Shown in pieces: positions 1 through 64,000 of a DNA stretch of 64,000 bases. The stretch covers positions 176,023-240,022 of the forward strand of contig PLCM01000029.1 of NCBI GenBank assembly GCA_003134765.1, in the 5' to 3' direction. Position numbers and translations under genes: made by a program. Source of the DNA: Spartobacteria bacterium (lineage in GTDB: Bacteria; Verrucomicrobiota; Verrucomicrobiia; Chthoniobacterales; UBA10450). Position 1 is the first letter of the stretch; each line of letters opens with the position of its first letter. The notes under the pieces were generated by a model. The model worked only from the letters and a program-made list of their open reading frames with translations. It searched no databases and was not told the origin of the DNA.

Positions 1-1
1 C

Positions 2-1234
2 GGCTACAGCGTTTTTAACATCGGCCGCAATCATCCGGCGGTGAAAAAGGCCATCCGCGATGTGCTCGAACTCGATCTGCCGAACATGGTGCAGATGGAT
101 TGCTCGCTCTTGAGCGGGCTCCTGGCCGAAGCGATCACGAAGCGCACGCCGCCACATCTCGACGCGGTCTTTTTTTGCAACTCCGGCACGGAAGCGATGG
201 AGGGCGCGCTGAAATTTGCGCGGGCGGCGACGCAACGAACGCGAGTGATTTCGCTCGAAAGCGCTTTTCACGGGCTCAGCCTCGGTTCGCTCTCCTTAAT
301 GGGATGCGAAAGTTTCACGGAAGGTTTCGGACCGCTCATGGAGGGCTTCGAAACACGGGTGGCGATCGACGATATCGAAGGCCTCGAGCGCGAACTGGCA
401 AAGCGCAACGTGGCCGCGTTTGTGATCGAACCTGTCCAGGGCAAGGGCTGCAAGTCTCCCAAAACCGATTTTTTCCAACGCGCCCAGGAGCTTTGCCGGA
501 AACATGGGACGCTCTTGCTCTGTGATGAGATCCAGACCGGTCTCGGACGGACCGGAAGAATGTTCGGATTCGAGCATTGGAATCTTGAGCCCGACATCAT
601 CACCCTGGCGAAGAGCCTGAGCGGCGGTTACGTGCCATGCGGCGCGATTGTGACCCGGCGCGAGATTTATCAAAAAACTTTCAGCCGGATGGACCGGTGT
701 GTTGTTCATTCGACAACCTTCGGCCGGAACAATCTCGCCATGGCGTGCGGTCTCGCGTCCCTCGACGTGATCGATGAGGAAAAGCTCGTCGAAAACTCCG
801 CGCGAATGGGGACGTTACTGATGGAGCGGATCGACGCGTTGCGCGCGAAACATTCCTTTATCAAGGAAGTACGCGGGAAGGGCCTTATCATCGCGATCGA
901 GTTCCACGAGCCGACCGAGTTCAAATTAAAGATGGCGTGGAAACTTCTCCACAAGGTCGACAAGGTCCTCTTCGCCCAAATGGTCGTGACCCAGATGCTG
1001 AGCAAACATCGCATCCTCACCCAGGTAGCCGGCCACGCCATGGACGTGGTGAAAATTCTTCCGCCCCTGATCATCGGCGAAAAGGAAATCGACCTCTTCG
1101 TGGCCGCGCTCGATGATGTCCTGACCGACTGCCGGAAATTCCCAGGCCCCATGTGGGAAATCGGCCAGAACTTCGTCCGGCACGCACTCGGCTCGAAGAG
1201 GCCTGCGGCCGCACGCGATCCGATTTCAGCGTAG
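2..1234 (+). CDS. Class III PLP-dependent aminotransferase (5' end outside window)
   Basis: The reading frame is open from the first bases of the window, and the residues before the first possible start (GTG at 41) read GYSVFNIGRNHPAV, the usual N-terminal active-site region of class III aminotransferases. The true start is therefore upstream. Further on are the substrate/PLP-binding stretch CNSGTEAMEGALKFAR, the acidic motif DEIQTGLGRTG and the PLP Schiff-base lysine in LAKSLSGG (codon 611-613). Family members transfer amino groups between omega-amino donors and keto acids (acetylornithine, GABA or similar substrates). The substrate cannot be read from the sequence, and the downstream genes are not a biosynthetic set that would decide it. 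The C-terminus has an extension after the family core, with FPGPMWEIGQNFVRHAL. Confidence 0.9.
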   Translation, partial: GYSVFNIGRNHPAVKKAIRDVLELDLPNMVQMDCSLLSGLLAEAITKRTPPHLDAVFFCNSGTEAMEGALKFARAATQRTRVISLESAFHGLSLGSLSLMGCESFTEGFGPLMEGFETRVAIDDIEGLERELAKRNVAAFVIEPVQGKGCKSPKTDFFQRAQELCRKHGTLLLCDEIQTGLGRTGRMFGFEHWNLEPDIITLAKSLSGGYVPCGAIVTRREIYQKTFSRMDRCVVHSTTFGRNNLAMACGLASLDVIDEEKLVENSARMGTLLMERIDALRAKHSFIKEVRGKGLIIAIEFHEPTEFKLKMAWKLLHKVDKVLFAQMVVTQMLSKHRILTQVAGHAMDVVKILPPLIIGEKEIDLFVAALDDVLTDCRKFPGPMWEIGQNFVRHALGSKRPAAARDPISA

Positions 1235-1259
1235 AGCTACAACGCCGGGGGGAATAAGC

Positions 1260-1358
1260 GCCGGGAGAGCCACCGGTATTCTGCTGCCAAACTTTCGCGG
1301 CAAGAACGAAGGCACGGATATCGGCCTCGTGGAGGTTTATAACCTTGACGCACAATAG
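1260..1358 (+). pseudogene. Decayed 3' end of a C-terminal surface module gene
   Basis: In the spacer between the aminotransferase and transaldolase, the frame ending at TAG 1356-1358 encodes a peptide containing FRGKNEGTDIGLVEVYNLDAQ-like text. Compare GVNNGTGIGLIEVYNL at the end of the large protein at 18071-21463. The preceding residues (PGRATGILLP) look like an eroded PG-YTA-L motif. No start codon, signal peptide or rest of the module is present, so this is a relic and not a gene. It is the only trace of the module in the left 17 kb. Confidence 0.6.
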
Positions 1359-1479
1359 ACGGCGCCGCATTCCGTCCTGAGCGCGCGGTTGAGTTTAGTA
1401 TTGTCGAGCTTTCGGCCCCGGCCTACGCTGGAATAGGACTGCAGCCATTTTGGATCGGTCCATTCGAGGAACCAACGCC

Positions 1480-2475
1480 ATGACTACCGCCACCGCAGAC
1501 CAGGAAAAAACGGGTACGAAACTCAGCCAGCTCGAGCAACTCAGGAAGTTTACCGTCGTCGTTGCCGACACCGGTGATTTCCAGAGCATCAAGGAATTCA
1601 AGCCGCGGGATGCAACCACGAATCCGAGCCTGATTTATGCGGCGACGCAAAAGGAGCAGTATTTCCATCTGCTCGACGAAGTCTTAGCCGAACGAAAGAA
1701 TTCAGGTCTCTCCGGCGCCGCGCAGGTCGAGGATGTTATCGATCATCTCCTGGTGAAATTCGGCTGCGAGATCCTTGAGATCGTCCCGGGGCGGGTTTCA
1801 ACCGAAACGGATGCGCGGCTCTCGTTCGACACCGAAGGTTCGATCAACAAAGGCCGGCAGCTGATCAAGCTTTACGAGGAGAAGGGGATCGATCGGCAGC
1901 GGGTGCTGATCAAGATTGCGTCGACGTATGAAGGGATCAAAGCCGGGGAGGTGCTGGAGAAGGAAGGGATCAATTGCAATCTCACCCTGATGTTCTCCCT
2001 GCCGCAGGCGGTGTTGTGCGCGGAGGCGGGCATTGAGCTCATCTCGCCCTTCGTCGGCCGGATTTACGACTGGTACAAGGCGACGAACAAACGCGAATAC
2101 ACCGGGGCCGAAGATCCCGGCGTGCAGTCGGTCCAGGAAATCTACACCTATTACAAGAAGTTCGGGCACAAGACCGAAGTCATGGGCGCGAGTTTCCGCA
2201 ACGTTGGGCAAATTCTCGAACTTGCGGGCTGCGATCTTTTGACCATCAGTCCCGATCTCCTCGAGAAACTGAGCGAATCCGATGGCGCCGTGGAGCGAAA
2301 GCTCGATCCGGAAAAGGCGAAGAACACCAATGTCGAACGGCTCGAAATGGATGAGAAGAAGTTCCGGTATCTGTTCAACGACAATGCGATGGCGACTGAG
2401 AAAACGTCGGAAGGCATTCGGAAATTTGCCGCGGACATCGTGAAGCTGGAGAAATTCGTCGCGGGAAAATTGTAG
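1480..2475 (+). CDS. tal: Transaldolase
   Basis: This is a transaldolase of the TalB type. It moves a dihydroxyacetone unit between sugar phosphates in the non-oxidative pentose phosphate pathway, in the cytoplasm. The N-terminus has the family signature [12 protein letters not shown], and the Schiff-base lysine lies in [15 protein letters not shown] (about residue 145). The middle has [14 protein letters not shown] and the end has [11 protein letters not shown]. The ATG at 1480 is preceded by GAGGA nine bases upstream, so it is preferred over a TTG at 1450. Length, 331 residues, is normal for the long TalB class. No other pentose phosphate gene is adjacent. Confidence 0.96.
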
Positions 2476-2559
2476 TCATCCGAAGCGAAGCGGAGTCGAG
2501 GGACCGCGTGACGACCTGTTCGACTTGACACGGGATCCCTCGACTGCGCTCGGGATGAC
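2476..2559. repeat. Imperfect inverted repeat between tal and trmL
   Basis: The spacer is built from an imperfect inverted pair. The left half contains GAGTCGAGGGACC and the right half contains GGATCCCTCGACT followed by CGGGATGA, mirroring TCATCC on the left. The same text (CGAGGGACC with TCATCCCGAG) recurs at 17899-18059, so it is a dispersed repeat and not a gene-specific terminator. It may still act as a weak terminator for tal. Confidence 0.6.
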
Positions 2560-2569
2560 GGTGTGATCC

Positions 2570-3043
2570 ATGTTTAACGTGGTCCTGGTCGAGCCGGAGA
2601 TTCCGCCGAATACCGGCAACATCGGGCGGTTGTGTCTCGCCACGGGTTCGACCCTCCATCTCGTCAAGCCTCTCGGATTCTCGATCGATGATCGCACGCT
2701 GAAGAGGGCCGGTCTCGATTATTGGAAGGAAGTCGATGTCCGGCTCTGGGATTCATTCGAGGCCTTGCGGCGGGCGCGCGAAACGACGACGCGATTCTTC
2801 TTTCTCACGACGAAATCGCAGCGCGCGTATTATGAGGTCAATTTTCTCGGCGGCGATTTCCTGGTTTTCGGAAGGGAGACCAAAGGCCTGCCGGAAAGTT
2901 TGCTGGCGGCGCATTCCAACAATTTGCTCACGATTCCGATGCGCGGAACGCGCAGTCTCAATCTTTCCACTGCGGTTGGGATTGTTTTATTCGAGGCGAT
3001 GCGCCAGGTGGGGGCGTCTGGCACAGACGCCCTACAATTGTAG
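2570..3043 (+). CDS. trmL: tRNA (cytidine/uridine-34-2'-O)-methyltransferase TrmL
   Basis: A small SPOUT-fold methyltransferase of 157 residues. It matches TrmL, which 2'-O-methylates the wobble base of tRNA-Leu isoacceptors using SAM. Visible signatures are VEPEIPPNTGNIGRLCLAT at the N-terminus, the FGRETKGLPE loop and the C-terminal knot motif IPMRGTRSLNLSTAVGIVLFEAMRQ. The last residues (after RQVGA) are encoded by a hairpin repeat, and the stop codon TAG lies inside a 12-bp palindrome at 3032-3043. The original C-terminus has therefore probably been replaced by repeat-derived sequence. The catalytic knot is intact, so activity is likely retained. Confidence 0.93.
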   Translation: MFNVVLVEPEIPPNTGNIGRLCLATGSTLHLVKPLGFSIDDRTLKRAGLDYWKEVDVRLWDSFEALRRARETTTRFFFLTTKSQRAYYEVNFLGGDFLVFGRETKGLPESLLAAHSNNLLTIPMRGTRSLNLSTAVGIVLFEAMRQVGASGTDALQL

Positions 3044-3062
3044 GCCGTCTCTGCGAGACGGC
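3012..3062. repeat. Double hairpin with central palindrome at the 3' end of trmL
   Basis: Three perfect dyads lie end to end: GGGCGTCT/AGACGCCC (3012-3032), the palindrome CTACAATTGTAG (3032-3043) and GCCGTCTC/GAGACGGC (3044-3062). The first hairpin is translated as part of trmL and the palindrome contains its stop codon. This fits insertion of a short repeat into the 3' end of the gene. There is no T-run, so it is not a classical terminator. Confidence 0.75.
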
Positions 3063-3138
3063 GGTTGCATTCGGCTGTTACCTGACGGGTTGAATAAACG
3101 GACCACCGGCCGGTCTAATCTCTTCGAGGGACAATTAT

Positions 3139-4050
3139 ATGAAGACATTCTTACTTTCCATTTTCGCTTTGGCGGTGGTCGCCGCGCCCGTGCTGGGCGA
3201 GGACGACAAGGACCACCCGAAGCAGCCGAAAAACAACCGCAGCCAAAATCCTCCACAGCGCCAGGTGAGCACCGCGCCGCGGACCTTTACGCCGCGCACG
3301 GTGACGCCGCGCGTAAACAACAACTTCTCGGCGAATCAGTTTCAGCAACACAATAGGCCCACGACGACCGCGCGGACCTACACGCCGAAGAGCTATACCC
3401 CCGACGTCCAGGCGCGTCTGCGCAATTCGCAGAGATTCACTCCGCCGAACCAGGACATGCCCCGCACGAACAGTTCGACGATGAAATCGAACGCATCGGT
3501 GGCCAACAATAATTGGCAGACCAGGACACGTAACCGGTCCAATTGGAATACGACTCAGAATCCCAATACGAACGTGCAAGCGAACACAAACGTTCTGAAT
3601 CGCAATTGGCAAAACCGGACCAATACCAATCGGAACTGGCAGAATAATAATACGGCAGGCGCCTTCACCTACGAGCAGGCGCGCAGCCGGTTTAGTCGCC
3701 AGCGCCATGATCGGAGCTGGTGGAGAAGCCGCTACGACCGGATCGTGCTCTTCGGCGGTGGATATTATTATTGGGACAACAACTATTGGTATCCGGCTTA
3801 CGGCTACGACCCGTATTACAGCACGTATGCCTATGACGAGCCGATCTACGGGTATAACGATCTGGCCCCGGGCCAGGTGATCGCCAACGTCCAGACCGCT
3901 CTCCAGGAGCAGGGTTATTATGATGATGCGGTCGACGGTCTCATCGGTCCGCGCACCCGGGCCGCGCTTTCGAATTTCCAGCGCGACCGCGGTCTTCCGA
4001 TCACGGCGGCCATCGATGGCCCGACTTTGCAGGCGCTCGGACTTTACTAA
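3139..4050 (+). CDS. Secreted Asn/Thr-rich protein with C-terminal peptidoglycan-binding domain
   Basis: The protein has 303 residues. It starts with a signal peptide (MKTFLLSIFALAVVAAPVLG) and is followed by a low-complexity region rich in Asn, Gln, Thr and Arg (about 25-190). A Tyr-rich segment around 205-235 follows, and the last 60 residues form a PG_binding_1 domain (VQTALQEQGYYDDAVDGLIG, then RAALSNFQRDRGLP). This domain class binds peptidoglycan or serves as a module of wall-active enzymes. No catalytic domain is visible, so a structural periplasmic or envelope role is inferred. A strong terminator follows directly. Confidence 0.85.
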   Translation: MKTFLLSIFALAVVAAPVLGEDDKDHPKQPKNNRSQNPPQRQVSTAPRTFTPRTVTPRVNNNFSANQFQQHNRPTTTARTYTPKSYTPDVQARLRNSQRFTPPNQDMPRTNSSTMKSNASVANNNWQTRTRNRSNWNTTQNPNTNVQANTNVLNRNWQNRTNTNRNWQNNNTAGAFTYEQARSRFSRQRHDRSWWRSRYDRIVLFGGGYYYWDNNYWYPAYGYDPYYSTYAYDEPIYGYNDLAPGQVIANVQTALQEQGYYDDAVDGLIGPRTRAALSNFQRDRGLPITAAIDGPTLQALGLY

Positions 4051-4069
4051 ACGCCAGTCATAGACAGAG

Positions 4070-4102
4070 GCCGTCCGGCAGCCGCCGGACGGCTTTTTCT
4101 TT
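4070..4102 (+). terminator. Rho-independent terminator
   Basis: A perfect 10-bp stem, GCCGTCCGGC (4070-4079) and GCCGGACGGC (4084-4093), with a 4-base loop is followed by TTTTTCTTT. It lies 20 bases after the stop of the peptidoglycan-binding protein gene. Confidence 0.9.
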
Positions 4103-4148
4103 CACATCGCATTGCGCGCGGCGACGAATCGGCGAATGCTTTCGCGCC

Positions 4149-4814
4149 ATGACCGAACCGCAGCTCGTCGCCCGGGATCTCCGGCGCTCCTTTCGAATCG
4201 GCCCCCGCCGGATCGAGGTGCTCCGCGGCATTTCCCTGGATGTAGCCCACGGCGAAGCGGTCTTTCTTTGCGGCGCATCAGGGGCCGGAAAAACTACGCT
4301 GCTTTACACGCTGGCGGGACTCGAACGGCCGGAAGCCGGGACGGTGGAATTTGAAGGACGCCGGCTCTACACCGGGAGCTCCTCATCGCAGGCGGAAATG
4401 CGGAACCGAAAAATGGGTTTTGTTTTTCAGGGATATTTTTTGCTCCCGGAATTGACGGCGCTGGAGAACGTCATGCTCCCCGGGATGATTGGCGGAAAAC
4501 GAAATCGCGTGGCGGGTGAAGCGACCCTGAAAGACGTCGGGCTCTCGGACCGCCTCCATCATCTTCCGGCCGAGCTTTCGGGCGGAGAACAGCAGCGCGT
4601 TGCCATTGCCCGCGCCCTGACCAACGATCCCGATATTATTTTCGCGGATGAACCGACCGGTAACCTGGACTCGAGGACCGGCGATTCAATCATCGAACTG
4701 TTGCTCGAGCTGGCGCGCAGCCGGAAAAAAACGTTGCTCGTGGTGACCCACGACGCGCGCCTGGCTGCTCTGGGCGACCGCCAGCTGCGCATCGTCGATG
4801 GTGTCCTCGCGTAG
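4149..4814 (+). CDS. ABC transporter ATP-binding protein, LolD/MacB-type
   Basis: A 221-residue nucleotide-binding subunit of the LolD/FtsE/MacB class. It has Walker [12 protein letters not shown], the Q-loop in [22 protein letters not shown] signature [15 protein letters not shown], Walker [13 protein letters not shown] and the H-loop VVTHD. Members power lipoprotein release from the inner membrane (LolCDE) or MacB-type export. No permease gene lies on either side, so the partner must be elsewhere. LolD is the likeliest identity from length and sequence style, but this is not proven. A second related ATPase (28849-29655) has its own permeases. Confidence 0.88.
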
Positions 4815-4826
4815 TTATGTGTCTCC

Positions 4827-4905
4827 CGGAGGGACGTGCTTCCGCACGTCCATTTTACAGTGTCGGCTGGCCCAAAGGTCGGACGTGCAGAAGCACGTCC
4901 CTCCG
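4827..4905. repeat. Nested inverted repeat, GGAGGGACG family
   Basis: The arms CGGAGGGACGTGCTT (4827-4841) and AAGCACGTCCCTCCG (4891-4905) are perfect inverse complements. Pairing continues inward for about ten more bases with one mismatch. Each arm can also fold on itself (GGACGTGC type). It fills the space between the LolD-like gene and ilvE. Its terminal GGAGGGACG is shared with the copies at 35070, 42857 and 43532. Confidence 0.85.
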
Positions 4906-4959
4906 AAGGTTAGAAGCTTTCCCACTTGAATTGCCCGCCGAACCGCCGGACATTTTTTC

Positions 4960-5964
4960 GTGCTAACAAAAACTTCGACAGCTGGTGGAGCGGTAATCGA
5001 CGAACCGGTACGCAGTGAGGCGGCGGCAAAAGCTCCGGCAAAGCCTGCGTTGGACACGCAATCGAAAACGGCGCCCGGGCAAGCCCGCGAGCTGACCATT
5101 TATCTCGACGGAAAATTCGTGCCGGAGGCGGAGGCGAAAGTTTCCGTGTTCGATCACGGGCTTCTCTATGGCGATGGAATTTTTGAGGGCATTCGGTTCT
5201 ACAACGGCCGCGTCTTCCGGCTCGAGGAACATCTCGAGCGGCTCTGGGACTCGGCGCGTTCCATTTGTCTCGAGATCCCGATCGGTCGCGGCGAAATGAC
5301 CGAAGCCCTGCTCGAGACGATCCGCAGGAACGATCTGCGCGAGGGTTACATCCGGCTCATTGTCACGCGCGGCGTTGGCAATCTCGGTTTGAATCCGACG
5401 CAATGTAAGCGGCCAAGCATCATCATCATCGCGACGACCATCGCGCTCTATTCGAAGGAAGTTTGCGAGAAGGGCCTGACGGTGGTGACGTGCGCGACCC
5501 GACGGACCGGCGCGGCGGCGCTTAATCCGGCAGTGAAATCGCTCAATTATCTCAACAATGTGATGGCGCGGATCGAAGCGAACCTCGCCGGCGCCGATGA
5601 AGCGCTGATGTTGAATGATGCGGGCAACGTGGCCGAATGCACGGCCGACAATGTTTTCATCATCAAACGAGGGCAAATCTTCACGCCGCCGATCTCGGCG
5701 GGCGCGCTCCGAGGCATCACGCGGTCCGTTGCGTTCGACATCGCCGCGGAGCTCGGAATCAAAATCACCGAGACCGACCTGACGCGTCACGATGTTTTCG
5801 TGGCGGACGAATGTTTCCTCACCGGCACGGCGGCCGAAGTCATCCCGGTGGTGAAGGCGGACGGTCGCACGATCGGGACAGGCCAGCCGGGTTCGATCAC
5901 CCTGCGCATGATTAGCCGGTTCCGGGAAATGACGCGCGAAACTGGTACGCCGATCTTTGCCTAA
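4960..5964 (+). CDS. ilvE: Branched-chain amino acid aminotransferase (class IV PLP fold)
   Basis: A class IV aminotransferase, most like IlvE, which performs the last step of Ile/Leu/Val synthesis and the first step of their breakdown. Signatures are VFDHGLLYGDGIFEGIRFYNG, the PLP lysine in NPAVKSLNYLNNVMA (about residue 193), GNVAECTADNVF, and the late LTGTAAEVIPV loop. Length is 334 with the GTG at 4960. The first 45 residues are Ala/Thr-rich and absent from typical IlvE, so the true start may be nearer 5050-5090, where only weak start codons exist. D-amino acid transaminase or aminodeoxychorismate lyase are related alternatives, but the motifs favour IlvE. Confidence 0.9.
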   Translation: MLTKTSTAGGAVIDEPVRSEAAAKAPAKPALDTQSKTAPGQARELTIYLDGKFVPEAEAKVSVFDHGLLYGDGIFEGIRFYNGRVFRLEEHLERLWDSARSICLEIPIGRGEMTEALLETIRRNDLREGYIRLIVTRGVGNLGLNPTQCKRPSIIIIATTIALYSKEVCEKGLTVVTCATRRTGAAALNPAVKSLNYLNNVMARIEANLAGADEALMLNDAGNVAECTADNVFIIKRGQIFTPPISAGALRGITRSVAFDIAAELGIKITETDLTRHDVFVADECFLTGTAAEVIPVVKADGRTIGTGQPGSITLRMISRFREMTRETGTPIFA

Positions 5965-6048
5965 CCGGACCGAAAGCGCTGTCGGCGCAAAAGGTGCTCA
6001 GGAGTTGAGCGTTGAATGTTTCGAGCGTTTCGAGGTCTAATCACAGAG

Positions 6049-6540
6049 ATGTTGTGTGACGTTTGCAAATGCAATGATGCGACAGTCTTCCTGACGCAAA
6101 TCCTCGAAGGCAAGATGCAGAAGGTAAACCTCTGCGATGCCTGTTCGAAGGAGAAAGGCGTCCAGGATCCGACCGGTTTTGCCCTGGCCGACCTGCTGCT
6201 CGGGATCGGCGCGGCCGAGGAGATCGAAAAAGGGACGCCGTCGCAGAAATGTCCGATGTGCGGGTTTACGCAGGCCGATTTTAAAAAGACCGGCCGGCTC
6301 GGCTGCAGCGTCTGTTACCTGACCTTTGCCGAGGGGCTGACCAGTTTGTTGAAAGCAATGCATAAAGGCACCGAGCATGTGGGCAAACTTCCGCAGCGGG
6401 CTCATCGCGAGGTGGAGCGGGACGATCGGATGCGGGCGCTCAACGAAGATTTGCAGAAGGCGGTCGCAGCCGAGAATTACGAAAGCGCCGCGGCCTTGCG
6501 CGACCAGATCAAGCAACTCGAGCACGAGAAAGCGGTCTAG
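6049..6540 (+). CDS. mcsA: McsA-like zinc-finger/UVR protein, activator of protein arginine kinase
   Basis: This protein of 163 residues has four CxxC pairs (LCDVC, LCDAC, KCPMC, GCSVC) spaced as in McsA. It ends in a UVR (UvrB/UvrC-type) helical motif, MRALNEDLQKAVAAENYESA, followed by ALRDQIKQLE. McsA binds zinc and activates the arginine kinase McsB. The start at 6049 is chosen because the Cys motif follows at once; an in-frame ATG at 6016 would add 11 residues. It is two bases upstream of mcsB, so the two are translationally close, and both belong with clpC downstream. Confidence 0.92.
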   Translation: MLCDVCKCNDATVFLTQILEGKMQKVNLCDACSKEKGVQDPTGFALADLLLGIGAAEEIEKGTPSQKCPMCGFTQADFKKTGRLGCSVCYLTFAEGLTSLLKAMHKGTEHVGKLPQRAHREVERDDRMRALNEDLQKAVAAENYESAAALRDQIKQLEHEKAV

Positions 6541-6542
6541 CC

Positions 6543-7664
6543 ATGAAGTTCGCGAATCTTATGTCGACCGGCGGCGAATGGCTGCGCGGCGAGGGGCCAC
6601 ATCATCAAATCGTCATCAGCAGCCGCGTCCGACTTGCGCGCAACCTGAAACAGCGCGCTTTTCCCGGCTGGGCAAAGAAGGCGGAGCGCAGCGCGATTCT
6701 CGAGCTGATCAAGCCGCGCGTCGAAGAACTGCCCGAGATGCAGGATTCGTTTTCGGAATTGTTGCAGGATCTGTCCGCGCTGGAAAAACAGGTCCTGGTG
6801 GAGCGGCATCTCATCAGCCGTGAACACGCCATGAAAAATGTGGGGAGCGCGGTCATTATGAACCGCCGCCAGACTTTGAGCATCATGATCAACGAGGAAG
6901 ATCACCTGCGGATGCAATCGATCCGGTCCGGCCTCCAGTTGAAAAGTGCGTTCAAGCTCGTCGATAAGGTGGACAGCACGCTGGAGTCGAAGCTCGATTT
7001 CGCCTACGATTCGCGCCTCGGTTATCTGACGGCCTGTCCGACGAATGTCGGCACCGGCATGCGTGCCTCCGCGATGCTCCATCTGCCTGGCCTGGTCTTG
7101 AGTGATATGATCAACCAGGTCATTCAGGCCGTGAACAAGATCGGGCTCGCCGTTCGTGGCCTTTATGGGGAAGGCACCGAAGCGATGGGCAATCTTTTCC
7201 AGATTTCGAACCAGACGACGCTCGGCGAAAAGGAGGACGACATCGTGGTTCGCCTCAGCAAGGTGATCGAAACGATCATCGAGAAGGAACACGACGCGCG
7301 CCAGATGCTGATTCAGAAAAAATCGAACACGCTCTGGGACCAGATCGGCCGGGCTTATGGAGTCCTGACCTTCGCGCACGCCATGACCTCGAAGGAAGCG
7401 CTCAATCTTTTGTCGATCATGAAACTGGGGATCGATCTCGGCGCGTTTCCGGAGGATCGGCGTCTGCCAATCGACGAACTGTTCATCGACACCCAGCCGG
7501 CCCATCTCCAAAAGAGCTCGCAGCAGAAGTTGAACGCGGAAGAGCGCGACCATCTCCGGGCGCAAATCATCCGCGAGCGTTTGCGAGTGTTCCCTAAACC
7601 TGATATTACTAAAGTGGCGAAGGAATCGGAAAACGGAACGGCTCCCGAGCCGCCGAACCAATGA
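6543..7664 (+). CDS. mcsB: Protein arginine kinase McsB
   Basis: An ATP:guanido phosphotransferase-fold protein of 373 residues. It matches McsB, which phosphorylates arginines on proteins and so marks them for ClpC-ClpP. Visible signatures are VISSRVRLARNL at the N-terminus (nucleotide-binding arginines) and CPTNVGTGMRAS with Cys165, the equivalent of the conserved active-site Cys of McsB and creatine kinases. The C-terminal allosteric/dimer region is present. Its stop codon overlaps the ATG of clpC (ATGA), which indicates translational coupling. No ctsR repressor gene is present, unlike the Bacillus operon. Confidence 0.95.
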   Translation: MKFANLMSTGGEWLRGEGPHHQIVISSRVRLARNLKQRAFPGWAKKAERSAILELIKPRVEELPEMQDSFSELLQDLSALEKQVLVERHLISREHAMKNVGSAVIMNRRQTLSIMINEEDHLRMQSIRSGLQLKSAFKLVDKVDSTLESKLDFAYDSRLGYLTACPTNVGTGMRASAMLHLPGLVLSDMINQVIQAVNKIGLAVRGLYGEGTEAMGNLFQISNQTTLGEKEDDIVVRLSKVIETIIEKEHDARQMLIQKKSNTLWDQIGRAYGVLTFAHAMTSKEALNLLSIMKLGIDLGAFPEDRRLPIDELFIDTQPAHLQKSSQQKLNAEERDHLRAQIIRERLRVFPKPDITKVAKESENGTAPEPPNQ

Positions 7665-10138
7665 ATAATTTTACCCCGCGAGCCCAGCAAGTCCTGGCTC
7701 TCGCCCGCAAAGAAGCCGATCGCTTCAATCACAATTACGTCGGGACCGAGCACTTGTTGCTCGGCCTGATCAAGCTGGGGCAGGGCGTGGCCGTCAACGT
7801 CCTCCAGAAAATGGGGCTCGATCTCGAAACCGTGCGGATGGAAGTCGAGAAGCAGGTCGGTTCCGGGCCGGAAACCAAAATGGTCGGCAACATTCCCTAC
7901 ACGCCCCGGGTGAAGAAGGTGCTCGCGCTCGCGGGCAAGGAAGCCAAGGCGTTAAACCATTCCTATGTCGGCACCGAACACATTTTGCTCGGCCTTTTGC
8001 GCGAAGGCGAAGGTGTCGCGGCCCGGGTGCTGAAAAGTCTCGAGGTCGATATCGAACGCACCCGGAACGAGATTCTCAAGGAACTCGATCCGAATTTCAC
8101 CCCGCCCGAGTCGGAGCAGGAGGGTGGGGGCGAGCCCTCGTCCGGGAAGAAGGATGTCAAGACGCCGGCGCTCCGGGCGTTCGGCCGCGATCTGACTGAA
8201 TTGGCGAAAAAGGGCGAACTCGACCCGGTCATCGGGCGGCACAACGAAATTGAGCGGGTTATTCAAGTGCTCTGCCGGCGGACGAAAAACAACCCGGTGC
8301 TGCTCGGCGAGGCCGGTGTGGGCAAGACCGCGATCGCGGAAGGGCTCGCGCAGGAAATTGCCAACGGCAATGTGCCCGAGTTACTGCGCGACAAAAAGGT
8401 CGTGACGCTCGACCTCGCCCTCATGGTCGCGGGGACAAAATACCGGGGCCAGTTCGAGGAACGGATCAAAGCCGTGATGGACGAGATTCGCCGATCGAAG
8501 AACGTCATTCTGTTCATCGACGAATTGCACACCATCGTCGGCGCCGGATCGGCGGAAGGCGCCATGGACGCGTCGAACATCATCAAGCCGGCCTTGAGCC
8601 GTGGTGAATTGCAATGCGTGGGCGCGACGACGCTGAACGAGTATCGCAAGTACATCGAGAAGGACGCGGCCCTGGAACGCCGTTTCCAGACAGTGAAAGT
8701 GGATGCCCCCACGATCGACGAAACGATCCTGATTCTGAAAGGGCTGCGTCCGAAGTACGAGCAGCACCACAAGGCGAAATTAACCGACGAAGCTCTCGAG
8801 ACCGCGGTGAAACTTTCCGAGCGCTACATCACGGGGCGTTTCCTGCCGGACAAGGCAATCGATGTCATGGACGAAGCCGGCGCGCGGGCGCGGATCAACG
8901 CGATGACGCGGCCGCCCGACGTCAAGGAGATCGAACGCGAGATCGAAGAGATCCGCGTCGAAAAAGAGGCGGCGATCAAAGCGCAGGATTTCGAGAAGGC
9001 GGCCTCGCTTCGCGACAAGGAAAAGCAAACCAAGGAAAAGCTCGACAGCATTTTGACGAAGTGGCGGGAGGAGCGCGAGGAAAAGGAAGTCCTCGTGACC
9101 GCGGACGACATGATGCACATCATTTCGAAGGTGACCGGTGTTCCGCTCCAGCGGATGGAGCAGAAGGAAACGCAGAAGCTGCTCGCCATGGAAGGCGACT
9201 TGAGGCAGCGCGTTATCGGCCAGGACGAGGCGGTTACCGCCATCAGCAAGGCGTTGCGACGTTCCCGCGCGGATCTGAAGGATCCAAAGCGGCCCATCGG
9301 ATCTTTTGTCTTCCTCGGGCCGACCGGAGTGGGCAAGACCTTCCTGGCGCGGACCCTGGCCGAATTCATGTTCGGCGACTCCGACGCGCTCATCCAGATC
9401 GACATGTCGGAGTACATGGAGAAGTTCACCGCCTCGCGGTTGATCGGTTCGCCGCCGGGGTATGTCGGTTATGAGGAAGGCGGCCAGCTTTCCGAAGCCG
9501 TCCGGCGCCGTCCCTATTCGGTGGTGCTTTTTGACGAGATCGAGAAAGCCCATCCCGACGTCATGCATTTGCTGCTCCAAATCCTGGAGGATGGAAAGGT
9601 CACGGATTCGTTAGGCCGGAAGATCGATTTCCGGAACACGATCATCATCATGACGTCGAACGTCGGCGCGGACCTGATTCGCCGCCAGACCACCATGGGA
9701 TTCGGCGCACCGAAGGACACGCACGATTACGAAACGATGCGCGAGAAGATTCTGGAGGAAACGAAGCGCGTGTTTAAGCCGGAGTTCCTGAATCGGCTCG
9801 ATGAGATCATCGTCTTCCATACTCTGAGCAAGCCGGACCTGTTGAAGATCGTCGACCTCGAAGTCGACAAGGTGAAGCGGCGCCTGAAGCTGAAAGAGAT
9901 CGAGATCGTGCTGGACGAACCGGCGCACGAATTCGTGATCAACAAGGGATACGACCCCACCTACGGCGCCCGGCCAATGCGAAGGGCGGTCGAGCGTTAT
10001 CTCGAGGATCCGCTCGCGGAAGAGCTGCTCAAGGGCGGCGTCAAAGCGGGCGACATCGTCGAAGTGACCGTTGCCGGCGACAAGCTCGCGTTCCATGTCG
10101 CCGAGCCGCACGGCAGCCCGGCGGCGAGCGCAAGCTAA
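7661..10138 (+). CDS. clpC: ClpC-type AAA+ unfoldase
   Basis: A full-length 825-residue Hsp100 protein. It has two N-terminal Clp_N repeats (GTEHLLLGL and GTEHILLGL), AAA-1 with Walker A GEAGVGKT (about 216), and a UVR-containing middle coiled coil (about 426-460). AAA-2 has Walker A GPTGVGKT (about 553), and a C-terminal D2-small domain follows. It unfolds substrates for ClpP. The glutamates of the two GTEH motifs fall at 30 and 106, matching the phosphoarginine-docking Glu32 and Glu106 of Bacillus ClpC, so the pArg recognition system looks complete. It is translationally coupled to mcsB. clpP is not in the window. Confidence 0.97.
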
Positions 10139-10142
10139 GAAG

Positions 10143-10207
10143 AAGTGACGAGTTGGGGAAAACGTCGCTTCAGAAACTTGTCACTGGTCACATGTCACTC
10201 GTCACTT
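10143..10207. repeat. Inverted repeat between convergent clpC and xerC
   Basis: AAGTGACGAG (10143-10152) and CTCGTCACTT (10198-10207) are perfect inverse complements. Between them are further GTCAC repeats (CTTGTCACTGGTCACATGTCAC). The element occupies the whole gap between the convergent clpC and xerC genes and could terminate both, though there is no T-run on either side. Confidence 0.65.
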
Positions 10208-10210
10208 TCT

Positions 10211-11110
10211 TTACGCCCTGGGATGCGCCTCGGCATAAGCTTTCTTCAGCCGTTCCACGGTGACATGCGTGTAAATTTGTGTGGTCGACAAGCTGGCGTG
10301 TCCGAGCAACGCCTGGACGCTGCGTAAATCCGCCCCGCCATCGAGAAGATGGGTGGCGAAACTGTGCCGCAGTTTGTGCGGGCTCACGGCGATCGGAATC
10401 GACGTGTGCCGCAGATAACGCCTTAACGTCAGCCAAATCGAGCGCGGTGAAATCCGGCGGCGGGATTTGTTGAGGAAGAGCGGTCCGCCGGGAACTTTCG
10501 CGGCGGCGCGATATCGTGACACCGACTCGAGGGCCGGCAGCCCGACCGGGCAAACGCGCTCCTTGCGTCCCTTGCCGAGAATGCGGACCGACTCGGTATA
10601 GATGTCGAGGTCGGCGACGTTGAGCGAGGCCAGCTCGGCCAGGCGCAAACCGCTGCTGTAAAACAGCTCGAGGATGGCGGCATCGCGCAATGGCATCCAG
10701 GAAGGAGCTGCTTTCTCCTTCGGAACCCGCAACGGAGCCGTGAGCAGCTCGTCGATCTGTTTCGGCGTGAGCACCAGGGGCAATTTTTTTTCTGCTTTCG
10801 GCAACTGCAGCTGCCGGACCGGATCGAGTGGCAGATTTTTTCGCTCGACCAAAAACCGGTAGAAGGTGCGGAAAGCGGAAAATTGCAGGCGAATGTAAGA
10901 GCGGGCCTGGCCGCTCTTCATCAGCTCAAACAGGTACTCGCGGAAATCGTCCGCGCTGCATTTCTGCCAGGAACGAACATTTTTTTGGGTGCGGAAGGCG
11001 GCCAGCGCCTGCCGATAAACGGCGAGGGTGCGCGCCGAAACGTTTCGCTCGACTTCGAGGAAGCGAAGGAACTCCTCGGCGAGTTTGTCGCGGGAGTTTC
11101 GGGCGGCCAC
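10211..11110 (-). CDS. xerC: Tyrosine recombinase XerC/XerD
   Basis: A 299-residue tyrosine recombinase with an N-terminal SAM-like core-binding domain (about 8-90). The catalytic domain carries the Arg in SSGLRLAELASLNV, the Lys in GKGRKERV, HKLRHSFATHLLDGG and GHASLSTTQIYTHV, which ends in the nucleophilic Tyr. Xer proteins resolve chromosome dimers at dif. It is the chromosomal type by length and motifs; no dif-like site was recognised nearby, and whether it is XerC or XerD cannot be settled here. The GTG start is four bases after the stop of the upstream lipoprotein gene, so the two are probably co-transcribed. Confidence 0.93.
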   Translation of the reverse strand: MAARNSRDKLAEEFLRFLEVERNVSARTLAVYRQALAAFRTQKNVRSWQKCSADDFREYLFELMKSGQARSYIRLQFSAFRTFYRFLVERKNLPLDPVRQLQLPKAEKKLPLVLTPKQIDELLTAPLRVPKEKAAPSWMPLRDAAILELFYSSGLRLAELASLNVADLDIYTESVRILGKGRKERVCPVGLPALESVSRYRAAAKVPGGPLFLNKSRRRISPRSIWLTLRRYLRHTSIPIAVSPHKLRHSFATHLLDGGADLRSVQALLGHASLSTTQIYTHVTVERLKKAYAEAHPRA

Positions 11111-11114
11111 GATT

Positions 11115-11618
11115 CTACTCGGGCTTTTCTACCTGGAGACGTCCGATGGCGGCCCGGTCGCGATCGCTGTACTGGCTGCGAAAAATCGGGACCGGGTTTG
11201 TCGAGATCAACTCGTATCGTTTCAGCACGAACTCGGGGTAAAAACCATTGCTGGCCGGCTCGTAGACGGTCTGACCGCTGAACGAGCCATAGAGTTTGTA
11301 TTCGTAGTTATTATCGCTGCCGAAACTCAGTTTTTCGCGGTCCGGCGCGAGTTTTTCCTTTTCGTTGAACACAACCAGCTGGGCCGTGCTCCAGGGCTGC
11401 CCCGGTTTCCGAACGTAACCCCAGAATTTGAAAACCGAGCCCTTGAAATATCTATGCCCGATAAAGTAATCCCCGGGCGGTTCCGCTGCGATCTTTTGGG
11501 CGGCATCGATCCGGGCTTGCTGAATTCCCTGCGGCATCGTCGTCCCGCAGCCAGAGAAGAGAAACAGGCTTAAAACAACTTCGAAGGCGAAAACGATTCG
11601 AAACGTACGATTGCTCAT
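11115..11618 (-). CDS. Putative lipoprotein of unknown function
   Basis: About 167 residues from the ATG at 11618, which has GGGAG seven to eight bases upstream. An ATG six bases earlier is possible, and longer frames run into a repeat-rich region. The N-terminus is a lipoprotein signal (hydrophobic stretch then LFSGC, with Cys lipidated). The rest has GHRYFKGSVFKFWGYVRKPG and LYGSFSGQTVYEPASNGFYPEF, consistent with a beta-rich periplasmic or outer-membrane lipoprotein. I do not recognise the family. It directly precedes xerC on the minus strand. Confidence 0.8.
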   Translation of the reverse strand: MSNRTFRIVFAFEVVLSLFLFSGCGTTMPQGIQQARIDAAQKIAAEPPGDYFIGHRYFKGSVFKFWGYVRKPGQPWSTAQLVVFNEKEKLAPDREKLSFGSDNNYEYKLYGSFSGQTVYEPASNGFYPEFVLKRYELISTNPVPIFRSQYSDRDRAAIGRLQVEKPE

Positions 11619-11828
11619 GGACATTCTCCCTTTATCGCAGAGAACGTCCCCGCGCAATCCCTGGAGCCGCTTCGCTGTGCGAAGCGTTTGGTTGACCCGC
11701 GTCAAGGCGCGGCCCACCCGCCTTCGCCGGGCTCCGGCGTGGCAGGCGGGGCGGCGGCTCCAGGAAGGGGCAGCCACGCCCGCGATTCAGATTTTGCATC
11801 GTCGGCGGCTTCCTTCTACGATGCTCCC

Positions 11829-12092
11829 ATGCTGGAACTGGAAGTCTATGCGGCTGGGGTGCGCGACCTGAACAAGATCCTCGAGCTGGACATCGAACTC
11901 GGGCCGATTGCGGGTCTCCATTATAAGGTCGATCGCAACCATGACATTGTTTACACGGAACTCGAAACCCCCACCGTGACCTTTCGCGAGATCCGTTCGA
12001 TTTTTCGCAAGCTCGGGCTTGACCCGAAATTCGTCGGGGCGATTCCGGCGGAGCTGCGGCCCAAGACCAAGACGCAGTTGCTGGACGCCTAG
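11829..12092 (+). CDS. Small conserved-looking protein of unknown function
   Basis: An 87-residue protein from the ATG at 11829. It has a compact mixed alpha/beta pattern: LELEVYAAGVRDLNKILELD, HYKVDRNHDIVYTELETP, FREIRSIFRKLGLDPKFVG. It has no signal peptide, transmembrane segment or known motif. The codon use is even and the sequence is not low-complexity, so it is probably a real gene. It is divergent from the lipoprotein gene and about 100 bases ahead of the Mla operon. The region upstream of the start is a hairpin-rich repeat and not part of the protein. Confidence 0.65.
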   Translation: MLELEVYAAGVRDLNKILELDIELGPIAGLHYKVDRNHDIVYTELETPTVTFREIRSIFRKLGLDPKFVGAIPAELRPKTKTQLLDA

Positions 12093-12194
12093 GTGAAAAG
12101 CGGCGTGAATGATGACTGGTGATCGGCAAATGGTAAAGATAGGTGGCGGTGAGAAGCTACGACTCAGAGTCACTGATCACCATTCACCATCCCG

Positions 12195-12986
12195 ATGATC
12201 ACAGGTTTTATCAGCGCCATTGGCCACCGGGTCATTTCGTGGGTCGTCTATACCGGTGACGTCGTGGTCTTGGCTGGCGAGACGATCAGCTCCGCCTTTG
12301 CGCACAAGATCCGGTGGCGCCTGTTCATGCAGCAGATCGTAGAGATCGGATTGCAGTCGCAGCTCGTCGTCATGATCACCGGCGCTTTTACCGGTGCCGT
12401 GTTTGCGGCCCAGACCTATTTTCAATTCAGCAAGCTCGGGATGGGTTCGGCAGTTGGAGCGGTAGTTTCGGTTTCGGTCTGTCGCGAGCTCGGTCCGGTC
12501 CTGACCGCCCTGATGGTGACCGGGCGGGTGGGGGCCTCCATGTCGGCGGAAATCGGCACCATGAAGGTGACCGAACAGATTGACGCCCTCCGCGCACTGG
12601 CCGTGCATCCGATCGATTACCTGGTCGTGCCGCGCACGCTGGCCATGATGGTTTCCATGCCGTTACTGGTCGCGGAGTGCGTCGGTATCGGGATCGTCGC
12701 AGGGTATTTTGTCGCCATCCACCTGCTGGAACTGAACGGCACCTACTACGTCGCGAACATGGTGCGCTGGACGCAGATGCGCGACATCATCATGGCGCTG
12801 ACCAAGGCGTTTTGCTTCGCGCTGCTGATCGTCTTCATCAGTTGCCACAAAGGCCTGACGAGCCGCGAAGGCGCCGTCGGTGTCGGCCGGGCCACCACCG
12901 AGGCGGTCGTGAACGCCTCCCTGGCGGTTCTCATATTTAATTTCTTTCTGACCATGGGGCTCAACATCATTTTCCCGGCCGGGTAA
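12195..12986 (+). CDS. mlaE: MlaE-family ABC transporter permease
   Basis: A 263-residue integral membrane protein of the MlaE/YrbE family. It has the conserved segment GAFTGAVFAAQTYFQFSKLG, then VCRELGPVLTALMVTGRVGA and SAEIGTMKVTEQIDALRALA (the region that contacts the ATPase), and about five membrane helices. MlaE, MlaF and MlaD form the inner-membrane complex that carries phospholipids between inner and outer membrane, which supports a Gram-negative envelope. It is the first gene of an mlaE-mlaF-mlaD set. MlaB and MlaC homologues are not in the window. Confidence 0.93.
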   Translation: MITGFISAIGHRVISWVVYTGDVVVLAGETISSAFAHKIRWRLFMQQIVEIGLQSQLVVMITGAFTGAVFAAQTYFQFSKLGMGSAVGAVVSVSVCRELGPVLTALMVTGRVGASMSAEIGTMKVTEQIDALRALAVHPIDYLVVPRTLAMMVSMPLLVAECVGIGIVAGYFVAIHLLELNGTYYVANMVRWTQMRDIIMALTKAFCFALLIVFISCHKGLTSREGAVGVGRATTEAVVNASLAVLIFNFFLTMGLNIIFPAG

Positions 12987-12996
12987 CAGTAAGGGA

Positions 12997-13092
12997 AGTT
13001 GAGAGTTGTTAGTTGAGAGATGCCTTTCGAAATGAGCGACGCGCCCTCAGTTCGAGAACCGGCTCTCAACCCTCAACTACAGACTCTCAACT
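12997..13092. repeat. Inverted repeat between mlaE and mlaF
   Basis: GTTGAGAGTTGTTAGTTGAG on the left is mirrored by CTCAACCCTCAACTACAGA and CTCTCAAC on the right (13063-13091). The element sits between mlaE and the preferred mlaF start, and translation of a longer mlaF frame would have to pass through it. Confidence 0.6.
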
Positions 13093-13100
13093 CCTCTTCC

Positions 13101-13832
13101 ATGATCGAGGTCCGGGGCCTGGTCAAAGGGATCGGACGCCAGGAAATCCTGCGCGGGATCGATCTTGCGGTCGCGAAAGGCGAGACCCTCGTCATTATCG
13201 GCCGCAGCGGCGGAGGGAAAAGCGTGCTGCTGAAAAACCTGATTGGATTGATGCAGCCAGACGCGGGCGAGATTTGGATCGATGGGGAAAACATAATCGG
13301 GCTGACCGAACGAAAGCTGGCCGCGATCCGGCTCAAGGTTGGCATTCTTTTTCAGGGCGGCGCGCTCTTCGATTCTATGACGGTCGAGGAAAACATCGCG
13401 TTCCCCCTGCATGAAGGCGGCGAACGCGATCCGAAAAAGATCGGGGAGAAAGTTCGCGAAATGCTCGAAGTCATCGAGCTGAAGGGAGAGGAAAAAAAAA
13501 TGCCGGTGAACCTGAGCGGCGGAATGAAAAAGCGCGTCGGGCTGGCGCGCTCGATCATCCGCCGCCCTTCCTGTGTGCTTTATGATGAACCGACGGCCGG
13601 TCTTGATCCGGTCGTTTCGGACAGCATTAATCAATTGATTCGCCGCCTCCAGAAGCGTTTCGGCGTCACGAGCATTGTCGTTACGCACGATATGAAAAGC
13701 GCCTTTCATGTTGCGGATCACATCGCCTACCTGCACGAGGGCCGGATTTATTTTTACGGCACACCACAGGAATTGGAGATCTCTCAGGACCCGTTAATTC
13801 AGGATTTCCTGCTGGGACGGTCGGAGCGGTAA
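13101..13832 (+). CDS. mlaF: MlaF-type ABC transporter ATP-binding protein
   Basis: The ATPase of the Mla lipid transporter. It has Walker A GRSGGGKSVLL, Q-loop GILFQGGALFDSMTVEENIAF, signature LSGGMKKRVGLARSI, Walker B CVLYDEPTAGLDP and H-loop VVTHDM. The GGM(K/R)KRV signature form is typical of MlaF. The ATG at 13101 gives 243 residues and begins with IEVRGLVKG, as expected; ATGs at 13020 and 13032 would add N-terminal sequence encoded by a repeat. It follows mlaE and precedes mlaD. Confidence 0.92.
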   Translation: MIEVRGLVKGIGRQEILRGIDLAVAKGETLVIIGRSGGGKSVLLKNLIGLMQPDAGEIWIDGENIIGLTERKLAAIRLKVGILFQGGALFDSMTVEENIAFPLHEGGERDPKKIGEKVREMLEVIELKGEEKKMPVNLSGGMKKRVGLARSIIRRPSCVLYDEPTAGLDPVVSDSINQLIRRLQKRFGVTSIVVTHDMKSAFHVADHIAYLHEGRIYFYGTPQELEISQDPLIQDFLLGRSER

Positions 13833-13901
13833 CGCGTCGAAATCTGGCTGACGCGGCGAGAACACGTGATAAATTCGTTGAGCTAGATCCCCTGGAAAAA
13901 A

Positions 13902-14825
13902 ATGGCGACCCGTTATAGCGACAAAACTTTGGAGTTGAAAGTGGGCGGTTTTGTCCTCGTCGGGCTCGCGGTCCTGGCCGTGTTGCTTGTCCAGTTCGGT
14001 CGGATCGGGGAGGGATTTCAACAGTACTATCAATTGCTGGTGAAGTTTCCCGACGCGAGTGGCCTGCTTAAAGGCTCCGATGTCCTGCTCGCGGGCGCGA
14101 AAATCGGGCACGTCGCCGGCGGTCCCCGCCTCGCTGAATCGGGGCAGGGGGTAGAGGTTCCCGTCCGGATATTCGATTTCGTCAAGATTCCGGCCGGCAG
14201 CCGGTTTACGGTGGGCTCTTCCGGTCTCCTCGGTGATCGATTCGTCGCGGTCACTGCGCCGACTCGGATCGCCCAGGAATTCATCCCAAAGAACAGCGTG
14301 ATCGAAGGAACGCGCGAAACGGGAATCGACGACCTGACGAAGGAAGGCGGTTTGCTGGTCGACGATCTCCGCACCGCCGTGCAGAACGCAAACACGGCGA
14401 TCTCGCGCCTGAACAACGAAGCTCTTTCTCAGGCGAACCTGGACAACATCAAATCGGCGGTGGAAAACTTGAATACGGCGACGACGGCGCTCGCCGCCTC
14501 CACCCAGAAGGTCGATGGCGTTCTCGACAAGGCGAGTGAAACGATGGACTCCGCCAAAAAAGCCGCGGACGATCTGCCAGCGGCGATCGCCGATGCCCGG
14601 AAAACCATTCAGGCCGCCACCGAAGTGATCCAGAAGGCTTCGACCGGCAAAGGCGCGCTCGCCACTCTTTTGAGCAACCAGGAATTCGCCAACGATCTGC
14701 GCGCTTTGGTCAGCAACCTCCGCGCCCATGGTGTTCTCTTCTACAGAGACAGCGCGGCGAAGGAGGAGGCGCGCTCTCCGACCGACCGCCAACAGAATCC
14801 ACCCCGCCGGAACCCGAGACCCTGA
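13902..14825 (+). CDS. mlaD: MCE-family (MlaD-like) lipid transport protein
   Basis: A 307-residue protein with one N-terminal membrane helix (about 15-32), an MCE domain (about 40-130: YYQLLVKFPDASGLLKGSDV, LAGAKIGHV, SSGLLGDRFVAV) and a long Ala-rich helical C-terminal region. MCE proteins form periplasmic hexamers that hold lipids. This one is longer than E. coli MlaD, and the extra helical tail is common in this group. Its stop overlaps the start of the PIN-TRAM gene by one base, so the two are co-translated. Confidence 0.9.
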   Translation: MATRYSDKTLELKVGGFVLVGLAVLAVLLVQFGRIGEGFQQYYQLLVKFPDASGLLKGSDVLLAGAKIGHVAGGPRLAESGQGVEVPVRIFDFVKIPAGSRFTVGSSGLLGDRFVAVTAPTRIAQEFIPKNSVIEGTRETGIDDLTKEGGLLVDDLRTAVQNANTAISRLNNEALSQANLDNIKSAVENLNTATTALAASTQKVDGVLDKASETMDSAKKAADDLPAAIADARKTIQAATEVIQKASTGKGALATLLSNQEFANDLRALVSNLRAHGVLFYRDSAAKEEARSPTDRQQNPPRRNPRP

Positions 14826-15862
14826 TGACACCCCTCCTGACTGTAAACCTTTTGCGTGTTCTGTTCGTCACGTTCTGCGCGGCGATCGGCGGCATCGTGA
14901 CCACGGAAACGCGGGGAAACCCGGTGCCCGGGATCCTGATCGCGGTGGTCTTCGCCTTGATCATTGTCCTGGTGGATCGCCTCCTCAAAGGCTTTTCGCT
15001 GCGCGCATTTTCTTCTGCCACCTTCGGCGTCCTTCTCGGATTGCTCTTTGCGAGTCTATTGATGGCGTCCGACATTCTGCGTTACCAAAGCGACACCGTG
15101 CAATGGGCGGCGCGCCTGGTGGTTTACTGCACGTTCGGCTACCTCGGCATGATGCTCGCCATGCGGAGCAATCGCGACGAGTTTTCGCTCATCATCCCCT
15201 ACGTGCGTTTCGCCCGGGAGACGACCCAGCGCGAGCCACTTGTCGTGGACACCAACGTCATCATTGACGGCCGGATTGCCGATCTTTGCGCGACAGGTTT
15301 TCTCAGTCGCGCCCTCATCGTCCCGCGTTTTGTCCTGGGCGAATTGCAAGCCCTGGCCGATTCACGCGACGCGATCAAACGCGAGCGCGGCCGGCGCGGC
15401 CTCGACATTTTGAACCAGCTCCAAAAATCGCGTGAGCTGGATCTGACCATTCACGAGACGAGCGGCGACGCGGATCTCTCCATTGACGCGCGGCTGGTGA
15501 GGACTGCGAAACTTTTGCAGGCGCGGCTCCTGACCAACGATCAGGCGCTCTGCCAGGTCGCCCGGTTGCAGCAGGTGCCGGCGCTGAACCTGGCCGATCT
15601 TGCCCGCGCTTTGCGCCCGAGCGCGGCCGCCGGCGATGAGTTGGAACTGAATCTGGTCAAGGAGGGCCGGGAGTCGCATCAAGCGGTTGGTTATTTGCCG
15701 GACGGGACCATGATCGTCGTCAACCACGCGCGCGCATCTCTGGGGAAGGTGGCCACGGTTGTCGTTTCCAGTGCGCTGCAAACGGGCGCGGGACGTTTGA
15801 TCTTCGCGGAAATAAAGCAGAGCAGTTCGTCTGTGGTGACGGATACGACGGCGGCGAGGTAA
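14825..15862 (+). CDS. Membrane-anchored PIN-TRAM domain protein (YacL-like)
   Basis: A 345-residue protein with about four N-terminal membrane helices (residues 8-110). A PIN nuclease domain follows (VVDTNVIIDGRIADL with catalytic Asp, then FVLGELQALADSRD, and a late acidic cluster TNDQALCQVAR), then a C-terminal TRAM domain (EGRESHQAVGYLPDGTMIVV). This is the YacL architecture, widespread in Gram-positives and other phyla, thought to act on RNA or DNA at the membrane. The natural substrate is not known to me. The overlap with mlaD is unusual company for this family. Confidence 0.9.
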   Translation: MTPLLTVNLLRVLFVTFCAAIGGIVTTETRGNPVPGILIAVVFALIIVLVDRLLKGFSLRAFSSATFGVLLGLLFASLLMASDILRYQSDTVQWAARLVVYCTFGYLGMMLAMRSNRDEFSLIIPYVRFARETTQREPLVVDTNVIIDGRIADLCATGFLSRALIVPRFVLGELQALADSRDAIKRERGRRGLDILNQLQKSRELDLTIHETSGDADLSIDARLVRTAKLLQARLLTNDQALCQVARLQQVPALNLADLARALRPSAAAGDELELNLVKEGRESHQAVGYLPDGTMIVVNHARASLGKVATVVVSSALQTGAGRLIFAEIKQSSSSVVTDTTAAR

Positions 15863-15904
15863 GGGCGCACCCCATCGGTGGCGGGAAATATCGCGTCGCA
15901 ACGC

Positions 15905-16723
15905 ATGAAGACTTTCCGCAAACTGGTGAAGTACCTGTTGCCTTTTGGCGCCGTCAAAATCATGCAGAATCGGCGTCGTTTGCGCGAGCTGGGTCGGGAC
16001 GTTAGGCCGGGCGATCTTTGGCGAAGCGAATGGATGCTGCACCTGGCGGAAGTGACCGGGATGGACTTGTTCCCGCCCGGACAATGGAAGTCACTTCAAT
16101 GGGTTGTCGATGTAGGCGCCAATGTCGGTCAATGGTCGAGCGCCTTGCTCGACCTGGCTGCGCCCGCGAAGCTCATCATGATTGAGCCGGGACCGGTGGC
16201 CTTCGCGGAGCTTCAAAAAAAATTTGGCAGCCGGGCCGGGATCGAACTGCATAACGTCGCGGTCGGCAAAGAAAATGGCGTGACCACGCTCCGCATGACA
16301 CGTGATTCAACCGGTGCTTCGGTTTTGCCGCCGCGGGAGGAGATGCGGGACCTGATCGGCCGAAATTGGACGGTGGAAACCGAAGTCGAATGTCCGCTCC
16401 GCACTCTCGACAATCTGCTCGCCGACCTTCCGGAAATATCCCTGCTCAAGATCGACGTCCAGGGTTACGAGAAGGAAACACTCGAGGGCGCGACCCGGAC
16501 GTTAGCGAAAACGAAATTCCTCCTTATCGAATTGAACTACATGCCGCAATACGAAGGCGGCTCCTGGTTTGGCGAAATCCACGAGCTGCTGACGCGGACC
16601 TACGGTTTCATCCTGGTGGACGCGACCAAACCGCTTCGTTTGAACGGCCGCGCTTCGATGTCGGATGGGCTCTATGTGAACGCGACGTTTGTCCCTGATT
16701 TCGGACAACGAGATTTCGTGTAG
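15905..16723 (+). CDS. FkbM-family SAM-dependent methyltransferase
   Basis: A methyltransferase of about 272 residues (an in-frame GTG at 15878 would add nine). The SAM-binding motif is VVDVGANVGQWSSALLDLA, followed by the acidic end of beta-2 (IMIEPGPVAF). The FkbM feature LLKIDVQGYEKETLEGA is present. FkbM members O-methylate sugars, polyketides or lipids, often in surface polysaccharide loci. No glycosyltransferase is adjacent, so the substrate is unknown. It is convergent with trpS, with a nested inverted repeat in between. Confidence 0.88.
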   Translation: MKTFRKLVKYLLPFGAVKIMQNRRRLRELGRDVRPGDLWRSEWMLHLAEVTGMDLFPPGQWKSLQWVVDVGANVGQWSSALLDLAAPAKLIMIEPGPVAFAELQKKFGSRAGIELHNVAVGKENGVTTLRMTRDSTGASVLPPREEMRDLIGRNWTVETEVECPLRTLDNLLADLPEISLLKIDVQGYEKETLEGATRTLAKTKFLLIELNYMPQYEGGSWFGEIHELLTRTYGFILVDATKPLRLNGRASMSDGLYVNATFVPDFGQRDFV

Positions 16724-16742
16724 GCGTGTTTCGTTTGATTCC

Positions 16743-16847
16743 GGGGAGCGCAGGCTGCCAGCCTGCAGTAGCCGGCAGCTTGCCGGCTACAACTAACGGT
16801 GTCTCGGCAAGCTGCCGAGACGAGCAGGCTGGCAGCCTGCGCTCCCC
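16743..16847. repeat. Nested inverted repeat, GGGGAGCGCA family
   Basis: The outer arms (16743-16766 and 16824-16847) are perfect 24-base inverse complements starting GGGGAGCGCA. Inside are two separate hairpins: TAGCCGGCA/TGCCGGCTA (16769-16789) and GTCTCGGCA/TGCCGAGAC (16801-16821). The same plan, with the same outer termini but different tops, occurs at 36075-36228. It lies between convergent genes. Confidence 0.9.
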
Positions 16848-16859
16848 AAAGAGAAAAAA

Positions 16860-17819
16860 CTACAATCCCACGGCTGCGCGGACGCGCTTCATTACCTTGC
16901 CAGCTTCCTTATTGGCGCGGACGGCGCCCTTTTTCAGCACGGCGTCGATGTAATCCGGATCTTTCAAGATTTCTTCGCGGCGTTTGCGCATCGGTTCGAA
17001 GTATTCCCAAAGCTTTGCAAACAGCTGTTTCTTGAAATCGCCGTAGCCCGTCCCTCCCTGCTGAAATCGCTCTCGCATTTCCTCCAGCTCGTTCCTGCCG
17101 GCGACGAGAGAGTAAAGCTGGAAGATCGTTGAACTCGCGGGATCCTTTGCCGCGTCGACCGGCTTCGAATCCGTCACGATGCTCATCACGCGTTTCCGCG
17201 TCTCCTTTTCCTCGCCGAAAATATCGATGGTGTTGCCGTAACTCTTGCTCATTTTCTGGCCGTCAATCCCGGGCACCGTTTCGGTCGTCTCGCGAATCCG
17301 GGGTTCAGGCAGCTTAAAGATGGGGCCGTATTGTTCATTCATCTTCACGGCAACATCCCGCGTAATCTCGATATGCTGCTTTTGATCTTTCCCGACCGGC
17401 ACAATGTCGCTGTCGTAGATCAGGATGTCGGCCGCCATCAGCACCGGGTAGGTGAAAAGTCCGGCGGAGGCCGGCATTCCGCGTGCGACCTTGTCTTTGT
17501 AGGAATGCGCGCGCTCGAGCAGGCCCATTGGCGTGACTGTCGAAAGAATCCACGTGAGCTCGGTCACGGCCGGGACATCCGTCTGAAGGAAAAGCGCGGC
17601 GCGCTCGGGATCGAGGCCACACGCCAGAAAATCAATCGCGACGCTGCGGCTATTTTGTCGGAGCGTTTCCGGGTCGCGCACGCTCGTAAGCGCATGGTAG
17701 TTCGCGATAAAATAGAAAGCTTCGCCTTCGGCCTGCAACGCGACCGCCGGCTGGATCATCCCAAAGTAATTTCCAATGTGCAGAATGCCGCTCGATTGGA
17801 TGCCGGAAAGAATGCGCAT
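16860..17819 (-). CDS. trpS: Tryptophanyl-tRNA synthetase
   Basis: A class I aminoacyl-tRNA synthetase of 319 residues. The N-terminus is GIQSSGILHIGNYFG (HIGH-type motif), the tryptophan pocket region includes MAADILIYDSDIVPVGKDQ, and the KMSKS loop is intact (GQKMSKSYGN). It charges tRNA-Trp in the cytoplasm. Length is normal for the bacterial TrpS (about 320-340). Confidence 0.96.
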   Translation of the reverse strand: MRILSGIQSSGILHIGNYFGMIQPAVALQAEGEAFYFIANYHALTSVRDPETLRQNSRSVAIDFLACGLDPERAALFLQTDVPAVTELTWILSTVTPMGLLERAHSYKDKVARGMPASAGLFTYPVLMAADILIYDSDIVPVGKDQKQHIEITRDVAVKMNEQYGPIFKLPEPRIRETTETVPGIDGQKMSKSYGNTIDIFGEEKETRKRVMSIVTDSKPVDAAKDPASSTIFQLYSLVAGRNELEEMRERFQQGGTGYGDFKKQLFAKLWEYFEPMRKRREEILKDPDYIDAVLKKGAVRANKEAGKVMKRVRAAVGL

Positions 17820-17898
17820 GTTGGGGAGGAAGGTTCAACAGCCTGTCCCGAGCGCAAGTCGAATGGACGAAGTGCTTCACAGACCTCAGAGCAAGTGC

Positions 17899-18059
17899 GT
17901 GTCATCCCGAGCCGCAGAGACGGCGAGGGACCCCTCAAGCGCTCAATCGCTTCCGCGGAACAGGCCGCTCAAATCGTCATCGAATGCTGGATGTTAGGCG
18001 GTAGCAAAAATTGCAACTGCGAGGTCCCTCGGCGCGCTGCGCCAGCCTCGGGATGACAC
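17899..18059. repeat. Dispersed inverted repeat upstream of trpS
   Basis: GTGTCATCCCGAG (17899-17911) and CTCGGGATGACAC (18047-18059) are perfect inverse complements, each extended by a GAGGGACC/GGTCCCTC pair. The same words occur at 2476-2559. The 250 bases between trpS and the next minus-strand gene hold only this repeat and its loop; I see no gene. Confidence 0.75.
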
Positions 18060-18070
18060 CTATTTCCCGC

Positions 18071-21000
18071 CTACTGCAAATTGTAAACCTCGATCAAACC
18101 GATGCCGGTGCCGTTGTTCACGCCCCGAAGAACCGCGGTGTAATTTCCCGGAACGAGCGTGCGCACGATCGCCGATTCCAAATCGTTGTTCGGTGGGATC
18201 GTGCTCGCTTGAATGTCGTCCTGCTGGACATCTTTCCAATTGTCGTCTGTCGCGATTGTCGTTCCGTTGCCATCGTGCAATTCCAGGATCGGGTCCTGGA
18301 GCGTTCCGCTCACCGGCACCGATGGGCCGAGGCCGCGCACAATCACCTTCGCGGCGCCGCCGCCCGTTCCTCCGACGATGAATCCGCCGATCATGGCGTT
18401 ATCGCCCGTGTCTACAAATCCACGGGTGCTGATGTTCGCCAGCTTCGAGTTCGCGGCCTGGTTCAGGTCGTAAACTTCCACCACCCCAATGCCGGTCGTT
18501 TGATTCTTGCCCGCGAGAATCGCCGTGTATGCGCCGGGATTCAAAGTGGCCACCAGCGCGGATTCCAAGTCGTTGTTCGGCGGAATCGTTGTGGCGCGGA
18601 TCGTGGCTTCCTGAGATTGCCCGGTTTGATCGTCGGTCTTCCAATTGTCGTTCGTGGCGAGCGTGGAACTTCCCTGATGCAATTCCAGAGTCGTGTCCCC
18701 CAGCGCACCAGGAACGCCGACGCTGGTGAGCGAAGGACCGAGCCCGCGAATAATGACCTTCTTCGGATCGGTGCCGGTGATGATAAAACCGGCGATGAGA
18801 ACGTTGTTGCCCGTTAACACGCGCATCCGCGTCGAGATATTCAGAAGCTGATCGGGTGGCTTCGTTTGGAAATTGGAAAGCACGAGATGATTATCGCTGT
18901 AGGTCGCGATGAAAGAGCCGGCGCCGTCGGTTGTCGGGAACCGGCTTCCATTGGGCGCGTTGATAAATGCGCCCGTGATCGGCGGGCCGGCGGTGAGAAC
19001 GGTGAAGCTGTCGCCGGGCCCCGGCACGAACCCGTTGATCAAACTCACGTCGAGCGTTCCGCCGAAAGTAGCCGAGCCGCTTACGTTCATCGTGTCGAAT
19101 TCTCCCGCCGTATTATTGCGAATGACCATCGAGTAGTGCGCGTCGGCGCCGAGCGCGAGATTGCCGTTGATGGTCATGTTGTCCGGCCCGGGAATCAAAT
19201 AACTGCCCGGAACGACGATGATTCCGGCTCCGCTAAGATTGACAGTGCCGCCGCCGCCGGTGCCGGTCGGAGCTATCGTACCCCGCTGCACGTTGACGTT
19301 GCCATTGATCGTGCCGCCCCGGTGAATGATGCCGCCCTGGATCAGGACGCTGTCCGCCGTCATGACGCTGTCTCCGAGAGATGTCTCACCGCCGGTTTGG
19401 ATATAACTGTGGCCGCCGGCCACGCTGAAAACTTGCGAAGGATCGAAGTTCGAGATAAATATCGCGCCCGCGTTGGTGAAATCCGTGGGCGCGGCAAAAG
19501 ACTCGCCGATCAGTGAGAAGGAGCCCGACTTCGTGTTGTCGACGAAATTCCGCAACCCATCGTTGCTCGCTTGATCAACGATCTTTGCCCCGGCGCCGAG
19601 CGTAAGGTCGGCGGCGTTGTGGACGATATCGGCGCCGTTGAACCGGAGCGTTCCGGTCGCGGACGCATTGGAAAAACTCCCGAACACACGAAACACCCCG
19701 CCTGTTAATGTCCTGGTCGCGGGATCGAGATTCGTGAGCGGGCCGTTTATGGTGAAAGCAGTCGGGAGACTTTGCCCATTGACACTCAGACTGCCGTCGT
19801 TGGTGAAGGCGCCGGTGGAGCTGAAATTGTGGTCGGTGAAACTCACGACGCCGGCCGCGAGGTTATGGGCGAAGTTGCGGAACGCATCGAGACCATTCTG
19901 ATCGACGATCTTGGCGGTGGGAGAGGTGAGACTAATCGAGCTGGCGTTGTTGACTATGTCAGCGCCGTTGAACCGGAAGATGACATTCGCGGTGGCGGAT
20001 TGAAAGGGTTGCAGGCCGATGTTCCCCCCGCTTAACGTTCGTGTCGCGGGGTCGAAGTTCGTGAGCGCGCCGGTGACCGTGAAGCTGGTATCGAGTCCGT
20101 AGTCGGAGAGACCGACGCTGCCGTTGATGGTCAGGTCTCCCCCAGTCACGAAATCCAGGGCCCCCACGCTCAGGCTCGCGCCGGGCCCGATGGCGGCGAG
20201 ATGGCGCAACCCATCATTTCCAACTTCGTCGATGATACGACAATTTGAGCCGATGAGACTAATGCTGGTGTTGGTGCCTCCCAGGGTGACGATATCAGCG
20301 CCGTTGAATTGCACTGTGGCCGCTGGTCCCTGCGAAAAGAGAGTCAATCGCGTCATACTCAAGGTGTTTCCCGAGAAATTGGTGAAATGGCCTAACGAAA
20401 GGATCGCATCGGCGCCGCCCGCCCGGGTTTGGACGGTAAACCCGGGAGTCTCGGTGGAATTGTCCCCGGTCTGATTCTGCAAAGAATTGTCGGTGGTGGT
20501 GCCTGTTACCGTCAGGAGGTTTGCACCACCCAATGTTGAGAAATCATTGTCGGTCAGGCCGGCATCGATCAGCGTCAGGTTAGAGACGGTCGCGGAAATA
20601 TCGAGCGTCGCGGCTCCGACGCGCCGGGTGATGATCCGGTCCTCGAAGGTCAGTTTACCGCTTACAGTCAACCCCATGATCGTCACGTCGAAGAAGTTGT
20701 TCCCGGCGTTGTTTGGCACTACGTGCGCAGACACCCAGTGATTAGAGTCGCTCCATGGGCCGGTCGCGTCCGTCCCCGTCCCGTTGCCCGCGAAGGTCTC
20801 GGCAGTGGTTGTCGATCCCGCCTTGAGGTTACAGATGAACTGAAGGCTGTCGGCATAGCCATCGTTGGAATTGCCGGAGATGCGCGTCATCGTCAGCGTG
20901 ATCACGACCCGGTTTGTATTCACCGGCACAATTCCGCTGCCGTGTCGCAGGAGCAGACCCGTGGCGTTGCCGCGGTCTTTCGCCGTGACGTGACCCACAG

Positions 21001-21463
21001 TGGCGATGCCGAGGCTCGACGTGCCATTGAAAAACGTCGCGCTGAGCCGGGCGTTGTCGTTGTCCGTTTGGTATCCTCCGAAGTAACCAAAAAGATCAAA
21101 AATTACATTACCCTGGTTGATGTCTGCCGCATTCGCGGAGAGGTCGATGTTTTGGGTCGCCGTGCTGACCGCGGCGCCGTTGCCGCCGGCGAAGAAATTA
21201 TTGCCGCGATCCGACGGTCCGGGATCACCGGGCCCTGGATACCCATTCCCAGCGCTATAGGGAATCACCGTGAACGCACTGCTGGTCGTCCAATTTGATA
21301 CTGAAACATGCGCGCCGGTTGGCGAACCAGCGTCGGCGTCGCCATTTCCGTTCACGATCAAGTTGACGCCGTACGAGACGGCACCCGCGCGCTGCTGGGT
21401 AAGAACCAGGAGTGCAAGCACCGCTACGATCGCAGTCAGCAATCGATGACGGGCGACATGCAT
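18071..21463 (-). CDS. Large secreted adhesin-like protein with C-terminal tandem module
   Basis: From the ATG at 21463 (AGGAG 11 bases upstream) the protein has 1130 residues. A longer frame to 21979 lacks coding character. It starts with a signal peptide (TAIVAVLALLVLTQQRAGA), then a jelly-roll-like segment (NLIVNGNGDADAG...). Several repeats of about 110 residues follow, containing RFNGADIV, AKIVDQ and GLRNF. Next is an autotransporter-type strand region (GSYLIPGPDNMTINGNLALG). The last 265 residues form the two-unit module shared with five other proteins here (unit starts LLNISTRMRVLTGNN and LANISTRGFVDTGDN). No C-terminal beta-barrel, LPxTG or PEP-CTERM tail is present. Probably exported to the cell surface or medium; function unknown. 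Confidence 0.85.
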   Translation of the reverse strand: MHVARHRLLTAIVAVLALLVLTQQRAGAVSYGVNLIVNGNGDADAGSPTGAHVSVSNWTTSSAFTVIPYSAGNGYPGPGDPGPSDRGNNFFAGGNGAAVSTATQNIDLSANAADINQGNVIFDLFGYFGGYQTDNDNARLSATFFNGTSSLGIATVGHVTAKDRGNATGLLLRHGSGIVPVNTNRVVITLTMTRISGNSNDGYADSLQFICNLKAGSTTTAETFAGNGTGTDATGPWSDSNHWVSAHVVPNNAGNNFFDVTIMGLTVSGKLTFEDRIITRRVGAATLDISATVSNLTLIDAGLTDNDFSTLGGANLLTVTGTTTDNSLQNQTGDNSTETPGFTVQTRAGGADAILSLGHFTNFSGNTLSMTRLTLFSQGPAATVQFNGADIVTLGGTNTSISLIGSNCRIIDEVGNDGLRHLAAIGPGASLSVGALDFVTGGDLTINGSVGLSDYGLDTSFTVTGALTNFDPATRTLSGGNIGLQPFQSATANVIFRFNGADIVNNASSISLTSPTAKIVDQNGLDAFRNFAHNLAAGVVSFTDHNFSSTGAFTNDGSLSVNGQSLPTAFTINGPLTNLDPATRTLTGGVFRVFGSFSNASATGTLRFNGADIVHNAADLTLGAGAKIVDQASNDGLRNFVDNTKSGSFSLIGESFAAPTDFTNAGAIFISNFDPSQVFSVAGGHSYIQTGGETSLGDSVMTADSVLIQGGIIHRGGTINGNVNVQRGTIAPTGTGGGGTVNLSGAGIIVVPGSYLIPGPDNMTINGNLALGADAHYSMVIRNNTAGEFDTMNVSGSATFGGTLDVSLINGFVPGPGDSFTVLTAGPPITGAFINAPNGSRFPTTDGAGSFIATYSDNHLVLSNFQTKPPDQLLNISTRMRVLTGNNVLIAGFIITGTDPKKVIIRGLGPSLTSVGVPGALGDTTLELHQGSSTLATNDNWKTDDQTGQSQEATIRATTIPPNNDLESALVATLNPGAYTAILAGKNQTTGIGVVEVYDLNQAANSKLANISTRGFVDTGDNAMIGGFIVGGTGGGAAKVIVRGLGPSVPVSGTLQDPILELHDGNGTTIATDDNWKDVQQDDIQASTIPPNNDLESAIVRTLVPGNYTAVLRGVNNGTGIGLIEVYNLQ

Positions 21464-21719
21464 CAGATAATTTCTCCTAGTCTCGGGACGCGGTGGAATA
21501 CTATCACTCAATTTGCCTGCTGGAAGACAAACCGATGGTGCGTGCCAAGGTTGCGTAATTTGCAATGGGCAGAATGCAGCTGGGCTGGGGTCCATAATCC
21601 TCCGTCTTCTATGCAATGCGGAAAAGTGTGCCTGGAGGGGACATTTTTTTCCGCCTTTCCGCAATGGCGTTCCCCAAACGCGCTTGCTAGCCCTCGAGCC
21701 CGCGGTCAGAGTCGGCCGC

Positions 21720-23723
21720 GTGAGAATTCTTTTTCGTCGTTTCACGCTGGCGAGCGTGATTGTCTTCACTTGCTTACTGAGTTCGCAGGCATCGGCCCAA
21801 GGTCCGGCCCCGACGCCCTTGTTTTCGCCCGCGCCGGTCTTGAGGCCCGCGCCACCCCTGCCGGATCTTGCGCTTCCCCACGATCTAACCAAGCCCGATC
21901 TCGAGGCGCTGCTTGACGGGCTTATTCCGGCGCAGCTGCAAAGCCGCGACATCGCCGGCGCGGTGGTCGCCGTCGTCAAAGATGGACAAGTCTTGCTCGC
22001 AAAAGGTTATGGCTTTGCCGATTTCGCCGCGAAGAAGCCGGTCGTGGCGGACAAAACCCTGTTTCGCCCGGGCTCGATTTCAAAGGTGTTTACCGCCACG
22101 GCCGTGATGCAGTTGGTAGAGCAGGGGAAACTCGATCTCGACCGGGACATAACCGATTACCTCGACTTCCCGATTCCTAAAACCTACGCCGAACCAATCA
22201 CGCTCCGGCGCCTTCTTACTCACACGGCCGGATTCGAAGAGACGCTGAAAAACCTGTTCGTCCCGAGTGCGCGCGAGATGCGGTCGATCCGCGATTACCT
22301 GGTCGCGGCGATGCCGGCCCGGATCTTCCCGCCGGGGCAGGTCCCGTCGTATTCCAACTACGGAATGACCCTCGCGGGTTACATCGTCGAACGAATCTCC
22401 GGCGAGCCGTTTGAGAAATACATCGCCGCCCACATTCTCGATCCGCTCCGGATGGAGCATTCGAGTTTTGCCCAGCCACTCCCGGACGCGCTGGCTCCGA
22501 ACATGTCGCAAGGCTACATCGCGGCGGAACAAGGGCCGCGGACCTTCGAGTTCGTGCCCGCTTCTCCGGCCGGCGCGCTTTCGGCCACCGCCACGGACAT
22601 GACCCGCCTGATGCTTGCCCTGCTCGGCGACGGCACCCTCGAGGGTGGGACGATCCTCAAGCCCGACAGTGTTCGTGTGATGGAAGCCCGGCAATTCGAG
22701 CTGCATCCCGATCTTCACGCCATCGGACTGGTCCTGATGGATTACTCGATGAACGGACAGCGCATCGCGGGACATGGCGGCGACACCATTTATTTCCACA
22801 GTGACATGATCCTGATGCCCGAGACGCACGTCGGTCTTTTCATTTCCTATAACAGCGCGGGCGCTCGTCCGGGAGGCGGGCGCACGGAAGTCATCCGCAC
22901 GTTCTTAAATCGTTATTTTCCCGAGCCGGTGACGGCGGCGCCGTCGATCGATGTGAAGACCGCGCAAGCCGATGGGCGGGCGGTGAGTGGCGTTTACAAT
23001 GGCAGCCGGAGAGGAGAATCGACGCTTTTGAAAGTCGCCGCCGTCCTTGGCCAGGTTTCGGTAAGCGCGGATCCGGACGGGGTTTTGATCATCGAAGGAC
23101 TGCAAAATCCGCGGGGTGGATTGAAACGGTGGCGCGAGATCGGGCCGCTTCTTTATCGCGAAGTCGACGGGCCGGATCTCATTGCCTTTCGCCGCGACGC
23201 GAACGGCGTTGTGACCGATCTGCTGCCATCGGCCCCGATTCAAATGGCGCAACGGGTCACCGGTTTTGCGAGCAAGAAAGTGTTGGTCCCCGTGTTGGTC
23301 GTGAGCCTGGGTCTGCTCGCCACCACGCTAATTCTCTGGCCAATTGCGGCGATCGTTCGCAAGCGCTATGGCCGGCCGCTTCTCTCCACGCGGATCGATC
23401 GCACGTTTTATTTGCTCTCCCGTCTCGTCTGCCTGCTGGAGATCGGCTTCGTGCTCCTGATTTTGCTGCCGCTCAGTTTGACGGACAAAAATATCGCGTT
23501 CATCGGGGACGGAATAAATCCGTGGTTGAGCACGGCCCATTTGCTTGGCTGGCTCGCGGCCTTGGGCCTGGGGTTGCTCGCTGTGTCGGCGGTGAGATTC
23601 TGGCGAGCGCCGGGTCTGGGCTGGTGGACGCGCGTTCATGCGACCCTGCTCCTGGTCGCCAGCGCGATCTTCCTAACGTTCGCATGGTGGACGCACCTGC
23701 TCGCGCCATCGCTGAAGTTTTAA
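21720..23723 (+). CDS. Serine beta-lactamase-like hydrolase with C-terminal membrane helices
   Basis: The GTG at 21720 gives 667 residues beginning with a signal peptide (RFTLASVIVFTCLLSSQASA); the upstream frame is non-coding. The catalytic domain is of the class C beta-lactamase/DD-peptidase family: SISK (Ser119, Lys122), YSN (Tyr211) and HGG in place of KTG. A middle domain (about 420-530) follows, and then about four membrane helices (540-660). Members hydrolyse peptides, esters or peptidoglycan stem peptides; the HGG form is common in esterase-like relatives. The C-terminal helices place the active domain outside the membrane. The true substrate is unknown. Confidence 0.9.
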   Translation: MRILFRRFTLASVIVFTCLLSSQASAQGPAPTPLFSPAPVLRPAPPLPDLALPHDLTKPDLEALLDGLIPAQLQSRDIAGAVVAVVKDGQVLLAKGYGFADFAAKKPVVADKTLFRPGSISKVFTATAVMQLVEQGKLDLDRDITDYLDFPIPKTYAEPITLRRLLTHTAGFEETLKNLFVPSAREMRSIRDYLVAAMPARIFPPGQVPSYSNYGMTLAGYIVERISGEPFEKYIAAHILDPLRMEHSSFAQPLPDALAPNMSQGYIAAEQGPRTFEFVPASPAGALSATATDMTRLMLALLGDGTLEGGTILKPDSVRVMEARQFELHPDLHAIGLVLMDYSMNGQRIAGHGGDTIYFHSDMILMPETHVGLFISYNSAGARPGGGRTEVIRTFLNRYFPEPVTAAPSIDVKTAQADGRAVSGVYNGSRRGESTLLKVAAVLGQVSVSADPDGVLIIEGLQNPRGGLKRWREIGPLLYREVDGPDLIAFRRDANGVVTDLLPSAPIQMAQRVTGFASKKVLVPVLVVSLGLLATTLILWPIAAIVRKRYGRPLLSTRIDRTFYLLSRLVCLLEIGFVLLILLPLSLTDKNIAFIGDGINPWLSTAHLLGWLAALGLGLLAVSAVRFWRAPGLGWWTRVHATLLLVASAIFLTFAWWTHLLAPSLKF

Positions 23724-23768
23724 GCCGCCAGTCAGGCGTCGAACTTCTTCCATAAAGTTACGATAAAT

Positions 23769-23868
23769 GGCTCGCTATTTGCATACAGACGGCTACACAC
23801 GGCTGCAGTAATGAGCGAGCCGATCTTCAAAAAACCCCGCTGAGAAAATAACCGTCATTTTTGAAGAT
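23769..23868. repeat. Two consecutive hairpins upstream of the beta-helix gene
   Basis: The first dyad is GGCTCGCT (23769-23776) with AGCGAGCC (23814-23821). The second is ATCTTCAAAAA (23823-23833) with TTTTTGAAGAT (23858-23868), a perfect 11-bp match. They adjoin each other in the 200-base space before the gene starting at 23926. They could be a terminator for the hydrolase gene or a 5' leader structure. Confidence 0.6.
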
Positions 23869-23925
23869 TTGCTCACGCCCACGATCCACGCAGCTGTCTT
23901 AAAACCCAACAAAAAGAAAAAGATC

Positions 23926-25134
23926 ATGAAACTCCTGAATTGGAAATTCCCACTTCTTGTCTCCGCAAGTCTCGCGGCAACCGCCATTAACGCCTCCGCG
24001 GCAACGTGCTCCGTCCCCTCTGCCGGTTATCCCACCATTCAAGCCGCCGTCGACGATCCGACGTGCAGCATCATCAACGTTGCTCCGGGAGCCTACGTGG
24101 AAAATGTCACAATCACGAGGTCCCTGACCCTCAACGGTGCTCAGGCTGGCCTGTCAACCGCCGGTCGCACTTCGGCCGGCCCGGCCGAATCCACCGTTAT
24201 CGGCGGAAATCCTACCGGTCCCAGCGCGGTTTTCGTGATCGATGGGCCGACCGTAACTCTCGACGGATTTTCGATCGAAAATTCGGTGACAACGGGAGCC
24301 GCCACAGGCGTCGACATCCAGTCCAATGGCAACGATGCGGTGATCCTGAACAACTTCATTGACGGAATAGCCACCGCGAATGGCGTGGCGCAGGGGGTTC
24401 TTGTGGAAAATGGACCTGACAACGTAAACATTTCGAGCAACACGATCAGCAATGTCACCAGCCCTGGTTCAGCCAAAGCGATCGTGGTTGATAGTTCCAC
24501 GGCCGATCTCAGCGACATCCTGTTTATCAAGGACAACACGATTACCGGCATCACCAGCACGGGCCAGGGGGCTTACGCACTTTTGGTTGCCAATGCCTCG
24601 CTGACCTCAGCCAGCCTTCAGTTTCTCACCAACCACATCAGTAATCTCACCGGCGCCGCCTTCGTGCATGCGGTCAGCCTTGAATGCGAGCTGATGGTTC
24701 CGCTCGTGCAGAATAATGATTTTACGAACTTCAACAGCGCCTCGGGCAACGTCGCCGCGGTCTGGATCAACAACGATCCGCGAGCCGACACGACGTCGGT
24801 CAGCGGGAACAACTTTAACCTGACCGCGGCGGCTTATGGAATAAAGCTGCCCGATAACGCCACGTTTCCTTCTTTGCTCGGCGCCGCTTGCAACTGGTGG
24901 GGAAGCGCGGACGGCCCGGGACCAGTCGGCCCCGGCCACGGCGCCCGAATCAGCCCGGGCATTCTTTACGCTCCATGGCGAATCGCGCCGACGCCCGATT
25001 CCTGCATCGGTAGCAATGTGCCAACGACCGAAGCTCAATGTAAAAACGGGGGTTGGACGACGGCCGTTCGTCCCGATGGAAGTGTTTTTAAGAGCCAGGG
25101 CGATTGCATGCAGTTCGTGAACACCGGCAAATAA
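23926..25134 (+). CDS. Secreted right-handed beta-helix protein with Cys-rich C-terminal motif
   Basis: From the ATG at 23926 the protein has 402 residues, with a signal peptide (LLNWKFPLLVSASLAATAINASA). A parallel beta-helix (pectin-lyase-like) region follows: TIQAAVDDPTCSIINVAPGA, then NVTITRSLTLNG and repeated N-x-I/V strands. The last 40 residues are QCKNGGWTTAVRPDGS plus FKSQGDCMQFVNTGK, a short Cys-pair motif I know from the C-termini of many secreted bacterial proteins. The same ending survives as a fragment at 41112-41267. The gene ends in a terminator. Role unknown; the fold suggests polysaccharide binding or adhesion. Confidence 0.85.
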   Translation: MKLLNWKFPLLVSASLAATAINASAATCSVPSAGYPTIQAAVDDPTCSIINVAPGAYVENVTITRSLTLNGAQAGLSTAGRTSAGPAESTVIGGNPTGPSAVFVIDGPTVTLDGFSIENSVTTGAATGVDIQSNGNDAVILNNFIDGIATANGVAQGVLVENGPDNVNISSNTISNVTSPGSAKAIVVDSSTADLSDILFIKDNTITGITSTGQGAYALLVANASLTSASLQFLTNHISNLTGAAFVHAVSLECELMVPLVQNNDFTNFNSASGNVAAVWINNDPRADTTSVSGNNFNLTAAAYGIKLPDNATFPSLLGAACNWWGSADGPGPVGPGHGARISPGILYAPWRIAPTPDSCIGSNVPTTEAQCKNGGWTTAVRPDGSVFKSQGDCMQFVNTGK

Positions 25135-25150
25135 TCGCGAATCCATTCAA

Positions 25151-26227
25151 ATGAGAGAGGCGGCCGGTTTCGGTCGCCTCTTTCTTTTTCCTGAGGCGAG
25201 CAAACATTTGTTTGTCCGCCGAGCGCGGCGAAGATTAAGCAACTTGAGACTTACGGTTTCGCATTACTTCAACCTTTGGCGCCACGCGCCCCCTGGCCGT
25301 CGCTTCGACGTTGTCCGGAAAGTGCGAAGTGCGGTCCGGCGCAGTCCGGCGCCCCTGCGCTATCTCGACATCGGCGAGTTCAAATCTTTCGAGCAGTTTG
25401 AGATCAAATATCGGCAGCTGGCCGAGGAACTGGGTGTCCCCGGGAAAATCCCCGCGCCCGGCGAGGTGGATTTCCTTCACGCCATGGTTGATCTCGATGA
25501 GGTCCGCTATCCCGGCGGCATCGGCTCGCGCGACTATTTTTTTCTCACCGCGCTCGTGGGCATCCTCGCACCACGGCGCGTCATCGAGATCGGCACATTG
25601 ACCGGCTTTTCGACCGCGATTATCGCCGCCGCCATCCATCGCCAGCATGGTTCTTTCTTTGGAGCCGGCCTGCCCTCAGGCCGGACAGGCATCGCCGTCG
25701 ATACCATCGACTCGCACACCCATTGCAGCATCGACACAACACGCCCCATTGGTTTCGAGATTCCGGAATTGATTCCGGACCTCGTCTCCACGGTCCGTGT
25801 CCATACCGGCCACGACTCAAATTTCGTCCGCGAGATCGCAACCCGTGGGGAATTTGGCCTCGGCTTCATCGATGCGGATCACCGCCATCCCTGGCCGCTC
25901 CTCGATGTCCTTCGCCTCGCGCCCTACCTTCAAAGCGGCGCCTGGATTGTGTTGCACGACATTCAGCTCGGCACCTACGGAAAGGCTGAGCTGGATGCCG
26001 GGAAAGGAATTGAAGGCGGCACGCCCTACGGCGCCGAATGGCTCTTTGACCGCTGGCCCTTCCGGAAGATCCGATCGTTCCACATAGGAGCGATCGAACT
26101 GCCGGCGCGCCACGATTCACTCGTTCCTTTCGCGCTGGATTTGATGGAGGAGCCCTTTGAACTAACGAGCAAAGCAGCCAAGCGAATCCGCCGCGCCCTC
26201 TACCAAAGCTTCGGCGACCTGCTTTAG
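25151..26227 (+). CDS. Class I SAM-dependent methyltransferase
   Basis: A protein of up to 358 residues with the SAM motif VIEIGTLTGFSTAIIAA and the later LGFIDADHRHPWPLLDVLRL and WIVLHDI, the pattern of Methyltransf_24-like small-molecule methyltransferases. The ATG at 25151 lies inside the terminator of the gene before, so a later start (for example TTG 25208) is more likely. The first 70 residues are basic and not conserved-looking. There is no signal peptide or membrane helix. Substrate unknown. It converges with the exporter operon. Confidence 0.82.
   Translation: MREAAGFGRLFLFPEASKHLFVRRARRRLSNLRLTVSHYFNLWRHAPPGRRFDVVRKVRSAVRRSPAPLRYLDIGEFKSFEQFEIKYRQLAEELGVPGKIPAPGEVDFLHAMVDLDEVRYPGGIGSRDYFFLTALVGILAPRRVIEIGTLTGFSTAIIAAAIHRQHGSFFGAGLPSGRTGIAVDTIDSHTHCSIDTTRPIGFEIPELIPDLVSTVRVHTGHDSNFVREIATRGEFGLGFIDADHRHPWPLLDVLRLAPYLQSGAWIVLHDIQLGTYGKAELDAGKGIEGGTPYGAEWLFDRWPFRKIRSFHIGAIELPARHDSLVPFALDLMEEPFELTSKAAKRIRRALYQSFGDLL
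25157..25190 (+). terminator. Rho-independent terminator
   Basis: The stem GAGGCGGCC with GGTCGCCTC (one mismatch) around a short loop is followed by TTTCTTTTT. It sits about 20 bases after the beta-helix gene and overlaps the first codons of the longest possible downstream reading frame. Confidence 0.8.
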
Positions 26228-26377
26228 AGGAAGGCAATGCGCAGAGCGGAATCAAAAGCTGACGCGGCGCTTCACTCTTTCCAACGCCTAAGCGAGCCAG
26301 GATACCGATAAGGGTAAACGCTGTGCTCGGGGAATCTCTTCACCAAATCGGCGATAATCGCCGCCGCCTTGCGCGAG

Positions 26378-27595
26378 CTACTCGAAACGCAGGCCTTCGA
26401 TCGGGTTCAACTGCGACGCTTTCCGCGCGGGATAATAGCCAAAGAAAACCCCAACCCCGGCGGAGAAGAGCGCTGCGATGAGCATGATGTTGAAGGATAG
26501 CTGCATTTCCCAATGGAGCGTAGTTCGCAACAGGAACGAACTCGCGATCCCTGCGGCGACTCCCAGGATTCCTCCGATCAGACTCATCACGATCGCTTCA
26601 CTCAGGAACTGCATTTGAATATCTCGCTCGGTTGCACCGATGGCGAGTCGAACCCCGATCTCGCGGGTGCGCTCTGTAACTGAAACCATCATGATGTTCA
26701 TAATCCCGATCCCGCCCACCAGGAGTGACAAGGATGCTGCGCTCCCAAGCAGGAGAGTGAACACGTTCGCGGCCGCCAATTGCGCGCGAATGATTTCTTC
26801 CGGCGTGCGAATATTGAAATCATCTTCTTCCCCGGGCCTGAGGTGATGCCGCTCCCGCACGAGCGCGACGATGCGTTTGGCCGCTTCAGGAATGTCTTCT
26901 CGGCGCGCCGCGGAAAAATAAATGTCATCCAGCCATTCCTGCCCGGTAATTCTTTTCTGCGCGGTGGTGATCGGCATAACGAGAAAGTCGTCCTGATCCT
27001 GGCCTGTCGTCGAAAACCCCCTGGCTTGAAGCACGCCCAGGACCTTGAAGGGAACGCCCTGGACACGGATCACTTCGCCGATTGGATTTGCGGTCCCAAA
27101 AAGGTTGGAGGCGATGGTTTCTCCGATAACGCAAACGGTCGAAGCCTGTTCCACATCGTCTTCAATGAAAGGGGAGCCAAGCGCGATTCTCCATTTTCTA
27201 ATTTCGAAATAGTCCGGGCTCACTCCCCGAAACTGCGTTCCCCAGTTCGAGCTGCCGTAAATAACCTGAATGTGCCCGTCCACATTGGGCGAAGCGCTCT
27301 TGATTCCTGGCACCTGGTCAAGGACTGCGCGGCAGTCACCGAGCGTAAGGGTCTTGCTTCCCCGACTTCCGACGCGCACGCCATTTCGGGCGCGGCTGCC
27401 CGCCTCGAGCCAGACAAGATTATCGCCGACATTGTGGAGCTGGTCTTCCACGCGGCTCGATCCCGCCTCGCCGACGCCGACGACACAGATGAAGGAACCG
27501 ACTCCCGCAATAATGCCGAGCATGGTCAGGACGCTCCGAACTTTGTTCCGCAACAACGCCTTGAAGGCCTCCCGCATAATCGTGTCAAAAAACAT
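26378..27595 (-). CDS. MacB-type ABC transporter permease (second copy)
   Basis: Start ATG at 27595, 26 bases after the previous gene; the longer frame to 27757 overlaps that gene. 405 residues: an N-terminal membrane helix with LLRNKVRSVLTMLGIIAGVG, a large periplasmic MacB_PCD domain, and three C-terminal helices of an FtsX core (VGGIGIMNIMMVSVTERTREIG, then ATERDIQMQFLSEA). It is a paralogue of the preceding permease. Together with the ATPase and the MacA-like adaptor it should form a tripartite exporter of macrolides, peptides or lipids. It is the last gene of the operon. Confidence 0.9.
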   Translation of the reverse strand: MFFDTIMREAFKALLRNKVRSVLTMLGIIAGVGSFICVVGVGEAGSSRVEDQLHNVGDNLVWLEAGSRARNGVRVGSRGSKTLTLGDCRAVLDQVPGIKSASPNVDGHIQVIYGSSNWGTQFRGVSPDYFEIRKWRIALGSPFIEDDVEQASTVCVIGETIASNLFGTANPIGEVIRVQGVPFKVLGVLQARGFSTTGQDQDDFLVMPITTAQKRITGQEWLDDIYFSAARREDIPEAAKRIVALVRERHHLRPGEEDDFNIRTPEEIIRAQLAAANVFTLLLGSAASLSLLVGGIGIMNIMMVSVTERTREIGVRLAIGATERDIQMQFLSEAIVMSLIGGILGVAAGIASSFLLRTTLHWEMQLSFNIMLIAALFSAGVGVFFGYYPARKASQLNPIEGLRFE

Positions 27596-27621
27596 TTCGA
27601 ATCTCGTTAGGCCGAATTTTC

Positions 27622-28842
27622 CTATTCGTAGCGAAGCGCCTCGATGGGATCCAGCCGCGCTGCTTTCTGCGCCGGATAATAACCGAAAAAGACTCCTATC
27701 GCGACGGAGACCAGGGCAGCGATCAGGATGGCGGTGGCGGAGACAGCGACAGGCCATCCCGCCGTCGACGAAATGATAAACGAGGTGCCGACACCGACGA
27801 AAATGCCAATCACACCGCCTAGCAGGCTAATGGCAATGGCCTCGAGGAGGAACTGCCGCTGCACGTCGCCTTCAGTGGCGCCGATTGCGATCCGAATGCC
27901 GATCTCTCTCGTTCGCTCCGTGACCGAGACCAGCATGATGTTCATGATGCCAAGCCCGCCGACGAAGAGGGAGACTCCTCCGATCGAACCCAGAAGAACA
28001 GTCATGACCTTGCTCGCTTCCGAAGCGACGTCCGCGATGTCGGCCAGATTTCGCACGGCGAAATCATCGGCCTGGCCAGAGCGAATCCGGTGTCGATCGC
28101 GCAAAAGAGCCTGGATCTGTTGTTGCGCGACATAGCTGGATGAACGCGAGTTGGCCGAGACCATCGCGAAGCGCAACCACGGCTGCCCCGTCATCTTTTT
28201 TTGCACCGTCGTCAGTGGGGCGATGATGGTGTCGTCCTGGTCTTCACTGAGCGCGGCCGATTGTCCTTTCGCGACCAAAACGCCAACCACCAGAAATGGC
28301 AGGGTCCCGATGCGGATCTTTTTGCCGACGGCTTCGGTGGACGGAAAAAGGTTTTTGCGAACGGTCTCTCCGATCACGGCGACGTTCGCGGCATTTGTGA
28401 CATCGTCCCGGGTGAAACTGGTCCCACTCGTGAAAGGCCAGGTCCGGATGTCGAAGTAATCCGGCGTCGTTCCAACCACGCGAGTCCCCCAATTGTCACC
28501 TTCATAGACGATCTGGGCCGAGGTTTGCGTTCCGGGCGCCGCTGCGACGACGGCCGGGCATTCCCGCAGGATCGCCGTCACATCCGATTCCAACAGTGTT
28601 TTCGTGCTTCCATTACCTATTCGCAGTCCGCCGCCGGTGGCAGAACCGGAGCTGATAAAAAGCATGTTGGCTCCCAGGGTCGCGATTTGTTTCTGCACCG
28701 TCTGATCCGCGCCCTGGCCAATCCCGATCATCGCTATCACCGCGCCGACTCCGATAATGATGCCGAGCATCGTGAGGATCGATCGCATCTTGTTTCGGAG
28801 CAGCGCTCGGAGCGCGATTTGGAGCGTGGAAAGAAAGTCCAT
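27622..28842 (-). CDS. MacB-type ABC transporter permease (first copy)
   Basis: 406 residues with the same plan: ALLRNKMRSILTMLGIIIGVG near the N-terminus, a periplasmic domain, and an FtsX C-terminal core (VGGLGIMNIMLVSVTERTREIG). In the classical MacB the ATPase and permease are fused; here the ATPase is a separate gene six bases upstream. The two permeases could form a heterodimer. Substrate unknown. Confidence 0.92.
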   Translation of the reverse strand: MDFLSTLQIALRALLRNKMRSILTMLGIIIGVGAVIAMIGIGQGADQTVQKQIATLGANMLFISSGSATGGGLRIGNGSTKTLLESDVTAILRECPAVVAAAPGTQTSAQIVYEGDNWGTRVVGTTPDYFDIRTWPFTSGTSFTRDDVTNAANVAVIGETVRKNLFPSTEAVGKKIRIGTLPFLVVGVLVAKGQSAALSEDQDDTIIAPLTTVQKKMTGQPWLRFAMVSANSRSSSYVAQQQIQALLRDRHRIRSGQADDFAVRNLADIADVASEASKVMTVLLGSIGGVSLFVGGLGIMNIMLVSVTERTREIGIRIAIGATEGDVQRQFLLEAIAISLLGGVIGIFVGVGTSFIISSTAGWPVAVSATAILIAALVSVAIGVFFGYYPAQKAARLDPIEALRYE

Positions 28843-28848
28843 CGTTCC

Positions 28849-29655
28849 CTAGTCCTCCAGCGTCGGCATCGTCTTGATCAATTCCGCCGCGACCGATCGC
28901 CGGGAAATAATTTCATCGCGGCGAATGGTTCCGTCGCGGAAAACGATGCTGCGCCTGGCGAAATTCGCGATGTCGGTTTCGTGAGTCACCAGAATAATCG
29001 TGAGGCCCTTGTCGTTGAGTTTCTGGAAAATCTCCATGACTTCCACGGAAGTCCTACTATCCAGGTTTCCCGTTGGTTCGTCGGCCAGGAGGATGGAGGG
29101 ACGATTGACGAGCGCCCGGGCGATCGCCACCCGCTGTTGCTGACCGCCGGAAAGTTGCGAAGGGAAATGGTCAGTTCGGTCCGCCAGTCCAACTATCCGG
29201 AGTGATTCCAAGGCGCGCGCGCGCCGTTCTTCTCTATCGAGGCGCGCATAAAGGGTGGGTAGCTCCGTGTTCTCGAGTGCGGTGGTGCGAGAGAGAAGGT
29301 TGAAGCCCTGAAAGACGAAACCGATCTTCCGGTTCCGGATCGCGGCCAATTGCGTTTTGTCCAGCCCGGCGACATCGATGCCTTCGAGCAGATAACGGCC
29401 GGCACTAGGTTTGTCGAGGCACCCCAGAATATTCATGAAGGTCGACTTCCCGCTCCCGCTCGCGCCCATGATCGCGACAAATTCTCCGCGACGGATTTCC
29501 AGGTTCACGCCGCGCAACGCATGAACCTTGTTGTCGCCCATCTGGTAATATTTGTGGAGCTCTTCCACCTGGAGAACGCTCTCGGCTGAATTGTGGTCCG
29601 CGACCGAAGAATCGGGAGTTTCCACGGTTGCTTCTCTCACTTGCGCAATGGCCAA
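28849..29655 (-). CDS. MacB/LolD-type ABC transporter ATP-binding protein
   Basis: 268 residues. Walker [20 protein letters not shown]-loop [22 protein letters not shown], signature [15 protein letters not shown], Walker [17 protein letters not shown] and H-loop LVTHETDIA are all intact. The first 30 residues are an extra acidic tail. It is three bases after the adaptor gene and six before the permease, so adaptor, ATPase and two permeases form one operon on the minus strand. It energises MacAB-like export. Confidence 0.93.
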
Positions 29656-29658
29656 ACC

Positions 29659-30975
29659 TTACGGCCGCCGCGGGCCGCCGGGGCCAGGAGATTTGTCGGA
29701 ACGACCCTGCGCTACCCCGGTAACGAGCGCGTCGCCCGGCTTTACGCTGCCATTCAAAGTCTGAAGCAATTCCGTGTTCGTATGATCGGTGATGCCCGTC
29801 TTGATGCGGACCGGTTCGAGCGTTTTTCGGGAGACCAGCTTCCAAACGATCTTAGCTTCGTTTTTCGGGCCGGAAGCAGGCTTCGCCGACGCCTTGGAGC
29901 CATCTGCTGTTTTCTCCCCGTCGCCCTCTTCGGGAATGCCGAATTTCTGGTAGAGCGCCCGGAGTTCGCTGGCCGGCAGATCGGGTTTGAAACGCAGAGC
30001 CGCGTTAGGCACTTTGACCACCTTCGTCACCGTCGCCACGGGAATGCTGACATACGCCGTCATCCCCGGAAAGAGTTTCAGCTCCGGGTTATCGAATTCA
30101 ATGATGGTATCGTACGTCACCACGTTCTGAACGACCGTGGAATTCATCCGCACCTGCGACACCGTGCCGGTGAAAGATTCTCGCGGATAGGCATCGACTT
30201 TGAACGTGACCTTCTGATCGCGTTTCATTCCGCCCACGTCGGACTCATCGGTCTTTGCATACACCTGCATCTTGGTCAGGTCCTGGGCGATGGTGAATAA
30301 GGTCGGCGCCTGCAAAGATGCCGCGACCGTCTGGCCGACATCTACCGTCCGCGCCACTACCGTCCCATCGATCGGAGCGCGGATCGTCGTGTAATCAAGA
30401 TTCGTTTGCGCCACCTGGACGGCGGCGCGCTTTTGCTCCACCTGCGCGCGCGCCTGCTGCTCCTGCGCCTGAGCGGCGGCTACTTGGGCATCGGCGCTTT
30501 CGGCATTGGCCTTGGCCAGCTCGAACGCCTGCTGGCTCACCGCGCCGCTTTTCGTCAGGCCAATATTGCGTTCGTAATCGGCTTTCATTTGCGCCTGAGC
30601 GGCTTTTGCCTTGGCCGTATTCGCGGCCGAGACGGCCACGTTCGCCTCGGCGTTCTCGAGGTCTGCCTTGGCTTGCGCGTAAGCCCCTTGGAAAAGTGCC
30701 GGCTCGATCTGGGCGATCACCTGGCCCTTGGTGACGTGGGAATTAAAATCGGCGTGCAACTCCGAAATAACCCCCGACACCTGCGATCCCACCTGGACGG
30801 TGGTGACCGCGTTGATCGTTCCAGTGGCATCGACCACCTGAAAAATGTCGCCCTGTTCCACCGGGGAAGTCGAATAAGAGACGCTATCGCTGCCGCCCGC
30901 TCTGAAGAACAGGAAGAGCGCGGCTCCGATGAAAAGGGCTGCGACGATTAAGAGATTTCGTTTCGTTATTTTCAA
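29659..30975 (-). CDS. macA: MacA-like periplasmic adaptor (HlyD family)
   Basis: 438 residues starting MKITKRNLLIVAALFIGAAL, a single N-terminal membrane helix. Then come a barrel-sandwich/lipoyl part (VDATGTINAVTTVQVGSQVSG), a long alpha-hairpin rich in Ala/Gln/Lys (about 90-190) and the beta-barrel domain (TTIRAPIDGTVVARTVDVGQT marks the return strand). This adaptor links the inner-membrane transporter to an outer-membrane channel of the TolC type. No TolC gene is in the window. It is the first gene of the operon. Confidence 0.93.
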   Translation of the reverse strand: MKITKRNLLIVAALFIGAALFLFFRAGGSDSVSYSTSPVEQGDIFQVVDATGTINAVTTVQVGSQVSGVISELHADFNSHVTKGQVIAQIEPALFQGAYAQAKADLENAEANVAVSAANTAKAKAAQAQMKADYERNIGLTKSGAVSQQAFELAKANAESADAQVAAAQAQEQQARAQVEQKRAAVQVAQTNLDYTTIRAPIDGTVVARTVDVGQTVAASLQAPTLFTIAQDLTKMQVYAKTDESDVGGMKRDQKVTFKVDAYPRESFTGTVSQVRMNSTVVQNVVTYDTIIEFDNPELKLFPGMTAYVSIPVATVTKVVKVPNAALRFKPDLPASELRALYQKFGIPEEGDGEKTADGSKASAKPASGPKNEAKIVWKLVSRKTLEPVRIKTGITDHTNTELLQTLNGSVKPGDALVTGVAQGRSDKSPGPGGPRRP

Positions 30976-31467
30976 TCGGACATCGATTCCCGCCAGCGAC
31001 GGAAGCTTCTATCCCACGGGAAGCCATCGCCTGCAATTTTTCAGCCCTTTGGGCAAAAGGATATCGTCCATCGACCGACGGCACCTCCCGCTCGGAACCA
31101 GGCGAATAGGCGCTGCGGTGAACCGCGGTGTTCAGGTTCACGGTGAAGTTTCCATTTCCGCTCGGGAAGAAATCTTGTGCTGTCGGAAAGATATTGATCT
31201 TTACCGGGGTGACGGTGTCGCCGGCCGGAAAAGCCACCGTCGTGTCGGTGCAGGCATATTCCAGATTGGGCGCGCCCCAAATGAGGGAAGGGGTCGGCAT
31301 TTCGTCAAGATTTGCGTATAATGTCAACGATTTCTTCACATATTTCTTCATCCAGAGGCAAGAGCCTGCGGGTCAGGGGAGAACGACTGAACGAAGGGGA
31401 AGTTCGTTCTCGCCAGAAATTCGATGCGACCTTGACAGCTGTCTATGCCGCGGGAAACACTCGCGCC
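30976..31467. other. Gene-less stretch upstream of the exporter operon, with a possible Calx-beta relic
   Basis: No credible gene fills these 490 bases between two divergent transcription units. On the minus strand the frame around 31100-31300 contains ATTDTTVAF-like text (TDTTVAFPAGDTVTPVKINI, later GNGNFTVNLNTA), which resembles a strand pair of a Calx-beta repeat. It lacks a signal peptide and most of the domain, so it is at best a fragment. The promoters of both the exporter operon and the small secreted protein gene must lie here; I cannot place them. Confidence 0.4.
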
Positions 31468-31698
31468 ATGAAAACAATCAAGACGGCGTCTGTTTCAATT
31501 CTCGTTTTAATGGCGATGTCATTTACATCAGCCTTTGCCAACCAGCCCCATATGCAGGCGGCTCTCGCGCATTTGCGCGAAGCCCGTGCCTCCCTGCAAA
31601 GAGCGATTCCGAACAAGGGCGGTCATCGGGAGCGTGCGATCGACTTGGTAAACCGCGCGATTGCGGAGGTCGAAGCGGGCGAAAGATACGCACGATAG
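31468..31698 (+). CDS. Small secreted helical protein
   Basis: A 76-residue protein from the ATG at 31468, with a signal peptide (KTASVSILVLMAMSFTSAFA). The mature part of about 50 residues has the pattern MQAALAHLREARASLQRA, NKGGHRERAIDLVNRAIAEVE, two amphipathic helices. I have seen this short two-helix pattern as hypothetical periplasmic proteins in many Gram-negatives, but I know no function. It is alone between non-coding spacers. Confidence 0.8.
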   Translation: MKTIKTASVSILVLMAMSFTSAFANQPHMQAALAHLREARASLQRAIPNKGGHRERAIDLVNRAIAEVEAGERYAR

Positions 31699-31918
31699 GC
31701 GCTTCGAACGGCGCCCGATCCAGCCGGTCCGGAGACTATTGGGCGCTGGCCGATAGTCATCAAATAATAGCGCGGTAGGGAACTACCTCTGGGCCTTCTG
31801 TCGTCCAGCGCGGTGCCCGCATTGCGGGTCGGTCCGTGAGTTTTTGGGAGAGCCTTTCAACCCGAGCCTCCATAAATCGCTCGCTAACGTTTCCGACCCG
31901 AATTAGAAACGGCGGAAC

Positions 31919-32890
31919 ATGGCGGTGCAAAAGGTTTCAGTCGTCACGGGCGGGGCGGGTTTTTTGGGATCGCATCTCACGGATCGGCTGCTGGCGGAAG
32001 GGCATCGCGTCATCGCCATCGACAATCTGATCACGGGAAACCCGAAGAACATTGCGCACCTGGGCGGCAACGAGAATTACCGGTTCATCAAGCACAACGT
32101 CTCGAGCTATATTCTCGTCGAGGAAGCGGTCGATTATGTTTTTCATTTCGCGTCGCCGGCCAGCCCCATCGATTACCTCGAACTTCCGATCCCGACGCTG
32201 AAGGTCGGCGCCCTCGGCACCCATAACACGCTCGGGCTCGCGAAGGCGAAGAAGGCCACGTTCGTCCTCGCCTCCACCTCGGAATGCTACGGCGATCCGC
32301 TCGTTCATCCGCAGACGGAAGATTACTGGGGAAATGTGAACCCGATCGGCCCGCGCGGCGTGTACGACGAAGCGAAACGATTCGCCGAGGCAATGACGAT
32401 GGCCTATCACCGCTATCACGGGATCGACACCAAGATCGTCCGCATCTTCAACACCTACGGGCCGCGGATGCGATTGCGCGACGGGCGGGTGGTGCCCGCG
32501 TTCATTGGCCAGGCGTTGAGTGGCACGCCGTTGACCATTTTCGGCGATGGCTCGCAGACGCGCTCGTTCTGTTATGTGTCGGACCTGATCGACGGAATTT
32601 TCCGGCTTGCGATGAGCGATTTTCACGAGCCGGTGAACATCGGTAATCCGCGGGAGATGACGATCAAACAATTCGCCGAAGAGATTATCCGGATCACCGG
32701 AACGAAATTGCAGATCGAACATAAACCGTTGCCGGTGGACGACCCGAAAGTGCGGCAGCCGGATATCACCCGGGCGCGGAAAGTTCTGGGCTGGGAGCCG
32801 CGGGTTGAGTTCGATGAGGGAATCGCGAAAACGATCGAGTATTTCAAAGGCTGCCTGGAACGCGGGGAATTAGGCGAACGAATCCAGTAA
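31919..32890 (+). CDS. NAD-dependent epimerase/dehydratase, UDP-glucuronate decarboxylase-like
   Basis: 323 residues, an extended short-chain dehydrogenase. It has the NAD-binding motif [20 protein letters not shown], the YxxxK catalytic pair in [12 protein letters not shown], and [20 protein letters not shown] with STSECYGDP. These match UXS, which converts UDP-glucuronate to UDP-xylose for surface polysaccharides. The ATG at 31919 places the Rossmann motif at the expected place. dTDP-glucose dehydratase-like activity is a weaker alternative. No sugar operon is adjacent. Confidence 0.9.
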
Positions 32891-32898
32891 GAATTCCA

Positions 32899-32984
32899 GG
32901 TAGGGACGCCGCGCTGCGGCGTCCGCTGAATTGGGGTTGACGTATTAAACAACACCTCGGACGCCGCAGCGCGGCGTCCCTACC
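32899..32984. repeat. Nested inverted repeat, GGTAGGGACG type
   Basis: Two perfect 26-base inverse complements (32899-32924 and 32959-32984) start GGTAGGGACG and end CGTCCCTACC, with tops CCGCGCTGCGG. The 34-base loop has no further structure. The terminal GGGACG is shared with the copies at 4827, 35070, 42857 and 43532. Confidence 0.9.
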
Positions 32985-33288
32985 ATGGTTTCCTCCTCCC
33001 GATGGCTTCAGACCTTCGTCACTCCAAACTCACAGCTTGATTTGGTCGTTGGGATTTGAAATTTCGCTGGGATTTGGATCCTGGGATTTGGACCTTCCTT
33101 TACTTGAGGTTTGGGATTTGGAGCATCCGTCCAATGGCCGCTGAGCCGCCGAAGCGGAAATCCCAAAACCGAAGCTCCAAATCCCAATGACAAAAAGATG
33201 GGGTTTTGCGCCGCGAACTTTTAGATTTGGAGTTTGAAGTTTACTTAGAATTTTGGTTTTGGTTTTTTGGATTTTGAATAACTGAGTC
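32985..33288. repeat. Low-complexity spacer with TGGGATTTGG words upstream of the pilus locus
   Basis: This roughly 300-base stretch has no gene. From about 33040 it is made of degenerate repeats of GGGATTTGG and later TTTTGGTTTTTGGATTTTG, on both sides of a GC-rich hairpin-like part. Its base composition is far more T/G-biased than the genes around it. It immediately precedes the ATG of the pilus operon, so the operon promoter must lie in or next to it. Confidence 0.7.
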
Positions 33289-35040
33289 ATGCCTGTCGCC
33301 ACCCGCATTCTCAGCCTCAATCTCGGCTCGCACGCCGTCGGCCTGGCTGAATTCCAGACCCAATCGAACGGCGGACTCGTCCTGAACGGTTACTGCCTGC
33401 GCGAAATTCCGGCTGATCCGTCGAATGAGGGTGCGCGCAATGCGAAAATCGCCGCGGCCTTGCGCGAGATGCTGGCCGAATTGGGAATCAAAGGCGGCGC
33501 CGTCAATTACGCGATCGCCGCGCAGTCGGTTTTCGCGCGGTTTGTGAAACTGCCTGCGGTGGAGGAGGAAAAAATCGAGCGCATCATTGCATTCGAGGCG
33601 CAGCAGAATGTGCCGTTCCCGATCGATGAAGTCGTGTGGGACTACCAACTCGTCGGCGGCGGCGCGGACGAACAAATTCAGGTCGTGCTGGTCGCGATCA
33701 AGGAGGACCTGCTCGAGAGCGTGAACGCCTCGGTCGAAAGCGCCGGATTGCGGACCTCGATCGTCTGCGTCGCGACGATGGCGCTCTACAACGCCTTTCG
33801 TTACAACTACAGCGATCTCGGCGGCTGTTCGCTCCTGGTTGATATCGGCGCGCGCACCACCAACCTCCTTTTCATCGAGCCGGGCAAAATTTTTTCTCGG
33901 AGCGTCGCGATTGGCGGCGCCTCCGTTTCGTCCGCGATCGCGAAAGAATTTGGCGAACCAATGGCGTCGGCGGAGTTCCGGAAAAAGCGCGACGGTTTCG
34001 TCAGCCTGGGCGGCGCCTACGCAGAACCGGCTGATCCGGAAGTTGCGCGGGTTTCAAAAATTGTCCGCGGCACGATGACACGGCTCCACGCCGAGATGAT
34101 GCGCTCGATCAGCCATTATCGCGCGCAGCAGCAGGGCAATGCACCCGACCGTCTGTATTTGTGCGGCGGAAGCACGAGCACGCCCTACATGCGGGAATTC
34201 TTCCAGGAAAAACTCCAGGTGCCGGTCGAATTCTTTAATCCGCTGCGAAACGTCGCCGTCTCGGAAGCAGTCGATGCCACCGAGGTCGCGCGCGCCGCCC
34301 ATCTTCTGGGCGAATTGACCGGCCTCGCGCTGCGTGGCGCGACCACCTGCCCGATGGAGTTGAATCTGCGGCCACAAAGCGTGGTGCGCCGGCAGGAGAT
34401 GGAACGGCGCCGTCCGTATTTTGTGCTCGCGGCTGCTTGCTTCGTGGTCGGGCTGCTGGCCTGGGGCGCTTATTTTTGGCGGGCCGCGCAGGTGCAAGAT
34501 CGCGCGACGGAGCGTCTCCAGGACAAGGTCGGTAAGATGCAAGGGATCGAAAAGGAAATGAGCCAGGTCCGGAAAGAGACGACCGCGTTGGATAATCAAT
34601 CAGTTCCGCTCGTTGCGGCGATCGGTGAGCGCAGTTTTTGGCCGCTCCTCCTCGAAGATCTCAACACCCGTTTGCCGAAGGAAGACATCTGGATCACGGA
34701 ACTGGTCCCGACCTCGGGCGGGAAACCGCTCGGCGCGCCGGATTCGCGCACCGTTCTTGCCGGGACAACGCCAACTCCCGTCCCGTCCCTTCCGCGTCCC
34801 GGCGCCACGCCGGCCGTGCCGGCGATCGACGGTCTGCTCGTGCGCGGGCTGTATCTTTTTAATCCGAAACAACAGGAAGTGGTCGTTGATTATTTTCGGA
34901 ACCTAGTTGGGTCGCCCTGGCTCGCGATCGATCCGAACAATCAGGCGAAAGTGATAAAGCCCACCACGCCGAACAACACGGATTGGGCTTTCCCCTACGA
35001 GCTGCGCCTTGATCTGAAAAAGCCAATCCCGCTTCCATGA
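33289..35040 (+). CDS. Amuc_1101-like PilM-PilN fusion protein of a type IV pilus-like complex
   Basis: 583 residues. The first 360 are PilM-like (actin/FtsA fold): ILSLNLGSHAVGLAEF, FVKLPAVEEEKIERIIAFEA, VPFPIDEVVWDYQLV, LLVDIGARTTNLLFIE. From about 362 the chain continues as PilN: CPMELNLRPQSVVRRQEMERR, one membrane helix (about 384-404), a coiled coil, and a periplasmic part. In Pseudomonas these are separate genes. The fusion and the order of following genes match the Akkermansia muciniphila Amuc_1101 locus. It would link the cytoplasmic motor ring to the periplasmic alignment complex. Confidence 0.88.
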   Translation: MPVATRILSLNLGSHAVGLAEFQTQSNGGLVLNGYCLREIPADPSNEGARNAKIAAALREMLAELGIKGGAVNYAIAAQSVFARFVKLPAVEEEKIERIIAFEAQQNVPFPIDEVVWDYQLVGGGADEQIQVVLVAIKEDLLESVNASVESAGLRTSIVCVATMALYNAFRYNYSDLGGCSLLVDIGARTTNLLFIEPGKIFSRSVAIGGASVSSAIAKEFGEPMASAEFRKKRDGFVSLGGAYAEPADPEVARVSKIVRGTMTRLHAEMMRSISHYRAQQQGNAPDRLYLCGGSTSTPYMREFFQEKLQVPVEFFNPLRNVAVSEAVDATEVARAAHLLGELTGLALRGATTCPMELNLRPQSVVRRQEMERRRPYFVLAAACFVVGLLAWGAYFWRAAQVQDRATERLQDKVGKMQGIEKEMSQVRKETTALDNQSVPLVAAIGERSFWPLLLEDLNTRLPKEDIWITELVPTSGGKPLGAPDSRTVLAGTTPTPVPSLPRPGATPAVPAIDGLLVRGLYLFNPKQQEVVVDYFRNLVGSPWLAIDPNNQAKVIKPTTPNNTDWAFPYELRLDLKKPIPLP

Positions 35041-35069
35041 ATTGGTCTGCCAAATCTAGCGACCGCCGC

Positions 35070-35128
35070 GGAGGGACGCCCTCCGTGGCGTTCCATTATT
35101 TTAGGGACGGGACAGAGCCCGTCCCTCC
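35070..35128. repeat. Inverted repeat, GGAGGGACG family
   Basis: The element starts GGAGGGACGCC and ends CCGTCCCTCC. It holds two adjacent hairpins with different tops (GCCCTCCGTGGC and GGGACAGAGCCC). The right hairpin is almost identical to the left hairpin of the copy at 42857-42938 read on the other strand. It lies just before the start of the Amuc_1100-like gene, where it could attenuate expression between operon genes. Confidence 0.8.
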
Positions 35129-35137
35129 AAGTTTCGT

Positions 35138-36064
35138 ATGAACTGGTTTCGGGAGAATCGGTTCCTCGGCACGTTCCTGATTGCGTTCGGTGTCTGCCTG
35201 CTCGGCGCCGGCTGGTTCCTCTTCAGCGCCAAGGCGGATTCGGACGAGGCGTCCGCGCGCTTCCTCAACGCTTCGACGGAACTGAACCGACTCGACCGGC
35301 TCGCGCCGTATCCGAGCGCGGAGAACCTGCGCAAAATGAAGGCGCACGCCGAAGATTATTCGAGCGCGCTCGCAAAGCTGAAAGAGGAATTGAAGGTCCG
35401 GGTGACGCCGGCCGCGCCGATGGCGCCGAACGAATTCCAGTCGCACCTGCGCGTGGCAATGAATGCGGTGGCCGACAAGGCGCGGGCGAACAAGGTAAAG
35501 TTGCCGGACAAGTTTTATCTCGGTTTCGACGAGTTTGCCTCGGCCCTGCCTAACGAGTCGGCCGCGCCGCTACTCGGTCAGGAGCTGGTCCAGATCGAAT
35601 GGCTGGTGAACAGTTTGCTGGAGGCGCATGTAAACGCACTGAGTGCTTTCCATCGAACGCCCTTGCCGGAGGAGCATGGAGCGACGGCGCTCCCCACCGT
35701 TACCCCGGCGCCCGGGACAAATCCGGCCGGGGCGATTCCGGCGGCTGCGAAATTGTTCGAACGAAACGTGGTGGAATTTACGTTTTTTTCCACGCCCGGG
35801 GCGGCTCGCAAAGTCATCAACCAAATCGCTGGAGCGAACCAGCACTTTTGCATTATCCGGCTGCTGCATGTGCGGAATGAGAAAGAGAAGGGACCTCCGC
35901 GCGAGAGTGCGGAATCAGCAACGCCCGCGCCCGCGGTTCCTTCGCCGGTCCCGGCAGTGTCTCCCGGCGCCAAACCTGCGCCCGGGGCCGCGCTGAATTT
36001 TATTGTCGGCAACGAGAAGATCGATACCACGGCCAAGATCGAGATCGTGAGGTTCACGTTTTGA
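35138..36064 (+). CDS. Amuc_1100-like pilus-associated protein
   Basis: 308 residues with one N-terminal membrane helix (FLGTFLIAFGVCLLGAG) followed by a periplasmic region. The layout and several blocks parallel Akkermansia Amuc_1100 (about 317 residues): NW near the start, PSxENL, AFQ/EFQ-x-L, LGF, LVNxL, and a late F-x-(V/I)-(N/I)-x-(I/L)-x-(I/V)-RNE followed by a Pro/Ala linker and a final hydrophobic strand (AKIEIVRF). Its place between the PilM/N gene and the Amuc_1099-like gene is the same. Structurally it corresponds to PilO. This is my recognition from memory, not a database search. Confidence 0.8.
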   Translation: MNWFRENRFLGTFLIAFGVCLLGAGWFLFSAKADSDEASARFLNASTELNRLDRLAPYPSAENLRKMKAHAEDYSSALAKLKEELKVRVTPAAPMAPNEFQSHLRVAMNAVADKARANKVKLPDKFYLGFDEFASALPNESAAPLLGQELVQIEWLVNSLLEAHVNALSAFHRTPLPEEHGATALPTVTPAPGTNPAGAIPAAAKLFERNVVEFTFFSTPGAARKVINQIAGANQHFCIIRLLHVRNEKEKGPPRESAESATPAPAVPSPVPAVSPGAKPAPGAALNFIVGNEKIDTTAKIEIVRFTF

Positions 36065-36074
36065 AAGCGATTCT

Positions 36075-36228
36075 GGGGAGCGCACGCGCCCTCGCGTGCT
36101 GGTTGCGGCGCCTCGCCGCAACGAATTTGTTTTTGACAATTGGAACTTTCCAGACGCACGAAACGTCAGCGAAAAAGTTCGCGAAGGCGACGCGCCTTCG
36201 CCAACACGCGAGGGCGCGTGCGCTCCCC
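36075..36228. repeat. Nested inverted repeat, GGGGAGCGCA family
   Basis: The outer arms (36075-36098, 36205-36228) are perfect 24-base complements starting GGGGAGCGCA. Inside are two hairpins, TTGCGGCG/CGCCGCAA (36103-36121) and CGAAGGCG/CGCCTTCG (36182-36200), with an 60-base spacer. The plan equals that of 16743-16847. It separates two genes of the pilus locus. Confidence 0.9.
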
Positions 36229-36242
36229 AGACTGATACCCAC

Positions 36243-37181
36243 ATGACCTGGCTCCGTGCTCATTACGATCGCGTCGCGGTTTTCACCGCGGCGTTCTTCC
36301 TTTTCGCCTCCGCTTTGCTCATCACGCGAAACGCCTGGCAATTCGGCGACAACCTCGGACTCCAAAACGCGCCGCCGCCAAAACCGGCCCCGCCGCCGCC
36401 GAAGGCCGTCGAGATGGAACAGGCGATGGAAAGACTGAAGCAGCCGGCGCAATGGACATTCAGCAGCCGCTCGGGCCTGTTCGTTCCCGAAAAACATTTC
36501 ATCGGCGCGAACGGCCAGCCCGCCACCTTGCAGACGACCGAGGTCCATCCGCCCGTGCCCAACGATTGGCTCGAACAGTTTTCCCTCCCCATCGCCGATG
36601 CCGATGTCCTTACCCAAGACCCCGATGGCGACGGCTTCAACAATCTCGAGGAATGGCAGAATCACACCAACCCGACGGACAAGAATTCGCATCCGCCCTT
36701 CATCGCAAAGCTGAAAATGAAATCGTTCGCGCAGGAGCCGTTTAAGCTCGTCTTTGCCTCCTGGGTCGGCGACACCTTCGCTCTGAATACGAGCGACCTG
36801 AAAGAGCCGACGCAATTCCTCAAGATCGGCGACTCGATTTGGGGAACGAAATTCAAGATCGTGAAGTTCACCGAGAAATACGAGACGAACAAATACGGCA
36901 CGAGAGTCGACGTCTCCGAGTTGACTCTGGAAAATCGCGAGACGCACCAGCAGCTCAGCCTGGTGAAAGAGAAGATCATGATCTCACCTGAGTCGGTGGC
37001 CAATTTTGTTTACGAGTGGGGGGAGCGCCGAGAATTCGCCGTGAAAAAAAACCAGGAATTTTCATTGAAACCGGAGGAACAGATTAAATATAAGTTGATC
37101 GATGTTTTCCCCAGCAGCGCGATCGTCGTCGATACGCAGAAGCCGGACGCCCCGATCGAGGTCCCTCCGCTCACGCCATAA
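36243..37181 (+). CDS. Amuc_1099-like pilus system protein
   Basis: 312 residues from the ATG at 36243; a longer frame to 36096 runs through the inverted repeat. It has one N-terminal membrane helix (YDRVAVFTAAFFLFASALLI), a Pro-rich linker (PPPKPAPPPPK), a single Ca-binding-type motif DPDGDGFNNLEEW, and a beta-rich C-terminal half. The position in the operon matches Amuc_1099 in Akkermansia, next to the secretin. By analogy it may act like PilP, bridging inner-membrane complex and secretin, but that is inference. Confidence 0.78.
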   Translation: MTWLRAHYDRVAVFTAAFFLFASALLITRNAWQFGDNLGLQNAPPPKPAPPPPKAVEMEQAMERLKQPAQWTFSSRSGLFVPEKHFIGANGQPATLQTTEVHPPVPNDWLEQFSLPIADADVLTQDPDGDGFNNLEEWQNHTNPTDKNSHPPFIAKLKMKSFAQEPFKLVFASWVGDTFALNTSDLKEPTQFLKIGDSIWGTKFKIVKFTEKYETNKYGTRVDVSELTLENRETHQQLSLVKEKIMISPESVANFVYEWGERREFAVKKNQEFSLKPEEQIKYKLIDVFPSSAIVVDTQKPDAPIEVPPLTP

Positions 37182-37205
37182 GGCCGAGCGTCGACCGACG
37201 TCGAC

Positions 37206-37315
37206 GAGCGGCGGATTTCCAACCCCCGAGCTGCAACGCGGCGAAGCGGCCACTTTAGTTGTCTTGGGCGTCGCGCCCAAAAAGTCTAGCGCACGCGATT
37301 TGGAAATCGCCGCTC
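37206..37315. repeat. Inverted repeat with inner hairpin before the secretin gene
   Basis: GAGCGGCGGATTTCCAA (37206-37222) mirrors TTGGAAATCGCCGCTC (37300-37315) except for one extra base. Inside lies TTGGGCG-TCG-CGCCCAA (37265-37281). It ends 19 bases ahead of the secretin start and would form a strong structure in the leader. Confidence 0.8.
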
Positions 37316-37334
37316 CTGGTTAGGAACGGAACCT

Positions 37335-39980
37335 ATGAAAAACTCAGCGTCGAAAATCTTGTTGATGGCGGCATTCGCAACAGCGGTTTGCTTCACAGCG
37401 CTCGCCCAGAACACAAACACGGTCGCGGAGCGCGAAGCGGCGCGACGGCAGGCGGCGTTGCCGCGCGGGCAGGAAGCGCTCGGGCGCGCCAAGGCGGCGA
37501 TGAGGGAGGGGAATTACACCGCAGCGCACGAAGAATTTCGCCTGGCGCTCACCTTTCTGCCGGACGCGGTGATCAGCGAGAAATCGCACGATGAAGCGTT
37601 GAACGGTTTTTGCGCGAGCGGAATGAAGCTGGCCGAGCAAAAGGTGGCTCAGGGAAAATACGGCGAAGCGGAAGCGATTTGCCGCGAGATCCTGAGCAAC
37701 CGTCACGATCCGAATTACCGGCCCGCGGCCGAGATGCTGGCGCGGTTACAAGCGCCGGGAAAGTTGAACCGCACGATGGGCCCGAAGTTTCTCTCGAAAG
37801 TCGAGGAAGTGAAGAGGCTGCTCACCGATGCGGAAGGTTATTACAACAGCGGCCGCTACGATCTCGCGTTCAAGAAATATGAGCAGATCCTCGCGATCGA
37901 TCCCTACAATGTCGCGGCGCGCCGCGGCGAAGAGCGACTCAATCTGACGAAAACGCACTACGGCGAGGAAGCTTATAATGAAACGCGGTCGCGCCAGCTC
38001 TGGCAGGTGCAAAAAGGGTGGGAAGAGCCGGTTAAAAAATATGGCGACACCGTCGGCCCGATCACCGACGCGTTCACGAAAGACGCGACCGGCACCGCCC
38101 GCATCACCACCAAGCTCAACACGATCATCATTCCGAAGATCGAATTTCGCGATGCGAGCATTCGCGAAGCGATTGAGTTTATCCGACAACAAGCGGCGGA
38201 GAACGATCCCGGGGCGGATGGCCGCAAAGGGGTGGATATTGTCCTGCGCGTAAATACGCTGGGCACGCGCGCGGAAACGACATCGACGACAACCGTCGTT
38301 TCCTCGACCGCGCCCGGAGTCTCGCCGGAACCGACCGCGATTGCACCGCCACCGGTTCCCACAACCATCGCGGCACCATCGATTAATCCGGCAGACGCGC
38401 GGATCACAATCACGCTGAATCAAATTCCGCTCGGCGAAGCTCTCCGTTACATCGCCAGCCAGGCAGGCCTGAAGGTAAAGGTGGAGCCTTACGCCGTGTC
38501 GATCATTCCGATCAGCGAGTTGAGCAACGACCTTCTGACGAAACAATATCGGGTGCCGCCGGGGTTCATCACCACTTCGGTCAACGTCGGGCCTTCCTTG
38601 CTGGGTCCTTCCTCAACCGGGACAACGAAGACCTCCACATCGACGACCGGAACGGCGCCGGGAACCATTGAATCCACCGGCGGGCATCAATTGGTCCAGC
38701 GCGAAGGCGCGAAGGAATTTCTCGAGAGCCAGGGCGTGAGCTTTCCGCCCGGAGCCAGTGCGAACTTCCTGCCGCAAAGCAGTCGTCTCATCGTGCGGAA
38801 TACGGCGGATAATTTGGACTTGGTTGATGCAATCGTGGAGCAAGCGAATGCCTCAGGACCAAAGCAGGTCGAGATCGAAGCCAAATTCCTGGAGATCACC
38901 CAGACGAATCTGAAGGAGCTTGGATTCGACTGGTTGCTCGGACAATTCAACATTCCTAGTTCACACCGCATCTTTGGCAGCGGCGGAACGTCGGGGACGG
39001 GTCCTGCTGTTTCGCAAAACAACTTTCCGTTCGTGCCCCCGGGCGGAGACCCGGTGGGACAGTTTCCGATCACTTCGGGAAACCGGAGCGGCAATTTTGC
39101 GATCTCCGGGAATGCAATTGATTCTCTCCTTGGTGGCGGCACGGCTGCTTCCGCGCTCGCTCCCGGAATATTCGGTCTCAGCGGAGTTTTCACCGATCCG
39201 CAGTTTCAGCTCGTGATTCGGGCTTTGAATCAAAAGAAAGGCGTTGACCTGCTTTCCTCACCCCGCGTCACAACCAAGAGCGGCCAACGCGCCCAAATTC
39301 AGATTGTGAGAGAATTCCGGTTTCCAACCACCTTCGCCGAACCTCATATCCCCGACATCCGGGGCGGCACCTCCGGAGGAGTGACCACCAACAGCATCAG
39401 CCTGCCGGTGGTTGGTCCAAGCACACCGGGAGGTTTCGAGACCAAGAACACCGGCGTGGAACTGGAAGTGGAACCGGTCGTCGGGCCGGACGGAGTTACC
39501 ATCGATCTCAACCTTGTTCCCTCGGTCGTAGAGTTCGAAGGCTTTATCAATTACGGAAGTCCCATCAAGACGGTCAATCCAGCCTTGCTTGGTTTTATCG
39601 GAGGGGTGACGAACGTCCTGGGACTCAATGACAGCATCGTCCTGACGGATAATGTCATCAACCAACCGATCTTCAGCGTCCGCAAGGTAACCACGAACGT
39701 CAGTGTTTACGACGGCCAGACCGTCGTTCTCGGAGGTCTGATGCGAGAGGATGTCCAGAAAACTGAAGATCGCACTCCGATCCTCGGCGACATCCCGATC
39801 GTGGGCCGGCTCTTTCGGACGAATGCCGAGCAGCACATCAAGCGCAACCTGGTGATCTTTGTCACGGCGCGGCTCGTCACCCCCGGTGGTCAACCGGTGA
39901 ATTCGACGGAAGAGATGGAGGAATCAGAAGACGTTATCGAACCGCCAATTTTGCCGGAAGTCCCATTCTACAAGAAGTAA
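37335..39980 (+). CDS. Amuc_1098-like outer-membrane secretin (PilQ/GspD family)
   Basis: 881 residues: a signal peptide (ILLMAAFATAVCFTALA), TPR-like helical repeats (about 30-200), a domain with repeated low-complexity Thr linkers (about 320-350 and 425-440), an N-domain with IRQQAAENDPGADGRK and LPQSSRLIVRNTADN, and the secretin barrel (KQVEIEAKFLEITQTN, VVLGGLMREDVQKTEDRTPI, GRLFRTNAEQHIKRNLVIFV). Secretins form the outer-membrane channel of type IV pili or type II secretion. N-terminal TPRs are unusual for PilQ but known in this group. Confidence 0.93.
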   Translation: MKNSASKILLMAAFATAVCFTALAQNTNTVAEREAARRQAALPRGQEALGRAKAAMREGNYTAAHEEFRLALTFLPDAVISEKSHDEALNGFCASGMKLAEQKVAQGKYGEAEAICREILSNRHDPNYRPAAEMLARLQAPGKLNRTMGPKFLSKVEEVKRLLTDAEGYYNSGRYDLAFKKYEQILAIDPYNVAARRGEERLNLTKTHYGEEAYNETRSRQLWQVQKGWEEPVKKYGDTVGPITDAFTKDATGTARITTKLNTIIIPKIEFRDASIREAIEFIRQQAAENDPGADGRKGVDIVLRVNTLGTRAETTSTTTVVSSTAPGVSPEPTAIAPPPVPTTIAAPSINPADARITITLNQIPLGEALRYIASQAGLKVKVEPYAVSIIPISELSNDLLTKQYRVPPGFITTSVNVGPSLLGPSSTGTTKTSTSTTGTAPGTIESTGGHQLVQREGAKEFLESQGVSFPPGASANFLPQSSRLIVRNTADNLDLVDAIVEQANASGPKQVEIEAKFLEITQTNLKELGFDWLLGQFNIPSSHRIFGSGGTSGTGPAVSQNNFPFVPPGGDPVGQFPITSGNRSGNFAISGNAIDSLLGGGTAASALAPGIFGLSGVFTDPQFQLVIRALNQKKGVDLLSSPRVTTKSGQRAQIQIVREFRFPTTFAEPHIPDIRGGTSGGVTTNSISLPVVGPSTPGGFETKNTGVELEVEPVVGPDGVTIDLNLVPSVVEFEGFINYGSPIKTVNPALLGFIGGVTNVLGLNDSIVLTDNVINQPIFSVRKVTTNVSVYDGQTVVLGGLMREDVQKTEDRTPILGDIPIVGRLFRTNAEQHIKRNLVIFVTARLVTPGGQPVNSTEEMEESEDVIEPPILPEVPFYKK

Positions 39981-39984
39981 TCCT

Positions 39985-40299
39985 ATGAAGCAGTATCGCT
40001 CTGTTGTTCTTGCCCTCTTGCTCGGAATGCTCTTATCGAGCGTGGCCCTCGGAGGTGCCAAGAAGAAGCCAGCGCCGCCGCCGCAAAATCCGGCTTCCAC
40101 CATTGCCAGTGTTACGGCGAACAGCATCACCGTGACGGAAGGAAAGAATGCCAAAGCGCTCATGATCACTCAGTTCACCGAGATAAACGTGAATGGACTG
40201 AGAGCGACTGTCGCCGATTTGAAGCCGGGCATGGCGGTGACGTTTGTCATCAGTACCGACGCGACCAAGGCCAGTCGCATCAACGCGACTGGGAAGTGA
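39985..40299 (+). CDS. Small secreted beta-barrel-like protein after the secretin
   Basis: 104 residues with a signal peptide (SVVLALLLGMLLSSVALG), a short Lys/Pro stretch and a C-terminal beta-rich part (TIASVTANSITVTEG, LKPGMAVTFVIS, ASRINATGK). The pattern of short strands resembles DUF5666-type OB-like barrels, but I do not make a firm family call. It starts four bases after the secretin stop, so it is translated in the same operon. No known pilus component has this shape to my knowledge. Confidence 0.7.
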   Translation: MKQYRSVVLALLLGMLLSSVALGGAKKKPAPPPQNPASTIASVTANSITVTEGKNAKALMITQFTEINVNGLRATVADLKPGMAVTFVISTDATKASRINATGK

Positions 40300-40558
40300 C
40301 GCTGATCGAACTTTTTGATCGCGCCCGAAGTCGAAAACTTTAAGACACGAAAGAGAAGTGGAAGAAAAGCGACCCATGGGCGTAGTCGTGTTTGGGATCT
40401 GGTCCTTTATTGCTGGGGCTCCGGTGGTGTTAAGAGGGCTGGATATTTTTTCTCGTGGCAAAAAAAGGATTAGACGACGCGTGGGGCACTCCGCCCCGGC
40501 TTTGCCGAGTGGCTTGAAATCCAGCTAGGAGAGGCTCCGCGTTACCAGGAGCGTGGGA

Positions 40559-41076
40559 CTACTTTGGCTTGTCCGGATAATCGACGTTCATCGCGCGGAG
40601 TGACTTGACGGTTTGTTCGAGCGCGCCCTGGTGTTTCTGGTGGGCGGCGTTCTTGTCCGCCGTGAATACAATATAGGCCACGGCCTTGGTCAACTGCACA
40701 TACGCGACTCGCTCGGAGCGCTTATAAGTTTCCGACGGCGGATATTCATTGATGAAATAAGGCTGGCGCCCGCGGTCTTACCCGACGCAATCAGTTTAAG
40801 CGTAAAGCCGGGGCGCTTCTTTTTCATGTCGCCGATCGCGTCCCTGGCGAACGCCTGGTAATCCTCATAGGTCGTGCTCGCGATCTTGGCGTACATAACT
40901 GGATCGGCAGTCTCCCACGTGGTGCCCTCCGGATAAAGGACGCACGGCAGACCCTGGCCCGCGCCTGCGGTGGGATCGAGCTGCCAGCCCTTGGGTGCCT
41001 TGATATTGAACGCGCCTTTTGGGCCGTAAACAATTCCGCCCGCTGACGGTTGCGCGATCGCCCTGGCAGCTACCAC
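40559..41076 (-). pseudogene. Frameshifted secreted-protein gene
   Basis: From the GTG at 41076 the frame reads AIAQPSAGGIVYGPKGAFNI, then APKGWQLDPTAGAGQGLPCV, and LKLIASGKTAGA, and then loses coding character. In the next frame from about 40760 the protein sense resumes with YFINEYPPSETYKRSERVAY, continues through VQLTKAVAYIVFTADKNAAH and QKHQGALEQTVKSLRAM, and ends at TAG 40559. The two halves join as one protein of about 170 residues. Either the gene is inactivated by a one-base indel or the sequence has an error. The missing start suggests an N-terminal signal anchor (QFVPFFLVVAA) without an initiation codon. Family not recognised. Confidence 0.7.
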
Positions 41077-41111
41077 CAGAAAAAAGGGGACGAACTGCCG
41101 GTAACCATGAC

Positions 41112-41267
41112 ATCGCGCCAGCGCCGGATGGTGCTTGCATCGGCGGCAACGTTCCGACTGACAAGAACCAGTGCAAAGACGGAGGCTGGATGACGAGCGT
41201 CCGCGCGGACGGCAGCACCTTCAAGAACCAAGGCGACTGCATCCAGTACGTGAACACTGGCAAGTAA
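41112..41267 (+). pseudogene. 3' fragment of a beta-helix gene with Cys-rich C-terminal motif
   Basis: The frame ending at 41267 reads IAPAPDGACIGGNVPTD, QCKDGGWMTSVRADGS and FKNQGDCIQYVNTGK. It aligns throughout with the last 50 residues of the protein at 23926-25134 (IAPTPDSCIGSNVPTT, QCKNGGWTTAVRPDGS, FKSQGDCMQFVNTGK). Everything upstream is antisense to the frameshifted gene, so only the 3' end of the ancestor remains. A terminator like that of the intact gene follows. Confidence 0.75.
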
Positions 41268-41302
41268 CTGATAGCGGCAGCAGTTCAGTAATCAATTGAG
41301 AG

Positions 41303-41338
41303 AGCGGCCCGCGTTAAGTCACGGGCCGCTTTTCTTTT
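41303..41338 (+). terminator. Rho-independent terminator
   Basis: The stem AGCGGCCCG (41303-41311) with CGGGCCGCT (41322-41330), loop about ten bases, is followed by TTTCTTTT. The context GAGAGCGGCCCG with GTTAA and TCACGGGCCG is repeated at 42794-42828. Confidence 0.85.
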
Positions 41339-41495
41339 GGGTAATGATCTGTCTCCATCAAGACGACAGGGGAGTGAGAGTAGGAACGTGTGATCGATGA
41401 CAGGAAAATGAGTCGTCAAATTATGATGGGGTGAGGAGAAGATCGGGTCAAGACATCCGAAGAGCGATCTTCGAAGCAATGAGGATTCGGTGCCC

Positions 41496-41849
41496 TCAGA
41501 TGGAAGGCTGACGGCTTTTCTCGAACTCGAAATAACTCTGACGCCCCTGTGTCCTTTGAGACGGGCAACCTGATGAATTTGGGCCTTTTCGGGGGATCGC
41601 CAATTTCAGTGCAATGAGGACGGTCACAACGCCCGCGATGGAGGGACTGACTTCCAGAAGATGGAGCAAGCGGTCAATTGCACTTCCTGGCACTTCTTTC
41701 GCGGGCTGGCGATAAAACCGCATGGTTTCCGGAGGATAATAGGCGGCATCCGAAGAGTCCGCATGGGCGATGCCCGTCCCGAAGATCTGCAAAATGCAGG
41801 CGATCATAGCGCCGCCTAGCCATTTGAGCCCGGACCGCAGAGAGGTCAT
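41496..41849 (-). CDS. Small secreted or membrane protein of unknown function
   Basis: 117 residues from the ATG at 41849 (a TTG three codons earlier overlaps the stop of the preceding gene). It starts with a signal peptide (GAMIACILQIFGTGIAHA), then a polar part (YYPPETMRFYRQP), and one hydrophobic helix (SIAGVVTVLIALKLAIP). The C-terminus is polar and basic. It is linked to the PEP-CTERM-like gene upstream by a four-base overlap, so the two are co-expressed. I do not recognise it. Confidence 0.6.
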   Translation of the reverse strand: MTSLRSGLKWLGGAMIACILQIFGTGIAHADSSDAAYYPPETMRFYRQPAKEVPGSAIDRLLHLLEVSPSIAGVVTVLIALKLAIPRKGPNSSGCPSQRTQGRQSYFEFEKSRQPSI

Positions 41850-41854
41850 TAGCG

Positions 41855-42664
41855 TCAACGTACCTCCAATTGAATGTCACGCGTCGCGGGAGCCATCCGT
41901 CCCCTCATTTGACCGATTCCGCGAGCGGCGAGAATTGTAACCAGAAGCCCGATCGCGGCATAAGCGGGGTTGATTTCGGGCACGACAGTGAAGTTGATGT
42001 CGCCAAGGCCGATTGCCTGCTGTCCTAATCCGGGATCCGTGTTGCTCCATTCAAAAGAAAACTGCGTGATGGGCCCGGTGAAAGAAATATCGATTGTTCC
42101 CTGGTTCGTGGCGTTATCTGCAGGTGCGGTACCGGTAACTACGATTCCCAGCCCAGACCCAGTGATACTGTTGTAGCCCGCGACGGCACTTGTCACCGAA
42201 GACGCTGCCAAGGTTGTGCCGGTCGAGCTAACCGCCTGGATTAGCGATATGGTATCTACAAACTGTCCGCCGGACTTGTCCACGTCCCAAATCTGGAATG
42301 ACACGTTCGTCACGGCGGAAGCGAACGATACCGTTGTGAGAACGAATCCATTCGTCGAAGAGGTCGAGCTTGCAAACAACTGCAATCCGTTTTGCCCTGC
42401 AAAGCCACCGGTTGTTTCCGTGCTGTTTATGGCCGGGTAACCGCCGCTCCATGTCGCACCCTGAGCGGCCGCGCCGTTATTGTTGATGCTGATCGTGATG
42501 TTCGGACTGACGCTGGCGAAAGTCTGCGAAACTGTCTGCCCGGGTGCAGGTGCTCCGGCCGTCCAGCCATTTGCCGGCAACACCACCAGCGTCGCCTGCG
42601 TTTTAGGCGTGGAGAGTGCGAAAAGGAACAGGCAAACCGTGGTGAAACTGTAATAGCATCTCAT
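41855..42664 (-). CDS. Secreted protein with PEP-CTERM-like C-terminal sorting signal
   Basis: 269 residues with a signal peptide (YSFTTVCLFLFALSTPKTQA) and a Ser/Thr/Gly-rich beta-type body (SVSPNITISINNNG, TQFSFEWSNTDPG). The C-terminus has the order VPEINP, hydrophobic helix (AYAAIGLLVTILAA), basic end (RGIGQMRGR). This is the plan of exosortase substrates (PEP-CTERM), with VPEINP as a variant of VPEP, followed by an extra 15 residues. The downstream gene overlaps its stop. No exosortase gene lies in the window. The body may be an extracellular matrix or filament protein. Confidence 0.7.
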   Translation of the reverse strand: MRCYYSFTTVCLFLFALSTPKTQATLVVLPANGWTAGAPAPGQTVSQTFASVSPNITISINNNGAAAQGATWSGGYPAINSTETTGGFAGQNGLQLFASSTSSTNGFVLTTVSFASAVTNVSFQIWDVDKSGGQFVDTISLIQAVSSTGTTLAASSVTSAVAGYNSITGSGLGIVVTGTAPADNATNQGTIDISFTGPITQFSFEWSNTDPGLGQQAIGLGDINFTVVPEINPAYAAIGLLVTILAARGIGQMRGRMAPATRDIQLEVR

Positions 42665-42793
42665 GCGCCCCGCATTCGTTAGCAGCCGCTGTGCCGTCCA
42701 GACGCAAGACCATCTCGTTCATGGATCGGACGGTGGCGTGACAATCACTTGGTCACTGGAGCGCCCCAGCGATTCGGTAATAAATAGAGAGAG

Positions 42794-42828
42794 CGGCCCG
42801 CCCGCGTTAACTCACGGGCCGTTTTTTT
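42794..42828 (+). terminator. Terminator-like hairpin without an upstream gene
   Basis: CGGCCCG (42794-42800) and CGGGCCG (42815-42821) flank CCCGCGTTAACTCA, and TTTTTTT follows. It resembles the terminator at 41303 but no plus-strand gene precedes it, so it is probably the remnant of another lost copy of that gene type. Confidence 0.7.
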
Positions 42829-42856
42829 GGGGCAATTGCACGAATACCAAAGCTTT

Positions 42857-42938
42857 GGAGGGACGGGCTCTGTCCCGTCCCTAATTAAGGGGACCTCCGG
42901 CGGGCAGAATAATGGGACGGGACGTAGCCCGTCCCTCC
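42857..42938. repeat. Inverted repeat, GGAGGGACG family
   Basis: It starts GGAGGGACGGG, ends CCCGTCCCTCC, and contains two hairpins with tops GGGCTCTGTCCC and GGGACGTAGCCC. The bases before it (CACGAATACCAAAGC) recur before the copy at 43532, so the two share flanks as well and are direct repeats of about 100 bases. Confidence 0.85.
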
Positions 42939-43051
42939 AGTTTCTTGGTGCGGAATATCAACGGCCTGGGCGCCTTACGAGTTACCGCGGCGAGCAGTCT
43001 TTCGGCACGGTCAATGCTATAAAAACCATAACAAACACATCGGCCATATCC

Positions 43052-43447
43052 GTGAGCGCTAAGATATTTTTACTCCTCGCTGCCTTGTCGATCGCCGTTT
43101 GGTGGTTCCGCTCGAATGACGGAACTGAGAGCAGGCCGTCGGCTGCTGTCGTCAGGGTCGTGGACAATGTGATATCCCGCAGCAGCCCTGGGAGTGTTGA
43201 TGCATCATTGAGCGATGAGGAACAGGAACAGGCCCGACAGCATCGCAAAGAGCTGGCGGAAGAGAGTCTGCGAATGAGCAACGAACGCCAGGCAGCGCGT
43301 CAGCGGGCAACTGCCGAATATGAAAAGTGGCGGCTCGCCTTGGCTCAACAAATTGAGGCGTTGGAGCATTCCAACAATCACGGCGTCAACAACACGGCCA
43401 TCGAAGAGCTTACGCGCCAGCGCTCAGCGTTGTCGCTGCCGCAGTGA
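43052..43447 (+). CDS. Small membrane-anchored coiled-coil protein
   Basis: 131 residues from the GTG at 43052; upstream of it the frame runs through the repeat and lacks sense. The N-terminus is one membrane helix (KIFLLLAALSIAVWWF). The rest is polar and strongly helical with a heptad-like pattern (SDEEQEQARQHRKELAEESL, RQRATAEYEKWRLALAQQIE). No enzyme motif. Function unknown. It is flanked by two copies of the same inverted repeat. Confidence 0.6.
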   Translation: MSAKIFLLLAALSIAVWWFRSNDGTESRPSAAVVRVVDNVISRSSPGSVDASLSDEEQEQARQHRKELAEESLRMSNERQAARQRATAEYEKWRLALAQQIEALEHSNNHGVNNTAIEELTRQRSALSLPQ

Positions 43448-43531
43448 TCTGTCGCGGTTGCGGCGATCGAAATGCCACGCGGCCTCGGCAACGCTTGTTT
43501 TTCTTTCCCTTTCCACGAATACCAAACCGTT

Positions 43532-43612
43532 GGAGGGACGGGCGCTGTCCCGTCCCTAATATCGGGACCTACGGCCGGCAGAATAATGGGACGGGACAGC
43601 GCCCGTCCCTCC
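43532..43612. repeat. Inverted repeat, GGAGGGACG family
   Basis: It starts GGAGGGACGGG and ends CCCGTCCCTCC, with tops GGGCGCTGTCCC on the left and GGGACAGCGCCC on the right, which are exact complements of each other. The middle ACGGCCGGCAGAATAATGG matches the copy at 42857. It lies between convergent genes. Confidence 0.9.
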
Positions 43613-43685
43613 ATGGCGTCAAGTTCAGCACGAAGACTTCGACGACCGCTACGCCGACAGTTTCGCCCGCTTGGAATTGGTTGCG

Positions 43686-46600
43686 CTATGGCAGAGCGAA
43701 CACTTCGACGAGTCCGACGCCGGTCCCGCCGTTCACTCCTTGCGCGATCGCGGTGTAAGATCCCGGGGCCAAGGTCGCGATGATAGCTGACTCCGCAGGA
43801 TTACTCGGAGCCAGTCCGCTATTCTGGATGGCGGCCGACTGATCGCTGGTAATGATCCCGCCGAGCTGCGTCGTCTGCCAGTCATCGTTGGCCGCCAAAG
43901 TGCCATTGGCGTCATGAAGCGCGAGCTGCGGATTGGCGAGCGCGTTATTGATCCCGAAGGGGATTAAGGAAGGACCAGTGGCGCGGATGAGTACCCTCGA
44001 GGACTGTCCGACGACAATAAAGCCGCCGATCATGACGTTGTCTCCGGTCTGGATAAATCCGCGAGTACTGATGTTCGCCAGGATCGCTCCATTGTTGGGG
44101 CTCAAGTCATACACTTCCACGGTTGCCACGCCTTGAGTGCCGCCGACTCCCTGCACGATCGCGGTGTAGGTCCCCGCGGGGAGCGTCGCGATGATGGCCG
44201 GCTCCGCCGGATCGGCTGGCGCGGCTCCGCTGTTCTGGATCGCCGCGACTTGATCGGAGGTAATCACTCCCCCGAGCTGGGTGGTTTGCCAATTATCGTT
44301 GGTCGCGATGGTGTTGCTCGCATCGTGGAGTTCCAGTTGCGGATTGCCCATCGCGCCGGGAAGACCAAATGCTGTCAACGAAGGACCCGCAGAACGGATG
44401 AGGAGTGTCTTGGAGGCGTTCCCCTGGATGATGAAGCCGGCGAACAAGACGTTATTTCCGGTTCCCACTTGCAACCGTGTCGAAATGTTACCCAGGCTAC
44501 CGGGTGTAGGTGTAGGTGTGGCGCCGGGTGTAGCGGTTGGAGTAGGTGTAGCTGTAGGTGTAGGAGTCGGTGAAGGTAAGGCACCGCCAAATTCAAACGC
44601 GCCGATGTCACTTACGCCCACGCGGGAGGCTCCCCGCTGATCGGTCGGGGGTGCGTCACCGTTGAACCCTGAATCGATGGCGGGACTTAGTGCGAGCAAC
44701 CCGATGGTATCGGTTGGCCCTCCGTTATTCGCGAGAGAACCAACCTTCGGATCGAGTGGATTTGTCACTGTCCCCGTCTTATCGCCTATGGCAGGAAAAC
44801 CAGTGCTGCCATCCGTTTTGCCAATAAGATTGAATCCCTGGGAACTAAATGGGCCGGAAACATCCGGCCCCCCAGTGCCGGTTCCGTTGTTGCCGGCGAT
44901 GAGTGTGTTCTCTGGCTTCATCGTACCGCCGGTGGTGCTGCGGTGAATTATGCCGCCGCCTTCTCCCGTGCCGTCAGGCCCGGCCGTGTGGCCAGTGCCG
45001 CCGGGTCCACCGACGGCAGTGTTCCCGGTAAAGGTGCAATTCAGCGACATGCATGTGCCTGCGTTAAAAATCGCTCCGCCGGAGCCATTGCCCCCGGGGC
45101 CGCCTTGGCCACTGCTCAGAAGAAGATTGTGGCCGCCGCGACCGCCCTGAGCGGTGTTGCCGCTAAACGTGCAGTTTCGCAGCGTAAGACTGTATCCAGG
45201 GCTGTAAATCCCTCCGCCTTCTCCTGCGCCCCCCGTGGCCGTGGGATTATTGGCATTCGTCGGCCAGCTCCCACCGATGGCAGAGTTACCGCTCACCGTG
45301 CAACCGATCATCGTCAACGCGTAAACGTTAACGATGCCGCCCCCTTGCGCAGCGTTACCTGGAGCGCTGGTGGTAGAGTTGTTGACGATCGCACAATCGG
45401 TAAGCGTCGTGTCGTCCAGGTTGAAAATGGCGGTTCCTGCGTGGGTAAAGGTGAGGCCCGAAATCGCGACCGTTGGATGACCAGAGCCAAAGATTGACAA
45501 GATCTCACTGCCAAAGTTTGCGTCCAGCGTCAGCACTCGCGCGCCCGGTCCCCGCAGGGTCATCGCATTGGTTATGTCTAATGCACCCTGGGTGAGCGTG
45601 ATGGTGCCCCTCACCTGAGGCGCGAACTGGATCGTTAGCCCGCCGGCCGCATTCGCGGTGTTAATCGCATCGCGCAGCGTGCAACGGGTTTCGCCACACG
45701 CGTCGTCGGTGTCATCCAGGGTCGTGTTCACCGTGAGAGTCGTGCCCGTTTGCGGGTGATCCAGCTCGTAGGCCCCGATATCGACATGGCTCCCGATTTG
45801 CCGCGGGAAGCCGCGCTCGTCACTCGTTAGGTTATCCGGCGCGCCCAGCACGCTGTCGTCCCCGCCCTCGATGGCCAGGCTGCCTTCCAGCAACGCCATC
45901 GTCGGCGCCGGGCCGCCGTTACTTTGCGCTGGACCGAGGTGAGGATCGATCGGGGTCGTGCTCGTGCCGGTGAAGTCGCTCGCAATCCAGCCGCGGCCAC
46001 TATCGGTTTGCCCGATCAGGTTGTGGCCCTTGGAGGTAACCGCGGAAAACCCACTGTCAGTGGCGACGTCAGGACTGTTGGCAGCACTATTCAGCGCGAC
46101 GATCGTGTTCTGGATCACGACCGAGCTACCGGTCTCGTAGCTGATGCCGCCACCGCGCCCGGCGCCCGAATTCAGCGTGTTGGCACTGATCGTATCGTTG
46201 ATCAACGTCAACGGGCCAGCCTTTGTGCTATGAATGCCGCCACCGTGGCTTTCAGCTGCGTTGTTGGCAACCGTGCTATTGATGACGGTCAGCGTTGCCT
46301 CGTTCTCTATTGCGCCGCCGTCATAAGATGAATTTTGATAGAAGGTGCTGTTGATCACCGTCACCGTGCCGGGGTTGCTGTTGAAGAGGGCCCCCCCGCC
46401 GCTACCGCTACCCCCGTCGGCAGCGTTCTGGCTTAGGTAGCAGTTAGTCAGGGTTAATGTGCTTCGCACGTTGCGTATGGCCCCGCCGGCTGAGCCGTTC
46501 TGGTTGCTCAAGAGGTTGCCGGTGAAAATGCAATTCGTCAGCGCGACGGTGCTCGTGGCGCTCAGATTGCTGGACCAGGTGACCATGGCGCCGCCCAGCG

Positions 46601-47051
46601 CATTATAGAAGGAGAGCAAACCATTGCTGAAAGTGACGCCGGAAATACTCACCACTGCGCCATCGATCTCCAGGATGCGGAACTCAGGCGTGCCCGAGGC
46701 GCTGCTGCGCGTAATCGTGGCCCCGTTGCCGTTGATGGTAAGAGAATGCCCCCCATCACTCACGATGACCGGCAGGCCATTGGTGCCCTGCAATAGCGCA
46801 GACTGGTCGGTGTTGTCGACGGTAGTGAGCGTGTAGGTGCCGTTGGCCGCCAGGTTGATGACGTCGTCATCATTGTTGGTGTTCCCGGTGTGGATCGCCG
46901 CCTTGAGCCCCGCGACATCTCCGTTGGCGATGTTAAAAATCGCCGCCTCCGCCGCGCCGCCCGTAAGGAGCAGGGCGGCGGAAAAGAGAAAGAGTGCGGC
47001 TTTGTTTCTGACTTTGCAAAACTGTGGAAGGCGAGATGAGATTCGAGACAT
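43686..47051 (-). CDS. Giant secreted beta-helix protein with CSLREA-like repeat and C-terminal tandem module
   Basis: From the ATG at 47051 the protein has 1121 residues; a TTG at 47075 is also possible. It has a signal peptide (KAALFLFSAALLLTGGAAEA), then two beta-helix blocks with GG-x-(I/L) strand repeats. The second begins with a CSLREA-like motif (TTLDDTDDACGETRCTLRDAI). A Pro/Thr linker (PTPTPTATPTPTATPG) leads to the two-unit C-terminal module (GNISTRLQVGTGNN, then ANISTRGFIQTGDN). It is a surface or secreted protein of the beta-helix adhesin type. The module is nearly identical to that of the next gene upstream. Confidence 0.85.
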   Translation of the reverse strand: MSRISSRLPQFCKVRNKAALFLFSAALLLTGGAAEAAIFNIANGDVAGLKAAIHTGNTNNDDDVINLAANGTYTLTTVDNTDQSALLQGTNGLPVIVSDGGHSLTINGNGATITRSSASGTPEFRILEIDGAVVSISGVTFSNGLLSFYNALGGAMVTWSSNLSATSTVALTNCIFTGNLLSNQNGSAGGAIRNVRSTLTLTNCYLSQNAADGGSGSGGGALFNSNPGTVTVINSTFYQNSSYDGGAIENEATLTVINSTVANNAAESHGGGIHSTKAGPLTLINDTISANTLNSGAGRGGGISYETGSSVVIQNTIVALNSAANSPDVATDSGFSAVTSKGHNLIGQTDSGRGWIASDFTGTSTTPIDPHLGPAQSNGGPAPTMALLEGSLAIEGGDDSVLGAPDNLTSDERGFPRQIGSHVDIGAYELDHPQTGTTLTVNTTLDDTDDACGETRCTLRDAINTANAAGGLTIQFAPQVRGTITLTQGALDITNAMTLRGPGARVLTLDANFGSEILSIFGSGHPTVAISGLTFTHAGTAIFNLDDTTLTDCAIVNNSTTSAPGNAAQGGGIVNVYALTMIGCTVSGNSAIGGSWPTNANNPTATGGAGEGGGIYSPGYSLTLRNCTFSGNTAQGGRGGHNLLLSSGQGGPGGNGSGGAIFNAGTCMSLNCTFTGNTAVGGPGGTGHTAGPDGTGEGGGIIHRSTTGGTMKPENTLIAGNNGTGTGGPDVSGPFSSQGFNLIGKTDGSTGFPAIGDKTGTVTNPLDPKVGSLANNGGPTDTIGLLALSPAIDSGFNGDAPPTDQRGASRVGVSDIGAFEFGGALPSPTPTPTATPTPTATPGATPTPTPGSLGNISTRLQVGTGNNVLFAGFIIQGNASKTLLIRSAGPSLTAFGLPGAMGNPQLELHDASNTIATNDNWQTTQLGGVITSDQVAAIQNSGAAPADPAEPAIIATLPAGTYTAIVQGVGGTQGVATVEVYDLSPNNGAILANISTRGFIQTGDNVMIGGFIVVGQSSRVLIRATGPSLIPFGINNALANPQLALHDANGTLAANDDWQTTQLGGIITSDQSAAIQNSGLAPSNPAESAIIATLAPGSYTAIAQGVNGGTGVGLVEVFALP
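44501..44580. repeat. GTAGGT-type simple repeat encoding the Pro/Thr linker
   Basis: Degenerate copies of GTAGGTGTAGGT and GGTGTAGGTGTGG encode the PT linker on the minus strand. Similar stretches lie at 51990-52062 and 62945-62985 in the kelch genes, and a short one around 48152-48180. Such hexamer arrays can slip in steps of two codons. Confidence 0.7.
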
Positions 47052-47119
47052 AGGTGGTTGAGAGGCGATGGACAAAATTTACACCACCATGATCTTCGCC
47101 GGGTCGCTCCAGGCGCCCA

Positions 47120-47197
47120 TCACTCCTTTGAGGCAAAGCTGGCCGCCCAGGTGAAGCCGGCAGCTGTTTCGTCCTTTCCTGCGAGGGCAGAGGTCAT
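47120..47197 (-). CDS. Possible 25-residue leader peptide upstream of the beta-helix gene
   Basis: From the second ATG in the conserved 5' element, the frame gives MTSALAGKDETAAGFTWAAS plus FASKE, then TGA. Its ETAxxFxxAAxFAS part matches the N-terminus of the tail-like protein at 56146-58167 (ETADDFHLAANFASNS). A second ATG in another frame (47207) gives 42 residues ending at 47079. Neither has a clear ribosome-binding site. The main gene starts at 47051. Too short for confidence. Confidence 0.3.
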   Translation of the reverse strand: MTSALAGKDETAAGFTWAASFASKE

Positions 47198-47264
47198 TTG
47201 TGGCCATTCACAGGGGTACTGTCCGAAATCTGGCGCGAGGTTACGCGGAAAGATCGAGATTTCG
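47188..47264 (-). promoter_or_regulatory. Conserved 5' element, copy A
   Basis: 77 bases that differ at only two positions from 54892-54968 and share a 55-base core with 58157-58211. All three lie at the 5' end of large minus-strand surface protein genes. The element contains TTTCGGACAGTAC and an ACAG-N5-CTGT dyad (degenerate here, one base changed) close to ATGGCCACAAA. Role, promoter, operator or 5' leader, is inferred only from position and conservation. Confidence 0.6.
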
Positions 47265-47334
47265 ATGGCCACCCGCGGAAGGCAGGCAGCGTTATTCTTA
47301 TGGGTTTTCTGCCCTTGCGCGAAAGGGACCGCGG

Positions 47335-50300
47335 CTACGGGATTTTATATACTGCCACGACTCCCACACCAGTCCCACCGCTGACTCCTTGCGCGATCGC
47401 AGTGTAACTTCCCGGCGCCAAAGTCGCGATGATCGCTGACTCGGCGGGGTTGCTCGGAGCCAGCCCGCTATTCTGGATGGCGGCGGACTGGTCGCTGGTG
47501 ATAATCCCGCCCAACTGCGTCGTCTGCCAATCATCGTTCCCCGCCAGCGTGCCACTGGCGTCGTGGAGCTCGAGCCGCGGATTGGTGAGCGCGTTATTGA
47601 TCCCGAGCGGGATCAGGGAGGGACCGGTGGCGAGGACGATCACCCTCGAAGCCTGATTAACGATAATAAAGCCGGCGATCATGACGTTATCTCCAGTCTG
47701 GATAAATCCCCGGGTGCTGATGTTCGCGAGGGTCGCGCCGGTGTTCGGGCTTAAGTCATACACTTCCACGGTCGCTACGCCCTGGGTGCCGCCCACTCCC
47801 TGCACGATCGCTGTGTAGCTTCCCGCGGACAGGGTCGCGATGATCGCCGGCTCCGCCGGATCGGCTGGCGCAACTCCGCTGTTCTGGATCGCCGCGACTT
47901 GATCGGAAGTAATCACTCCCCCGAGCTGGGTCGTTTGCCAATTGTCGTTGGTCCCAATCGTGTTGTTGGCATCGTGCAATTCCAGCTGCGGATTGCCCAA
48001 TGCGCCCGGCACGCCGAAGGATGCCAGCGAAGGGCCGGCGGAACGGATGAGCACGGTCTTAGGGGCGTTCCCCTGGATGATGAAGCCGGCGAACAGGACG
48101 TTGTTCCCAGTCCCCACTTGCAGCCGCGTCGAAACGTTACCAAGGCTGCCCGGCGTAGGGGTAGGTGTCGGCGCGGGGCTTACTACAACCGTCTCGCTCG
48201 CGTCACCACACGCAGTGGCAAAGGAGGCACTGTGGGTGTCACCGCTGTAGGTCACGACAAATCGATAGGTCCCGGCCGCAGTCGGAGTAAACGCTGCCGA
48301 GCTATAGGTCCCATCCCCATTCACTTTGGAAACAGAACTGAAGGCAACCGGGCCGCCGCAGGTAGAGTCGTCAGGTCCGTAGACCTTGAACGTAATGAGG
48401 CCAGTGGGGCTTACTCCGCCAGAGAGGGTAGCGGTGTCGGAGATATTTCCGCCGACGGTGGTCGCGGCCGAAGCTGTCCCCGAGATCCCCGTGACTACAA
48501 AAAACGCATTCCGGACCGATTCGATGACGCTCTCCGAGCCGTTTTGGTATCCGCTGCGATAGAAACCGCGAGCGCGGATGTAGATGTTCTGTCCGGCCGG
48601 CAAATTCAAGCCAGTCAGGATCCAGTTATTGCCGGAGGCTGTGCCGCTGCCGAATGCCGTGCCGCTGCCAAGAGGGGTGTAGTTCACATTGTCGGTGGAA
48701 GACTCAAAGGTAACGCGCGTGAAGTGCGGGCTGGCGCCGCCGAGCGCCCAGCTAATGGCGCTTGGTTGCGTCACGGCCAGGTTTTGCAAAGCGGCCGTGT
48801 CGTTGCTCAAACGAGCGAACTGATTGCGCTCCTGTCCGCCGATACCGTCGAAAAAGCCGCCCACTAAAATCTTGCCGTCCGCCTGCACCGCGATCGAAAA
48901 GACGCTATTGTTCGCGCTCGGGTCGAAAGCCGTGTCGAGTGTGCCGTCCGAGAACAGCCGGGCGATGTGGTTGCGCGTGACCGCTCCCCCGCCATTGGGC
49001 GAGAGCGTTGAGAAAAAGCCGCCCACTAAAATCTTGCCGTCCGCCTGCACCACGATTGAAGCGACCTCATCATTCGCGTTCGGGTCGAAAGCGGTGTCGA
49101 GCGTGGCGTCCGAGAACAGCCGGGCGATGTAGTTGCGCGTGACCGCTCCCCCACCATTGGGCGAGAGCGTTGTAAAAGCGCCGCCCGCTAAAATCCTGCC
49201 GTCCGCCTGCACCGCGATTGAAAAGACGCTACTGTTCGCGTTGGGGTCGAACGAATCTGGCGCTCCGGTTGTCGCATCGAGCCGGGCGATGCGGTTGCGC
49301 GTGACTGCTCCCCCACCATTGGGCGAGAGCATTGTAAAAGCGCCGCCCGCTAAAATCTTGCCGTCCGCCTGCAATGCGATTGAAAAGACGCTACTGTTCG
49401 CGTTGGGGTCGAACGAATCTGGCGCTCCGGTTGTCGCATCGAGCCGGGCGATGCGGTTGTGCGTGACTGCTCCCCCACCATTGGGCGAGAGCGTTGTAAA
49501 AGCGCCGCCCGCTAAAATCTTGCCGTCCGCCTGTACCGCGATTGCATAGACATCACTGTTCGCATTCGGGTTGAATGAATCCGCCGAGCCGGTCGTGGCA
49601 TCGAGCCGGGCGATCCGGTTGCGCGCCGCTCCGCCGATGCTGATCGTCCCGTTGCCATGGTCGTTGAAAATCCCGCAGGCTAAAATTTTTCCGTCGGCCT
49701 GCACCGCGATTGCATCTACTTCATTGTTCGCGTTCGGGTCGAAAATGAGGTCGAGCGTCCCATCCGTGTTCAGGCGTGCGATGTTGTTGCGCGGCACGCC
49801 CAAAACGGTGGTGAAATTGCCGCCGATGAGAATCTTCCCGTCCGGCTGCACAGCGGTAGCAATAACAGAGCTGCCGACGGTGTTGAGATTGAGCGTCACG
49901 TCGAGTCTGCCATCTGTTTCCAGCCGCGCGAGGCGGTTGCGCGTCACCGCCGCTCCCCCATTCGGCGAGAGCGTGGTAAAAAGGCCTGCCGCTAGTACCT
50001 TGCCGTCCGCCTGCACCGCGATGGCATTGACACCGTTGCTGGCATTCGGGTTGAAGGAATCAGCCAAGCCGGCAGTAGTAGGATCGAGCCGGGCGATGTC
50101 ATTGCGCGCCTGTCCGCCGATGCTGGTAAAAGAGCCGCCTACTAAAATCTTGCCGTCCGCCTGCACCGCGATGGCATTGACAATATTGTTCGCGTTCGGG
50201 TTGAATGTATCAGCCGCTCCGGTGGCGCCATCGAGCCGGGCGATCCGGTTGAGTGCCGCTCCGCCGATGCCCGTGAAAACCCCGCCCGCTAAAATCTTGC

Positions 50301-51120
50301 CATCGGCCTGCACCGCGATGGCACGGACCTCACTGTTCGCGTTGGGATTGAATGAATCAGCCAGGCCAGTCGTGGGATCGAGACGGGCGATGAAGTTGCG
50401 CGACTGCCCGCCGATCGTTGGCGTCGAAAAACTGAACTGGCCGCCCACTAAAATTTTGCCGTCCGCCTGCACCACGATGGCACGGACTCTATTGTTCGCA
50501 TTCGGGTCCCACGAATCCGCCGCTCCGGCGGTGGGATCGAGCCGGGCGATGGAATTGCGGATCTTGCCGCCAATAGAGGGCGTGCCGTTGCCAAAGTCGG
50601 TGAAATCCCCGCCCACTAAAATCTTGCCGTCCGCCTGCACCGCGATGGCATAGACATCCAGGTTCGCGTTCGGGTCGAAGGAAGGATCAGCCGTTCCGGT
50701 GGCGGGATCGAGCCGGGCGATGTGGTTGCGTGTCGCTCCGCCGATGGTGGGCGTTCCGTTGGATTGGCTGAAAGCGCCGCCCACCAAAATATTGCCGTTA
50801 GCCTCCACCACGATGGCATTGATAGCTCCATTCGCGTTCGGATTGAATGTGACGTCGAGCGTGCCGTCCGGGTTCAGCCGGGCAATGTGATTGCGTGTCA
50901 CCGCCGCTCCGCCGTTGGGCGAGAGCGTGGTAAAATCGCCGCCGATCAGAATCTTGCCGTCCGGCTGCACCACGACGGCCCGGACCGTGCCGTTGACGTT
51001 CGGATCGAATCCATCGAGCGCGGATTGCCCGCGCACTGCTACCGCGGTGCCCGTCAGCAGCAGGGCAACGGAAAAAAATAGAAGCGTAGCTTTGTTGCTG
51101 GGTTTGGATGTTGTTTTCAT
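47335..51120 (-). CDS. Giant secreted delta-60 repeat (beta-propeller) protein with Ig-like domain and C-terminal tandem module
   Basis: 1261 residues, with a signal peptide (KATLLFFSVALLLTGTAVAV). About 14 delta-60 repeats follow, each with the motif A-(I/V)-QADGKILxGGxF and FDPNAN (residues about 40-840), predicted to form one or two propellers. Next is a Ser/Thr-rich fibronectin/Ig-like part (STDNVNYTPLGSGTAFGSGT) and an Ig-like domain with SPTGLITFKVYGPDDSTCGG. A Pro/Thr linker leads to the two-unit C-terminal module. Three consecutive repeats are nearly identical in DNA. The module agrees closely with that of the downstream gene. Confidence 0.88.
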   Translation of the reverse strand: MKTTSKPSNKATLLFFSVALLLTGTAVAVRGQSALDGFDPNVNGTVRAVVVQPDGKILIGGDFTTLSPNGGAAVTRNHIARLNPDGTLDVTFNPNANGAINAIVVEANGNILVGGAFSQSNGTPTIGGATRNHIARLDPATGTADPSFDPNANLDVYAIAVQADGKILVGGDFTDFGNGTPSIGGKIRNSIARLDPTAGAADSWDPNANNRVRAIVVQADGKILVGGQFSFSTPTIGGQSRNFIARLDPTTGLADSFNPNANSEVRAIAVQADGKILAGGVFTGIGGAALNRIARLDGATGAADTFNPNANNIVNAIAVQADGKILVGGSFTSIGGQARNDIARLDPTTAGLADSFNPNASNGVNAIAVQADGKVLAAGLFTTLSPNGGAAVTRNRLARLETDGRLDVTLNLNTVGSSVIATAVQPDGKILIGGNFTTVLGVPRNNIARLNTDGTLDLIFDPNANNEVDAIAVQADGKILACGIFNDHGNGTISIGGAARNRIARLDATTGSADSFNPNANSDVYAIAVQADGKILAGGAFTTLSPNGGGAVTHNRIARLDATTGAPDSFDPNANSSVFSIALQADGKILAGGAFTMLSPNGGGAVTRNRIARLDATTGAPDSFDPNANSSVFSIAVQADGRILAGGAFTTLSPNGGGAVTRNYIARLFSDATLDTAFDPNANDEVASIVVQADGKILVGGFFSTLSPNGGGAVTRNHIARLFSDGTLDTAFDPSANNSVFSIAVQADGKILVGGFFDGIGGQERNQFARLSNDTAALQNLAVTQPSAISWALGGASPHFTRVTFESSTDNVNYTPLGSGTAFGSGTASGNNWILTGLNLPAGQNIYIRARGFYRSGYQNGSESVIESVRNAFFVVTGISGTASAATTVGGNISDTATLSGGVSPTGLITFKVYGPDDSTCGGPVAFSSVSKVNGDGTYSSAAFTPTAAGTYRFVVTYSGDTHSASFATACGDASETVVVSPAPTPTPTPGSLGNVSTRLQVGTGNNVLFAGFIIQGNAPKTVLIRSAGPSLASFGVPGALGNPQLELHDANNTIGTNDNWQTTQLGGVITSDQVAAIQNSGVAPADPAEPAIIATLSAGSYTAIVQGVGGTQGVATVEVYDLSPNTGATLANISTRGFIQTGDNVMIAGFIIVNQASRVIVLATGPSLIPLGINNALTNPRLELHDASGTLAGNDDWQTTQLGGIITSDQSAAIQNSGLAPSNPAESAIIATLAPGSYTAIAQGVSGGTGVGVVAVYKIP
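49169..49600. repeat. 162-bp tandem repeat within the delta-60 gene
   Basis: The word TTGTAAAAGCGCCGCCCGC starts at 49170, 49332 and 49494, a period of 162 bases (54 codons). The three units are almost identical, including the FDPNAN codons, while the outer repeats of the gene are more diverged. This indicates recent unit duplication. Confidence 0.85.
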
Positions 51121-51167
51121 AAATGTTAAGCTGCCAAGAGCGGACGCTTGGCGCGGCAGGATTCTTG

Positions 51168-54100
51168 TTACTGAAGGAAGTAAACCTGGACGACACCAAT
51201 GCCAGTAGCCTCCGGTTTGCCTCGTACCTGGGCGGTGTATTGCCCGGGTTGGAGAGTGATGAGGAAGGCCGCTTCCAGATCGTTGGTCGGTTGCAGACCC
51301 GTGGCTTCGAGCTCCGCTTGCTGGCTGCTGCCGTCGGTCCGGATTTTCCAGTCGTCGTTCTCCACCACGATGGCGCCGTTATTGTCCCTGAGCTGGAGAG
51401 TAGTATCCGCCAGCGCGTTGGTAATGCCGAAGGCGCTCAAAGATGGTCCGATCGCGCGGACTACGGCTCTGACTGATCCATTCTGGATAATAAAACCCGC
51501 AATCATGAGTTTATCGCCCGGTTGAATAAGACCTCTCGTCGCGATGTTAGCGAGCTTCGCCGGCGAACCTGCGCTCAAGTCGTAAGCGTCCACCACGCCT
51601 GTGCCCACGGTGTTACCCGCGCCACGCACGACCGCCGTGTAACTGCCCGGAGCCAGGTTCGCGATGATGGCCGATTCCAGGTCGTTACTCGGTGCAAGCT
51701 GGCTCGCGCTGATGTCTGCGACTTGATCGGCGGTAATGATGCCGCCCACCTGAGTGGTTCTCCAGTTATCGTTGATCGCGATGATCGCATTGGTCGCATC
51801 GTGAATTTCAAGCGTGGGATCAGCCAGGGCGTCGGTTATTCCGAAAGGGGCGAGCGATGGGCCAATCGCGCGCACGATGATTTTCTTGGTGGAACCAACC
51901 GGCCCTTGCACTATGAAACCCTCGATCAACACGTTGTCGCCTGTGCCGACCGGGAGGCGTGTAGAAACGTTACCGACCAAGCCAGGCGAGGGTGTAGGTG
52001 AGGCGGTAGGAGTAGCCGTCGGAGTAGCGGTGGGTATAGGTGTAGGTGTGGGTGTGGGAACGGGCGAAACTGTGACGGCCGCGTTAGGATCGCTGCACGA
52101 AGTAGTGACAGGGTTGTTGTTAACGTCTCCGCTGTAGCTGGCGACGAAGCGATAGGTGCCTACCGCCGTGGGGGTGAAGCCGGAGCTGTAGTTTCCGTTG
52201 CCATTGTTGACGGCCACGGTGGAACTAAAGGCCGGCGCGGCGCCGCAGGTGCCATCGTTAGGGCCGTAGGCTTTGAAGGTAATGCTCCCCGTGGGCGAAT
52301 ATCCACTTGCGAGAATAGCTATGTCGTTGATCGGGTTACCGAGCGTGGTGGCTGGTGAAGCCTGGCTGCTAAGCGTTGGCGTCGCCTGGCTCACCATCAC
52401 GTAGCTGGACGCACTCGGGATGCCGTTGGCGAACACCGTGACCATGGCCGGACCAAGCGGAAAGCCGGTGACGGGGTTCGAAGTAAAGGCGGTGCCCGAC
52501 CACCCCGCGGTAGGGTCAACGGGGAGAAAGGTGGTTTGGGTGGTCTCAATGTTGCGCAACTGAGCGATTGGGTAGCTGGTCGAAGAATCCTGGGTGTTGC
52601 CGCCCGAGGCTTGCGAGATGCCCTGGAAGAGGGAGCCGGTCAGCGCGAGGCTACCGCCCAGTGGGAGGATGGAAGGCGCTGTCGCAATCTGCGGCTGCCA
52701 AAGAGACCGGAGGTATCCCAGCCCGCCCAGGTATAATTCGACACTCTGCAAATACTCGGCGTTCGCCCCGCCGGTGACCAACACGATGTCATCCGAAACC
52801 AGGGTCGCCGTGTGACCCTGGCGTGCGATGTTGAGGTTGCCCGCGGACGTCCATTTACCGCTTCCCGGGTCGTATATTTCTGCACTCGCAAGCGGGCCAG
52901 TATTGTTTCCTTGCCCGCATGCTATCAGCACTTTTCCGTTGGGAAGTAATGTAGCCACTGTTAAATCGCGTGCGGCGGCGAGACTCCCCGTTACCGTCCA
53001 CGTGCCGCTTGCTGGATCGTACAGTTCCGCACTCGCGAGCTCACCGGACCCCTCGTCGGCCACGTTTACAGACCCTCCTGCGATCAACACCTTTCCGTTG
53101 GACAGAAGCGTCGCCGTGTGATTGTAACGCGCGGTGTTCAGGTTATTCGTTACTGTCCAGTTCCCGGTTGCCGGGTCATACACTTCCGCACTCGCGGAAA
53201 CATTCAAACTACGGTCATATCCTCCTGCGACCAGGACCTTACCGTTTGACAGCAAGGTCGCGGTGTGATTCTGGCGCGCGGTGTTCAGGTTGTTCGTCGC
53301 CGTCCAGTTCCCGTTCGTCGGGTTATACAATTCCGCGCTTATGGAGATTGTTTGGAGGCTGCTATCCCTTCCCGCCGCGACGAGCACCTGACCGTTGGGG
53401 AGCAATGTCGCCGTGTGGTCAGCGCGGGCGGCGCCGAGGTTGGAGGTAGTCGCCCTCCATGTCCCGCTGGCGGGATCGTAGAGTTCCGCGCTCGCAAGAA
53501 CGGCGTTGCTGTTATCGAACCCTCCGGCGACGAGAACCTTGCCGTTGGGCAGCGATGTCGCCGTGTGACTATAGCGTGCGGTGTTGAGGTTGCCCGTGGC
53601 CGTCCATTGCTCTTGCGCCACATCGAAAAGCTCCCCGCTCGCCAGAGCGCCGCTGCCGTTTATCCCGCCTGCGACCAGCACATGGCCATTGGCCAGCATT
53701 GTTGCGGTGTGCTCCTCGCGTGGTGCTGCCATCACCGGCGGACTCCCCCAGGCACCGCTACTCGCAGGATCGTACAGCTCGGCGCTGGTCAGATATTTGG
53801 CGCTCTGAATTTTTTGAAAACCGTCGAAACCAGCGGAGAAGAGTATGCTGCCGGTGGGTAGCAGTGTCGCGGTCTGATTAGATCGGGGGGTCACCAGATC
53901 GGCGGTTGCGGTCCAGGCGCCGTTGGCTCCCTGGCCCGGACTGTAAAGCTCCGCGCTGGCTAAAGAATTAGTGCCGTCAGTTCCTCCCGCCACCAGCACC
54001 ATCCCGTTAGGCAACAAGGTCGCCGTGTGATTGTAACGGGAATTGACCGGATTGGGGGTGGTATTCCATGTCCCGCTCGCCGGATTATAAAGCTCCGCTG

Positions 54101-54911
54101 TTCCCACGGCGCCGCCGTTTTGTCCATCTGCTACGAGTACCTTGCCGCTGGGAAGCAACGTCGCGGTGTGAAAATAACGGGCGTTGCCGAGATTCCCAGT
54201 AAACGCCCACATCCCGCTCGCCGGATCATAAAGCTCAGCGGTGTTTAACGTGCCGCCCGTAACGTTGCCTTGTCCTCCCACGACCAGCACCTTGCCATTA
54301 GAGAGCAGGGTCGCCGTGTGATTATCCCGGGCCGTGACGAGGCTGCCGGTTGCCGTCCAGGTCCCGGTCACCGGATCGTAGAGTTCCGCAGTGCCTTGAA
54401 AGCCGTTGGTGGCATATCCCCCTGCGACCAGCACCTTGCCGTTAGGGAGCAAGGTGGCGGTGTGGGCATAGCGTGCGCTCGCAAGACTGCCGGTCGCTTT
54501 CCATTTTCCCGTCGCTGGATCGTAGAGTTCCGCGGTGGTGAGAACGGTATTACTGGCGCCAACTCCTCCGGTGACGAGCACCGCGCCGTTGGGCAACATC
54601 GTCGCGGTGTGCGCCTCGCGTGGAGTGACCAGATTGCCCGTCGCCGCCCAAGTCCCGATCAACGGATCGTAGAGCTCCGTGGTGCCCACGATGCTGGGGT
54701 TAGCTCCTCCGGCGACCAACACCTTCCCGTTTTGCAACAAGGTAGTGGTGTGCAGAGTGCGTCCCTGCGCCAGGTTGCCGGTGCTGGAGAAAGTAAAAGG
54801 CGCCCCGGCAACAGCAGGAGGCGCGCACAAGAGCGCGGCTGCGGTAGCAAGGAGGACAAAAGCGGCCCAAAGGTTGGCCTTCCCGTAATGACAGAGGTCA
54901 TTTGTGGCCAT
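51168..54911 (-). CDS. Giant secreted kelch-repeat protein with Ig-like domain and C-terminal tandem module
   Basis: 1247 residues from the ATG at 54911. The first residues (MATNDLCHYGKANLWAAFVL) include a signal peptide core (AFVLLATAAALLCAPPAVAG). About 14 kelch units follow with HTATLLPNGKVLVAGG and AELYDPATGxW, making a beta-propeller or two. Then come a domain with LTGSLFQGISQASGG and VDPTAGWSGTAFTS, an Ig-like domain (SPTGSITFKAYGPNDGTCGA), a Pro/Thr linker and the two-unit C-terminal module. It is a paralogue of the gene at the right edge of the window. Only 47 bases separate its stop from the start of the next minus-strand gene. Confidence 0.88.
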   Translation of the reverse strand: MATNDLCHYGKANLWAAFVLLATAAALLCAPPAVAGAPFTFSSTGNLAQGRTLHTTTLLQNGKVLVAGGANPSIVGTTELYDPLIGTWAATGNLVTPREAHTATMLPNGAVLVTGGVGASNTVLTTAELYDPATGKWKATGSLASARYAHTATLLPNGKVLVAGGYATNGFQGTAELYDPVTGTWTATGSLVTARDNHTATLLSNGKVLVVGGQGNVTGGTLNTAELYDPASGMWAFTGNLGNARYFHTATLLPSGKVLVADGQNGGAVGTAELYNPASGTWNTTPNPVNSRYNHTATLLPNGMVLVAGGTDGTNSLASAELYSPGQGANGAWTATADLVTPRSNQTATLLPTGSILFSAGFDGFQKIQSAKYLTSAELYDPASSGAWGSPPVMAAPREEHTATMLANGHVLVAGGINGSGALASGELFDVAQEQWTATGNLNTARYSHTATSLPNGKVLVAGGFDNSNAVLASAELYDPASGTWRATTSNLGAARADHTATLLPNGQVLVAAGRDSSLQTISISAELYNPTNGNWTATNNLNTARQNHTATLLSNGKVLVAGGYDRSLNVSASAEVYDPATGNWTVTNNLNTARYNHTATLLSNGKVLIAGGSVNVADEGSGELASAELYDPASGTWTVTGSLAAARDLTVATLLPNGKVLIACGQGNNTGPLASAEIYDPGSGKWTSAGNLNIARQGHTATLVSDDIVLVTGGANAEYLQSVELYLGGLGYLRSLWQPQIATAPSILPLGGSLALTGSLFQGISQASGGNTQDSSTSYPIAQLRNIETTQTTFLPVDPTAGWSGTAFTSNPVTGFPLGPAMVTVFANGIPSASSYVMVSQATPTLSSQASPATTLGNPINDIAILASGYSPTGSITFKAYGPNDGTCGAAPAFSSTVAVNNGNGNYSSGFTPTAVGTYRFVASYSGDVNNNPVTTSCSDPNAAVTVSPVPTPTPTPIPTATPTATPTASPTPSPGLVGNVSTRLPVGTGDNVLIEGFIVQGPVGSTKKIIVRAIGPSLAPFGITDALADPTLEIHDATNAIIAINDNWRTTQVGGIITADQVADISASQLAPSNDLESAIIANLAPGSYTAVVRGAGNTVGTGVVDAYDLSAGSPAKLANIATRGLIQPGDKLMIAGFIIQNGSVRAVVRAIGPSLSAFGITNALADTTLQLRDNNGAIVVENDDWKIRTDGSSQQAELEATGLQPTNDLEAAFLITLQPGQYTAQVRGKPEATGIGVVQVYFLQ

Positions 54912-54968
54912 TCACAGGTGTACTGTCCGAAATCTGGCGCGAGGTTACGCGGAGAGATCGAGATTTCG
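54892..54968 (-). promoter_or_regulatory. Conserved 5' element, copy B
   Basis: 77 bases, 75 identical to 47188-47264. It spans the ATG at 54911 of the kelch gene. The dyad ACAG-GTGTA-CTGT lies at 54914-54926, just upstream of the ATG, where a ribosome-binding site would be expected; none is visible. The match extends inside the coding part for the first codons (ATGGCCACAAATGACCTCTG). Confidence 0.65.
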
Positions 54969-54975
54969 GCTCCCG

Positions 54976-56040
54976 CTACTGGAGGAAGTAAACTTGGACG
55001 ACGCCAATCCCAGTCGTCTCCGGTTTGCCTCGCACCTGGGCAGTGTATTGCCCGGGCGGGAGAGAGGCGACGAAGGCCGCTTCCAGATCGTTGGTCGGTT
55101 GCAGACCGGTAGCCTCGAGTTCCGCTTGCTGGCTACTGCCGTCGGAACGGACTTTCCAATCATCGTTCTCGACGACGAGAGTGCCGCTCCCGTCCCTTAG
55201 CTGAAGAGTGGTATCAGCCAAGGCGTTGGGAATGCCAAAGGCTCTCAAGGAAGGTCCTATCGCACGCACCACGGCTCTGACCGGCCCGTTCTGGACAATA
55301 AAGCCCGCGATCATGAGTTTATCGCCCGGTTGAACGAGACCGCGGGTAGCGACGTTAGCCAGGATCGCCGGCGAAGCCGCGCTCAGGTCGTAGGCATCCA
55401 CCACGCCCGTGCCCGCTGTGTTACCCGCGCCGCGCACGACCGCGGTGTAACTGCCCGGAGCGAGGTTCGCGATGATCGCGGACTCGAGGTCGTTAGTGGG
55501 CGCGAGCCCGCTCGAGCTGATCTCCGCGGATTGATCGGCGATGATGAGGCCTCCTACCTGGGTAGTTTTCCAATTATCATTCGTTGCCACTGTCGCGGTG
55601 TTCGCATCATGAATCTCCAAGGTAGGATTGGCCAAAGCATCAGCTATCCCGAAGGGAATGAGCGAAGGCCCAATCGCGCGCACCATGATTTTCTTGACCG
55701 AGCCGGGCGGCCCCTGGACAATGAAGCCCTCGATCAATGCGTTGTCACCCGTGCCGACGGGGAGGCGGGTAGAAACATTGGCGACCAGGCCCGGTATAGC
55801 TGTAAACCAGAAACCGACCTGTATGGAAAACTGCCCGCTGCTGAGATTTGTTCCGGCGGCCGCCTGCCCCACGGTTGCGTCCAGCGTCAGGTTTGCTCCA
55901 TCCCCGCTCGACCCTCCACCGCCGGCAATCACAGAGCGAGAGAGATCGAAGCAGCCGCCACTCTGTGGAAACAAAGCAAGCACAAGCGCGAACGATGCCA
56001 TAAGAAACCGGCGACGACCGGCTGTGATTGAGTTCTTCAC
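54976..56040 (-). CDS. Short secreted protein consisting mainly of the tandem C-terminal module
   Basis: 354 residues with a twin-arginine-like or Sec signal (RRRFLMASFALVLALFPQSG) and a short domain with AGGGGSSGDGANLTLDATVG and a final FSIQVGFW, a pattern common in secreted proteins of this phylum. The two-unit module follows directly (units start at about 92 and 220: ANVSTRLPVGTGDN and ANVATRGLVQPGDK). It has no propeller or helix domain and no PT linker, and so shows the module can stand almost alone. It lies between two larger surface genes. Confidence 0.85.
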   Translation of the reverse strand: MKNSITAGRRRFLMASFALVLALFPQSGGCFDLSRSVIAGGGGSSGDGANLTLDATVGQAAAGTNLSSGQFSIQVGFWFTAIPGLVANVSTRLPVGTGDNALIEGFIVQGPPGSVKKIMVRAIGPSLIPFGIADALANPTLEIHDANTATVATNDNWKTTQVGGLIIADQSAEISSSGLAPTNDLESAIIANLAPGSYTAVVRGAGNTAGTGVVDAYDLSAASPAILANVATRGLVQPGDKLMIAGFIVQNGPVRAVVRAIGPSLRAFGIPNALADTTLQLRDGSGTLVVENDDWKVRSDGSSQQAELEATGLQPTNDLEAAFVASLPPGQYTAQVRGKPETTGIGVVQVYFLQ

Positions 56041-56145
56041 ATTAGTTCACCCGTGGTAAAGTCAGACAAACAAGGATGGCCCGTCCCCCTTCCCGCAGAC
56101 CTCCGCCTCCGGAGGCTCCAGCATGATGCTCAGGACGGCTGTTTA

Positions 56146-58167
56146 TCATTTCTGTTCCTTCTGCAGCGTCTCCTCTTCTTTGATCCGTCGCTCCTTCATC
56201 TCCCGCATTAGTTGCGGCCGGCGGGCCCATTCCTCGCCTTTCTCCTCCGGCTGTCCAAAGGCTTTGGGATCCAGGTAGGAACCGCGCGCTAGATCGGGCT
56301 TATCCTCTTCCAGTTTGAAAGGAGTCCTTAGCATCCCGGCATCCGATCGGACTCCAGTTACCTGCCAGGAAACTTTTGCTCCAGGCACACCCCCGGCGAT
56401 CTTGAACCGATTGTTATTGATCTCTTCCGCGACGTATAAACCCTGGCCTGGGCCACCAATGGCAGTTAGTTGATAACGAAAATCGCGATTGATCGCTTGA
56501 AACCAGCCAGGGAACCTAACGACTGCTTCGCCGTTCTGGTCCGCGACGATATTGCCGCTGTAAACGTTAAGGACCTCCGATGACTCCATCGCCGCGTGCC
56601 GGAGATACTTGTTTTGAGGATCGAGGGGATGGTCGATCTTGAAGTTCTTTGAGCCAGTTGCGTCGAGGTTACCAGTGATACGCACTCCTCCACTAAAGTA
56701 ACCTCCAACGCCGTTGCCAGTTCCAGCAATTCCAACAATCCCGCTGCCACTACCGTTACGGCCATTGCCACCAGTTCCGGTTACTCCATCGCCTCCTTGA
56801 TTGCCGGCGCCGCCTAGGCCAGAGATGCCAGGGCCTCCAAAACCAGTGTTAGATGCGTTGTCGCCCCCGTTCGCATGCAGGGCAGTGCCCTCGTCGGTTC
56901 CTCCGTTGCAACAGTCGTTGAAGTTACCGCCAAAGGCATTTATGCCAATGCCACCGGGGGCAGTAGCGATGACGTGGAGCTTGGACTGCGGCGAATCGGT
57001 GCCGATACCCATATTCCCAGTCCCATCGATTCGAACCTGGTCCGTCTCGCCTTTCGTTTTCGTCGCCGTGCGAAAGATGATGCCTGCATCCGCGGCAGCG
57101 CCGGCATTCGAATGGCCAATAATGTAGAGATTGTCGCCTGCCGCGTCGATCCGAAACGAGTTGTGCGGGTCGCCCCCGTCGTTAGCGAGGAAAAGAGAGT
57201 TCCCGCCTGGCGAAGACGGATCACTGGTGAGGCCGATGAATACGTTGCCGCGCACGTCGAGCGGTGCGAGCGGCGCTATCGTCCCAATGCCGATGTTGCT
57301 GCCTGCCGTGAGCGTTCCACCGACTGTGCCGTTGCCGGAGATGTTAAAGTTCCCGCCCGCCTGCACCGAGGTTGTGTTTTGAATGTAATTGGCGGAGCCA
57401 GCGGTCGGGGGCCTCGCGTTAGTAAGCCGAGAATCGTTCGTTAACACATACTGGTTTGCAGCTATCCCATTTAGCTCGGTGGAATTCGTCGCCGTGGTTG
57501 CGTTCGTGGCATTGGTGGCGTTAGTCGCGTTGGTCGCGTTGGTCGCGTTGGTCGCGTTGGTCGCGTTGGTCGCGTTGGTCGCGTTCATGGCGTTAGTGGC
57601 GTTCGTGGCGTTAGTAGCATTCGTGGCGCTGTCCGCGGTGGTCGCACTGGCGCTGTGGAGCGCGTACGGCGTCGGGGTGATTGGTTGTCGCGGATCGAGG
57701 ATGGTGAAGGGATTGGCACTCCCAGCCGGCTTCACCCCCACCTCCACAAATCGATCGGCGCCGAGAAAGGCGTTCGCGGTGAAGTCAGGCTGCACGGTGA
57801 AAACGCCGCTTGTCACCGGCACCGCCGAGAGGTTAATGGTCGCGCCGATCTGTGTGCCTGCGCCGACAGTGGCCGTATCGAACAGTTTGAGTTGCATGTC
57901 GTAGTTGCCATTTGCCGGCGCCCCGCTGTCGTTCAGTCGTCCCTGAAAAGTGAAGGCAGTGGTTTGCGCACGTGCTCCGGGAGCAAGAAACAGAAGCCCG
58001 AGAAAGCAGGCGAGCAGAAGTTTTTGGAACCTAAGAATCGCTTTCCCGATGGGCGCTTCCGGAGAAGCCTCCGGCGCGAACCTCGCGGAGTTCGAGGCAA
58101 AGTTGGCAGCTAGGTGGAAGTCGTCAGCCGTTTCGGCCTTCTGGTGACGGGATAAGTTTGTGGCCAT
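56146..58167 (-). CDS. Phage-tail-fibre-like secreted protein with (NAT)n repeat
   Basis: 673 residues. A long N-terminal leader of about 50 residues (MATNLSRHQKAETADDFHLA) precedes a signal peptide (KLLLACFLGLLFLAPGARA). Then come a beta-type domain (FTFQGRLNDSGAPANGNYDM), an array of NAT tripeptides (about residues 180-225), and tail-fibre-like repeats (GNIGIGTIAPLAPLDV, NMGIGTDSPQSKLHV). The last part has DHPLDPQNKYLRHAAMESSE and a basic/acidic helix (MREMKERRIKEEETLQKEQK). It lacks the tandem module of its neighbours. Possibly a surface fibre; function unknown. Confidence 0.82.
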   Translation of the reverse strand: MATNLSRHQKAETADDFHLAANFASNSARFAPEASPEAPIGKAILRFQKLLLACFLGLLFLAPGARAQTTAFTFQGRLNDSGAPANGNYDMQLKLFDTATVGAGTQIGATINLSAVPVTSGVFTVQPDFTANAFLGADRFVEVGVKPAGSANPFTILDPRQPITPTPYALHSASATTADSATNATNATNATNAMNATNATNATNATNATNATNATNATNATNATTATNSTELNGIAANQYVLTNDSRLTNARPPTAGSANYIQNTTSVQAGGNFNISGNGTVGGTLTAGSNIGIGTIAPLAPLDVRGNVFIGLTSDPSSPGGNSLFLANDGGDPHNSFRIDAAGDNLYIIGHSNAGAAADAGIIFRTATKTKGETDQVRIDGTGNMGIGTDSPQSKLHVIATAPGGIGINAFGGNFNDCCNGGTDEGTALHANGGDNASNTGFGGPGISGLGGAGNQGGDGVTGTGGNGRNGSGSGIVGIAGTGNGVGGYFSGGVRITGNLDATGSKNFKIDHPLDPQNKYLRHAAMESSEVLNVYSGNIVADQNGEAVVRFPGWFQAINRDFRYQLTAIGGPGQGLYVAEEINNNRFKIAGGVPGAKVSWQVTGVRSDAGMLRTPFKLEEDKPDLARGSYLDPKAFGQPEEKGEEWARRPQLMREMKERRIKEEETLQKEQK
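57524..57586. repeat. 9-bp tandem repeat encoding NAT tripeptides
   Basis: Six perfect copies of GTCGCGTTG (57524-57577) are followed by one variant, flanked for about 70 bases by degenerate copies (57497-57630). On the coding strand it encodes Asn-Ala-Thr repeats. Slippage would change the protein length in whole tripeptides without frameshifts. Confidence 0.9.
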
Positions 58168-58211
58168 TCACAGGTGTACTGTCCGAAATCCGGCGCGAGG
58201 TTATGCGGAAA
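58157..58211 (-). promoter_or_regulatory. Conserved 5' element, copy C
   Basis: A 55-base core with two differences from copy B. It spans the ATG at 58167 of the tail-like gene, and the dyad lies just upstream of that ATG as in copy B. The first codons after the ATG (ATGGCCACAAA) are shared. No ribosome-binding site is visible between dyad and ATG. Confidence 0.65.
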
Positions 58212-58410
58212 AGTTAAGAAATGTTAAATACTACGCTGTCTCGTCGCGCAGCTGCGGCACTACGGCGCGCCAGGCTTCGGGCGCGCAAGAGAAGTGTCAG
58301 AGCGCAGCCGAGTCTTGCACGATAAGAGTTGCGTGGTCTGATGCCCAAACAAAATGTCGCGCTAGAGCAACGCGGCTAGCGGCTGCGGACAAGGATTGAG
58401 TGAGTCGCTG

Positions 58411-61272
58411 CTACCGATCTACTGCTTCTTTCGGCGAGCTGGGCGCGACGAGTTTCTGGAATCTGGCGTCATTCCGCAGCGGATCGAACATTGGATCAAG
58501 GCGGAGCAGCGCAGGAGTGAGCGGCACGCTCTCAACCAGGGCGCCACTGTACGGGATCGAGAGCAGCTTCTGTAAAGCGGCAATCGCGCGGTCGGGCTCT
58601 CCGGTCTGCGCCGCTACCCGGGCGAGAATGTCGAGCTCCCGAGGACCAGTCATCGCGTCTTTCTCGATCGGGATCGCGGCGATCGCGCCTTCGGCCCAAG
58701 ACAACGCTGCGGCTTTATTCCCAAGAAACATATTGGTCAGGGCCAAACCTTCAATCAGGCTATTATTTTCCGGCTGCGCCTCGAGGAAAGACTCCAGTTC
58801 GCTGCGCGCCTGTTGCCACGTTTCCTGGGCGCCGGCATGGTCGCCGCCCACTTCTTGCGCCCAGCCTAACCAGAAGCGCAGTTCGCCATTGTAAAAACCC
58901 AACGCGGAATCAGGCTTCACCAATATTTCCTTTAGCGCAGCGATGACCGATGCAGGGCGGCGCTCCAGGATCGCCTGGTAAACTTGTGTCTTTAACACGC
59001 TGGGGTCGTCGACCGCCAGGCGGATCGGAGCAAGGAGGGCCGAAGCCCGCGGCAGGTCGCCCTCGGCTTGTGCGATACCCGCCATTATCGCAAGCGTGTC
59101 GGGATCGTCCGGTGTAATGTTGAGAACCTGCTCAAGCTTTCGCAGCGCTTCAGGGAAACGGCGGAGTAAGATATGAGTTTGTGCGTGCTGGGTAAGCAGA
59201 TAAACATTGCGCGGGTCGAGCCGCTCGGCTTCGTTGAAATACGACTCGCTCTGGTCCCACCGGCCTTGCCTCCGCGCGGCGTAGGCCAGCAATTCAGGAA
59301 TCCGGCTGCTATTCGGCAGGAGCTGGCGTGCTTGGTCATAGTAACGCTCGGCAGTATTGTAATCCTTTTGGCAGGCGTAATGATAATACCCTTTGGCCAG
59401 GACCGCCTCGCCGAGGTTCGGCTGAAGAGTAAGCGCAGTTTCAGCCGCCACCCGTGTCTCCTCACGGAGGGCAAGCGTTGGTTCCAGATTCCGTGTGCTG
59501 TATTCGCGCGCATCCACGTATGACAGCAACGCCCAGCTAAGGGCGAACTTTGGGTCCAACCGCACCGCTTCCTTGAGATATTTTTGTGCAGCTAGGGGAT
59601 TGGCCGGTACGTATGTAGGTCTCAGACTATAAGCCAGCCCGCGCAGGTAGGCATCGTATGCCTCGGGATTGCCGGTTGGTTTGGCCGCGATAACTTGCTC
59701 TTCCTGACCAGTGAGCTTCGCCCGCAACTGATCAGCGATGGCCCTGGCCACCTCAGTCTCGACTGAGAAGATGTCAATTTGTCTTCTGTCATAGGTGTCG
59801 GCCCAAAGATGAGAACCGTTGGCCGCTTTGATCAGCTGCACGTTGACGCGCACGGCCTCGCCGCTCTTCTGCACGCTTCCTTCCAGGATGTAAGCGACGC
59901 CAAGTTGCCTCGCGATGTCACGCAGGTTTTCCGGCCGGCTCTTGTAATTTTGCGTAGATGTCCGCGAAATGACTTTCAGGTCAGCAATCTTCGATAAGCG
60001 CGTCAGAATCTCGTCCTGGATTCCATCGGCCAGGTAGGCGTTCTCTTTGTCTTCACTCAGATTTTCGAAAGGCAACACGGCGATGCCAGTGGAGGGCAGA
60101 GGGCGGATGAAGTCGCTTCTCCAAATGAGTCCCCCCAGCGCGATCACCAGAGCGGCCATCGAGGCTGCGGAGATGGCGGCGGCTGGATTGCGCCGCACCC
60201 ATTTACGGCCACGCGTGATGACTCCGACGCGTCGCGCGCGGATCGGTTCGTGGCGAAGCCAGCGCTCGACATCCTGGGCGAGCGCTTCAGCCGTTTCGTA
60301 ACGCTTTTTTGGTTCCTTCTCCAGGCACTTCAGGCAGATCGTCGCAAGATCGACGTCTACTTTTGGATTCCAAAGCCGCGGATTCCGCGGCTCGGTTTCG
60401 ATGACTAATCGAATCGTTTCGTAGGTCGTGCCGCCCGCGAACGGCGGCTGGCCAGTGAGCATCTGATAAAGGACCGCGCCGAGCGCGTAAACATCGGCCG
60501 CAGCTGTCAGCTCCTTGGTGTGACCAGCGGCCTGCTCCGGCGCCATGTAACTCGGAGTGCCCATGACATCGAATGAGTTTGTGATCGTGCTTTCCTGTTC
60601 GATCAGGCGCGCCAAACCGAAATCGGTCAAATGGGGTTCACCCTGGCGATCCAATAAGATGTTTCCCGGCTTGATGTCGCGATGCAGAATTCCGCGCTCA
60701 TGGGCAAATTGAACCGTGCGCGCAATTTTCACCAGCAACTCGGCCGCGTGCCGCGGCGACACCGGTTCCCGCCTGACGAGTTCATCCAGCTGTCCGCCTT
60801 CGACAAACTTCATGCTGTAATAGCACGAGCCATCGCGCTCGCCGATCTCGTAGATCGGGACGATCTGCGGATGCTCCAAACGCGCGGCCGCCTCCGCTTC
60901 ATGACGAAATCGTTTCAAATGGGGCGTGCTCGCCCACCGGCCAAGACCGATCACTTTTAAGGCGACTGTGCGATTAAGACTTCTTTGCCGCGCGCGATAC
61001 ACCACGCCCTGTCCGCCCCGGCCGATCTCCTCGAGCAACTCATAGTCGCCAAATTCGTGCATCGGCGCTGACGGCTGATGGACAGTTTCGAGACCAATAT
61101 CGTTCTCTTCAAAGAGGCCGAGACCGGTGCGTAAGAGACAAACGCTGCAAAAGCCTCGCGGCTCGTCCGCGAAGACTGCTCCTCCGCACTTTGCACAAAC
61201 TCTGGCGGCGTTTGTCATCCCGGTTCCTGGTCGATCTTTCATCTCGACTTGTACTGCCCGGAATTCCGTCAT
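58411..61272 (-). CDS. Ser/Thr protein kinase with zinc ribbon, FlgO-like and TPR domains
   Basis: 953 residues. The N-terminus is a zinc ribbon (CAKC, CSVC; about 26-45). The kinase domain follows with GRGGQG (84-89), Lys106, HRDIKPGN (197-204), DFG (217-219) and APEQA. After it come a membrane helix (about 370-390), a FlgO/adenylate-cyclase-associated domain (GIAVLPFENLSEDKENAYLA) and TPRs to the end (about 540-930). Signalling through the membrane with a sensory or scaffold part outside is inferred. Its start is three bases after the sigma factor stop, so the two are co-expressed. Confidence 0.93.
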   Translation of the reverse strand: MTEFRAVQVEMKDRPGTGMTNAARVCAKCGGAVFADEPRGFCSVCLLRTGLGLFEENDIGLETVHQPSAPMHEFGDYELLEEIGRGGQGVVYRARQRSLNRTVALKVIGLGRWASTPHLKRFRHEAEAAARLEHPQIVPIYEIGERDGSCYYSMKFVEGGQLDELVRREPVSPRHAAELLVKIARTVQFAHERGILHRDIKPGNILLDRQGEPHLTDFGLARLIEQESTITNSFDVMGTPSYMAPEQAAGHTKELTAAADVYALGAVLYQMLTGQPPFAGGTTYETIRLVIETEPRNPRLWNPKVDVDLATICLKCLEKEPKKRYETAEALAQDVERWLRHEPIRARRVGVITRGRKWVRRNPAAAISAASMAALVIALGGLIWRSDFIRPLPSTGIAVLPFENLSEDKENAYLADGIQDEILTRLSKIADLKVISRTSTQNYKSRPENLRDIARQLGVAYILEGSVQKSGEAVRVNVQLIKAANGSHLWADTYDRRQIDIFSVETEVARAIADQLRAKLTGQEEQVIAAKPTGNPEAYDAYLRGLAYSLRPTYVPANPLAAQKYLKEAVRLDPKFALSWALLSYVDAREYSTRNLEPTLALREETRVAAETALTLQPNLGEAVLAKGYYHYACQKDYNTAERYYDQARQLLPNSSRIPELLAYAARRQGRWDQSESYFNEAERLDPRNVYLLTQHAQTHILLRRFPEALRKLEQVLNITPDDPDTLAIMAGIAQAEGDLPRASALLAPIRLAVDDPSVLKTQVYQAILERRPASVIAALKEILVKPDSALGFYNGELRFWLGWAQEVGGDHAGAQETWQQARSELESFLEAQPENNSLIEGLALTNMFLGNKAAALSWAEGAIAAIPIEKDAMTGPRELDILARVAAQTGEPDRAIAALQKLLSIPYSGALVESVPLTPALLRLDPMFDPLRNDARFQKLVAPSSPKEAVDR

Positions 61273-61275
61273 GGG

Positions 61276-62010
61276 TTACGTTTGCAACACAGAAATAAAA
61301 TGACGAAGCTCGTCCTCGACATCGCCCGGCGCCGCGACGGTGTTCGCGATTTCCTCGTGTAACAATTCCCGGTAACGATGGCGCAAACGGTGAAATGCCT
61401 GCTTCACCGCGTTCTCTGTCATTCCTAATCCAACGGCAATATCCGCCTGCGACGGACGGCCCGGTTCATCGGCGAGCAGTTCCTTGAGCTGTTCGAACAG
61501 AGCCGCGTTACCGGCAACTCGATATTCGTCCTCGAGACGCCCCAGCACTTGCTCAAGCAACGTCAACGCCCATCGGCGCTCATAAATTTTGTCGGCACTC
61601 AGAGTGTCCGCCGGCTCCAGATCGGCGCGCTCCCGCGCCAGCAACGCTTCGAGGGGAACCAGCGATTGACCTTCTCCTCGCTTCACGGCCATCTCCCGGC
61701 GATGCGCTTTCGCCAGAAAATTCTTGAGCGACACAAGCAGATAGGAACGCAAGCGTCCCTTCTCGCGTCGGACACTGTCGAAATCTCTTCGCTCCAAAAG
61801 CATCGCGAAGAAACCTTGCGTCAGGTCTTGGGCTTCTTCTGGATTATGACCTTGCCGCCTCACAAATCCATAAAGCGGCCACCAATAGGTGCGGCAAAGT
61901 TTTTCCAAAGCCGCTTCCGCTGCCGGAGATCGCTCTTGCGCCGCCAACACTACGCTCCACTGGGTAGTGACAAAGGCGTTTGCCGACCCGGCGCAGTCAT
62001 TTCCGGACAC
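61276..62010 (-). CDS. ECF-family RNA polymerase sigma factor
   Basis: 244 residues with region 2 (YWWPLYGFVRRQGHNPEEAQ, DLTQGFFAMLL), a long linker, and region 4 (SQADIAVGLGMTENAVKQAF, RLRHRYRELL). The linker and C-terminal extension are those of the ECF groups that sit next to Ser/Thr kinases in Planctomycetes and Verrucomicrobia. In such pairs the kinase is thought to control the sigma factor by phosphorylation; no anti-sigma gene is present. Target promoters are unknown. Confidence 0.9.
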   Translation of the reverse strand: MSGNDCAGSANAFVTTQWSVVLAAQERSPAAEAALEKLCRTYWWPLYGFVRRQGHNPEEAQDLTQGFFAMLLERRDFDSVRREKGRLRSYLLVSLKNFLAKAHRREMAVKRGEGQSLVPLEALLARERADLEPADTLSADKIYERRWALTLLEQVLGRLEDEYRVAGNAALFEQLKELLADEPGRPSQADIAVGLGMTENAVKQAFHRLRHRYRELLHEEIANTVAAPGDVEDELRHFISVLQT

Positions 62011-62129
62011 GCCCCATTACAGGGCCACACCAGCCCTAGATCAAGCTTGGAAGCGAACGGGGCATGGGGGTTGGTAAATGGCCGCCGATGAGAACCTTCA
62101 GAGCGAAGGCCGGGCGTGACGGGATTCTT

Positions 62130-64000
62130 CTATTGGAGGAAGTAGACCTGAACAACGCCGATGCCGGTAGATTCGGGTTTGCCTCGCACCTGGGCGGTGT
62201 ATTGCCCGGGTTGGAGGGTGATGAGGACAGCCGCTTCCAGATCGTTGGTCGGTTGGAGGCCCGTGGCTTCGAGTTCCGCTTGCTGACTGCTGCCATCGGT
62301 CCGGACTTTCCAATCGTCGTTCTCCACGACGATGGCGCCGTTCTGGTCCCTCAACTGGAGCGTGGTATCAGGGAGCGCATTGGAGATTCCAAAAGCACTC
62401 AAGGAGGGTCCGATCGCGCGGATCACCGCTCTCACCGGCCCATTCTGCACAATGAATCCGGCGATCATGAGTTTATCGCCCGGTTGGATCAAACCTCGGG
62501 TTGCGACGTTAGCCAGCTTGGCGGGGGAGGCAGGGCTCAGATCGTAGGCATCGACGACGCCGGTGCCAATGGTATTTCCCACGCCACGCACCACTGCGGT
62601 ATAACTGCCCGGAGTAAGATTCGCGATGATGGCCGATTCCAAATCATTACTCGGTGCGAGTTGGCTCGCGCTGATCTCCGCCGATTGATCGCCGGTAATC
62701 AATCCTCCCACCTGAGTCGTTCTCCAGTCGTCGTTTGTCGCGACGGTAGCGCCGCTCGAATCGTGGATCTCCAGGGTGGGATTAGCCAGCGCATCCGTTA
62801 TCCCAAAGGGGGCGAGTGATGGGCCAATCGCGCGCGCGATGATTTTCTTGGTCGAGCCAGCCGGCCCTTGCACGATGAAGCCCTCGATCAGCACGTTATC
62901 ACCCGTGCCGACTGGGAGGCGGGTGGAGACGTTGCCGACCAAGCCAGGTGTAGGCGTAGGTGTTGGTGTAGGTGTGGGTGCCGGGGTCACAACAACCGAC
63001 TCATTCGCGGCGTTGCACGCCCCGGCTATGATGTTGTTGTTCGCATCGCCGTTATAAGTCGCGATCCAGCGATACGTGCCGGACGCTGTCGGCGTGAAGT
63101 TAGCGGACGCGTACGTCCCATTGCCGGCGTTAACCGAGACAGTTGAGGTAAAGATCACGGTGCCTCCGCAGGTAGCGTCGTTCGGTCCGTAGAGAGTGAA
63201 GGTGATCGTTCCCGCAGGATTGAATCCGCCCGCAAGGGTCGCGCTATCCGAGACGCTGCCGCCGAGGGCAACCGGCGCTGAGGCGGTAGTCGTAATGGTG
63301 GGGCTCTTCTTGCTGACCACAACCGATTCGTTGGCATCGTTACACGCGCCGGCTATCGAGTTATTGTTTGTGTCGCCGCTATAGGTTGCCACCCACCGGT
63401 AAGTCCCAGCGGTAGTCGAGGTAAACGAGTCAGAAGTGTAACTCCCGTTGCCAGTCACGTTCTTCGTCGAAGTGAAGACAGCGGTGCTGCCACAGGTTGC
63501 GTCGTCCGGTCCGAATAACTTGAAGGTGATCGTCCCGCTCGGCGTCCCGCCGTTGGCAAGTGTCGCAGTATCCGAAATGCTGCCTCCGACTGGCGTAGTC
63601 GCTGATGCTTGTGTCGTGATTGTCGGAGTTGCCTTCGCTACCACTAGATATTTCGTGTCACTCGGGATGCCGTTGGTAAAGACCGTGACAAGAGCAGGGC
63701 CGAAAGGAAAGCCAGTCACAGGTTTCGAGGTGAAGGCCGTGTCCGACCAGCCAGCGGTCGGGTCCACCAGAAGGAATGCGACCTGACTGCTCTCGAGGCT
63801 GCGGAGTTGGACGATCGGGTAATTGCTCGAGGAATCCTGGAAGTTCCCGCCGGAAGCTTGGGAGATGCCCTGGAAACGCGAGCCGGTGAGCGTCAGGCTG
63901 CTGCCGGACTTCAGCAGGGAAGTGGCCGTGGCAATCTGCGGCTGCCAGTCGGGCCTGAGAAAGCCGAGCCCAATGTCGTACAGTTCCACGCTCGCGAGAG
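62130..64000 (-). CDS. Kelch-type secreted protein with two Ig-like domains and tandem C-terminal module (5' end outside window)
   Basis: The frame is open to the window edge, so the N-terminus is missing. What is present starts with LASVELYDIG-like kelch text, then the domain LTGSRFQGISQASGG with VDPTAGWSDTAFTS, two Ig-like domains (TPSGTITFKLFGPDDATCGS and NPAGTITFTLYGPNDATCGG), a Pro/Thr linker and the two-unit module. It is a close paralogue of the gene at 51168-54911 except for its second Ig domain. It ends 120 bases from the sigma factor start, with nothing recognisable in the gap. Confidence 0.88.
   Translation of the reverse strand, partial: LASVELYDIGLGFLRPDWQPQIATATSLLKSGSSLTLTGSRFQGISQASGGNFQDSSSNYPIVQLRSLESSQVAFLLVDPTAGWSDTAFTSKPVTGFPFGPALVTVFTNGIPSDTKYLVVAKATPTITTQASATTPVGGSISDTATLANGGTPSGTITFKLFGPDDATCGSTAVFTSTKNVTGNGSYTSDSFTSTTAGTYRWVATYSGDTNNNSIAGACNDANESVVVSKKSPTITTTASAPVALGGSVSDSATLAGGFNPAGTITFTLYGPNDATCGGTVIFTSTVSVNAGNGTYASANFTPTASGTYRWIATYNGDANNNIIAGACNAANESVVVTPAPTPTPTPTPTPGLVGNVSTRLPVGTGDNVLIEGFIVQGPAGSTKKIIARAIGPSLAPFGITDALANPTLEIHDSSGATVATNDDWRTTQVGGLITGDQSAEISASQLAPSNDLESAIIANLTPGSYTAVVRGVGNTIGTGVVDAYDLSPASPAKLANVATRGLIQPGDKLMIAGFIVQNGPVRAVIRAIGPSLSAFGISNALPDTTLQLRDQNGAIVVENDDWKVRTDGSSQQAELEATGLQPTNDLEAAVLITLQPGQYTAQVRGKPESTGIGVVQVYFLQ

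What the first reader, a model, noticed from the sequence alone, without database searches (positions are those of the whole stretch)
18071..62945. A two-unit C-terminal module of about 265 residues shared by six otherwise unrelated secreted proteins
Seen: the proteins ending at 18071, 43686, 47335, 51168, 54976 and 62130 all finish with two related repeats of about 130 residues. Shared marks in order are N-(I/V)-(S/A)-TR, G-x-x-x-(D/N)N, GFI, R-x-x-GPSL, (L/I)-x-(L/I)HD, NDxW, P-x-N-x-x-E-(S/P)-AI, PG-x-YTA and TG-x-G-x-x-(D/E)-x-Y-x-L. The parts before it differ completely: jelly-roll, beta-helix, delta-60 propeller, kelch propeller, or nearly nothing. Inference: it is a portable display or retention module, like PEP-CTERM or the T9SS C-terminal domain in placement, though no basic tail, membrane helix or barrel is visible.
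Basis: partly seen in the sequence, partly recalled or inferred. Interest (0 to 1): 0.85.

Follow-up and report, generated by a model that had tools for sequence, protein, structure and literature searches.

The report
Shared end-domain of verrucomicrobial surface proteins
A bacterium of the Verrucomicrobia ends some ninety of its proteins, mostly unrelated otherwise and predicted to be exported, with the same two-part domain that is missing from the two family catalogues searched; the domain is predicted to fold like known substrate-binding domains of secreted enzymes and likely holds its carriers on the cell surface.

Summary
Six proteins end with two related units of about 130 residues. In this genome's fetched stretches 98 frames carry a unit; 86 of 89 complete pairs end 0-4 residues before the stop. 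Carriers are mostly unrelated before the pair (propellers, beta-helices, Ig-like, lipase, ice-binding) and most begin with a signal-peptide-like segment. No Pfam model reaches its cut-off on the window's modules; the nearest NCBIfam model, FDP_fam (DVUA0089), passes in 6 of 10 diverse modules scanned but not in the window's. A confident model (pLDDT 93.5) shows two beta-sandwich units resembling pre-peptidase C-terminal (PPC) and collagen-binding domains. Genomes mostly hold many copies or none: some Chthoniobacterales families and probably Opitutaceae. Between unrelated carriers, silent sites are near saturation while 40-80% of residues stay identical, so the module itself is conserved. Of 11 distinct non-C-terminal cases, 10 lie at the mature N-terminus behind a signal-peptide-like segment. 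That fits a docking domain better than an end-read sorting tag (T9SS, PEP-CTERM). I infer non-covalent surface retention; ligand unknown, function untested.

The parts
18071..21463 (-). carrier gene 1 from the likely Met start (the frame is open to 22006); signal-peptide-like start, no Pfam match
18437..18841 (-). module unit 1 of carrier 1
18074..18436 (-). module unit 2 of carrier 1, ends at the stop codon
43686..47051 (-). carrier gene 2 (NCBIfam choice_anch_Q and CSLREA), signal-peptide-like start, Pro-Thr linker
44076..44489 (-). module unit 1 of carrier 2
43689..44075 (-). module unit 2 of carrier 2
47335..51120 (-). carrier gene 3 (delta-60 / DUF5122 propeller), signal-peptide-like start, Pro-Thr linker
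47725..48138 (-). module unit 1 of carrier 3
47338..47724 (-). module unit 2 of carrier 3
51168..54911 (-). carrier gene 4 (kelch propeller, then an Ig-like stretch below the Pfam cut-off), signal-peptide-like start, Pro-Thr linker
51549..51971 (-). module unit 1 of carrier 4
51171..51548 (-). module unit 2 of carrier 4
54976..56040 (-). carrier gene 5, only 87 residues before the module
55357..55779 (-). module unit 1 of carrier 5 (modelled)
54979..55356 (-). module unit 2 of carrier 5 (modelled)
62130..64000 (-). carrier gene 6, cut by the contig end; related to carrier 4 before the module
62511..62933 (-). module unit 1 of carrier 6
62133..62510 (-). module unit 2 of carrier 6

Best explanation
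The module is a pair of beta-sandwich domains, predicted to fold like PPC and collagenase collagen-binding domains, that likely docks many different predicted exported proteins non-covalently to one common ligand on or around the cell. Shown by sequence: two units of about 130 residues, 8-10 residues apart in 88 of 89 pairs, sit flush with an end of the protein, nearly always the C-terminus, on carriers that mostly share nothing else. Predicted: export by a cleavable signal peptide, and the fold. Inferred: after export the tandem pair binds a shared receptor or polymer of the envelope or matrix and so retains and displays the carrier. Which ligand, and how the carriers pass the outer membrane, is not known.
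Confidence: 0.5

Rival explanations
1. The module is a secretion or sorting signal read by a dedicated outer-membrane machinery, in the manner of the T9SS C-terminal domain, and would be recognised and perhaps removed at the surface.
For: Flush C-terminal position in 86 of 89 pairs; many unrelated carriers; many copies or none in most genomes, even within one genus (G411 with 11 scored copies, seven listed relatives of g155 with none); one of 24 modules exceeds the TIGR04183 T9SS type A cut-off by 0.2 bits.
Against: 10 of 11 distinct exceptions lie at the mature N-terminus, conserved for a DUF1800 protein in two families; SprA in 0 of 18 genomes, without a positive control; C25 peptidase marginal in 2 of 22; exosortase and secretin do not track the module. 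No candidate machinery was found. G411 is a fragmented MAG with 3% contamination, so its copies could be foreign.
Confidence: 0.22
2. The pair is a substrate-binding domain that brings each exported protein to outside material such as protein or polysaccharide of soil, not to the cell.
For: PPC-containing segments and collagenase domains bind substrate (PMC6168687, PMC3327674); fold resemblance.
Against: Carriers are mostly propellers and repeat proteins rather than enzymes in the families listed, and some are almost module only (54976-56040; L045). The same module on carriers of such different kind is hard to explain by one outside substrate, though not excluded.
Confidence: 0.13
3. The pair is a folding or stability tail that would help the carrier fold after export and be cleaved afterwards, as is said of many PPC domains.
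For: [quoted passage not shown] the end domain of Tk-SP is the top structural match.
Against: Some carriers are almost module only, leaving little to stabilise; Pro-Thr linkers in 22 of 98 keep the module apart from its carrier.
Confidence: 0.1

Closest known systems
Tandem collagen-binding domains s3a-s3b of Hathewaya histolytica ColG and other PPC (PF04151) domains
   Different: Sequence stays below the PPC cut-off (best 15.5 of 25.9 bits among 24 modules). Carriers are mostly not peptidases. About a hundred copies in one genome. Ligand unknown.
NCBIfam NF038127, DVUA0089 family (FDP_fam)
   Same: Nearest catalogued family by sequence: matches 21 of 24 modules at E<=1, 6 of 10 whole modules over the 29-bit cut-off, mostly through model positions about 37-111 of 150.
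   Different: The window member scores 24.5 bits, below the cut-off. The model describes neither the tandem pair nor, in most matches, the first third of the unit. No paper naming DVUA0089 was held.
T9SS C-terminal sorting domain (type A, TIGR04183)
   Same: A beta-rich domain flush with the C-terminus of many unrelated exported proteins in one genome (T9SS side recalled).
   Different: Here also at the mature N-terminus; 1 of 24 modules just over the TIGR04183 cut-off; SprA in 0 of 18 genomes, no control rang.
PEP-CTERM / exosortase
   Same: C-terminal placement on many unrelated exported proteins.
   Different: No hydrophobic helix and basic tail: the window's chains end in strands such as VQVYFLQ. 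PEP-CTERM itself has 3 matches in this genome; exosortase is in 214 of 288 genomes while the module is in 14, plus one marginal.

Membership tests
PPC (PF04151) | score at or above the Pfam cut-off of 25.9 bits | tested here: not met
   9 of 24 modules match at E<=1, best E 0.032, 15.5 bits
PPC (PF04151) | beta-sandwich fold of PPC and collagen-binding domains | tested here: met
PPC (PF04151) | C-terminal part of a secreted protein | tested here: met
   86 of 89 pairs C-terminal; signal-peptide rule 60 of 84 against 1 of 53 controls; secretion itself predicted only
DVUA0089 family (NF038127) | score at or above the NCBIfam cut-off of 29 bits | tested here: inconclusive
   6 of 10 diverse modules over it, window member 24.5 bits and under it
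T9SS C-terminal domain | sequence match to the type A profile | tested here: not met
   TIGR04183 matches 2 of 24 modules at E<=1, one of them at 23.2 against a cut-off of 23
T9SS C-terminal domain | T9SS translocon SprA in the same genome | tested here: inconclusive
   0 of 18 genomes, but nothing rang in the control genomes either
T9SS C-terminal domain | always at the C-terminus (recalled) | tested here: not met
   11 distinct exceptions, 10 at the mature N-terminus
PEP-CTERM | PEP motif, hydrophobic helix and basic tail at the end (recalled) | tested here: not met
   the six chain ends show none of them; the genome's PEP-CTERM matches (contigs C25 and C17) are at other places
PEP-CTERM | exosortase presence follows signal presence | tested here: not met
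   exosortase in 214 of 288 genomes, among them all 14 with strong module matches; module absent from the other 200 (one marginal match among them)

The most novel reading that the evidence does not exclude
These Verrucomicrobia run a surface-display system of their own: a tandem beta-sandwich docking module, fused to either end of about a hundred different exported proteins per genome, is recognised by one envelope receptor or polymer and organises much of the cell's outer surface. A lineage that loses the receptor loses all copies.
Probability: 0.3. Interest if true: 0.82.

Novelty: new variant of a known kind. Interest (0 to 1): 0.62.

Why it matters
Thousands of proteins in the public collection carry this domain (7,769 of 7,997 scored candidates at E<=0.001, a lower bound; where the 120 listed rows bear a name it is mostly 'hypothetical protein'), yet neither Pfam nor NCBIfam has a model of the pair. 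Such a model would mark the likely surface proteome of hardly cultured soil Verrucomicrobia at once. If one ligand holds them all, finding it would show how these cells build their surface, and the module could serve to display proteins. Genomes of one genus with eleven scored copies and with none (G411 against G350 and G356; fragmented MAGs, so contamination must be excluded first) and one family with both states make a search for a partner gene possible.

Tried and rejected
Tried without result: (a) Known family: Pfam on six whole proteins and 24 modules and NCBIfam give FDP_fam and weak matches to PPC, Y_Y_Y, Ig_J and GBD_IRG7_N (best E 7.3e-5 in 8 of 24 modules; cut-off not shown for those rows). 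(b) Sequence search of solved structures with the 80-row profile: designed kelch-like repeats through the short stretch 105-137 and weak others; taken as chance because no single stretch of the top entries passes. (c) First structure model from six sequences, pLDDT 72.7, replaced by the 80-row model. (d) Partner genes: exosortase 214 of 288, SprA 0 of 18, secretin TIGR02517 22 of 22 at E<=0.001 but over the cut-off in 1, C25 peptidase 2 of 22 marginal; none tracks the module. (e) Were the two slots fixed once? Within the genome 171 of 178 units have their nearest neighbour in the same slot, but the tree has no clean split (26 misplaced units). Slot models of this genome of 107 first and 105 of 107 second units right in named loci, 15 of 17 and 12 of 17 in two close families, but 22 of 24 and only 6 of 24 in the Opitutaceae-like family. 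Open. (f) Literature: the searches listed no paper that by title or abstract start describes the module; only two papers were opened, and most subscription papers are not held. (g) Recent cassette copying as sole cause of likeness: rejected for most pairs by near-saturated fourfold sites, though the 50 pairs above 80% identity are younger, and two neighbours in L083 (92.5% fourfold identity) look like a recent duplicate. (h) Acidobacteriota: two matches lie on short contigs of MAGs labelled Acidobacteriaceae and Pyrinomonadaceae (L131, L169); contamination is likely but unresolved.

Dropped rows: one search gave 100 frames; two were overlaps of fetched regions, nine more lacked two full units, leaving 89. 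One search used 77 of the 89 (pre-module part of at least 150 residues, module at the C-terminus). Pfam scans of carriers used 85 of 87 parts, since two held unread residues. One search scored 150 of 241 candidates, so the genome total is a lower bound. Frames with fragments only (6 of 123, 1 of 29, 1 of 18) were left out of the position counts. Named loci are not de-duplicated, and L162 and L198 hold the same gene. Signal peptides of the exceptions outside this genome were judged by eye.
Full report
What was checked. The six minus-strand frames were translated. Each ends in two units of about 130 residues that align over their whole length, with 24 invariant columns in twelve units and 64% mean column identity. 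The finding is real at the given places. Two carriers, 51168-54911 and the one ending at 62130, are related before the module too (62.9% over 224 residues). The latter is cut by the contig end, which is the window end.

How far it reaches in this genome. A profile of the twelve units found 150 matches in the window's own genome, the most that were scored out of 241 candidates, in 92 groups. I fetched stretches around the matches and read frames from stop to stop: 100 frames with a unit, 98 after dropping two overlaps, 89 with two complete units. Of the 89, 50 end at the stop codon, 31 one residue before it, three two and two four; three do not end there. The gap between the two profile matches is 8-10 residues in 88 of 89. 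Two further loci appeared with a broader profile (contigs C35 and C39). Of the nine frames without two full units, most are short or cut; one (L057:2688-3950) is a 421-residue frame with a single C-terminal unit.

What it is attached to. Of 2,926 pairs among 77 carriers, all are similar in the module and 212 before it; of the 98 pairs with modules at least 75% identical, 60 show no similarity before the module. Pfam scans of 85 of 87 parts outside the module list kelch, DUF5122, NHL and other propellers, beta-helix, PKD and Ig-like repeats, an ice-binding domain, GDSL lipases, a phosphoesterase and DUF1800, with the 25 commonest families of each scan shown. A Pro-Thr or Pro-Ser repeat lies before 22 of 98 modules. 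A home-made signal-peptide rule fits 72 of 84 frames with a closed 5' end; a stricter one fits 60 of 84, against 1 of 53 internal control stretches and 26 of 137 other frames, with no lipobox among the 60. Export is thus predicted, not tested.

The module is conserved for its own sake. Of 2,713 pairs with unrelated carriers, 2,663 have 40-80% identical residues; their fourfold-degenerate sites agree at 0.350-0.377 on average, against 0.325 expected at random. The 50 pairs above 80% are higher (0.474 and 0.653), so they are younger. Residues are kept while silent sites are almost scrambled. I infer purifying selection on the module whatever its carrier, as expected of a part that meets one common partner.

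Who has it. In an even sample of 288 genomes of the phylum, 15 match, 14 of them strongly: two families of the same order and one other family of the same class. The fifteenth (G157) has no match with a broader profile. In 147 genomes of the order, 21 match, 20 of them with 11 or more of at most 18 scored copies and one with a single copy. Named loci are MAGs labelled Spartobacteria, Chthoniobacterales or Verrucomicrobia, with two exceptions named above.

Position elsewhere and the exceptions. Counting frames with a full unit, the module is C-terminal (12 residues or fewer behind it) in 115 of 117 in the named loci, 24 of 28 in the Opitutaceae-like family and 14 of 17 in the two close families. 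With the three in this genome, and one gene counted twice, there are 11 distinct exceptions. In nine the module begins directly behind a signal-peptide-like segment, in one behind such a segment and a Pro-Thr linker (L212), and in one it is internal, before a hydrophobic segment and basic tail (L189, a weak and divergent match). One exception is a conserved architecture: signal peptide, module, CHRD, DUF1800, in both close families (CHRD in L214 just under its cut-off). Single-unit forms occur in the Opitutaceae-like family (L208, L210).

How it probably works. An end-read tag such as PEP-CTERM or a T9SS signal should not work at the N-terminus, so these exceptions speak for a docking domain that needs a free end of the chain. 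Exosortase is in 214 of 288 genomes and in all 14 strong carriers, secretin in 22 of 22 with and without modules, C25 peptidase marginal in 2 of 22, SprA in 0 of 18 without a positive control. I hold it most likely that the pair binds one envelope or matrix ligand without covalent link and thereby retains its carriers (0.5). A dedicated machinery remains possible (0.22), because copy numbers are close to all or none.

Novelty. A beta-sandwich end domain for exported proteins is a known kind. This family, its usual two-unit build, its use at both ends and its numbers per genome were not found in Pfam, NCBIfam or the papers listed by my searches. I rate it a new variant of a known kind.

Noticed in passing
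window 33289-39980: A PilM-like gene (PF11104), two genes without Pfam match and a TPR-secretin gene (PF00263) lie beside the module gene cluster. Secretins occur in 22 of 22 genomes with and without modules.
   Followed up: partly
L211:1536-4409, L214:698-3604, L215:737-3760 and 5468-8467: A conserved protein with the module at the mature N-terminus, followed by CHRD and DUF1800.
   Followed up: partly
window 56146-58167: Signal-peptide-like start, a long Asn-Ala-Thr repeat, no module and no Pfam match, inside the module gene cluster.
   Followed up: no
window 58411-62010: By eye, a sigma-factor-like gene and a Ser/Thr kinase with a TPR-like rear part lie between carriers 5 and 6; not scanned against a library.
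   Followed up: no
L037, L047, L053:1570-1971, L057:542-898, L086:161-502: Short frames holding one unit or parts of units, possibly remnants of broken or recombined carriers.
   Followed up: no
L048:1-5301 (contig C9): A frame listed as 4,051 residues that ends in the module; only its last 1,767 residues were read.
   Followed up: no
G411 against G350 and G356: Same genus g155: 11 scored modules in one, none in the others. All are fragmented MAGs, so contamination must be excluded.
   Followed up: no
L189:1351-3099: Divergent relative in G169: DUF5122 propeller, pair, then a glycine-serine stretch, hydrophobic segment and basic tail resembling a sorting tail.
   Followed up: no
L131 and L169: Module genes on short contigs of MAGs labelled Acidobacteriaceae and Pyrinomonadaceae; contamination or transfer.
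   Followed up: no
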